Shown: one piece after another, positions 1-38,744 of the stretch | Layout: every line of letters begins with the position of its first letter | How positions within the stretch are numbered: the stretch's first letter is position 1 | Assembly (NCBI GenBank): GCA_025408445.1 | Contig: JANYIZ010000121.1 | Span: 1-38,744, forward strand | Direction of reading: 5' to 3' | Length of the DNA stretch: 38,744 nucleotides | Source of the DNA: Frigoribacterium sp. | Lineage (GTDB): Bacteria > Actinomycetota > Actinomycetes > Actinomycetales > Microbacteriaceae | Translations under genes and position numbers: made by a program | The notes under the pieces: generated by a model | Database searches by the model: none | The model's input: only the letters and a program-made list of their open reading frames with translations | Told to the model about the DNA's origin: nothing

Positions 1-67
1 CGTGTCACTCGCGGGGGCGGAGCTGTGCGGCGCACGGGCGACTCGCGGTCCCTGCAAGCGGTAATAG

Positions 68-97
68 TTGACAAGCGGACACAAACGGACTTATATA
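68..97 (+). promoter_or_regulatory. Sigma-70-type promoter of the PTS operon
   Basis: A perfect -35 hexamer TTGACA (68-73) is followed after 18 bases by TATATA (92-97) as the -10. This AT-rich stretch stands out from its GC-rich surroundings. Transcription would start near 104, about 38 bases before the regulator gene. This is the closest match to a classical housekeeping promoter in the window. Confidence 0.75.
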
Positions 98-103
98 AAC
101 ACA

Positions 104-125
104 GAACAACATTATTGTTTTGTTC
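104..125. promoter_or_regulatory. Candidate operator dyad before the DeoR regulator gene
   Basis: GAACAA (104-109) and TTGTTC (120-125) form a perfect 6-bp inverted repeat around a 10-base AT-rich spacer. It lies at the predicted transcription start and upstream of the Shine-Dalgarno sequence (GAAGAGG, 131-137). The position suits autoregulation by the DeoR-family protein encoded next. That it is the operator is inference from position and symmetry only. Confidence 0.4.
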
Positions 126-141
126 CCGACGAAGAGGTCCG

Positions 142-903
142 ATGTACGCCCCTGAGCGACACAAGCAGATCCTGGAGACTGCCCGGTCGTTCGGCCGCGT
201 CGAGGTCGCCGGACTCGCACGTGACCTCGCCGTCACCCCGGAGACCGTGCGTCGGGACCTCACTGCACTCGAGCGGCACGGGGTACTCCGCCGAGTGCAC
301 GGAGGGGCCATACCGGTCGAGCGATTTGGTAACGAGCCGGATGTCGCGGACCGCGAAGGACATTCTTCCGGGCAGAAGGAAAGCATCGCCCGCGCCGCGC
401 TCGAGGAGCTTCCCGACGGCGGATCGATCATCCTCGATGCCGGTACCACCACCGTGCGTCTCGCCCAGATGCTGCCAACGGACCGCGAGCTCACCGTCGT
501 GACACATTCGATTCCGGTCGCGGCCATCCTGATCGGTCGACCCAACATCAGCCTTCACCTTCTCGGCGGGGTCGTACGCCCTCGCACGCATGCAGCCGTC
601 GGCGAATGGACGAAGGCCCAGATCGCCGATGTCTTCGCTGACGTCGCCTTCATGGGGACAAATGGCATCAGTGTCGAACGCGGACTGACGACTCCCGATA
701 TCGCCGAAGCGAATATCAAACGAGCCCTCATCGCTGCAGCCCGTCGAGTGGTCGTGCTGGCCGACCACACCAAGTTCGGCCGTGAGGATTTCGCCCGGGT
801 TGCCCCGCTCAGCAGTGTCGACACGATTATTACCGACATCGGTCTCGATGGAGAATTCGCGGAGGACATCGAGAGTGCCGGTCCGACGGTGGTGATCGTG
901 TGA
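142..903 (+). CDS. DeoR/GlpR-family transcriptional regulator
   Basis: This is a 253-residue DeoR-family repressor that probably controls the PTS genes behind it. The N-terminal winged helix-turn-helix spans about residues 5-58, with the recognition-helix motif TVRRDL at 35-40 and the family segment RRVHGGA after it. The C-terminal sugar-phosphate sensor domain shows DAGTTTVRLA (99-108) and ADHTKFG (207-213), both hallmarks of the ISOCOT-fold effector domain. The ATG at 142 is chosen because GAAGAGG precedes it by four bases and the protein then begins as family members do; the reading frame is open from 25 but that extension has no support. The gene overlaps fruK by four bases (GTGA), implying translational coupling. 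The effector is probably a sugar phosphate such as fructose 1-phosphate, but this is inferred from context. Confidence 0.9.
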   Translation: MYAPERHKQILETARSFGRVEVAGLARDLAVTPETVRRDLTALERHGVLRRVHGGAIPVERFGNEPDVADREGHSSGQKESIARAALEELPDGGSIILDAGTTTVRLAQMLPTDRELTVVTHSIPVAAILIGRPNISLHLLGGVVRPRTHAAVGEWTKAQIADVFADVAFMGTNGISVERGLTTPDIAEANIKRALIAAARRVVVLADHTKFGREDFARVAPLSSVDTIITDIGLDGEFAEDIESAGPTVVIV

Positions 904-1853
904 TCGTCTCCGTGACCGTCAATCCCAGCCTCGACCGCACGGTCGAGGTCGATCGTCTCGAGCGTGGGGCAGTGCTTCGGACGTCATCGCCCGTGCTCGA
1001 GCCCGGAGGTAAAGGGGTTAATCTCTCGCGCGCACTCGCGCGCAACGGTGTCGCGAGCATTGCGGTGCTCCCCGTCGCGGGCGCTGAAGGAGCGGAACTA
1101 AGCACCCTTCTGGAAGCGGCGGGCGTTGTCACGCGGTTGGTCCCGGTGAGTGGGCGCACTCGCTCGAATTTGACCGTGGCAGAGCCTGACGGAACGGTCA
1201 CCAAGCTGAACGAGCCCGGCTCCTCCCTCTCGACTGCCGACTTCTCACTGCTCTCGGCGATGCTTGCCAGCCTGGTGACAGTTCGAGACTGGGTGGTCTT
1301 CTCCGGGAGCATTCCACCCGATTGTTCCGGAGATCAGCTCGTTGGATTGATGAAGACGGTGACCGATCTGGGCGCTTCACTCGCGGTAGACACAAGCGGG
1401 GATGCCCTCACAGCCTCTATGACAGCCCGACCCCGCCTGATCAAGCCCAATCGTGCGGAACTTGCGGAGGCGGTCGGACGCGAACTCGACTCGATTTCTG
1501 AAGTGATTGTTGCCGCCGAGGAATTGCGTGGCCGCGGCGTGGAGCGAGTGCTCGTGAGCCTGGGTGCGGACGGTGCCGTACTGGTCAGTGAACGCGGAGC
1601 AATCGTCGGCGAATCCACTGTGCGTCTTCAGCGCAGCACCGTCGGCGCCGGTGACTGCTTTCTCGCCGGTTTCCTCTCCAAGTTCTCGATCGACGAATCT
1701 GCCGAGGACGCTGCGCTCGTCGAAGCCCTCGCCTGGGGCGCTGCAGCCGTGAGTCTTCCCGGGACATCCGTTCCCGGTCCGGGCGATATCGCCTACACAA
1801 ACGTCCAGCTGGTGTGGCAACCAGACCTGGATAGGCCACTCGTGGCCACCTGA
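900..1853 (+). CDS. fruK: 1-phosphofructokinase family hexose kinase (PfkB superfamily)
   Basis: This 317-residue protein belongs to the PfkB/ribokinase superfamily, FruK/LacC branch, which phosphorylates fructose 1-phosphate or tagatose 6-phosphate to the bisphosphate. The substrate-binding motif GGKGVNLSRAL is at 36-46 and the ATP/anion-hole motif GAGD at 249-252, with Asp252 as the expected catalytic base. Length is normal for the family. It starts at a GTG that overlaps the regulator's stop codon. The neighbouring EII is of the mannitol class rather than the fructose class, so the true substrate is uncertain: fructose 1-phosphate by family, or a ketose 6-phosphate made by the dehydrogenase encoded downstream. 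Confidence 0.85.
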   Translation: MIVSVTVNPSLDRTVEVDRLERGAVLRTSSPVLEPGGKGVNLSRALARNGVASIAVLPVAGAEGAELSTLLEAAGVVTRLVPVSGRTRSNLTVAEPDGTVTKLNEPGSSLSTADFSLLSAMLASLVTVRDWVVFSGSIPPDCSGDQLVGLMKTVTDLGASLAVDTSGDALTASMTARPRLIKPNRAELAEAVGRELDSISEVIVAAEELRGRGVERVLVSLGADGAVLVSERGAIVGESTVRLQRSTVGAGDCFLAGFLSKFSIDESAEDAALVEALAWGAAAVSLPGTSVPGPGDIAYTNVQLVWQPDLDRPLVAT

Positions 1854-1916
1854 TACACGCCGATCCCGTCACCTCATCCCTACCGTCTTGACTCGTACAA
1901 AGGAGTACCACTAGAA

Positions 1917-3149
1917 ATGTCCGATTACACTCCCGTGGCCGCCGGAACCGGCGCCCGTGCACGCATCCAGCGAGGCGGTGCATTTCTCGCGGGAATGATC
2001 ATGCCGAACCTCGGTGCATTCATCGCCTGGGGCCTTGTCACTGCCCTCTTCATCCCTAACGGCTGGATCAATGAGATCGCCCGCGCGACCGGAGCAGTTG
2101 CGAAGGACGGCGTCGTACCTTTCGCGGGCCAGGCCTCCACGATCGTCGGTCCGATAATCGTGTTCCTCCTGCCGATCCTGATCGGCTACACCGGTGGTCG
2201 TACGGTGCACGGTCAGCGCGGTGCCGTCGTCGGTGCGATCGCCACGATCGGCGTCATCGTGTCGCCGCTTGCGCTCGCGCTCCACACCTCGACCACCGCA
2301 GCACCGAAGTCCATCGCCGACCTCGGCCCGCAGTTCCTTGGCGCGCTCATCATCGGCCCGCTCGCGGCGCTGTTGCTGAAGTGGATTGACAGCCTGATCG
2401 ATGGAAAGCTGCGCGGCGGATTTGAAATGCTGGTGGATAACTTCACCTCCGGCATCGTCGGTGGCTTCTCGGCGCTCGTCGGAGTGTTCGCCCTCGGCCC
2501 GGCGGTCTTTTGGCTGACCACCGTGTTCGCGACTTTCGTCGACGGCCTCATCAACGCGAGACTGCTTCCTCTGGCCTCGATTATCATCGAGCCGGCAAAG
2601 ATCCTGTTCCTCAACAATGCGATCGGGAACGGCGTTCTTGTCCCGCTCGCGGCGAAGCAGGCTGCGGGACCGGATGGCAAGTCCATTCTCTTTATGCTGG
2701 AGTCGAATCCCGGCCCCGGCCTCGGAATCCTCGTTGCGATGATGCTGTTCGGACCGATCGCCATCCGCGCGACCGTGCCGGCCGCGATCGTCGTGCAGTT
2801 CCTCGGTGGCATCCACGAGATCTACTTCCCGTATGTGCTCATGAAGCCGATCCTGCTTATCGCCGCCATCGCGGGTGGGGCATCCGGTGTCCTCATGTTC
2901 AGCCTGTTCAACGATGGACTGCTGGCACCGGCATCTCCGGGAAGCATCTTCGCCTACGTTCTGGTGGCCTACCCGGGTGACCTTCCGACCATCCTGCTCG
3001 GGATTCTCGTATCCGCTGGCGTAGCGTTTATTGTGAGCGCCCTGTTGCTCGGATTCGGCCGCAACAGTAACAGCGGCCTCGACCTCGAGGCTGCTCGTGA
3101 ACAGAGCGCGAAGAACAAGAACAAGCCGGCGACGGCTCCCGTCGCCTGA
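1917..3149 (+). CDS. PTS transporter EIIC, mannitol class
   Basis: This 410-residue integral membrane protein is the sugar channel of a mannitol-family phosphotransferase system. It has several long hydrophobic segments and carries GGIHE at 297-301, the substrate-site motif conserved in mannitol-type IIC domains. In E. coli MtlA the C, B and A domains are fused; here IIC stands alone and IIB and IIA are encoded by the next two genes. The tail after about residue 385 is polar and Lys/Asn/Ala-rich and does not continue into a IIB domain. AAAGGAG lies about 11 bases before the ATG, a slightly long spacing. A 63-base gap separates it from fruK. Mannitol is the likely substrate by family, but other polyols are possible. 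Confidence 0.88.
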   Translation: MSDYTPVAAGTGARARIQRGGAFLAGMIMPNLGAFIAWGLVTALFIPNGWINEIARATGAVAKDGVVPFAGQASTIVGPIIVFLLPILIGYTGGRTVHGQRGAVVGAIATIGVIVSPLALALHTSTTAAPKSIADLGPQFLGALIIGPLAALLLKWIDSLIDGKLRGGFEMLVDNFTSGIVGGFSALVGVFALGPAVFWLTTVFATFVDGLINARLLPLASIIIEPAKILFLNNAIGNGVLVPLAAKQAAGPDGKSILFMLESNPGPGLGILVAMMLFGPIAIRATVPAAIVVQFLGGIHEIYFPYVLMKPILLIAAIAGGASGVLMFSLFNDGLLAPASPGSIFAYVLVAYPGDLPTILLGILVSAGVAFIVSALLLGFGRNSNSGLDLEAAREQSAKNKNKPATAPVA

Positions 3150-3178
3150 TCGACAGATAGAACCGAGGAGATTCTCAG

Positions 3179-3487
3179 ATGGCAACAATCGACGGGTCAC
3201 AGATCAAGAAGCTGATCGTGGCGTGCGACGCAGGAATGGGCAGCAGCGTGATGCTGGCTTCGACCCTGAAGAAGCAACTCGCGAAAAGTGGAGTGACCGT
3301 GGAGCATTCCCCGGTCGCCTCGATCCCGAGCGACGCCGACCTGGTGTTCACCCACACGGGTCTAGCAGACCGTGCACGGCATACGGTGCCCGGCGTGCCG
3401 GTCGTGCCGTTTCAGCTCTTCCTGGGGGATCCTGCTGTCGCCAAGATTGTCAAAGCCATTCAAAACGGCGAGACCTTCGAGGCCTAG
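3179..3487 (+). CDS. PTS EIIB component, mannitol class
   Basis: This 102-residue soluble protein carries phosphate from EIIA to the incoming sugar. The phosphorylated cysteine is Cys16 in the P-loop CDAGMGSS, the signature of mannitol-type IIB. The length equals one IIB domain. GAGGAG sits eight bases before the ATG. It lies 29 bases after the IIC gene and three bases before the IIA gene, so the three subunits are co-translated. Partners are the flanking IIC and IIA proteins. Confidence 0.9.
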   Translation: MATIDGSQIKKLIVACDAGMGSSVMLASTLKKQLAKSGVTVEHSPVASIPSDADLVFTHTGLADRARHTVPGVPVVPFQLFLGDPAVAKIVKAIQNGETFEA

Positions 3488-3490
3488 CAG

Positions 3491-3964
3491 ATGACGGAAG
3501 AAACCGCCCCCGGCCTGTCCGCCCTGCTGGCCGAGTCGTCCATTCGGCTCGATTTGACTGCGACGGACCAGGAAGACGCGATCAGGCAGACCGGGGCAGC
3601 CCTGCTCGAGGTCGACGCGATCGACGTGGCCTACATCGACGCAATGCTCGAGCGCGAGAAGTCGATTTCCACCTTTGTCGGGGAGGGTGTCGCGATTCCC
3701 CACGGCACGCTCGCCGGCAAGGACTCGGTGAAGAAAGATGCCATTGTCGTTCTCCGCTTTCCGGATGGAGTGGACTGGGATGGCAACGATGTGCGCGTCT
3801 GCGTCGGCATCGCCGCCCGCGGTAACGGGCATATCGCGCTGCTCTCCCAACTCGCGATCGTGCTGCTCGACCCGGATAAGGCGGCGGTGCTTCGAGCGGC
3901 GACGACGAGCGCCGAGGTGTACGAGCTGCTGAAGCCCGATCCGCAAGACGGGTACAGCCCATGA
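3491..3964 (+). CDS. PTS EIIA component, mannitol/fructose class
   Basis: This 157-residue phosphocarrier passes phosphate from HPr to EIIB. The active histidine is His71 in GVAIPHGT, typical of the mannitol/fructose IIA family. Its start lies three bases after the EIIB stop. Its stop overlaps the ATG of the dehydrogenase gene (ATGA, 3961-3964), which ties the transport and oxidation steps together at the translational level. Confidence 0.9.
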   Translation: MTEETAPGLSALLAESSIRLDLTATDQEDAIRQTGAALLEVDAIDVAYIDAMLEREKSISTFVGEGVAIPHGTLAGKDSVKKDAIVVLRFPDGVDWDGNDVRVCVGIAARGNGHIALLSQLAIVLLDPDKAAVLRAATTSAEVYELLKPDPQDGYSP

Positions 3965-5001
3965 AGGTAGCGAGGTTCTATGCGCCCGGTGACATTCGAC
4001 TCGAAGAGATTGCGGAACCGCAGGTTTCTGCGGGAGAAGTGAAGATCAGGGTGCGCAACTGTTCCACCTGCGGAACAGACGTCAAGATCTCGCGTTCCGG
4101 ACATCCGAACATGACGCCGCCGCAGGTAATGGGACACGAGATCGCGGGCGAGATCGTCGACGTCGGTGAGGGCGTGGAAGGCTGGACCGCGGGTGATCGC
4201 GTGCAGGTGATCGCGGCGATACCCGATGGCACCTGCGCCGATTGTCTGGCCGGTCGCCCGACAGTCTGCGCGCACCAGCTCTCGATGGGGTACCAGTTCC
4301 GCGGGGGATTCGCGGAGTACACGATCGTGCCGCGCGAGGTGTTGCAGGTTGACGGACTCAACCGCATTCCGGAGGGAGTCGGTTTTGCCGAGGCTAGTCT
4401 CGCCGAACCTCTGGCCTGTGTTCTCAACGGCCAGGAACTCGCCAGGGTCGGCGACGGGGATGTCGTCGTCGTCATCGGCTCCGGTCCGATCGGATGCCTT
4501 CATGTGCGGCTCGCTCGCTCGCGCGGGGCGGCCACGATCATCCTCGTGGACCTCAATACGGAGCGGCTCACGAAGGCGGCCGACCTGGTTCGGCCCGACC
4601 TGGCGATCTCGTCGGAGTTGATCGATCCCGTCGCGGCCGTTCTTGACGCAACCGGCGGACGAGGAGCGGATGTCGTGATCACTGCGGCCGCGTCCGGTGC
4701 GGCTCAGGAACAGGGGCTTCGCATGCTCGCCCGTCGAGGGCGTCTCAGCCTTTTCGGCGGTCTGCCGAAGGATCACCCGACAATCACCGTCGACTCGAAC
4801 CTGGTGCACTACCGCGAGCTCACCATCGTGGGAGTGAACGGATCGAGCCCCGCTCACAACAGGGAAGCCCTCAGGCTGATCGCCTCCGGCGCCGTGCCGG
4901 TGACCGATCTCATCACCCATCGGTTGCGTCTTGATGACGTGCTCGACGCCATCGAGATCGTCGCGCGTGGTGATGGTATTAAAGTTACCATCGAGCCCTG
5001 A
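3961..5001 (+). CDS. Zinc-dependent medium-chain polyol dehydrogenase
   Basis: This 346-residue protein belongs to the medium-chain dehydrogenase/reductase superfamily, in the sorbitol, galactitol 1-phosphate and threonine dehydrogenase branch. Catalytic zinc ligands are visible as Cys37 (CGTD) and His59-Glu60 (GHE). The Rossmann fold is marked by GSGPIG at 173-178. The structural zinc lobe has Cys92, Cys95 and Cys103, but the usual first cysteine is Asp89, so that site is altered. In this operon it probably oxidises the polyol phosphate delivered by the PTS, taking the place of the unrelated MtlD found in classical mannitol operons. The exact substrate cannot be read from the sequence. Confidence 0.85.
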   Translation: MKVARFYAPGDIRLEEIAEPQVSAGEVKIRVRNCSTCGTDVKISRSGHPNMTPPQVMGHEIAGEIVDVGEGVEGWTAGDRVQVIAAIPDGTCADCLAGRPTVCAHQLSMGYQFRGGFAEYTIVPREVLQVDGLNRIPEGVGFAEASLAEPLACVLNGQELARVGDGDVVVVIGSGPIGCLHVRLARSRGAATIILVDLNTERLTKAADLVRPDLAISSELIDPVAAVLDATGGRGADVVITAAASGAAQEQGLRMLARRGRLSLFGGLPKDHPTITVDSNLVHYRELTIVGVNGSSPAHNREALRLIASGAVPVTDLITHRLRLDDVLDAIEIVARGDGIKVTIEP

Positions 5002-5049
5002 CCTACTGCCATCGACCTCATGCCCGACCGAATAACCAAGGAATTGATA

Positions 5050-5319
5050 ATGCCTGAACGAACCGTCACTGTCGCCTCGAGAGTCGGACTTCACGCCCGT
5101 CCCGCATCGCTGTTCAGCCAGGCCGCGGCGAAGTGTGGGGTGCCCGTCACTCTCACGAGCGCTGGAGGCAAGACCGTCAACGCCGCGAGCATCCTCGGGG
5201 TGCTCTCGCTCGGCATCGGTCACGGTGAGGTCGTCACCATCAAGGCCGACGGCGATGATGCCGAGACCGCGCTTGACTCCCTCGCCGAGCTGCTGAACAC
5301 CGATCTCGACACAGCGTAG
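5050..5319 (+). CDS. ptsH: HPr phosphocarrier protein
   Basis: This 89-residue protein is the general PTS phosphocarrier between enzyme I and the EIIA proteins. The phosphorylated His15 lies in GLHARPAS. The regulatory serine region is KTVNAASILG, with Ser47 in the place of Ser46 of firmicute HPr. AAGGAA about six bases before 5050 decides the start; an ATG at 5020 in the same frame lacks such a site. It is the last gene of the PTS operon, 48 bases after the dehydrogenase gene. No ptsI is in the window, so this HPr must work with an enzyme I encoded elsewhere. Its last codons and stop are the first copy of a 15-base tandem repeat. Confidence 0.93.
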   Translation: MPERTVTVASRVGLHARPASLFSQAAAKCGVPVTLTSAGGKTVNAASILGVLSLGIGHGEVVTIKADGDDAETALDSLAELLNTDLDTA

Positions 5320-5369
5320 TTTCGCACAGCGTAATTTCGCACAGGCTAATTTCTCACAGCGTAATTTCG
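5310..5369 (+). repeat. 15-nt tandem repeat, 4 copies, covering the ptsH stop codon
   Basis: Four adjacent 15-base units occupy 5310-5324, 5325-5339, 5340-5354 and 5355-5369. The consensus is CACAGCGTAATTTCG. The first unit contains the end of ptsH and its TAG. Because 15 is a multiple of three, the later copies place TAA in the same frame at 5332, 5347 and 5362. A partial fifth unit (CACTG) follows and leads into the terminator hairpin. Confidence 0.9.
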
Positions 5370-5376
5370 CACTGAC

Positions 5377-5409
5377 GAAGAGGGTCCATCCCCAGGATGG
5401 ACCCTCTTC
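5377..5409 (+). terminator. Terminator hairpin of the PTS operon
   Basis: GAAGAGGGTCCATCC (5377-5391) and its exact reverse complement (5395-5409) form a 15-bp perfect stem with a three-base loop. There is no long T tract after it, which is common in high-GC actinobacteria. It ends the PTS operon just before the -10 box of the next gene. Confidence 0.85.
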
Positions 5410-5430
5410 TCTGCCGGGGATCACCTGTCC

Positions 5431-5436
5431 TAGGCT
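5431..5436 (+). promoter_or_regulatory. -10 hexamer of the DUF885 gene, leaderless arrangement
   Basis: TAGGCT ends six bases before the ATG at 5443, so transcription would begin at or next to the start codon. No Shine-Dalgarno sequence is needed in that case. The -35 region is not recognisable. Confidence 0.5.
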
Positions 5437-5442
5437 CGGGGG

Positions 5443-7128
5443 ATGACTGATGCAGACCTGGCCCACGAGGCTCGTCCCACCACACCCATCGATGCGATCG
5501 CCGAGACCTGGGTGGATACGGAGCTCGACCTGTTTCCCGAATACCGCGTGTATCTCGGGCGTGCGGGTCGGGAGGGCGAATACGCGGACTACTCACCCGA
5601 GGGCGCCGAGCGAGTAATCGCGGAGGTGAAAAAGGCCCTCGCGAGTATCCACGCGGCAACTGCCGTCGACGCGGTCGACGAGGTCACCAAAATGGATCTG
5701 AGTCGTGAGCTGCAGTTGCAGATCGACAAGCACGACGCCGATTTCGACCAGCGCGACCTCAACGTGATCGCGTCGGCCCCGCAGAGCCTTCGCGACATCT
5801 TCGATCTCATGCCGACCGACTCCGAAGAGGACTGGTCGCACGTCGCCACGCGCATGCGCAACCTTCCGGCGGCGATGGAGGGTTATATCCAGACCCTGCG
5901 CACCGGCATCGCGGCCGGCAACGTACCCGCCATCCGCCAGATTCGCGAAGTTATCGGCCAAGCGGCCAAGCAGGTGGCCGATACCGGCTTCTTCTTCCGC
6001 TTGGCCGAGGGGGCGAAGGCCGGTGCGGGCGAACTTCCGGAGTCGCTTCGGGGCGACCTCGCGGAGGCGGCGCGTGCCTCCGCCGGCGCGTATGCGACGC
6101 TGTCCGAGTTCCTCGAAAACGAGCTTTCCCCGCACGCACCGGAGCGGGATGCCGTCGGCCGCGAGATCTACACCCTCGCCTCACGCGACTTCCTCGGTGC
6201 CGTCGTCGACCTCGATGAGACCTACGAGTGGGGCATTGAGGAGTTGGCTCGCATGACGGCGGAGCAGGAATCGATCGCGCGAGAGATCAAGCCTGGCGCG
6301 ACTGTCGCAGAGGCGATCGAGTTCCTCGACAAGGACCCGAGCCGAAAGTTGCACGGTACAAACGCCCTACAGAAGTGGATGCAGGAAACAAGTGACCGCG
6401 CGGTCGATGAGCTCTCCCGAGTGCATTTCGACATCCCGGACGAGGTGAAACGACTCGAATGCATGATCGCGCCGACGCAGGAAGGGGGAATCTACTACAC
6501 GCCCCCCACCGACGATTTCTCGCGAGCGGGACGTATGTGGTGGAGCGTTCCGGAAGGCGTCACGGAATTCGACACCTGGCGCGAGCTCACCACCGTCTAT
6601 CACGAGGGCGTTCCCGGGCATCACCTCCAGATCGGGCAGGCCGTCTATAACAAAGCACTGCTCAATACCTGGCGTCGCAATGCCGGTACCTCCGGTCATG
6701 CCGAGGGCTGGGCGCTCTACGCTGAGCGCCTCATGGAGCAGCTCGGTTACCTCGACGACCCGGCGGATCGGCTGGGAATGCTCGACGGCCAGCGGATGCG
6801 GGCGGCGCGGGTGGTTCTGGATATCGGAGTTCACCTCGAAAAGCCACTTCCCGACCGCACCGGTCCCTGGACGGGAGAGTATGCTTTCGGATTTCTCGGC
6901 CGCAACGTCAACATGAGTCCGGAGTTCGTGCGCTTCGAGGTCAACCGTTATCTCGGCTGGCCGGGCCAGGCGCCCTCCTACAAAATCGGCCAGCGAATCT
7001 GGGAGCAGTTGCGCGACGAGTACGCGCGTCGAGAGGGAGCGGCCTTCGACATCCGTGCCTTTCATAAAAAGGCTCTCGACATCGGAGGCGTCGGGCTCGA
7101 CACTCTCAAATCGGCACTGCTCACGTAA
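5443..7128 (+). CDS. DUF885 family protein, putative metal-dependent hydrolase
   Basis: This 561-residue protein belongs to the DUF885 family, which is common in actinobacteria and related to zinc metallopeptidases. It contains HEGVPGHH at 387-394, an HExxxGHH-like metal site, and GHAEGWALYAERL from 418, where Glu421 could be the third ligand. The arrangement supports a peptidase or amidohydrolase role, but no substrate is known. No signal peptide or membrane segment is visible, so it is probably cytoplasmic. It stands between the PTS terminator and the DUF4166 gene, which starts on the base after its stop codon. The function within sugar metabolism, if any, is not apparent. Confidence 0.85.
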   Translation: MTDADLAHEARPTTPIDAIAETWVDTELDLFPEYRVYLGRAGREGEYADYSPEGAERVIAEVKKALASIHAATAVDAVDEVTKMDLSRELQLQIDKHDADFDQRDLNVIASAPQSLRDIFDLMPTDSEEDWSHVATRMRNLPAAMEGYIQTLRTGIAAGNVPAIRQIREVIGQAAKQVADTGFFFRLAEGAKAGAGELPESLRGDLAEAARASAGAYATLSEFLENELSPHAPERDAVGREIYTLASRDFLGAVVDLDETYEWGIEELARMTAEQESIAREIKPGATVAEAIEFLDKDPSRKLHGTNALQKWMQETSDRAVDELSRVHFDIPDEVKRLECMIAPTQEGGIYYTPPTDDFSRAGRMWWSVPEGVTEFDTWRELTTVYHEGVPGHHLQIGQAVYNKALLNTWRRNAGTSGHAEGWALYAERLMEQLGYLDDPADRLGMLDGQRMRAARVVLDIGVHLEKPLPDRTGPWTGEYAFGFLGRNVNMSPEFVRFEVNRYLGWPGQAPSYKIGQRIWEQLRDEYARREGAAFDIRAFHKKALDIGGVGLDTLKSALLT

Positions 7129-7746
7129 GTGCCCTCCCCATATGAGGAGGCCTTCGGACACTCGCTCGAGTCGCTTCATCCTCGCCTCCGATCGTATTTC
7201 GGGGAGATCCCGCGTGGCAGTCTCGGCGTGGGGTCGGGCATCTTCGATGTGGTCGGCACCCCGCGCCGGTGGCTGTGGCCGGCGCTCTGGGTGCTCGGCG
7301 CCCATGGCATCATGTTCGCCGCTTGGCAGCACGACGTCCCGTTCACCGTGGTCAACCGTCCGGTTGTGGATGCCAGGGGAAATATCGCCGTCGCCGCGGT
7401 ACGCACTTTCCGATTCGATCGCGGTGACCGCAGCATGGTCGACGCGATCACCGCGGAACGGGGTGGTCTCGTCGATCATCTCGGCCGGTCTCGTCGGCTG
7501 ATCTCGCGGTTCTCAGGGCACGTCGTCGACGGCGCTCTCACTCTGACCTCGACTGTTCTTGCAGTGCGGGTGGGGCGGGTGCGGGTGACGGTGCCGAGTA
7601 TCCTCGCACCGGTCGTGACACTGGTGGAGCACTTCGATGTGGCCGATGGCCGTCAGCATGTGGCCCTCGAGGTATGCGCGCCGCTCATCGGTAGGCTCTA
7701 TGAGTACTCCGGCTCGTTCACGTACAGGATCGAGGAAGCCACGTGA
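7129..7746 (+). CDS. DUF4166 domain-containing protein
   Basis: This 205-residue protein matches my recollection of the DUF4166 family, which has no known biochemical function. It starts at a GTG directly after the stop of the DUF885 gene and overlaps the next gene by four bases (GTGA). DUF4166 domains are often encoded beside, or fused to, NAD-dependent epimerase-like proteins, as seen here. A short hydrophobic stretch near residues 45-65 is visible but a membrane role is uncertain. The family call comes from general sequence character and context. Confidence 0.7.
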   Translation: MPSPYEEAFGHSLESLHPRLRSYFGEIPRGSLGVGSGIFDVVGTPRRWLWPALWVLGAHGIMFAAWQHDVPFTVVNRPVVDARGNIAVAAVRTFRFDRGDRSMVDAITAERGGLVDHLGRSRRLISRFSGHVVDGALTLTSTVLAVRVGRVRVTVPSILAPVVTLVEHFDVADGRQHVALEVCAPLIGRLYEYSGSFTYRIEEAT

Positions 7747-8717
7747 CCATTACCCCCAGCACCGACCGGATCGTGATCGCGGGGGCATCCGGCTTCATCG
7801 GGCAGTATCTCGCGCGGGAGTTCCGGAGACAGGGTTCCCGGGTACAGCTCATCGGCCGCCAGGGATCGGATGCGTCATGGGACGACCCGGCGGCGATCAC
7901 CGATCTCCTCGAGGGAGTGGACCTGCTGGTGAACCTCGCCGGTAAGAGCGTCAATTGTCGCTATACCGCGGCGAACCGTGCCGAGATATTGCGGTCGCGA
8001 GTCGACACGACCCGCCGGCTGGCCGAGGCCATCCGCGACTGTCGTGAGCCGCCCGCGCTCTGGATCAATTCGTCAACCGCAACGATCTACCGACATGCCG
8101 ACGACCGGCCCATGACGGAGTCGACCGGTGAGCTGGGCGACGGTTTCTCGGTCGGAATCGCCAAGGCGTGGGAAGTGGCCTTCTTTGCGGGCGTCCTTCC
8201 CGCCACTCGCCGGGTCGCTCTCCGGATGGCGATCGTGCTCGGCGATGGCAGCGCGCTCGTTCCCCTGATGGCTCTCGTCCGATTCGGACTCGGCGGTGCA
8301 CAGCTCGACGGTCCGTGGTTTTCGACGGCAGCTCGACGGGCCGCAGGAACGTTCCACGAGTTCCGGTCGCGGGGAGGCAGCCAGAAGTTCAGCTGGGTGC
8401 ATCTCGCCGACGTGCTCGGCGTCATCCGCTTCCTGCGGTCTCACCCCGAGATCTCGGGGGTGGTGAACGTAAGTTCTCCCACCCCTTCCGACAATCGCAC
8501 CGTGATGCAGACGCTGAGGGACGTGCTCGGGATGCCGTTCGGCCTCCCCGCGCCACGCTGGATGCTCGAACTGGGCACTGCAGCGATCCGCAGCGAGACC
8601 GAACTCGTGCTCAAGAGCCGCTGGGTACTCCCCGAACGGCTTATCAGTGCCGGATATGAATTCGAGTATCCCGAACTGCGTCCCGCCCTCCGGAACATCG
8701 TCGGCTCCCGTAGGTGA
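7743..8717 (+). CDS. TIGR01777 family epimerase-like oxidoreductase
   Basis: This 324-residue protein belongs to the extended short-chain dehydrogenase group TIGR01777 (YfcH-like). The nucleotide-binding motif GASGFIG is at 14-20. Further family segments are NLAGKSVNCRY and WINSSTATIYRH, the latter carrying the usual Tyr region of the epimerase fold. The substrate is unknown. It starts at a GTG inside the end of the DUF4166 gene, so the two are likely made together. A new promoter-like -10 follows it, so it probably ends the three-gene unit. Confidence 0.85.
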   Translation: MTITPSTDRIVIAGASGFIGQYLAREFRRQGSRVQLIGRQGSDASWDDPAAITDLLEGVDLLVNLAGKSVNCRYTAANRAEILRSRVDTTRRLAEAIRDCREPPALWINSSTATIYRHADDRPMTESTGELGDGFSVGIAKAWEVAFFAGVLPATRRVALRMAIVLGDGSALVPLMALVRFGLGGAQLDGPWFSTAARRAAGTFHEFRSRGGSQKFSWVHLADVLGVIRFLRSHPEISGVVNVSSPTPSDNRTVMQTLRDVLGMPFGLPAPRWMLELGTAAIRSETELVLKSRWVLPERLISAGYEFEYPELRPALRNIVGSRR

Positions 8718-8737
8718 CGTCCTTCGTTTGGGGGCGG

Positions 8738-8743
8738 TAGGCT
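8738..8743 (+). promoter_or_regulatory. Candidate -10 hexamer of rpsA
   Basis: TAGGCT lies 21 bases after the stop of the preceding gene and would give a start near 8750 and a 5' leader of about 117 bases. The same hexamer occurs before the DUF885 gene and before rapZ. No clear -35 is seen. Confidence 0.4.
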
Positions 8744-8757
8744 AGAGCGTCGCAAAC

Positions 8758-8838
8758 ATGCGGCACCTCACTCGCCTGTCCGCCGCGGGAACGATACGGA
8801 ACACTGATCCACACCAGCACCCCCGTGGCCGGCCCTAA
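8758..8838 (+). CDS. Possible 26-codon leader ORF upstream of rpsA
   Basis: An ATG soon after the predicted rpsA transcription start opens a 26-codon frame ending at TAA (8836-8838), 28 bases before rpsA. The peptide is rich in Arg, His and Pro. There is no good Shine-Dalgarno sequence before it. It may be a regulatory leader peptide or a chance ORF. Confidence 0.2.
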   Translation: MRHLTRLSAAGTIRNTDPHQHPRGRP

Positions 8839-8866
8839 AAAATGTCCATCCTGGAGCAACTACTAC

Positions 8867-10312
8867 ATGACAATCGTAACGACCGACAAGGCGCCAAAGC
8901 AGGTCGCAATCAATGACATCGGATCTGCTGAAGACTTTCTCGCCGCGGTCGAAAAGACTCTCAAATTCTTCAACGACGGAGACCTCATCGAGGGCACCGT
9001 CGTCAAGATCGATCGTGACGAGGTACTCCTCGACGTCGGTTACAAGACCGAGGGTGTAATCCCCTCCCGCGAACTCTCTATCAAGCACGATGTGGACCCC
9101 ACCGAGGTCGTCCAGGTCGGCGATGTGGTTGAAGCCCTCGTCCTCCAGAAGGAAGACAAAGAAGGTCGCCTCATCCTCTCCAAGAAGCGCGCCCAGTACG
9201 AGCGTGCGTGGGGCGATGTGGAGAAGATCAAGGACTCCGATGGCGTCGTCACCGGTTCTGTGATCGAGGTCGTCAAGGGTGGCCTCATCGTCGATATCGG
9301 ACTCCGCGGATTCCTACCGGCATCGCTCATCGAACTTCGCCGCGTTCGTGACCTCACGCCGTACCTCGGCCAGGAGATCGAGGCCAAAATCCTCGAGCTC
9401 GACAAGAACCGCAACAACGTTGTGCTCTCTCGCCGCGCCCTCCTCGAGCAGACCCAGTCCGAGAGCCGTACGACCTTCCTCAACAACCTCGCCAAGGGCC
9501 AGGTCCGCAAGGGTGTCGTGTCGTCGATCGTCAACTTCGGTGCGTTCGTTGACCTCGGCGGCGTCGACGGTCTCGTCCACGTCTCCGAGCTCAGCTGGAA
9601 GCACATCGAGCACGCGTCCGAGGTTGTCGAGGTCGGCCAGGAGGTCACCGTCGAGATCCTCGAGGTCGACCTCGAGCGTGAGCGTGTCTCGCTGTCGCTC
9701 AAGGCCACTCAAGAGGACCCCTGGCAGGTATTTGCCCGCACTCACGCCATCGGCCAGGTTGCACCCGGGAAGGTCACCAAGCTCGTTCCCTTCGGCGCGT
9801 TTGTTCGCGTCGCGGAGGGCATCGAGGGCCTCGTGCACATCTCGGAGCTGTCGGGCAAGCACGTCGAGCTCGCCGAGCAGGTTGTCTCGGTCGGCGACGA
9901 GGTGTTCGTCAAGGTCATCGACATCGACCTCGAGCGTCGTCGGATCTCCCTCTCGCTGAAGCAGGCGAACGAGGGCGTCGACCCCGAAGGCACCGAGTTC
10001 GACCCGGCACTCTACGGAATGCTCACTGAGTACGACGAGGCGGGCAACTACAAGTACCCCGACGGCTTCGACCCGGAGACCAACGAGTGGAAAGAGGGCT
10101 TTGAGTCACAGCGTGAGAAGTGGGAGCAGGACTATGCTGCGGCCCAGGCTCGCTGGGAAGCCCACAAGAAGCAGGTCGCGACCGCCGACGAGATCAGCGA
10201 CGCACCGGTGGCCGGAGGCTCCTCGTTCTCGAACGACGCCGACTCTGCCGGAACCCTGGCAGATGACGAAGCCCTCGCGGCGCTTCGTGAGAAGCTGAGC
10301 TCCAACTCCTAA
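8867..10312 (+). CDS. rpsA: 30S ribosomal protein S1
   Basis: This 481-residue protein binds mRNA at the 30S subunit. Four S1 RNA-binding domains are visible at about 39-107, 125-190, 211-279 and 296-365. Domains 3 and 4 are the most alike, sharing the pattern FGAFV, GLVH, SEL and RISLSLK. An acidic tail of about 115 residues follows. Four domains is the usual actinobacterial form, against six in E. coli. The ATG at 8867 is chosen because GGAG precedes it and the protein then starts as actinobacterial S1 does; a GTG at 8825 would add 14 unrelated residues. It is followed by its own terminator. Confidence 0.96.
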   Translation: MTIVTTDKAPKQVAINDIGSAEDFLAAVEKTLKFFNDGDLIEGTVVKIDRDEVLLDVGYKTEGVIPSRELSIKHDVDPTEVVQVGDVVEALVLQKEDKEGRLILSKKRAQYERAWGDVEKIKDSDGVVTGSVIEVVKGGLIVDIGLRGFLPASLIELRRVRDLTPYLGQEIEAKILELDKNRNNVVLSRRALLEQTQSESRTTFLNNLAKGQVRKGVVSSIVNFGAFVDLGGVDGLVHVSELSWKHIEHASEVVEVGQEVTVEILEVDLERERVSLSLKATQEDPWQVFARTHAIGQVAPGKVTKLVPFGAFVRVAEGIEGLVHISELSGKHVELAEQVVSVGDEVFVKVIDIDLERRRISLSLKQANEGVDPEGTEFDPALYGMLTEYDEAGNYKYPDGFDPETNEWKEGFESQREKWEQDYAAAQARWEAHKKQVATADEISDAPVAGGSSFSNDADSAGTLADDEALAALREKLSSNS

Positions 10313-10325
10313 GCAGGATGTCGTG

Positions 10326-10356
10326 AAACGGTCGGACCGCATAGGTCCGGCCGTTT
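10326..10356 (+). terminator. Terminator hairpin after rpsA
   Basis: AAACGGTCGGACC (10326-10338) pairs with GGTCCGGCCGTTT (10344-10356) through 13 positions with one G-T wobble and a five-base loop. The stem starts 14 bases after the rpsA stop and ends in TTT. Confidence 0.85.
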
Positions 10357-10411
10357 CCGCGTTAATCGCTGGCTGAGCATCCGTCGCCGGCCACTCGGGT
10401 TACGGTCCGGC

Positions 10412-10417
10412 TAGCAT
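10412..10417 (+). promoter_or_regulatory. -10 hexamer of coaE, leaderless arrangement
   Basis: TAGCAT ends seven bases before the GTG start at 10425. Transcription would start at the initiation codon, and no Shine-Dalgarno sequence is present in between. Confidence 0.5.
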
Positions 10418-10424
10418 TGCTCAC

Positions 10425-11036
10425 GTGTATCTCATCGGCCTCACGGGCGGCATAGCCTCGGGAAAAACAGTGGTTGCTCGCCGGCTTGAGGAGCTCGGGG
10501 CCACGAGGGTGGATGCCGACCAACTCGCTCGAGACGTCGTAGCCGTTGGCACTCCCGGTCTCGCGGCGATCACCGAACGGTTCGGTGTCGATGTGATCGC
10601 TGCAGATGGCACGCTGGACCGCGCCGCGCTTGGCGCCGTGATCTTCCGGGACCCTGATGCCCGCCTCGCCCTCAACGCCATTACGCATCCCGCCATCCGC
10701 GAGCTGAGTTCGCGCCTGTTCGCCGAAGCGTCCGATCGCGACCCCAACGCGGTCGTCGTGTACGACGTGCCGCTTCTCGCCGAGGCGTTGCGGGATCCCG
10801 GCTATCACCGGTTCGACCTCGTCGTCGTGGTCGATGCCAGCACCGAGATCCGCGTGCGCCGGCTCATGCAATTGCGGGGGCTCACTCGCGAGGAAGCGCT
10901 CCACCGGCTCAACTCCCAGGCGACCGACACCGAGCGGCTCGCCATCGCCGATGTGGTCGTCGATAGCAACGGAACGCTAGAGGAGACGATTGAACAGGCG
11001 GATGCCCTCTGGGCGGGGCTCGCGAGTCACCACTAA
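10425..11036 (+). CDS. coaE: Dephospho-CoA kinase
   Basis: This 203-residue P-loop kinase phosphorylates the 3'-hydroxyl of dephospho-CoA, the last step of coenzyme A synthesis. The Walker A loop is GLTGGIASGKT (5-15), and DADQLARDVV follows, a family hallmark. The protein ends soon after the core kinase domain and lacks the extra C-terminal GrpB-like domain of mycobacterial CoaE. It starts at GTG. coaE next to uvrB after rpsA is a common actinobacterial order. Confidence 0.93.
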   Translation: MYLIGLTGGIASGKTVVARRLEELGATRVDADQLARDVVAVGTPGLAAITERFGVDVIAADGTLDRAALGAVIFRDPDARLALNAITHPAIRELSSRLFAEASDRDPNAVVVYDVPLLAEALRDPGYHRFDLVVVVDASTEIRVRRLMQLRGLTREEALHRLNSQATDTERLAIADVVVDSNGTLEETIEQADALWAGLASHH

Positions 11037-11059
11037 ACGCATTCTGCCCACGGAGATAT

Positions 11060-11069
11060 CCGGTACCGG
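11060..11069. promoter_or_regulatory. Perfect 10-bp palindrome upstream of uvrB
   Basis: CCGGTACCGG is self-complementary and sits at the -35 position of the uvrB promoter, touching the damage-promoter motif that follows. It could be an operator or a chance palindrome in GC-rich DNA. Confidence 0.25.
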
Positions 11070-11091
11070 TGTCGGTGGCGCTGCCTAAGCT
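11069..11091 (+). promoter_or_regulatory. PafBC-type (RecA-NDp) DNA-damage promoter of uvrB
   Basis: The site reads GTGTCGGTG (11069-11077), eight bases, then TAAGCT (11086-11091). The published RecA-independent damage promoter of mycobacteria is tTGTCRGTG-N8-TAnnnT, later assigned to the activator PafBC. The match is complete apart from the weakly conserved first base, with exact spacing. The -10 ends six bases before the ATG, so the mRNA is probably leaderless. Confidence 0.8.
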
Positions 11092-11097
11092 TGAAAC

Positions 11098-13167
11098 ATG
11101 GAACCGACACGCTCAGTGCGCCCTTTCGAGGTCATCAGCGACTACATCCCGAGCGGCGACCAGCCGACGGCGATCGCGGAGCTGACCGCACGGATCAATG
11201 CAGGCGAAACCGATGTCGTTCTGCTCGGTGCCACCGGCACCGGCAAGTCGGCCACCACGGCCTGGCTCATCGAAGCGGTGCAGCGACCCACTCTCGTGCT
11301 TGCGCACAACAAGACTCTCGCTGCACAGCTCGCCAACGAATTCCGCGAGCTGATGCCGAACAACGCCGTGGAGTATTTCGTCTCGTACTACGACTACTAC
11401 CAGCCAGAGGCCTATGTGCCACAGACCGATACCTTCATTGAAAAGGACTCGTCGGTGAACGCCGAGGTCGAGCGGCTCAGGCACTCGACCACAAATTCAC
11501 TGCTCAGTCGCCGAGATGTGATCGTTGTCTCCACGGTGTCCTGCATCTACGGTCTCGGCTCTTCTGAGGAGTATCTGGATGCCATGTTGGCCCTCCAGGT
11601 CGGGATGAAGATCAACCGTGAAACGCTCATCCGCAAGTTCGTGTCGATGCAGTACCAGCGCAACGACGTGGACTTCTCGCGCGGCAACTTCCGGGTGCGC
11701 GGCGACACCATCGAGATCATCCCGATGTATGAGGAGCTCGCGATCCGCATCGAAATGTTCGGTGACGAGATTGAGGGTCTGTACAGCCTGCATCCGCTGA
11801 CCGGCGACGTCGTCAAAAAGCTCGATGCAGTGTCGGTGTTCCCCGGGTCACACTATGTGGCTGGCCAGGAACGCATGCACGCGGCGATCAAGACCATCAA
11901 GGTGGAGCTCGACGAGCGGCTGAAGCAACTCGAGCGAGAGGGCAAGCTCCTCGAGGCTCAGAGGCTCCGCATGCGCACGACCTTCGACATCGAAATGATG
12001 GAGCAGATCGGATTCTGCAGTGGCATCGAGAACTACTCTCGTCACATCGACCAGCGACAGCCGGGCGAGGCTCCGCACTGCCTGATCGACTACTTCCCCG
12101 ATGATTTTCTCGTCGTGATCGACGAGTCGCATGTGACCGTGCCACAGATCGGTGCGATGTATGAGGGGGATGCCTCGCGCAAACGCACGCTCGTTGACCA
12201 CGGTTTTCGCCTGCCGAGTGCGCTCGACAACCGTCCGCTCAAGTTCAACGAGTTTCTCGACCGGGTGGGCCAGAAGGTGTACCTCTCGGCCACGCCCGGG
12301 AAATATGAGATGGGTATCACCGACAGCGTTGTGGAGCAGATCATCCGCCCCACCGGTCTCATCGACCCGGAAATCGTGGTCAAACCCTCCAAGGGCCAGA
12401 TCGACGACCTGCTCGAGGAGATCCGCAAGCGCACCGCGGCTAACGAACGTGTACTTGTCACGACGCTCACCAAGAAAATGGCGGAGGAACTCACCGAATT
12501 TCTTGGCGAGGCTGGGGTGCGGGTGCGTTACCTGCACTCGGATGTCGACACCCTTCGCCGTGTCGAGCTGCTCACGGAACTCCGCCAGGGGGTCTACGAC
12601 GTGCTCGTCGGAATCAACCTGTTGCGAGAGGGTCTCGACCTCCCGGAGGTCTCCCTTGTGGCGATTCTCGATGCGGACAAGGAGGGCTTCCTGCGCTCCT
12701 CGACCTCCCTCATCCAGACCATCGGGCGCGCAGCGCGCAACGTCTCCGGTGCCGTGCACATGTATGCCGACGTGATGACCGACTCCATGAAGCTCGCAAT
12801 CTCGGAGACCACGCGTCGCCGAGAGTTGCAGGTCGCGTACAACCTCGAGCGTGGGGTCGATCCGCAGCCGCTTCGCAAGAAGATCGCCGACATCACCGAG
12901 TCGCTCAACCGCGAGGGCGCGGACACGGCGGCGCTGCTCTCCAACCGGGACGGCCGCAAGCGGTCTCCCACGCCGAACCTCAAGCGGCATGGGGGGCTGG
13001 CGGCCAGCGGGGCGAACGACCTCGAGTCGATCATCCGAGATCTCAACGACCAGATGTTGATGGCCGCGGGGGAGCTCAAGTTCGAGCTCGCCGGGAGGCT
13101 ACGCGATGAGGTATCGGATCTCAAGAAGGAGCTAAGGCAGATGGAAGCGGCCGGTCACATCTCCTGA
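11098..13167 (+). CDS. uvrB: Excinuclease ABC subunit B
   Basis: This 689-residue helicase-like protein verifies damage and loads UvrC in nucleotide excision repair. The Walker A motif GATGTGKS begins at residue 44. The beta-hairpin region that inserts between DNA strands begins with [12 protein letters not shown] from 97. The DEAD-type box VVIDESH starts at 339. A C-terminal UVR motif at about 640-675 ([22 protein letters not shown]) contacts UvrC. Length is typical. The ATG at 11098 lies six bases after a -10 box. uvrA and uvrC follow, so the full excinuclease is encoded within about 7 kb. Confidence 0.97.
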
Positions 13168-13250
13168 GCAGACCGGCGTGTGTGCTGCATCATCGCGAAG
13201 CCACACGGGAAGTCACTCCTCGCTACGCACAGAGCGAACGCGGGGCTTCA

Positions 13251-13272
13251 GTGTCGGTGGCCTGCATAGAAT
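13251..13272 (+). promoter_or_regulatory. PafBC-type (RecA-NDp) DNA-damage promoter of uvrA
   Basis: GTGTCGGTG (13251-13259) is followed by seven bases and TAGAAT (13267-13272). The 11-mer GTGTCGGTGGC is identical to that in the uvrB promoter. The spacer is one base shorter than the RecA-NDp consensus. The -10 ends seven bases before the GTG start at 13280, again a leaderless layout. Confidence 0.72.
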
Positions 13273-13279
13273 GTTAAGA

Positions 13280-16207
13280 GTGTCTATTTCCCGCGTTGAG
13301 TCCGGTTCGAAGCTTTCTGTCCATGGGGCGAGAGTGCACAATCTCAAGGGTGTCGACCTCGAGATTCCTCGAGACTCTCTGGTGGTGTTCACCGGCCTCT
13401 CCGGCTCCGGAAAGTCATCGCTTGCCTTCGACACGATCTTCGCCGAAGGCCAACGTCGGTATGTGGAATCACTGTCTGCCTACGCACGGCAGTTCCTCGG
13501 CCAGGTCGATCGCCCGGACGTCGATTTCATCGATGGCCTGAGTCCGGCCGTCTCGATCGACCAAAAGTCAACCAATCGCAACCCGCGCTCCACGGTCGGC
13601 ACCATCACCGAGATCTACGACTACATGCGGCTCCTCTGGGCCCGTATCGGGGTACCCCACTGCGCGATTTGCGGCGAGAAGATCGAGCGCCAGTCGGTAC
13701 AACAGATCGCCGACCAACTGATGACCCTCGAGACCGGAGTGCGCTATCAGATAGTGAGCCCCGTAATCTCGCAGAAGAAGGGCGAGTTCGTCGACCTCTT
13801 CAAGGAACTCGCCGCGAGTGGCTACTCTCGGGCAATAGTGGACGGCGAGCAGATTCAGCTCAGTGATCCGCCGACACTGAAAAAGCAATACAAACACGAC
13901 ATTTCCGTTGTCGTTGACCGTCTTGTCGCCGCCGACGACATTCTCACTCGGCTGACCGACTCTCTGGAGACGGCGTTGCGTCTTACTGACGGGTTGGTGA
14001 GTGTCAACTATGTCGACGCCACCGGTCCCGACGCCTGGCGCAACTTCAGCGAGAAGCTGTCGTGTCCGAACGGGCACCCGGTGCAGCTCACCGAGATCGA
14101 GCCGCGCACCTTCTCCTTCAATGCCCCATTCGGCGCCTGCCCCGAGTGCTCCGGTCTCGGCACCAAGATGTCGGTCGATTCGGAACTGCTGCTCGGAGAC
14201 CCGGCCCTCAGCCTTGCCGACGGCGTGATCCTCCCCTGGACGCAGTCGGGCAAGGGCTTGTTCAACTATTTCCAGCGATTGCTCGAGGGCCTCGCCGCCG
14301 ACCTCGACTTCTCGCTCAAGACACCATGGCGCGACCTCGGCACGGACATCCAGAACGCGATCCTCAAGGGAAACGACTTCGAGGTCACCGTCAAGTGGAA
14401 GAACCGCTTCGGCCGTGAGATGAAGTATTCCACCGGGTTCGAGGGCGTAATGCCATACATCGAGCGCAAGTTCCTCGAGGCCGAGACCGATTCGGCACGG
14501 CAGCGTTACTCGGCATACCTGAGAGAGATCGACTGCCCGGTCTGCAACGGTAAACGGCTCAGGCCCGAAGTGCTTGCCGTCACAGTGCATGATTACAACA
14601 TTGCGGATGTCGCGGAGCTCAGCCTCGTCGATGCCTTCGACTTCATGCAGCGACTCGAGCTCTCCGCGCGTGATGCGAAGATTGCCGCGCAGGTACTGCG
14701 GGAGATTCGATTGCGGCTCGAGTTCCTGATTGAAGTCGGTCTGAGTTATCTCAATCTCGCCCGGTCAGCTGGCTCCCTCTCTGGCGGCGAGGCCCAGCGC
14801 ATCCGCCTCGCCACGCAGATCGGATCGGGCCTCACCGGAGTGCTGTACGTGCTCGATGAGCCGAGCATCGGATTGCACCAACGTGACAATCGGCGTCTCA
14901 TCGAGACTCTCGTCAAGCTGAAGAACCTCGGCAACACGCTCATCGTGGTCGAGCACGATGAAGACACGATTCGCACGGCAGACTGGATCGTCGACATCGG
15001 TCCGGGTGCGGGAGAGCACGGCGGAGAGGTCGTGCACTCCGGGTCATACGAAGCGCTGCTCGCCAACACGGATTCGATGACCGGCGACTACCTCTCCGGC
15101 CGCCGCTCGATCGAGACCCCTAAATCGCGCCGCCGGATCGATAAGAAGCGGATGCTCACGGTCGAGGGCGCGCGCGCCAACAACCTGCGCAACGTCACCG
15201 TCGAATTCCCGCTTGGCACCTTCACTGCGGTCACCGGTGTCAGCGGATCGGGCAAGTCCAGCCTCATCAACGACATCCTCTACAAAGTGTTGGCCAACGA
15301 GCTCAACGGCGCCCGCCAGATTCCGGGCAAGCACACCCGTGTCACCGGGCTGGACAACCTCGACAAGGTCGTGCACGTGGACCAGGCACCGATCGGGCGC
15401 ACGCCACGCTCCAACCCGGCCACCTACACCGGGGTGTTCGACAAGATCCGAACTCTGTTCAGTGAGACCCAGGACGCCAAAGCGCGCGGCTATCTCCCGG
15501 GTCGATTCAGTTTCAACGTCAAGGGCGGGCGCTGTGAAAACTGTTCAGGCGACGGAACAATCAAGATCGAGATGAACTTCCTGCCCGACGTCTACGTGGT
15601 GTGCGAGGTCTGTAACGGCGCTCGCTATAACCGCGAGACGCTCGCGGTGCACTACAAGGGCAAGAGCATCGCAGAGGTGTTGGATATGCCGATCAGTGAG
15701 GCTGCCGATTTCTTCGAGGCGATCTCCTCGATCAGCCGTTTCTTGAAGACTCTCGTCGACGTCGGGCTCGGTTATGTGCGTCTCGGCCAGAGTGCAACGA
15801 CACTCTCCGGCGGCGAGGCCCAGCGGGTGAAGCTCGCGACCGAGCTACAGAAGCGATCGATGGGGCGCAGTATCTACGTGCTCGATGAGCCAACCACCGG
15901 GCTGCACTTCGAAGACGTGCGTAAGCTCCTGCTGGTGCTCAACGGGCTCGTGGACAAGGGAAACACCGTGATCGTGATCGAGCACAATCTCGACGTGATC
16001 AAGTCTGCGGACTGGCTCATCGACCTCGGTCCAGAGGGCGGTGCCGGCGGAGGAGAGATCCTCGCGGTGGGCACACCCGAGCACTTGGCTACCGTGGAGG
16101 CGAGCTTTACCGGTTCCTTCCTCAAGGAAATCCTGCCAGAGGCTGTAACGCCGGTGCGTCGCAAGAAGCCCATGACGACCCGTCCTCAAGCGCTCGCGAC
16201 GAGGTAG
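13280..16207 (+). CDS. uvrA: Excinuclease ABC subunit A
   Basis: This protein of about 975 residues is the damage-recognising ATPase of nucleotide excision repair. It has two ABC modules: Walker A loops GLSGSGK (39-45) and GVSGSGK (653-659), and signatures LSGGEAQR at 500-507 and 842-849. Zinc-binding cysteine pairs are seen in [16 protein letters not shown] and CENCSG with CEVCNG. The GTG at 13280 is chosen because it follows a -10 box by seven bases and gives the usual N-terminus (VSISRVESG); the frame is open from 13178, but the extra 34 residues would overlap the promoter. uvrC starts five bases after its stop. Confidence 0.96.
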
Positions 16208-16212
16208 CTGCC

Positions 16213-18108
16213 GTGTCCGACACCGTGGTGTGGCGCCCCAAGGCAAGCGAGATCCCCCAGCAACCCGGGGTCTACCGCTTTCGGGATGCCGCCCAACGCG
16301 TGCTCTACGTCGGCAAGGCAAAGAATCTCCGTGCGCGCCTGAGCAACTACTTCGCGCCGCTGGCGAGCCTGCATGAGCGCACGCGGCGCATGGTGCTGAG
16401 CGCAGCATCCGTCGAGTGGACGGTTGTCGGCACGGAATTCGAAGCTCTTCAGCTCGAGTTCACCTGGATCAAGGAGTTCGATCCACCGTTCAACGTGCAG
16501 TTCCGGGACGACAAGTCCTACCCCTACCTCGCGATCACTCTCGGCGAGGATGTGCCGCGAGTGCTGGTGACCCGCAACCGCAACCTCAGAGGCGCCCGCT
16601 ACTTCGGGCCGTACACGAAGGTTTGGGCGATTCGCGAAACCGTTGACATCATGCTCAAGGCATTCCCGATGCGCAGCTGCTCAGAATCCACCTACAAGCG
16701 TGCGGAGCAGACCGGGAGACCGTGCCTGCTTGGCGACATCGAAAAGTGCGCGGCGCCCTGTGTCGGTCGGGTCTCCAAGGCCGAGCACAAGTCGATCGCC
16801 CTCGACTTCGCCTCGTTCATGGGAGGAAATGACTCAAAGTACGTCGGCGAAGTCTCCAAGCGAATGAAAGCCGCGGCGGCCGTACAGGACTATGAATCTG
16901 CGGCGAAATTTCGTGACCAGCTCGGCGCTCTCGAGACCGCGCTGTCAAAAAATACCGTTGTGCTCTCGGAAGATGTGGATGCCGACATTTTTGGCATCGC
17001 GCATGACGAGTTGGCCGCTGCGGTGCAGCAGTTCACGGTGCGCGGTGGGCGTATCCGCGGTGTGCGCAGCTGGGTGGTAGACAAGGAACTCGACCTCGAG
17101 CTGGACGAACTCGTGGAGACTGTCGTGCACAACGCCTACGACGAGCTCGATCCGCCACGACTCGTCGTGGTCCCCGAGCTGCCGGACGACGCGGCCGAGC
17201 TGGAGACCTGGCTTACCGAGCTTCGGGCCGAACGAGGGGTCGGACAGGGGCGGTCCGGACCGGGCAAGGTGGTCATGCGAGTCGCCCAGCGCGGCGAACT
17301 CGCTGCCCTCGCTCTTACCGTTGCAACCAACGCGCGCAATGCCCTTATTCTCTACAAGACGCGCCGCAGTGGGGACTTCGTGGCGCGGTCCCAGGCCCTC
17401 GCAGATATCCAGGAGGCCCTCGGAATGGAGGATGCCCCGTTGCGAATGGAGTGCTACGACGTATCGCACCTGAGCGGGACCAATATCGTCGCGTCGATGG
17501 TCGTGTTTGAAGACGGCCTGCCGCGCAAGGACCAGTACCGGCGCTTCAGCATCTCGGAGTCAACAGACGACACGGAATCGATCTACCAGACGCTCTCTCG
17601 GCGGCTCGCGCACCTCGAAGACGACCCCACCCTTCCGGTAGCGGAGGCCGTCGAGTCAAGCGGGCGTCCGAGGTTCGCTTACCGCCCCAACCTCCTCATC
17701 GTCGACGGCGGACAGCCGCAGGTGGCGGCCGCAGCGCGTGCTTTGGACGACGCCGGCATCACCGGGATCACGCTGTGTGGCATCGCGAAACGGCTGGAGG
17801 AGATCTGGCTTCCCGGCAATGATTATCCCGTTATCCTCCCGCGCAACAGCGACGCGCTCTTCCTGATCCAGCGCATCCGGGATGAAGCTCATCGGTTCGC
17901 AATCACCTACCAGCGTCAACGGCGAAAGCGCGATGTAGGGTCGGTGCTGTCTGAAATTCCCGGGCTTGGCCCGGCTCGGGTGAAGGAACTGCTTCGCCAT
18001 TTCGGGTCGGTCACGCAATTGCGCGCAGCGGATCCGGTCGCGATCGCGGAGGTCAAAGGTGTGGGAACCGTCGTCGCGCAAACAATCTTCGAGAAACTCC
18101 GGGAGTGA
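16213..18108 (+). CDS. uvrC: Excinuclease ABC subunit C
   Basis: This 631-residue nuclease makes both incisions around a lesion. The N-terminal GIY-YIG domain shows GVY at 19-21 and YVGKAKNLR from 32. A UVR motif ([15 protein letters not shown]) near 225-240 binds UvrB. The C-terminal half has the RNase H-like nuclease domain ([21 protein letters not shown]), and tandem helix-hairpin-helix motifs occupy about the last 60 residues ([15 protein letters not shown]). It starts at GTG close behind uvrA and is probably co-transcribed with it from the damage promoter. Confidence 0.96.
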
Positions 18109-18117
18109 CTTGGTCGG

Positions 18118-18138
18118 TAGGCTTGCCGTACAGGCAAG
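18118..18138 (+). promoter_or_regulatory. Candidate rapZ -10 overlapping a small inverted repeat
   Basis: TAGGCT (18118-18123) could be a -10 hexamer. It overlaps the first arm of an inverted repeat, CTTGCC (18122-18127) and GGCAAG (18133-18138), with a five-base loop. The repeat could be an operator or a 5' hairpin; it is too small to call a terminator of uvrC with confidence. Confidence 0.35.
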
Positions 18139-18155
18139 TGCACAGGAGTAAAGGC

Positions 18156-18170
18156 GTGACCACGCGATGA
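18156..18170 (+). CDS. Four-codon ORF overlapping the rapZ start
   Basis: GTG-ACC-ACG-CGA-TGA encodes four residues and overlaps the rapZ ATG by ATGA. The best Shine-Dalgarno sequence here, AGGAG at 18144-18148, is seven bases from this GTG but 18 from the rapZ ATG. Ribosomes may load at the mini-ORF and reinitiate at rapZ. Whether the peptide is made is unknown. Confidence 0.35.
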
Positions 18171-19057
18171 CCGGGGACAGCTACCACCAGCCCGAACAGC
18201 ACCAGGAGGTGCTCATCGTCACCGGCATGTCCGGTGCGGGGCGATCCACCGTTGGCAACGCGCTTGAGGACCTCGGCTGGTATGTCGTCGACAATCTCCC
18301 GCCCCAAATGCTCCGTCCACTGGTAGAGCTGGCCGGCAAGGCTGGCAACAACCTGCCCAAGGTCGCCGCTGTCGTCGACGTGCGGGGAGGCAAGCTGTTC
18401 GCCGATCTCGAGCAGACCGTTGAGGCCCTTCGTGAGGCGACTCCCGTTCGCGTGCTCTTCCTGGAGGCAACTGACGCCGTTCTGGTGCGACGGTTTGAGC
18501 AGGTTCGGCGGCCCCATCCTCTCCAGGGCGACGGAACGCTTCTCGATGGTATCGGTGCCGAACGACAACGGATGCTCGGGCTTCGCGAGTCGAGTGACAT
18601 CATTATGGACACCTCCGACCTCAATATCCACCAGCTCGCGACGAAGATCTCTGAGACCTTCTCCAGTGCCGATACCCCGGGTCTCCAGCTCACGGTGCTG
18701 AGCTTTGGCTACAAATATGGGCTCCCGGCCGATGCCGACCTCGTGGCGGATATGCGTTTCCTTCCCAATCCGTTCTGGATTCCGGCCCTGCGCGCTCTCA
18801 GCGGGCTGGATACCCCGGTGAGCGACTATGTGCTCGCCCAGGAGGGCTCCGTAGAATTCGTCGACCGGTATGTGCTCGCACTCGAGCCGGTGCTCGCTGG
18901 ATATCAGCGCGAAAACAAGAGACACGCTACGATCGCCATTGGATGCACGGGGGGAAAGCACCGGTCGGTCGCGATAGTGCAACGACTGGCCTCTCTACTG
19001 CGCGAGCAACCCGGAGTCGCTGTCAGCATCAAACATCGCGACCTCGGTCGCGAATAG
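18167..19057 (+). CDS. rapZ: RapZ-family nucleotide-binding protein
   Basis: This 296-residue P-loop protein belongs to the RapZ/YvcJ family. The Walker A motif GMSGAGRS is at 20-27 and the conserved C-terminal segment [11 protein letters not shown] at 258-268. In enterobacteria RapZ guides decay of the small RNA GlmZ; in actinobacteria, which lack that sRNA system as far as known, the role is unclear. Its usual neighbours are uvrC, yvcK and whiA, but yvcK is absent here and whiA follows after 106 bases. The ATG at 18167 overlaps a four-codon ORF that holds the good ribosome-binding site. Confidence 0.93.
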
Positions 19058-19163
19058 AGCCATTGCCCCCGACCTCCGCTACAACTTCGATGGTCCTGGA
19101 CGCCGCTGAATCCGCGGGATCAGACCGCGCGATCCTCGAATAACTGAAAGATAGGAAATCGGA

Positions 19164-20144
19164 TTGGCTCTCACCGCCGACGTCAAAGACGAACTCGCCC
19201 GCATCGATGTGAGCAAGACCACAGTTCGAGCAGCGGAGCTCGCCACCATTCTTCGTTTCTCCGGGGGCCTGCACCTTATCTCAGGGCGCATCGCTGTCGA
19301 GTCTGAGCTCGACACCGCACAGCTCGCACGACGCGTGCGCAAAGACCTCGCAGAGCTGTACGGGGTGAGGAGCGAAATCTCCGTCATTTCCGCTTCCGGG
19401 CTCCGGCGCACGAGCCACTACCTCGTGCGCGTGCTGGACGGGGGCGAGACTCTGGCGCGCCAAACGGGTCTGCTGGATGCGCGCCGACGACCGATCCGCG
19501 GCCTCCCGAACAAGCTCACCACCGGCAGCCGTGAGGAGCTTGCCGCCGTCTGGCGCGGCGCGTTTCTTGCGCACGGCTCGCTCACCGACCCCGGCCGCTC
19601 GGCGGCACTCGAGATCACCTGTCCCGGTAACGAGTCCGCTATGGCGCTCGTTGGCGCTGCTGGGCGGCTGAAGATCGCGGCGAAGGCACGGGAGGTGCGC
19701 GGAGTCCATCGGGTCGTCATCCGCGACGGCGAAGCCATCAGCGCGATGCTGGTGCACATGGGTGCACATTCAACCGTGCTCAACTGGGAAGAGCTGCGCC
19801 AGCGCCGGGAGGTGCGCGCGACGGCCAATCGCCTCGTCAATTTTGACGATGCGAACCTGCGTCGGTCCGCGCAGGCCGCAGTGGCGGCCTGTGCTCGCGT
19901 TGAGCGTGCTCTGGAGATCCTCGACGGCGACGTTCCCGAACACCTGCGTTACGCGGGAGACCTGCGCTTGCGCTTCCGGGACTCGAGCCTCGACGAACTC
20001 GGACACCACGCCGATCCGCCGATGACGAAGGATGCCGTTGCTGGCCGCATTCGCCGTCTTCTTGCCATGGCCGACAAGCGTGCTGTCGATCTCGGGATCC
20101 CGGGCACCGACGCAAATCTTCCCCCCGATTACGACGACGCCTGA
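19164..20144 (+). CDS. whiA: Sporulation/cell-division regulator WhiA
   Basis: This 326-residue DNA-binding protein is conserved across Gram-positive bacteria. It combines an N-terminal LAGLIDADG-homing-endonuclease-like fold (about 1-210) with a C-terminal helix-turn-helix region (about 225-310). The opening [14 protein letters not shown] and the segment [17 protein letters not shown]-like stretch near 213-230 are characteristic. In Streptomyces it works with WhiB to switch on division genes; in non-sporulating actinobacteria it probably supports division. It starts at TTG with AGGA seven bases upstream. Eleven bases around its stop are repeated 34 bases later. Confidence 0.94.
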
Positions 20145-20182
20145 GCGGTCAATCAGCCCGAATCGGCCACTCGCCTGAGCGG
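20138..20182 (+). repeat. 11-nt direct repeat including the whiA stop codon
   Basis: CGCCTGAGCGG at 20138-20148 contains the whiA TGA and is repeated exactly at 20172-20182. The copies are 34 bases apart with unrelated sequence between them, so this is a dispersed rather than tandem copy. Confidence 0.6.
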
Positions 20183-20241
20183 GTATTGAAGGTGTCTCCA
20201 CTTGGAGGGGAGCATCTGATGGGTGCCGCCGTTGTGCCGAG

Positions 20242-20247
20242 TACACT
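20242..20247 (+). promoter_or_regulatory. Candidate -10 hexamer of sodA
   Basis: TACACT would start transcription near 20254 and give a leader of about 58 bases ending in the strong ribosome-binding site AAAGGAG (20297-20303). No convincing -35 is visible. Confidence 0.4.
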
Positions 20248-20311
20248 GAAAAAAGACCCGCACCGACGGGAACTGTCGGGTAAGCGGGCTACTCACAAAG
20301 GAGATCGCACT

Positions 20312-20938
20312 ATGGCCGATTACACTCTCCCCGAACTGGGATACGACTACGGAGCACTCGCTCCGAGCATCAGCGGGGCCATCATGGAGCTTCACCACTC
20401 CAAGCATCACCAGGCCTACGTGACCGGAGCCAATGCGGCCGTCGCTGCACTCGCAGCCGCCCGCGACTCCGGTGACCTTGCCAACGTCAACAAGCTCGAG
20501 AAGGACCTCGCCTTCAACCTCGGTGGGCACGTGAACCACTCCATCTTCTGGACCAATCTCTCACCGGATGGCGGCGACAAGCCGGTCGGACAGCTCGCGT
20601 CCGCGATCGATGACAACTTCGGATCCTTCGACAAGTTCACGGCGCACTTCACCGCAGCCGCGCTCGGCGTGCAGGGCTCCGGCTGGGCCGCCCTGGTCTG
20701 GGACTCGATCGGCGAGAAGCTGCTCATCAGCCAGTTCTTCGACCAACAGTCGAATTTTGCCGCCGGCACCGTTCCGGTTCTCATGCTCGACGTCTGGGAG
20801 CACGCGTACTACCTCGACTACAAGAACGTGCGAGCGGACTACGTCAAGGCGTTCTGGAACATCGCTAACTGGGCGAATGTGCAGCAGCGTTTCGACGTCG
20901 CTCGCGAAAAGATGAACGGCCTGCTGGTACTCTCGTAG
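20312..20938 (+). CDS. sodA: Superoxide dismutase, Mn/Fe type
   Basis: This 208-residue enzyme converts superoxide to hydrogen peroxide and oxygen. Metal ligands are His28, His76, Asp160 and His164, the last two in the signature DVWEHAYY (160-167). The metal (Mn or Fe) cannot be fixed by eye, though manganese is usual in this group. AAAGGAG eight bases before the ATG at 20312 decides the start; the open frame upstream is not family sequence. No signal peptide is present, so it is cytoplasmic. It lies between whiA and gapA, apart from any other oxidative-stress gene, and has its own terminator. Confidence 0.96.
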
Positions 20939-22057
<1,119 letters not shown>

Positions 22058-22066
22058 GGCAGCCGG

Positions 22067-23287
22067 ATGACGCTCCGCACGATCGATTCTCTCGGTTCGC
22101 TTGCGGGCAGGACGGTCATCGTTCGCTGTGATTTGAATGTTCCTCTTGCAGGCGCTCAGATCACGGACGATGGCCGCATCCGCGCCTCGCTTCCCACCCT
22201 CAACCTGCTCATCAATGCCGGGGCCCGTGTGGTCGTGGTGTCGCATCTTGGACGCCCACAGGGCGCCCCGGAGGCGAAGTACAGCCTTGCTCCAGTGGCC
22301 CAGCGGCTGAGTGAGCTTCTCGGGCAGCCCGTGACCTTTGCCTCCGACACCGTAGGAAGCTCTGCGGCGGAGGCCGTGGACGGTCTGGCGGACGGAGACG
22401 TCGCCCTGCTCGAGAACCTCCGTTTCAATCCGGGGGAGACGGCAAAGAGTGCGGATGAGCGTCGTGAGTTCGCACGTAAGCTCGCCGCATTCGGTGATGC
22501 GTTCGTGTCCGATGGATTCGGTGTGGTCCACCGCAAGCAGGCGAGCGTTTATGAATTGGCCGAGTTGTTGCCGAGCGCAGCAGGCACCCTCATCGTCACC
22601 GAACTCGACGTGCTCGACCGGCTCACCGCGTCGCCCACCAGGCCGTACGCTGTCGTGCTCGGCGGATCTAAGGTGTCGGACAAGCTCGGTGTGATTGCCC
22701 ACCTTCTTCCGCGAGTCGACTCTCTGCTCGTCGGGGGCGGCATGCTCTTTACTTTTTTGGCAGCACGAGGCCACCAGGTCGGCGCGAGCCTGCTCGAGCT
22801 CGACCAGTTGGATGTCGTGCGGGGCTATCTCGCGAAGGCTGAGGAGTTGGGGGTCGAGATCGTGCTTCCGACGGATGTTGTCGTCGCCTCCAAATTCGGA
22901 GCCGACGCGGAGCACCAGGTTCGCCCGGCGGACGACATCGAGGGTTCGCCCTGGGGCGAGTCCGGTGTTGGACTGGATATCGGCCCGCAGACGGCTGCCC
23001 GATTCGCGGAGGTCATCCGCGCGTCGAAGACCGTGTTCTGGAATGGTCCAATGGGTGTCTTCGAACTCGAGCCATTCGCTGCGGGCACGAAGACTGTCGC
23101 CAAGGCATTGACCGAGGTCGACGGCCTTTCGGTGGTCGGCGGAGGGGACTCCGCCGCTGCGGTGCGGGCCCTCGGGTTCACCGACGACCAGTTCGGCCAT
23201 ATCTCCACCGGTGGTGGTGCGAGTCTCGAATTCCTGGAGGGCAAGAGCCTTCCCGGCCTGGAAATACTCGGATGGACAGCAAAATGA
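22067..23287 (+). CDS. pgk: Phosphoglycerate kinase
   Basis: This 406-residue glycolytic kinase makes ATP from 1,3-bisphosphoglycerate. The N-terminal substrate domain opens with VIVRCDLNVPL and carries VSHLGRP. The C-terminal nucleotide domain has AVVLGGSKVSDKLGV and ends with the glycine-rich STGGGASLEFLEGKSLPG. It lies nine bases after gapA and overlaps tpiA by four bases (ATGA). Confidence 0.97.
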   Translation: MTLRTIDSLGSLAGRTVIVRCDLNVPLAGAQITDDGRIRASLPTLNLLINAGARVVVVSHLGRPQGAPEAKYSLAPVAQRLSELLGQPVTFASDTVGSSAAEAVDGLADGDVALLENLRFNPGETAKSADERREFARKLAAFGDAFVSDGFGVVHRKQASVYELAELLPSAAGTLIVTELDVLDRLTASPTRPYAVVLGGSKVSDKLGVIAHLLPRVDSLLVGGGMLFTFLAARGHQVGASLLELDQLDVVRGYLAKAEELGVEIVLPTDVVVASKFGADAEHQVRPADDIEGSPWGESGVGLDIGPQTAARFAEVIRASKTVFWNGPMGVFELEPFAAGTKTVAKALTEVDGLSVVGGGDSAAAVRALGFTDDQFGHISTGGGASLEFLEGKSLPGLEILGWTAK

Positions 23288-24069
23288 CTACACGCACCCC
23301 ATTCATCGCCGGCAACTGGAAGATGAACCTCGACCACCTGCAGTCGATCGCCTTCGTGCAGAAGCTGGCCTGGAGTCTCAAGGACGCGAAGCTCGACTAC
23401 GGCACGGTCGAGGTGGCCATCTTCCCGCCGTTCACCGACCTGCGTTCGGTGCAGACCCTGATCTCGGCCGACAAGCTCCCGCTTAAATTCGGCGGTCAGG
23501 ATGTGTCGGCCCACGACTCCGGTGCCTACACCGGTGAGATCTCGGCTGCCTTTCTCAAAGCCCTCGACTGTGAATACGTCATCATCGGCCATTCGGAGCG
23601 ACGCACGCTTCACCACGAGACCGACGAGGAACTCGCCGCGAAGGTTGCTGCAGCGATTACACACGGTCTTGTGCCGGTGCTCTGCGTCGGCGAGACGGCC
23701 GAGGATCTTGAGAAGCACGGGCCGAGTGCCGTTCCCGTCGCCCAGTTGCGCGGAGCGCTCGCATCGGTGAAGACGGGAGCAAACATCGTCGTGGCGTACG
23801 AGCCGGTCTGGGCGATCGGATCCGGCCAGGCGGCGACCCCGGCGCAGGCGGAACAGGTCGCGGCCCAATTGCGGGCCACTCTTGCGGAGATCATCGGCGA
23901 GGAGGCGGCGTCCGCCACCCGCATCCTTTACGGAGGATCGGTGAAGGCCGTGAATATCGCGGGCTTCATGCGCGAAGCTAACGTGGACGGTGCCCTGGTC
24001 GGCGGGGCGAGTCTCGACCTCGCGGAGTTCTCCAGCATTGCGCAGTTCCAGAAGCACGTTGGAACCTGA
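23284..24069 (+). CDS. tpiA: Triosephosphate isomerase
   Basis: This 261-residue TIM-barrel enzyme interconverts dihydroxyacetone phosphate and glyceraldehyde 3-phosphate. Active-site residues are Lys13 (GNWKMN), His103 (IIGHSERR) and Glu173 (AYEPVWAIG). The ATG at 23284 overlaps the pgk stop and gives the normal N-terminus; an ATG 12 bases upstream lies deeper inside pgk. It is followed by a hairpin and a new promoter. Confidence 0.97.
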   Translation: MTTRTPFIAGNWKMNLDHLQSIAFVQKLAWSLKDAKLDYGTVEVAIFPPFTDLRSVQTLISADKLPLKFGGQDVSAHDSGAYTGEISAAFLKALDCEYVIIGHSERRTLHHETDEELAAKVAAAITHGLVPVLCVGETAEDLEKHGPSAVPVAQLRGALASVKTGANIVVAYEPVWAIGSGQAATPAQAEQVAAQLRATLAEIIGEEAASATRILYGGSVKAVNIAGFMREANVDGALVGGASLDLAEFSSIAQFQKHVGT

Positions 24070-24080
24070 GCCCTCGCTTG

Positions 24081-24108
24081 CTCGGCGGTTTCACAGCGAA
24101 CCGCTGAG
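24081..24108 (+). terminator. Hairpin between tpiA and secG
   Basis: CTCGGCGGTT (24081-24090) and AACCGCTGAG (24099-24108) form a 10-bp stem with one G-T wobble and an eight-base loop. It lies 11 bases after the tpiA stop and just before the secG -10. There is no T tract, so it may attenuate rather than fully terminate. Confidence 0.55.
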
Positions 24109-24114
24109 GCCGGT

Positions 24115-24120
24115 TATACT
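24115..24120 (+). promoter_or_regulatory. -10 hexamer of secG
   Basis: TATACT is a near-consensus -10 located 47 bases before the GTG start of secG. It follows the tpiA hairpin, suggesting that secG and rbpA have their own promoter. No clear -35 is seen. Confidence 0.55.
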
Positions 24121-24167
24121 AAACCGCGCCCGATAGACCTTATCGTCGCGCCCCAGAAAGGCTGTTC

Positions 24168-24419
24168 GTGGAAATACTTCAGGTCATCCTGCAGGTGGTA
24201 CTCGGCATCACGAGTCTCCTGCTGACTCTCCTCATCCTGCTTCACCGCGGTCGCGGCGGCGGGCTGTCCGACATGTTCGGCGGCGGAGTGACCAGCAACC
24301 TCGGTGCATCCGGAGTCGCCGAACGCAACCTCAACAGAATCACGTTGATCCTCGCGCTGATCTGGGTGTCATCCATTATCGTCCTTGGTCTGATCACCAA
24401 GTTCGACGTGACCGGCTAG
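24168..24419 (+). CDS. secG: Preprotein translocase subunit SecG
   Basis: This 83-residue membrane protein is the small auxiliary part of the SecYEG channel. It has two hydrophobic segments, about 2-25 and 56-78, joined by a Gly-rich cytoplasmic loop (RGRGGGLSDMFGGG), the typical SecG layout. It starts at GTG with AGAAAGG upstream. Its position behind tpiA is conserved in many actinobacteria and firmicutes. Confidence 0.94.
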   Translation: MEILQVILQVVLGITSLLLTLLILLHRGRGGGLSDMFGGGVTSNLGASGVAERNLNRITLILALIWVSSIIVLGLITKFDVTG

Positions 24420-24430
24420 GAGACGTACCT

Positions 24431-24796
24431 ATGGCTTCAGGTGGCAGTGCTATTCGTGGTTCTCGTGTCGGTGCGGGACCGATGGGGGAGCAGGACCGGG
24501 GTTTCCACGCCGAGCGACTGCAGGTCTTCTATTGGTGTGCCAACGGCCACGAGTTGAGCCCCCACTTCCTCGCAACGATCGAGCCGGAAGAGATTCCCAC
24601 GACGCTCGACTGCCCGAACTGCGGTCTTCCGGCTGGTCGTGACAAGGAGAATCCGCCGTCCGTCGTGAAGGTCGAACCGTACAAGACACACCTCGCCTAC
24701 GTGAAGGAGAGACGTACCGAAGAGGAAGCCGCGACACTCCTCGATGAAGCTCTTGAGCAGTTGCGCGCGCGTCGCGGACGCCTCACACCGCAGTAG
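24431..24796 (+). CDS. rbpA: RNA polymerase-binding protein RbpA
   Basis: This 121-residue actinobacterial protein binds RNA polymerase and group 1/2 sigma factors and stabilises the open promoter complex. It shows the N-terminal basic tail, the core domain with Cys residues in CANGHE and CPNCG that could bind zinc, and the C-terminal sigma-interaction helices (YVKERRTEEEAATLLDEAL). RbpA is confined to Actinobacteria, which supports the taxonomic call. It lies 11 bases after secG. Its last codons and stop are the first unit of a 17-base tandem repeat. Confidence 0.95.
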   Translation: MASGGSAIRGSRVGAGPMGEQDRGFHAERLQVFYWCANGHELSPHFLATIEPEEIPTTLDCPNCGLPAGRDKENPPSVVKVEPYKTHLAYVKERRTEEEAATLLDEALEQLRARRGRLTPQ

Positions 24797-24832
24797 CCCT
24801 CACGCCGCAGTAGCACTGACACCGCAGTGGAC
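24782..24832 (+). repeat. 17-nt tandem repeat, 3 copies, covering the rbpA stop codon
   Basis: Units at 24782-24798, 24799-24815 and 24816-24832 share the pattern CTCACRCCGCAGTAGCC. The first contains the final Pro-Gln codons and TAG of rbpA; the second repeats TAG; the third has TGG. With a 17-base period the copies fall in different frames. The array runs into the shared terminator. Confidence 0.85.
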
Positions 24833-24860
24833 CTGGCGCGACTAAGTCGGGCCAGGGTCC
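24829..24860. terminator. Bidirectional terminator between rbpA and pgl
   Basis: GGACCTGGCGCGACT and AGTCGGGCCAGGGTCC form a long stem with one bulged base, one mismatch and a loop of about two bases. It lies between two convergent operons and abuts the pgl stop codon at 24861, so it can serve both directions. Confidence 0.75.
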
Positions 24861-25631
24861 TCAGTACTCCGCCGCGATCAGGTCTTCCGGCACCTTGGCG
24901 GCAGCCTCACGGTCGACAAAGAACACCGTCCGCAGGCGACCCTCGACTCCGGCCGCAGGCACTTCCCAGGTGCTGGCGCCCGCAAGCGCCAGGCCGAGCG
25001 CTGAGGCCTTGTCCGGGCCAGCCAGGGCAAGCCAGATGCGATCAGCACTGTTGATCACCGGCAGCGTGAGGCTGAGGCGCTCGGGCGGTGGCTTGGGAGA
25101 GTTACGGACGGCGATGACCGAGCCCTCCGTTGCACGGATACCCGGGGCGTCCGGAAATAGTGAGGCCACGTGCCCGTCCGGACCAACGCCCAGAAACAGG
25201 ATGTCGAATCGAGGGGTATCCCGGCCCTCGTCCGCCGCATCAGCGAGCTCCGCTGCGTAGGAGGCCGCGGCCTCGTCGAGGCTGATACCGGCGTCCGAAG
25301 CGGCACACCAGTGGATATTCTCCGCGCGAAGTGCGACGTGATTGAGCAGCGTCAGGCGTGCCTGCGTGTCATTACGCTCGGCATCTCCGCGCGGAAGCCA
25401 TCGCTCATCGCTCCACCACAGGATGACACGAGACCAGTCGATGCTGTCGCGCGCTGGCGACTCATTGATCGCCTCGAGAACCGCGCTACCCACGGTGCCG
25501 CCTGTGAGAGCGATGTTCACCCGGGGCTGCTGGTCGAGCAGGTCGACGACCTTCGTGATGAACCGTGCGGCTACCGAACCGGCGAGGGCCTTCCGGTCGG
25601 CGTGCACGAGCACACGACGGACATTCGTCAC
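24861..25631 (-). CDS. pgl: 6-phosphogluconolactonase
   Basis: This 256-residue enzyme hydrolyses 6-phosphogluconolactone to 6-phosphogluconate, the second step of the oxidative pentose phosphate pathway. It belongs to the NagB/DevB isomerase-like fold: NIALTGGTVG near the N-terminus, the segment ILWWSDERWLP, and FDILFLGVGPDGHVASLFP, which holds catalytic His and Asp residues. It starts at GTG and overlaps the opcA stop by four bases. It is the last gene of the operon. Confidence 0.95.
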   Translation of the reverse strand: MTNVRRVLVHADRKALAGSVAARFITKVVDLLDQQPRVNIALTGGTVGSAVLEAINESPARDSIDWSRVILWWSDERWLPRGDAERNDTQARLTLLNHVALRAENIHWCAASDAGISLDEAAASYAAELADAADEGRDTPRFDILFLGVGPDGHVASLFPDAPGIRATEGSVIAVRNSPKPPPERLSLTLPVINSADRIWLALAGPDKASALGLALAGASTWEVPAAGVEGRLRTVFFVDREAAAKVPEDLIAAEY

Positions 25632-26602
25632 GGCTCGGGCACCGTGATCGATCCGGTGACGGTGGGAGCGTCGAGCTGGGCGAGACCGTTCTGGATCACC
25701 GCTCCGAAGAGGTCATCCGGGTCGAGACGGCGCAGTTCCTCGGCCAGGCAGTCGCGAAGGCTGCGGCGGATCAGCGAAATATCGTGGATCGGCTGGTTTG
25801 GTTGCACGAGTGTGACGATATTCGTGTTGGTGCGCTCAAGCTCGATCACGCCGGACGCGCGATGTAGCCGGACACCCTGGATTCCGCTCGATCCGTGCGC
25901 TGGAGTCACCAATTCGTGGCGTGCAGGCACTTTCAACTGCATCTGCAGCCAGGCGGCGAGAAGTCCCGTCGACGGCGAGTCTGGGGCTCCATGCACTTCG
26001 ACGCTGGTGATTGATTCGTACGGCGGCTGGTCGAGCACCGCTGCCAGCTGCGCGCGCCAGAGCGTGAGGCGAGTCCAGGAAAAGTCGGTATCGCCGGGAC
26101 TGTAGGTGCGGGAGAGGTGATTCAGGAACCCGCGGGGGTCACGCTGGGCTGCGGCATCCGTGATTCGACGCTGGGCGATGCGACCGAGAGGAGACTCAGA
26201 GGCCACCTCCGGTGCTTCGCCCGGCCACCAGGCCACCACGGGAGCATCGGGCAGCAGCAGGCCGGTGACTAGGCCTTCCTCGTCCGAGGCGGTGTCGCCA
26301 TAGGCCTTGAGCACCACGACCTCGCTCGCACCGGCATCGCCGCCGACGCGGATCTGCGCATCGAGACGCGGGGCATCCGACATGTCGGGGCCGTCTGCTC
26401 CGGTAGAGATCACGATGACGCGCATCGGATGCTCGCGGGATGCGTCGTTCGCGGCCTCGATGGCCTCCTCCTCGTGTCCGAGGTTGGTCGAAATAACGAG
26501 GGTGAGCACGCGCCCGAGAGCGACAGCACCCCCCTCTTCTCGGATCTTGACGAGAGCCTTCGAGATTTGGCTTGTTGTGGTGTTGGGAAGGTCGACAATC
26601 AT
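25628..26602 (-). CDS. opcA: Glucose-6-phosphate dehydrogenase assembly protein OpcA
   Basis: This 324-residue protein is the actinobacterial/cyanobacterial partner needed for full activity of glucose-6-phosphate dehydrogenase. It opens with MIVDLPNTTTSQISKALVKI, as family members do. The ATG at 26602 is chosen over an upstream in-frame start at 26659 because GGAAA lies just before it and the extension would overlap zwf. It sits 22 bases downstream of zwf, its functional partner. Confidence 0.94.
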   Translation of the reverse strand: MIVDLPNTTTSQISKALVKIREEGGAVALGRVLTLVISTNLGHEEEAIEAANDASREHPMRVIVISTGADGPDMSDAPRLDAQIRVGGDAGASEVVVLKAYGDTASDEEGLVTGLLLPDAPVVAWWPGEAPEVASESPLGRIAQRRITDAAAQRDPRGFLNHLSRTYSPGDTDFSWTRLTLWRAQLAAVLDQPPYESITSVEVHGAPDSPSTGLLAAWLQMQLKVPARHELVTPAHGSSGIQGVRLHRASGVIELERTNTNIVTLVQPNQPIHDISLIRRSLRDCLAEELRRLDPDDLFGAVIQNGLAQLDAPTVTGSITVPEP

Positions 26603-26624
26603 GAACGTTTCCAGACTGTGGTAG

Positions 26625-28166
26625 TCACGGGCGTCGCCAAACGCGCCCGTCGCGGGCAAGGAGTTCGTCGGCGGATGCCGGTCCCCAGGTTCCGGGGCGG
26701 TACTGCTCAGGCTGCCCCTGGGTGGCCCAATATTCCTCGATCGGGTCGAGGATCTTCCAGCTCAGTTCCACCTCTTGGTGGCGGGGGAACAGCGGTGGAT
26801 CACCGAGAAGCACGTCGAGAATCAGACGCTCGTAGGCTTCCGGGCTTGCTTCGGTGAACGCGTGCCCGTATCCGAAGTCCATGGTGACATCCCGCACCTG
26901 CATGCCGGCACCCGGCACCTTGGAGCCGAAGCGGATGGTGACACCCTCATCCGGCTGTACCCGAATCACCAGGGCATTCTGGCCAAGAGCAGAGGTCTGG
27001 CTCTCAGCGAAGAGGTTTTGCGGAGCGCGTTTGAAGACGACCGCGATCTCGGTGACCCGGCGGCCCAGCCGTTTGCCGGCACGGAGGTAGAACGGCACTC
27101 CCGCCCAGCGGCGAGTCCCGATGTCCAGGCGAATCGCGGCGAAGGTCTCGGTGAGCGACTTCGGGTTCATGCCGTCTTCCTCCAGGAATCCGACTACCTT
27201 CTCACCGCCCTGCCAGCCGCTTGCGTACTGGCCGCGGGCAGTGGAGTGAGAGAGATCTGTCGGCAGGTGGATGGCCGAAAGCACCTTCTCTTTTTCGGCA
27301 CGAAGATCCTTCGCGGCGAATGACACCGGCTCTTCCATCGCCGTCAGTGCGAGGAGCTGCAGAAGATGGTTCTGGATGACATCGCGTGCGGCGCCGATCC
27401 CGTCGTAGTAGCCCGCGCGACCGCCGACACCGATGTCCTCAGCCATGGTGATCTGAACGTGATCCACGTAGTTTGCGTTCCAGATCGGTTCGTACAGCTG
27501 ATTGGCGAAGCGCAGGGCCAGGATGTTCTGGACCGTCTCCTTGCCGAGGTAGTGGTCGATCCGGAAGACGCAGTCCGGCGGAAAAACCGACTCGACGACG
27601 TCGTTGAGCTCGCGTGCGGTTGCGAGGTCGCTGCCGAAGGGCTTCTCGATCACGACACGGCGCCATGCGCCATCCACCTCGTCGGCCAATCCGGAGCGAC
27701 GAAGCTGCTCAGTCACCTGGGGAAACGACTTCGGCGGGATCGAGAGGTAGAAGGCGTGGTTGCCCATCGTGCCGCGTGTCTTGTCGAGTTCCTCGAGCGT
27801 CTTCTTGAGCTCAGCGAATGCCTTGTCGTCGTCGAACTCACCCTGCACGAAGCGAATGCCCTCCGCGAGTTGCTTCCACACATTCTCGTCGAACGGCGTG
27901 CGTGCGTATTGTGCGACTGCGTCGTGCACCACCTGGGCGAAGTCCTGGTCGACCCAGTCACGACGGGCAAACCCGACCAGCGCGAAACCGGGCGGGAGCA
28001 GGCCCCGGTTAGCGAGGTCGTAGACCGCTGGCATCAGCTTCTTGCGGGCGAGGTCGCCCGTCACTCCGAAGATGATCAGGGCGCTCGGCCCGGCAATTCT
28101 GTTGAGACGGCGGTCGGAGGGCAACCTCAGGGGGTTGAACTCCGGCGTTATTTCCACCGGGGACAT
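26625..28166 (-). CDS. zwf: Glucose-6-phosphate 1-dehydrogenase
   Basis: This 513-residue enzyme oxidises glucose 6-phosphate and makes NADPH, the entry step of the pentose phosphate pathway. The coenzyme loop GVTGDLARKK is at 34-43. EKPFG (174-178) and the active-site signature RIDHYLGKE (202-210) contain the catalytic His and Lys. AGGAG lies five bases before the ATG. Length is typical. A possible separate -10 lies upstream, so it may be transcribed both from the operon and on its own. Confidence 0.97.
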   Translation of the reverse strand: MSPVEITPEFNPLRLPSDRRLNRIAGPSALIIFGVTGDLARKKLMPAVYDLANRGLLPPGFALVGFARRDWVDQDFAQVVHDAVAQYARTPFDENVWKQLAEGIRFVQGEFDDDKAFAELKKTLEELDKTRGTMGNHAFYLSIPPKSFPQVTEQLRRSGLADEVDGAWRRVVIEKPFGSDLATARELNDVVESVFPPDCVFRIDHYLGKETVQNILALRFANQLYEPIWNANYVDHVQITMAEDIGVGGRAGYYDGIGAARDVIQNHLLQLLALTAMEEPVSFAAKDLRAEKEKVLSAIHLPTDLSHSTARGQYASGWQGGEKVVGFLEEDGMNPKSLTETFAAIRLDIGTRRWAGVPFYLRAGKRLGRRVTEIAVVFKRAPQNLFAESQTSALGQNALVIRVQPDEGVTIRFGSKVPGAGMQVRDVTMDFGYGHAFTEASPEAYERLILDVLLGDPPLFPRHQEVELSWKILDPIEEYWATQGQPEQYRPGTWGPASADELLARDGRVWRRP

Positions 28167-28204
28167 TCGGCTCCTAGCGAGTTCGTGTCGGTTGGACGAT
28201 CAGT

Positions 28205-28210
28205 ATTTTA
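28205..28210 (-). promoter_or_regulatory. Candidate internal -10 hexamer before zwf
   Basis: On the minus strand TAAAAT lies 38 bases before the zwf ATG in the 57-base gap after pgi. This is the largest gap inside the operon, which would suit an internal promoter. No -35 is recognisable. Confidence 0.3.
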
Positions 28211-28223
28211 GGCACTCGGCGTA

Positions 28224-29822
28224 TTAGGCGATGGCACCGAAAAGCGTCGCAAGATTCTGTGCCGGATCCGTGAGCGTAAGGGTGAGCACCGGGCGACCGT
28301 GGTCGGCGAGCACACTCGCATCACCGGCTGCCTGCGCTTGGATGAGGTAGCCATAAGAGAACGGGCTGTCGGGAATCTCGAGGTCGGCCGGAGCCGTCGC
28401 CGTGATCTGAAGGAACACGCCGGTGGCGGGTCCACCCTTGTGGTACTGACCGGTCGAGTGCAGGAAGCGCGGTCCCCAGCCGAAGGTAACCGGGCGACCG
28501 GTCTTCTCGGCCAGTCGGTCGCGGAGCTTCGAGAGCTCGGGGTTCGCATGGCGGTCGACGTACGCCTGTACCGCGAGGTAGCCGTCCGGCCCGATGTGGC
28601 TGACAAGCGCGTTTATCGCGGCGGATACGGAATCCGCACCGGCGAGGAGCTCGGTCGATCCGCGCACCTCGATACCGTCCACAGTGAAGGCGGGTGCGAC
28701 GGGATCGGGGCGCGAGTCGAGCAGCGCGCGAGTCGCGATCTTGGCCGACTCGACATCCGGCTGATCGAAGGGGTCGATGCCGAGCAATCGACCGGCGACC
28801 GCGACAGCGTATTCCCAGACGAGCATCTGAGCACCGAGGGTACCGCTGATCTCGATCTCCCCGTCGCGCACTTCCTTGGTGGCGTGAGCGCTCTCGACGA
28901 GGCGCACGATCTGGACGTCGTCGAGGTTCTCGGAGAGCTCGGGGGAGTGAAGGTCGAGGACGACCGGAAGGAGCCCCTTTCCGCTCTTGCCGGTCGACTC
29001 GGCGATAAGCTGCTCGACCCAATCACCGAAGCCGACGATATAGGTACCGTCGGCGACGATCCCGATCTTGTCTTTTAGCGGAGAGGTACCGGCGATAGCG
29101 GCACCGAGAATGAGTCCAGGATTCTCCACCTGGTCGACCATGAGCTGCCCGGTCACCGCGGATGCTTCGGCGAGAAGCGCACGGATGTCCACGCCGGCGA
29201 GTCCGGACGGCACGAGGCCAAAGGCTGTCAGCGCAGAATAGCGACCGCCCACATTCGGATCGGCGTTGAACACGCGGTATCCGGCTGCTCGAGCCGAAAC
29301 GTCAAGCGGCGAACCCGGGTCGGTGACGACAACGATGCGTTCGGCCGGGTCGATACCGATGCCGTGAAAAGCCTCTTCGTAGGACTTGCGCTGGCTGGCC
29401 GTCTCGAGGGTTGAGCCCGACTTCGACGAGATGACGACAACGGTCGTCTCCAGGCGATCGGCGAGAGCGGCCAGGATCTGACCGGGGTCGGTCGAGTCGA
29501 GAATCGTGAGCTCGACGCCTGCAGTACGCGTGATCACCTCGGGGGCGAGCGAAGAACCGCCCATTCCGCCGAGCACCACATGATTTACCCCGGAGGCATG
29601 GAGCTTGTCGCGCAACGCGATGATGTCGTCGATCAGTGGCTCGGAGATGACGACTGCTTCGGTCCAGCCGAGGCGCCTTCCTGCCTCTGCCTCGGCATCC
29701 GCTCCCCAGAGAGTCGGATCCTGATCGGAAATTCGGGAGGCGACGAGGTCGCTCACCAGCTGCGGAACAATGCGATCAACGGCCTCTGCGGCGGCGCCGC
29801 TCACCGTGATATCGAAGCTCAT
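28224..29822 (-). CDS. pgi: Glucose-6-phosphate isomerase
   Basis: This 532-residue enzyme interconverts glucose 6-phosphate and fructose 6-phosphate. Two SIS-type phosphosugar subdomains are visible; GGMGGSS is at 85-91 and the phosphate loop SKSGST at 133-138. It is the actinobacterial form, which lies next to transaldolase and resembles the isomerase half of Tal-Pgi fusion proteins. It overlaps tal by four bases (ATGA), consistent with tight coupling and with that fusion seen in other bacteria. Confidence 0.93.
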
Positions 29823-30946
29823 TTGGCGACCTCACCATTCGCCGACTCGAGTGCTGCTGTCACGGTGTCGAGCAGTTCGTTCCACGACACGATGAACTTC
29901 TCCACTCCCTCTTTCTCGAGCAGCGCGGTGACCTCCTCGTAGGAGATTCCCAATGCGTCCAGTGCGTCGAGTACTGCATTAGCGTCGTCGTAATTGCCGG
30001 TCACCTGGTCACCGTCGATGACACCGTGGTCGAAGGTGGCCTCGAGGGTCTTCTCCGGCATGGTGTTGACGACGTTGGCCACGGCGAGCTCGGTCACATA
30101 CAGGGTGTCGGGTAGCGTCGGATCCTTCACGCCGGTGGATGCCCAGAGCGGGCGCTGCACGTGCGCTCCCGCGGCGAGGAGGCCCTTGGCCCGCTCGCTA
30201 TCGAAGGCCTGCTCAAAGACCTGGTATGCCAGTCGCGCATTCGCGATGCCGGCCTTGCTCTTGAGTGCAATCGCCTCTGGAGTGCCGATGGCATCGAGGC
30301 GGTTGTTGATCTCGGTGTCGACACGGGAGACGAAAAACGAAGCGACCGAGTGAATAGCCGAGAGGTCGTGCCCGGCGGCCTTCGCCTGCTCGAGACCGGT
30401 GAGGTAAGCGTTGATGACTTCCCGGTGGCGCTCGAGGCTGAAGATGAGCGTCACGTTGACGCTGATACCTGATCCGATAGTCTCGGTGATCGCCTCGAGA
30501 CCCTCGACCGTCGCGGGGATCTTGATCATGGCATTCGGACGGCCAACAGTTGCCCATAACTGCTTGGCTTGGGCTGAAGTTGCGACGGCATCGTGTGCGA
30601 AGCCGGGCTCCACCTCGATCGAGACGCGCCCGTCCTGTCCGCCGGTCGAATCGAAGATCGGACGGAAGATATCGCTCGCGTTTGCGACGTCAGTGGTAGT
30701 AATTTCGAAGACGGCCTCGGTGACGGTCTTGCTCGCGGCGGCGAGATGGGCCACCTGGACGTCGTAGGCCTCGCCCTTAGCGAGAGCGCTGGCAAAGATG
30801 GTCGGGTTTGTCGTGACACCGACGACGTTCCGCTCGGCGATCAGCTTCTGCAGTCCGCCGGAGTTGATCCTCTCGCGAGAGAGGTCGTCGAGCCAGATGC
30901 TGGTGCCGACGGCGGAGAGGGCGGCGGTGGGGGTGTTCTCAGTCAT
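29819..30946 (-). CDS. tal: Transaldolase
   Basis: This 375-residue enzyme moves a three-carbon unit between sugar phosphates in the non-oxidative pentose phosphate pathway. VTTNPTIF (44-51) and IKIPAT (141-146) are family signatures; Lys142 forms the Schiff base. The length matches the longer actinobacterial subfamily. AGGGAAA precedes the ATG. It follows tkt after 24 bases and is coupled to pgi by an overlap. Confidence 0.96.
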
Positions 30947-30970
30947 GTCTATTTCCCTAATTTTCGACGC

Positions 30971-33064
30971 CTAGACGGCGGCGATCGAGTCCTTGGCGGC
31001 GGAGATGGCGTGCTCGGTGGTTATTCCGAACTCACGGAACAGTGTCTTGTAGTCGGCGGATGCTCCGAAGTGTTCGATCGAGACGCTCCGGCCGGCATCG
31101 CCGACGTATCCGCGCCAGGTGAGGTCGCGGCCGGCCTCGATGGAGACCCTCGCTTTAACGCTCTTCGGAAGCACCGATTCGCGGTACTCAGCGGACTGCT
31201 CCTCGAACCATTCGAGGCACGGTGCGGAGACGACGCGGGCGTTGATGCCCTCGGCCTTGAGCTGCTCGCGGGCATCCACTGCGATCTGCACCTCGGACCC
31301 GGTGGCGATAAAGATGACATCCGGGGTGCCATTCGGTGCCTCCGCGAGCACATACGCGCCCTTTGCGACATACTTTGCCGCGGCGAAGGTCTCGCCACTG
31401 GCGACATCCTCGCCGCGCTCGAACACCGGGATGTTCTGGCGGGTCAGCGCGATACCCGCTGGCCCGTTGCGACGTTCAAGAATGGTCTTCCATGCCCATG
31501 CGGTCTCGTTCGCGTCGCCGGGTCGCACGATGTCGAGGCCAGGGATGACGCGGAGGGCGGCGAGCTGCTCGATTGGCTGGTGGGTCGGCCCGTCTTCGCC
31601 GAGCGCCACGGAGTCGTGCGTCCAGACGTAGATCGCCGGCGCCTTCATCAGCGCGGCGAGGCGCACCGCGGGCCGCATGTAGTCGCTGAAAATCAGGAAC
31701 GTTCCGCCGAACGGGCGGGTATTGCCGTGCAGCACGATGCCATTGAGAATCGCGCCCATGGCGTGCTCGCGGATGCCGAAGTGCAGGACCCGCCCGTACT
31801 TGTCGCCGGTCCACTCGTGGGTCGAGTGCTCGGCGGGCACGAAGGACCGCGAGCCTTCGATGGTGGTGTTGTTGGACTCGGCGAGGTCGGCGGAACCGCC
31901 CCACAGCTCCGGGATGATCGGGCCGAGAGCGTTGAGCACCTTGCCGGAAGCAGCACGCGTCGACACTTCCTTGCCCGCTTCGAACACGGGAAGGGCCTGT
32001 TCGACACCCTCGGGGAGGTCGCCGGAGAGGATGCGGTCGAGCAATACCTTCCGGTCAGGGTTTGCGGCGGCCCAGGCGTCGAACTGCACGTTCCACTGCG
32101 CATGCGCGGCCTTGCCGCGGTCCACGGCCTTGCGGGTGTGGGTGAGAACCGCCGGGTCGACGTCGAAAGTCTTCTCGGGATCGAAGCCGAGCACTTTCTT
32201 GACGGCGGCAAGTTCCTCGGCACCGAGGGCGGATCCGTGGATCTTGCCCGAGTTCTGCTTCTTCGGGCTCGGCCAGCCGATGATCGTCTTGAGGATGATC
32301 AGCGACGGCTTCGAGGTTTCACCCTTCGCCGCCTCGATCGCGTCGTTGAGCGCCTGGACATCTTCGACGTACTGGCCGGTCTTCTTCCAGTCCACGACCT
32401 GCACATGCCAGTGGTAGGCCTCATAACGGGCCTTCACGTCTTCGGTGAAGGCGATGTTCGTGTCGTCTTCGATGGAGATCTGGTTGCTGTCGTAGATCGC
32501 GATGAGGTTGCCGAGCTCCTGGTGGCCGGCGAGAGAGGACGCCTCGCTTGTCACGCCCTCCTGCATGTCACCATCGCCGGCGACCGCGTACACGTAGTGG
32601 TCGAATGGGCTGGCGCCTTCGGCTGCATCCGGGTCGAACAGTCCGCGCTCGAACCGCGACGCGTAGGCGAAGCCCACGGCAGAGGAGAGGCCCTGTCCGA
32701 GCGGACCGGTGGTGATCTCCACTCCGTCGGTGTGTCCGAACTCAGGGTGGCCGGGCGTCTTGGATCCCCAGGTGCGAAGTGCCTTGAGGTCATCGAGTTC
32801 GAGGCCGTACCCGCCGAAGTAGAACTGCACGTACTGGGTGAGAGAGGAGTGCCCCACCGAGAGGATGAAGCGGTCGCGCCCCATCCAGGTGCTGTCACTC
32901 GGGTCGCGGCGCATGACCTTCTGAAAAAGCAGGTAAGCCGCAGGAGCCAGGCTCATCGCGGTGCCCGGGTGCCCGTTCCCCACCTTCTCCACGGCATCCG
33001 CTGCCAGGATGCGGGCGGTGTCAACGGCGGTGTTGTCAATGGGTTCCCATTGGAGAGCTGCCAC
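30971..33064 (-). CDS. tkt: Transketolase
   Basis: This 697-residue thiamine-diphosphate enzyme moves two-carbon units between sugar phosphates. GHPG is at 31-34, the cofactor motif starts with GDGD at 163-166 (GDGDMQEGVTSEA), and the pyrimidine domain shows GIREHAMGAI. It starts at GTG; AGAAGGG lies ten bases before it. It is the first gene of the six-gene minus-strand operon that covers the oxidative and non-oxidative branches plus Pgi. Confidence 0.97.
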   Translation of the reverse strand: MAALQWEPIDNTAVDTARILAADAVEKVGNGHPGTAMSLAPAAYLLFQKVMRRDPSDSTWMGRDRFILSVGHSSLTQYVQFYFGGYGLELDDLKALRTWGSKTPGHPEFGHTDGVEITTGPLGQGLSSAVGFAYASRFERGLFDPDAAEGASPFDHYVYAVAGDGDMQEGVTSEASSLAGHQELGNLIAIYDSNQISIEDDTNIAFTEDVKARYEAYHWHVQVVDWKKTGQYVEDVQALNDAIEAAKGETSKPSLIILKTIIGWPSPKKQNSGKIHGSALGAEELAAVKKVLGFDPEKTFDVDPAVLTHTRKAVDRGKAAHAQWNVQFDAWAAANPDRKVLLDRILSGDLPEGVEQALPVFEAGKEVSTRAASGKVLNALGPIIPELWGGSADLAESNNTTIEGSRSFVPAEHSTHEWTGDKYGRVLHFGIREHAMGAILNGIVLHGNTRPFGGTFLIFSDYMRPAVRLAALMKAPAIYVWTHDSVALGEDGPTHQPIEQLAALRVIPGLDIVRPGDANETAWAWKTILERRNGPAGIALTRQNIPVFERGEDVASGETFAAAKYVAKGAYVLAEAPNGTPDVIFIATGSEVQIAVDAREQLKAEGINARVVSAPCLEWFEEQSAEYRESVLPKSVKARVSIEAGRDLTWRGYVGDAGRSVSIEHFGASADYKTLFREFGITTEHAISAAKDSIAAV

Positions 33065-33225
33065 GAGAATTCGACCCTTCTGTTGCGTACGATGTCAGTC
33101 CCGAGTGGGTCACACCGCCTGAGGTAATTACACGGGCTCACCTGACGACATCGGCAGTGCCGTGGGCTGCCCTACACGGCAACGAGGCTGACGGGGGCGA
33201 TGCTACGGCGTGCAAGTTACCCATA

Positions 33226-33231
33226 AGTATA
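33226..33231 (-). promoter_or_regulatory. Candidate -10 hexamer of the tkt operon
   Basis: On the minus strand TATACT would give a leader of about 155 bases before tkt. It lies in the most AT-rich part of the 259-base divergent gap between tkt and ctaB. No clear -35 is seen, and nothing else in the gap could be identified apart from the ctaB -10. Confidence 0.35.
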
Positions 33232-33308
33232 GAGAAAGCCGCGAGACGACGTTCCAGGAGGTCGTGCCACTCGGGAAGGAGCTGACAGGAGCTCCCAGCC
33301 GGGGCGCA

Positions 33309-33314
33309 TAGACT
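33309..33314 (+). promoter_or_regulatory. Candidate -10 hexamer of ctaB
   Basis: TAGACT ends nine bases before the GTG at 33324, consistent with a leaderless or near-leaderless mRNA from that codon. If translation instead begins at the ATG at 33348, the leader would be about 25 bases. Confidence 0.4.
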
Positions 33315-33323
33315 CTTTTCCGG

Positions 33324-34274
33324 GTGAGAACGGGTGTTAGAGGAGCAATGGACGTAGCGGTAGAGACTCGGCAGATTGAAGCGCGCATCGGCTTCGCCCG
33401 CAAGTCGAAGGCTTACTTTGCGCTCACCAAACCACGGGTCATTGAACTGCTTCTCGTGACGACGGCGCCCGTGATGATACTCGCGCAGGGCGGCATCCCG
33501 AATCTGTGGCTCGTGCTGTGGACGCTCGTCGGTGGTGCGCTCAGTGCGGGATCCGCCGGGGCCTTTAATTGTTACATTGACCGTGACATGGACCGGGTCA
33601 TGAAGCGCACGAGCAAGCGCCCGCTGGTCACCGGGGAACTCATGGATCATGAAGCGTTGGCTTTCGCGTGGGTTATTGGTGCGGCATCTATTGTTGTGCT
33701 GGGGCTGCTGGTCAACTGGCTCGCCGCTGTGCTTTCCCTCGTCGCCATCCTCTTCTACGTGCTCGTCTACACCCTGGTTCTCAAGCGACGAACCCCCCAG
33801 AACATCGTCTGGGGCGGTGCCGCTGGCTGTATGCCAGTACTCATCGGCTGGGCGGCGGTCACGGGTTCCCTTGGCTGGGCTCCGGTCATCCTGTTCGGCA
33901 TCGTGTTTCTGTGGACGCCGCCACACTACTGGCCGCTCTCGATGCGTTACCGGGCCGACTACGCGTCGGTTAACGTGCCGATGCTGGCTGTGGTGCGCGG
34001 TCGTACAGTGGTGGGTCTGCAGGTCGTTCTCTACGCCTGGGCGACCGTCGCATGCTCGCTTCTGCTGATCCCGGTTGCACACATGGGCATCCTGTACACG
34101 GTCGTTGCAGCTCTGGCGGGCGGATGGTTCGTGTTCGAGTCTCACCGCTTGTACTCCATGGCGATCCGACACGATACCGTCAAGCCGATGCGGGTGTTCC
34201 ACAGCTCGATCAGCTATCTCACTCTGCTCTTCCTCGCGGTGGGCATCGACCCGCTGCTCGCCGCACTGCGCTGA
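33324..34274 (+). CDS. ctaB: Protoheme IX farnesyltransferase (heme O synthase)
   Basis: This 316-residue membrane enzyme of the UbiA family adds a farnesyl group to heme B to make heme O for cytochrome oxidase. About eight or nine hydrophobic segments are visible. The first Asp-rich motif is N82CYID86RDMD90 followed by [10 protein letters not shown]; the second is in [14 protein letters not shown]. The start is uncertain: GTG at 33324 fits a leaderless mRNA, while ATG at 33348 has AGGAG only two bases away, too close to be efficient. ctaA follows, so both heme A steps are encoded together. Its stop codon is the first of a series of repeated CTGACCC units. Confidence 0.94.
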
Positions 34275-34332
34275 CCCACTGTTCTGACCCTTCCCCACTG
34301 ACCCTTCCCCACTGACCCTTCCATCCTGACCC
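34271..34332 (+). repeat. 14-nt tandem repeat around the ctaB stop codon
   Basis: CTGACCC occurs at 34271, 34284, 34298, 34312 and 34326, with steps of 13, 14, 14 and 14. The full unit is CTGACCCTTCCCCA. The TGA in the first unit is the ctaB stop; the TGA at 34299 is in the same frame. The array fills most of the gap before the ctaA ribosome-binding site. Confidence 0.88.
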
Positions 34333-34354
34333 TCGATCCCGGAAGGACCGACCC

Positions 34355-35326
34355 ATCGTCACCCCATTCGCCTGGCTGGCCAGTCGCTACACCCTCGGAG
34401 AACGCGCCCTGCGCTGGGGAACCACGGCTGCCCTGGTGGTGAGCGTCTTCATCGTGCTCACCGGAGGTGTCGTTCGGGTCACCGGCTCGGGGCTCGGGTG
34501 TCCCACCTGGCCCTCCTGCGACGCCGGGTCGTTTACAACGACTCCCGAGTTGGGAATTCACGGCTTCATCGAGTTCGCGAACCGTGCGCTCACCGGTGTG
34601 CTCATCCTCGCCGTCGGTTGGGCGATCGTCGCCGCGCGGTTGCAGAAGCCGCTCAATCGCACCCTCACCCGCCTGGCTTGGTCGCAATTCTGGCTCGTGG
34701 TGGCGAATTCGATCGCTGGCGGGATCTCGGTGCTCACCGGTCTCAACCCCTATGTCGTTGCACTGCACTTCGTGCTGGCGATCGCGCTGCTCACCACGAC
34801 GACGCTCACCTGGCATCGTGCCCGGCAGGCCATCTTGGAACCGACACCGCGCCTGGCGGTGGTGCAGCGAAAGTCCGCGATCCTCAGCGTTCTCCTGGTC
34901 ACCACCACCTTCGTGTTGATCTCGATCGGCACGCTGGTGACCGGCTCAGGGCAGCACTCCGGCGACTCGGCGGGTGTGCCGCGTATGGGTTTTGTCTGGG
35001 CACACGTGACAGTGGTCCACGGTGTGCTCGGCACGCTCGTGCTCGTGCTCGCTCTCGTCTTGTACGGCAGCCTTCGGACCCGCCCCGAGACCTCTCTCGC
35101 GCGACGTCGCGTCGTCATTTTTTTGATTGTCACGGTCGCGCAGGCCGCGCTCGGATTGCTCCAGGCGAACATCGGGGTTCCGGCCGGATTGGTCGCCATC
35201 CACGTGCTCGGTTCCGCGCTCGTCTGGGTGGGGGTGCTGCGGGTGCTCCTCGACGTGAACCCGCAGCTGTTCCGCACAGTTGGATTGCAGGCACCGGTCG
35301 AGGCTGCGGTCAGTATTCACCGCTGA
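34355..35326 (+). CDS. ctaA: Heme A synthase, COX15/CtaA family, apparent AUC start
   Basis: This membrane protein of about 323 residues oxidises heme O to heme A. Visible are the loop cysteines Cys49 and Cys55 (GCPTWPSC), the heme-ligand region H69GFIEFANR, and about eight hydrophobic segments. The frame is open from 34316, but it contains no ATG, GTG or TTG before a GTG at 34436, and starting there would remove 27 residues, including RYTLGERALRWGTT and part of the first membrane segment. GGAAGGA at 34341-34347 is seven bases before ATC at 34355, so I infer a rare AUC start. A sequencing error or start at CTG 34376 is possible. Confidence 0.85.
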   Translation: MVTPFAWLASRYTLGERALRWGTTAALVVSVFIVLTGGVVRVTGSGLGCPTWPSCDAGSFTTTPELGIHGFIEFANRALTGVLILAVGWAIVAARLQKPLNRTLTRLAWSQFWLVVANSIAGGISVLTGLNPYVVALHFVLAIALLTTTTLTWHRARQAILEPTPRLAVVQRKSAILSVLLVTTTFVLISIGTLVTGSGQHSGDSAGVPRMGFVWAHVTVVHGVLGTLVLVLALVLYGSLRTRPETSLARRRVVIFLIVTVAQAALGLLQANIGVPAGLVAIHVLGSALVWVGVLRVLLDVNPQLFRTVGLQAPVEAAVSIHR

Positions 35327-35536
35327 TTCGCACCCACCCCCTGTAGAATCCTAAAAAATAGCAGCACACAGCTCTGCCACCGTGTCGGCGTCGATACGCA
35401 CGGCGCCTCTTATTGGCGCAGACGGTGAAGATTCGCCGTCGCCGGTGGGCTTCGGGGAATGCGTCCGCGGTGTGTGCGGTTGTCACAGGGGAGAGCCCTG
35501 GAACTACAGAGTTTTGCGAAAAGGAAGAGGGAAATC
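35327..35536 (+). promoter_or_regulatory. Leader region of the suf operon
   Basis: This 210-base gap holds a candidate -10 TAGAAT at 35344-35349, which would give a leader of about 180 bases. Three small inverted repeats lie in it: GCGCC/GGCGC (35403-35419), GACGG/CCGTC (35421-35440) and CAGGG/CCCTG (35486-35500). The ribosome-binding site AGGAAGAGGGA precedes sufB. No sufR regulator gene is present before sufB. The hairpins are short, so regulation by RNA structure or a repressor is only a possibility. Confidence 0.4.
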
Positions 35537-36955
35537 ATGTCGGACATTCTGATCGACCGTCCCGAACTCGAAAGCCTCGGCATTTACGAGTTCGGCTGGT
35601 CCGACTCCGACGTCGCCGGAGCATCCGCCAAACGCGGGATCTCTCCCGAGGTGGTCGCTGATATCTCAGCGCTCAAGAGCGAACCGGAGTGGATGCTCAA
35701 GAACCGCCTCAAGGCGCTCGCGCTCTTCTACAAGAAGCCGATGCCCGCCTGGGGTGCTGATTTGTCCGGTATCGACTTCGATAACATCAAGTACTTCGTG
35801 CGGTCTACCGAGAAGCAGGCGCAGACCTGGGATGACCTCCCCGACGACATCAAAAACACCTATGAAAAGCTCGGTATCCCCGAGGCGGAGCGGCAGCGCC
35901 TGGTGTCCGGAGTGGCCGCACAGTATGAGTCCGAGGTTGTCTATCACACGATCAACAAAGATCTCGAAGACCAGGGCGTCATCTTCATGGACACCGATAC
36001 GGCGCTGAAGGAACACCCGGAGCTGTTCAAGGAGTACTTCGGCACCGTGATTCCGGCCGGCGATAACAAGTTCGCTGCGCTCAACACTTCCGTCTGGTCC
36101 GGCGGGTCGTTCGTTTACGTCCCAAAGGGCGTTCACGTGCAGATCCCGCTTCAGGCCTACTTCCGCATCAACACGGAAAACATGGGCCAGTTCGAGCGCA
36201 CTCTGATCATCGCCGATGAGGGGTCATACGTGCACTACATCGAGGGCTGCACCGCTCCGATCTACAAGTCGGACTCGCTGCACTCCGCCGTCGTCGAAAT
36301 CATTGTGAAGAAGAACGCCCGAGTGCGCTACACGACGATCCAGAATTGGTCCAACAATGTCTATAACCTCGTGACCAAGCGCGCGATCGCGCACGAGGGT
36401 GCCACCATGGAGTGGATCGATGGCAACATTGGCTCCAAGGTCACGATGAAGTACCCGTCCATCTACCTCGTTGGGGAACACGCTAAGGGGGAAACCCTCT
36501 CGGTGGCCTTCGCCGGCCCCGGACAGCACCAGGACGCCGGCGCCAAGATGATCCACATGGCCCCGTACACGCAATCGTCGATCGTCTCCAAATCGATCGC
36601 CCGTGGCGGTGGCCGCACCGGCTACCGCGGCGAAGTACGCATTGCCGAAGGCGCGCACCACTCCGCCAATACCGTGCGTTGCGACGCCCTGTTGGTCGAC
36701 GCGATCTCGCGCTCCGACACCTACCCCACGACGGACGTCCGTGAAGACGACGTGCAGATGGGCCACGAGGCCACGGTCTCGCGGGTAAGCGCCGAGCAAC
36801 TGTTCTATCTCCAGTCCCGCGGGATGCCCGAAGACGAGGCCATGGCCATGATCGTCCGCGGCTTCATCGAACCGATCGCGCGCGAGCTCCCGATGGAGTA
36901 TGCCCTCGAACTCAACAAGCTCATCGAAATGGGCATGGAAGGCAGCGTCGGCTAG
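35537..36955 (+). CDS. sufB: Fe-S cluster assembly protein SufB
   Basis: This 472-residue scaffold protein works with SufC and SufD to build Fe-S clusters. The C-terminal half has the SufBD beta-helix core, with [20 protein letters not shown], the cluster-region segment [10 protein letters not shown], and the conserved C-terminal NTVRCDALL, whose cysteine is important in E. coli SufB. The ATG at 35537 is preceded by AGGAAGAGGGA; the open frame upstream to 35459 has no support. No intein is present, unlike mycobacterial SufB. sufD starts on the next base after its stop. Confidence 0.96.
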
Positions 36956-38182
36956 GTGTCTGTTCCCACTAAAACCGTGCCCGCAACGGTCACAACGGGT
37001 CCTGTGGCTGCGCCCGACCACTCTCGTCTCGGCTCAAAGCAGCACAGCGATGGCGGCTGGGGCCTCGTGCCGCTGCAGGTTCGTTCGGCGCGTTTCGCCT
37101 CTTTCGACGTCGTCGACTTCGAGCCCGTCACCGGCCAGGAAGCCGAGTGGAAACACACGCCGATCGCTCGGGTCCAGGCGCTCATCGATGGTGCCCTCGA
37201 AGCAGATATCGAACCGCTCACGGGAGTTACTGCGTTTGGCGACTCGTCGCTCATCGAGTGGGTGCCCCGCGGCGACGTCCGTATTGGCCGCGCGGGCAAG
37301 CCGGAGGATCGGGCATCCGCGAATGCCTGGAGTACCTTCGAATCGGCGCTCGTGATCACGATCACCGGCGAGCAGGCCTCCGAGGTGACTGTCACTCGAT
37401 CCGCGCTCGGTACTACCGCTCGGGCCGCGCATACAGTCATCCACGCAACGCATCACAGCGTCGGAACCGTGGTCCTGCAGAACAGCGGGGATGCTCTCCT
37501 CAGCGAGAACGTCGAGATCATCCTCGACGAAGGCGCCCAGTTGACGGTCGTCACTGTGCAGCAATGGAACGCCACCGGCATTCACCTTGCGAGTCACTTT
37601 TCGGAGATCGGTCGCGACGCGCGGCTCAAGCACGTGGTCGTCTCTCTCGGCGGTTCTGTGGTTCGGGTGAATCCATCGACCCACCTGTCCAGTGAGGGCG
37701 GGGACGTTGAACTGTACGGAGTGTACTTCGCTGACACGGGCCAGCACCTCGAGCAGCAGGTCTTCGTGAATCACGATGCTCCAAACACGAAGTCACGCGT
37801 GAGCTACAAGGGCGCCCTTCAGGGTGTCGGAGCCCACACTGTCTGGATCGGCGACGTGCTTATTCGCCCGACCGCATCGGGAACCGATAGTTATGAACAG
37901 AACCGTAACCTGTTACTGACGGATGGTGCGCGCGCCGACTCCATTCCGAACCTCGAGATCGAGACCGGGGAAATCGCCGGCGCCGGTCACGCGAGTGCGT
38001 CGGGACGATTCGACGACGAACAACTTTTTTACCTCCAGGCGCGCGGCATTCGCGAAGACGAGGCGCGACGACTCGTCGTGCGGGGCTTCCTGGCTGAAAT
38101 CGTGCAGAAGATCGGGTCACCCGAGCTTGAAGAACGACTGCAAAAAGCCATCGAGGCCGAACTTACCCACACTGACGGCTGA
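36956..38182 (+). CDS. sufD: Fe-S cluster assembly protein SufD
   Basis: This 408-residue paralogue of SufB completes the SufBC2D complex. It shows the SufBD core with YFADTGQHLEQQVFVNHDAPNT-like strands near 260-282 and ends with EQLFYLQARGIREDEARRLVVRGF, shared with SufB. It starts at a GTG with no gap after sufB, so translation is coupled. The first 40 residues are variable and low in motifs. Confidence 0.95.
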   Translation: MSVPTKTVPATVTTGPVAAPDHSRLGSKQHSDGGWGLVPLQVRSARFASFDVVDFEPVTGQEAEWKHTPIARVQALIDGALEADIEPLTGVTAFGDSSLIEWVPRGDVRIGRAGKPEDRASANAWSTFESALVITITGEQASEVTVTRSALGTTARAAHTVIHATHHSVGTVVLQNSGDALLSENVEIILDEGAQLTVVTVQQWNATGIHLASHFSEIGRDARLKHVVVSLGGSVVRVNPSTHLSSEGGDVELYGVYFADTGQHLEQQVFVNHDAPNTKSRVSYKGALQGVGAHTVWIGDVLIRPTASGTDSYEQNRNLLLTDGARADSIPNLEIETGEIAGAGHASASGRFDDEQLFYLQARGIREDEARRLVVRGFLAEIVQKIGSPELEERLQKAIEAELTHTDG

Positions 38183-38188
38183 CCCCGA

Positions 38189-38527
38189 ATGAAAGAAGCG
38201 GTAGTGACCATCAAGATCTGTGCCGAAAGCGACATCGAACTCGGCTCCGCCGTGCGGGTCGTCATCGATGGAACCCCCATCGCAGTAGTGCGGGATTCCG
38301 CTGGTGTCGTTCACGCCATCGGCGACACCTGCACCCACGGCGACATCTCCCTCGCGGAAGGTTTTGTCGAAGACGACACTCTGGAGTGCTGGGCACACGG
38401 ATCAAAGTTCTCGCTGCTCACCGGCAAGCCGATCACCCTTCCGGCCTACGAGCCGGTTCCCGTGTTTGCGGTCTCCATCGTGGACGGCGACGTTTTCATC
38501 GACCCGACCCCCGTGGTCACCCCCTAA
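38189..38527 (+). CDS. Rieske-type [2Fe-2S] ferredoxin in the suf operon
   Basis: This protein of up to 112 residues is a small soluble Rieske ferredoxin, often labelled as a non-heme iron oxygenase ferredoxin subunit. The cluster ligands are Cys48-His50 (CTHG) and Cys67-His70 (CWAH), with the expected 16-residue spacing. No oxygenase gene is nearby; the position between sufD and sufC is shared by many actinobacteria and suggests an electron-transfer role in Fe-S assembly. The ATG at 38189 has no ribosome-binding site, whereas a GTG at 38204 has AAAGAAG five bases upstream and may be the true start. Confidence 0.9.
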
Positions 38528-38546
38528 CCCGCAAGGAGTTCGCACC

Positions 38547-38744
38547 ATGTCAGTACTTGAAGTCAAAGACCTCCACGTGAGCGTCCAAACCGAACAGGGC
38601 ACCACGCAGATCCTCAAGGGGGTCGACCTGGTCGTCAACGAGGGGGAGATCCACGCGATCATGGGCCCCAACGGCTCAGGCAAGTCAACCCTCGCGTACA
38701 CGATCGCTGGTCATCCCAAGTATCACGTCGAGAGCGGATCGGTC
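38547..38744 (+). CDS. sufC: Fe-S assembly ATPase SufC, partial (5' end only)
   Basis: The first 66 codons of an ABC-type ATPase run off the end of the window. The Walker A motif GPNGSGKST is at 40-48, preceded by the usual SufC opening [20 protein letters not shown] lies about eight bases before the ATG. SufC powers the SufB-SufD scaffold. The signature and Walker B motifs lie beyond the window. Confidence 0.95.

Follow-up and report, generated by a model that had tools for sequence, protein, structure and literature searches.

Tandem arrays at the ends of ptsH, rbpA and ctaB

The window, a stretch of 38,744 nucleotides of Frigoribacterium sp., is contig C121 from the incomplete genome G000 (3.05 Mb in 220 contigs). 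Tandem Repeats Finder (TRF) returned 25 rows for the window, and the three strongest arrays, with scores of 98, 79 and 75 and the next best at 48, are those found where ptsH, rbpA and ctaB end. An ungapped finder used with a score threshold of 12 recovered these three arrays (scores 27, 27 and 19) and a single further one, located inside a gene, with a score of 12. A search of the window with Rfam at gathering scores yielded no match. The three genes, their arrays and the inverted repeat described next are on the forward strand.

ptsH, the gene of HPr (5050–5319; Pfam PTS-HPr, E = 6.2e-28), ends with a TAG stop codon at 5317–5319. It is overlapped by an array at 5310–5372 composed of 4.2 copies of a 15-nt period (TRF score 98), the first unit of which holds the stop; the later copies carry TAA, TAA and TAA at the position of TAG. 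The array is followed by an inverted repeat at 5377–5409, recognized by a match of the sequence to its own opposite strand (91%), which is likely a shared terminator hairpin; a pattern-based terminator scan did not call it, though it is clear in the sequence. The ptsH array is thus placed between the stop and the hairpin. rbpA (24431–24796; Pfam RbpA, E = 1.6e-33; stop TAG at 24794–24796) carries an array at 24781–24828 with 2.8 copies of a 17-nt period (TRF score 75), again with the stop inside the first unit. The initial annotation had described this arrangement for all three genes; it is correct as such for ptsH and rbpA, and for ctaB only by way of a diverged copy. In ctaB, a gene of the UbiA family (33324–34274; Pfam UbiA, E = 1.3e-65; stop TGA at 34272–34274), the regular array, 3.6 copies of a 14-nt period at 34284–34333 (TRF score 79), begins 9 nt past the stop. 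The stop is held by the first of five CTGACCC motifs, within a diverged copy of 13 nt at 34271–34283, and since the next CTGACCC follows after 13 nt this copy is out of register. Downstream, the ctaA frame appears to begin with ATC at 34355, from where it is open, 3' of a GGA-rich stretch; the first listed ATG, GTG or TTG start is not encountered before 34436, and most relatives have ATC GTC or a similar start at this place.

Distribution of arrays relative to genes

The survey of the genus comprised 1,985,528 bases (1.99 Mb) with 1815 called genes from six of its 13 genomes, namely 826,599 bases out of the 3,049,879 that make up G000, the genome containing the window, and stretches of five relatives. 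Genes were called with a purpose-written codon-usage caller, and arrays with a period of 9–40 and a score of 14 or more were collected with a purpose-written ungapped tandem finder. The counts include a stretch common to G000 and G006, through which one array over a stop and one intergenic array are counted twice. In total, 34 arrays lie over a stop codon, 30 start within 15 nt past a stop, 97 are otherwise intergenic, 3 lie over a called start and 81 are inside genes. Comparison of the arrays over stops with an even spread across noncoding DNA had been set as the test beforehand: the 34 arrays make up 20.7% of the 164 noncoding or boundary arrays, compared with the 9.0% predicted by a uniform spread (p = 3.8e-6). 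The excess persists when the window is left out (32 of 161, p = 1.6e-5) and when all of G000 is left out (23 of 101, p = 6.8e-5). The comparison with called starts, also suggested by the initial annotation, gives 34 arrays versus 3, and the ratio of stops to starts is 45:3, 25:3 and 15:2 at score thresholds of 12, 16 and 20, with the proviso that the caller often shortens starts, such that arrays over true starts may be counted as intergenic.

Because called starts are often cut short, coverage by distance is the safer control of the start side. Within the first 90 nt, arrays cover 3.9–6.9% on the stop side versus 0.7–2.6% on the start side. At larger distances the difference vanishes or is reversed, with 2.7% on the stop side and 4.1% on the start side at 120–180 nt. 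Convergent gaps are touched by 14.9 arrays per 10 kb, codirectional gaps by 5.7 and divergent gaps by 3.6, a four-fold difference between convergent and divergent gaps. The stop codon itself is not special, because arrays begin about equally often just past it: over all periods, 22 array starts lie in the 12 nt past the stop and 24 in the 12 nt that end with it. When only units of up to 18 nt are considered, the two stretches contain 15 and 23 starts, and the intervals overlap. The periods of the 81 in-gene arrays are without exception divisible by three; 19 of these arrays are in the last tenth of their gene and 16 within 60 nt of the stop.

The arrays do not arise by chance. In noncoding segments longer than 60 nt, 135 real arrays reached a score of 14, in contrast to none in each of five order-2 Markov simulations, so that head-to-tail copies exceed chance expectation, as in minisatellites or variable-number tandem repeats (VNTRs). 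An assembly artefact is unlikely, since arrays were found in all six sampled genomes, including those of 2 and 10 contigs.

Independent occurrence in different species

At the place of the ptsH array, none of the five relatives compared has an array. At the rbpA place, three relatives have none and G001 and G006 have a different one; at the ctaB place, three again have none, G001 has a weak, different array of 22 nt, and the array in G006, likewise weak (score 10), is shorter and related in sequence. The flanks at these places are 71–92% identical to those of the relatives. The orthologous place is present in the compared stretches for only 8 of the 63 noncoding arrays of G000; six of these eight lack the same array in the compared relatives, except for the weak related array at ctaB in G006, and the other two are identical in G006, within a stretch of at least 99.8% identity. 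The two identical arrays represent shared DNA and are no sign of long conservation. The comparison covered one genome per species, and the only pair shared between genomes lies in this stretch. The near-identity of the stretch itself (L092 and L221), while other regions of G000 and G006 differ by about 9–17%, is due either to recent transfer or to cross-binning of both assemblies.

Array formation is recurrent in the genus: among 142 stops in five relatives that are orthologous to those of window genes, 11 arrays (score of at least 10), seven of them over the stop, were located on 8 genes. A comparison of 49 stop-side units of up to 18 nt with others of equal period gave 77% for the best pair, apart from the shared L092/L221 stretch. 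The units are therefore unrelated and a mobile element is rejected, as the initial annotation had maintained for the three window arrays. Since orthologous genes mostly carry different arrays, sequence comparison points to repeated independent events. The process of recurrent duplication, with products gathering at gene ends, that had been proposed from the window alone is thus upheld by the pile-up at stops, the recurrence, and the differences between species in the genus sample.

rbpA seems to be a favored place for stop arrays. Elsewhere in the genus its stop carries arrays of 17 nt in G008 (scored on locus L103), 14 nt in G001 (score 14) and 16 nt in G006 (score 12). The locus L141, from a metagenome-assembled genome (MAG) titled Microthrixaceae, has a 17-nt array with a score of 22 at the rbpA stop, and in L131 (Cryobacterium sp. 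Y50) two 17-nt copies were seen by eye. Overall, arrays or doubled units occur at this stop in several lineages (L103, L141, L131, L238 and L215), often with a period near 17 nt and with differing sequences.

Array richness of the genus

For comparison outside the genus, 71 of 80 loci were used, all surrounding rbpA. The RbpA matches scoring best among named records are from Microbacteriaceae, and a few of the 71 loci are from MAGs titled outside this family. L103, apparently the genus member G008, and eight loci with a G+C content of 58% or less were dropped. The genus genomes contain 26–99 noncoding arrays per 100 kb as opposed to 11 in the comparison loci: 52 in G000, 99 in G004 and 85 in G001, together with 27 in G003, 41 in G006 and 35 in G010, the last three values each resting on 5–7 arrays. 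The location of all comparison loci around rbpA does not account for the difference, since the rbpA region of the genus alone has 60 arrays per 100 kb (17 arrays, of which nine are over stops, four near stops and four elsewhere), about five times as many as the comparison loci have there. The share of arrays over stops is similar, 34 of 164 in the genus and 3 of 13 in the comparison loci; therefore, the genus seems to differ in the rate at which arrays arise and not in their position.

Two candidate causes of the excess were considered. A NucS match above the cut-off was obtained in 11 of the 13 genus genomes, with none in G001 and G006. Loss of NucS is rejected as the cause, as G004, the genome densest in noncoding arrays, has NucS. 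A Ku match was obtained in nine of the 13 genomes and not in G000, G004, G006 and G012; the lack in G004 was noted in a genome rated 99% complete. End joining by Ku is likewise rejected, as the array-rich G001 has Ku. Across the 13 genomes, the presence of neither protein tracks array richness, and no cause of the genus excess was found.

Origin of the arrays

Units of up to 18 nt predominate (110 of the 164 noncoding or boundary arrays). Outside genes, the genus has 153 doubled units with no more than 10% mismatch, and the comparison loci have 22. Their commonest length in the genus is 15 nt (26 cases); lengths of 10, 11 and 12 nt, which include chance matches, account for 22, 23 and 19. Doubled units of at least 14 nt, taken from 38 noncoding arrays, are extended by a mean of 5.3 further matching bases versus 0.74 by chance, and only 5 of the 38 have no such bases versus an expected 53%. 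Extra matching bases are as expected of slippage between short direct repeats, or of a worn third copy, which would look alike.

Based on these observations, the arrays probably stem from independent short tandem duplications that are formed at a high rate in this genus through slipped mispairing and are then filtered by selection. Slipped mispairing between short direct repeats, which we infer as the cause, would yield short tandem duplications unusually often here. If the duplicated unit extends beyond the stop, the upstream gene would be left unchanged and the array would survive, whereas arrays inside genes, at starts or in promoters would mostly be removed. A stop in the first unit would be the only way in which a duplication can begin in coding sequence with the protein kept intact, and the anatomy of the arrays suggests that harmlessness is the reason for their position. 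The in-gene periods in multiples of three and the pile-up at gene ends fit selection that removes arrays damaging to proteins.

Tolerance alone meets with several difficulties. At distances above 120 nt, arrays are no scarcer on the start side than on the stop side; arrays recur at the rbpA stop in several lineages, beyond what would follow from an even distribution; and short units peak near the stop, also in convergent gaps, where promoters cannot interfere. The peak of short units would be explained if duplications of up to about 17 nt formed preferentially near stops through a coupling to transcriptional or translational termination, for instance when a stalled RNA polymerase meets replication. 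Replication-transcription conflicts cause small duplications. Starts of arrays with units of up to 18 nt number 51 in 42,698 available positions from −12 to +23 relative to the stop and 17 in 47,010 available positions from +24 to +83, which amounts to a 3.3-fold higher density near the stop; in convergent gaps, the density is three times higher (25 in 15,008 versus 7 in 12,758 positions). Longer units display no such peak (10 versus 17, p = 0.0008), and doubled units outside genes become abruptly rarer between 17 nt (11 cases) and 18 nt (3 cases). However, the cuts for unit size and distance were chosen after the data had been seen, and terminators just downstream could produce the drop. Short units also occur frequently at a distance from stops, 58 of the 110 such noncoding arrays being plain intergenic, and in convergent gaps the peak rate is reached again in the bin from +96 to +107 (3 in 1222, with a wide interval). 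We therefore regard a preferential formation near stops as rather unlikely, and slightly more doubtful still is the extended proposal that a size-limited duplication, up to about 17 nt, coupled to the termination of transcription or translation and active preferentially around stops, continually remodels the ends of genes and the C-terminal tails of proteins in the species of the genus. Nevertheless, given the 3.3-fold density of short units near the stop, tolerance may not be the full explanation.

Retention of the arrays for a function finds less in its favor. The initial annotation had also considered selection for repeated stop signals, and backup stop codons, whether in frame or covering the three frames, could be envisaged from ptsH, where an in-frame stop is retained in each of the three later copies despite the change of TAG to TAA. 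In the arrays over stops, five of which have no later stop copy to count, the later triplets are still a stop in 44 of 58 cases and identical to the first in 40 of 58, compared with 394 of 543 for the other triplets, and are thus not better conserved. Moreover, only 15 of the 34 periods are divisible by three and 30 arrays begin past the stop, which makes such selection extremely improbable. It is scarcely more probable that the arrays are retained as functional 3' elements that load Rho or serve as a spacer between stop and terminator. On the sense strand, the arrays of codirectional gaps show a slight excess of C (C-G skew 0.096 versus 0.021) and the ptsH array has the location of such a spacer, but the skew is weak, being positive in 39 of 64 stop-side arrays. 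In addition, the arrays vary between species, their units have no common sequence, and Rfam provided no match in the window.

Relation to known repeats

In the titles and abstract openings covered by a partial literature search, no description of tandem arrays over stop codons in bacteria was encountered. The arrays resemble bacterial minisatellites and VNTRs in being noncoding, head-to-tail, of few copies and partly diverged, but differ in that their units are mostly short and that they are gathered at gene ends. With the mycobacterial interspersed repetitive units (MIRUs) they have in common that tandem repeats lie between actinobacterial genes. MIRUs share a common unit, whereas the units here are shorter and unrelated, and among the 49 compared none recurs at many places as in a dispersed family. 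PMC2734929 describes MIRUs as repeats of 40–100 bp at 41 places in one genome. Microhomology-mediated small tandem duplications, for which a short identical sequence would be expected to flank the doubled segment on either side, may be similar in their short units and in the extra matching bases at the junction, although a worn third copy would mimic the latter; the arrays studied here differ in being older, with diverged copies, in being gathered at gene ends and in not having been caught during formation.

If the arrays are neutral traces, they reveal the places at which a compact genome tolerates small duplications, and the genus offers a natural case for finding the cause of small tandem duplications. 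If gene ends were instead a true mutational hotspot, duplication would be linked to termination. In either case, the duplication of gene ends supplies material from which new C-terminal tails can arise. Two long intergenic arrays of G000 are situated away from called stops, one of period 22 with about 7 copies (L096:13126–13278) and one of period 16 with about 6 copies (L045:13864–13966).
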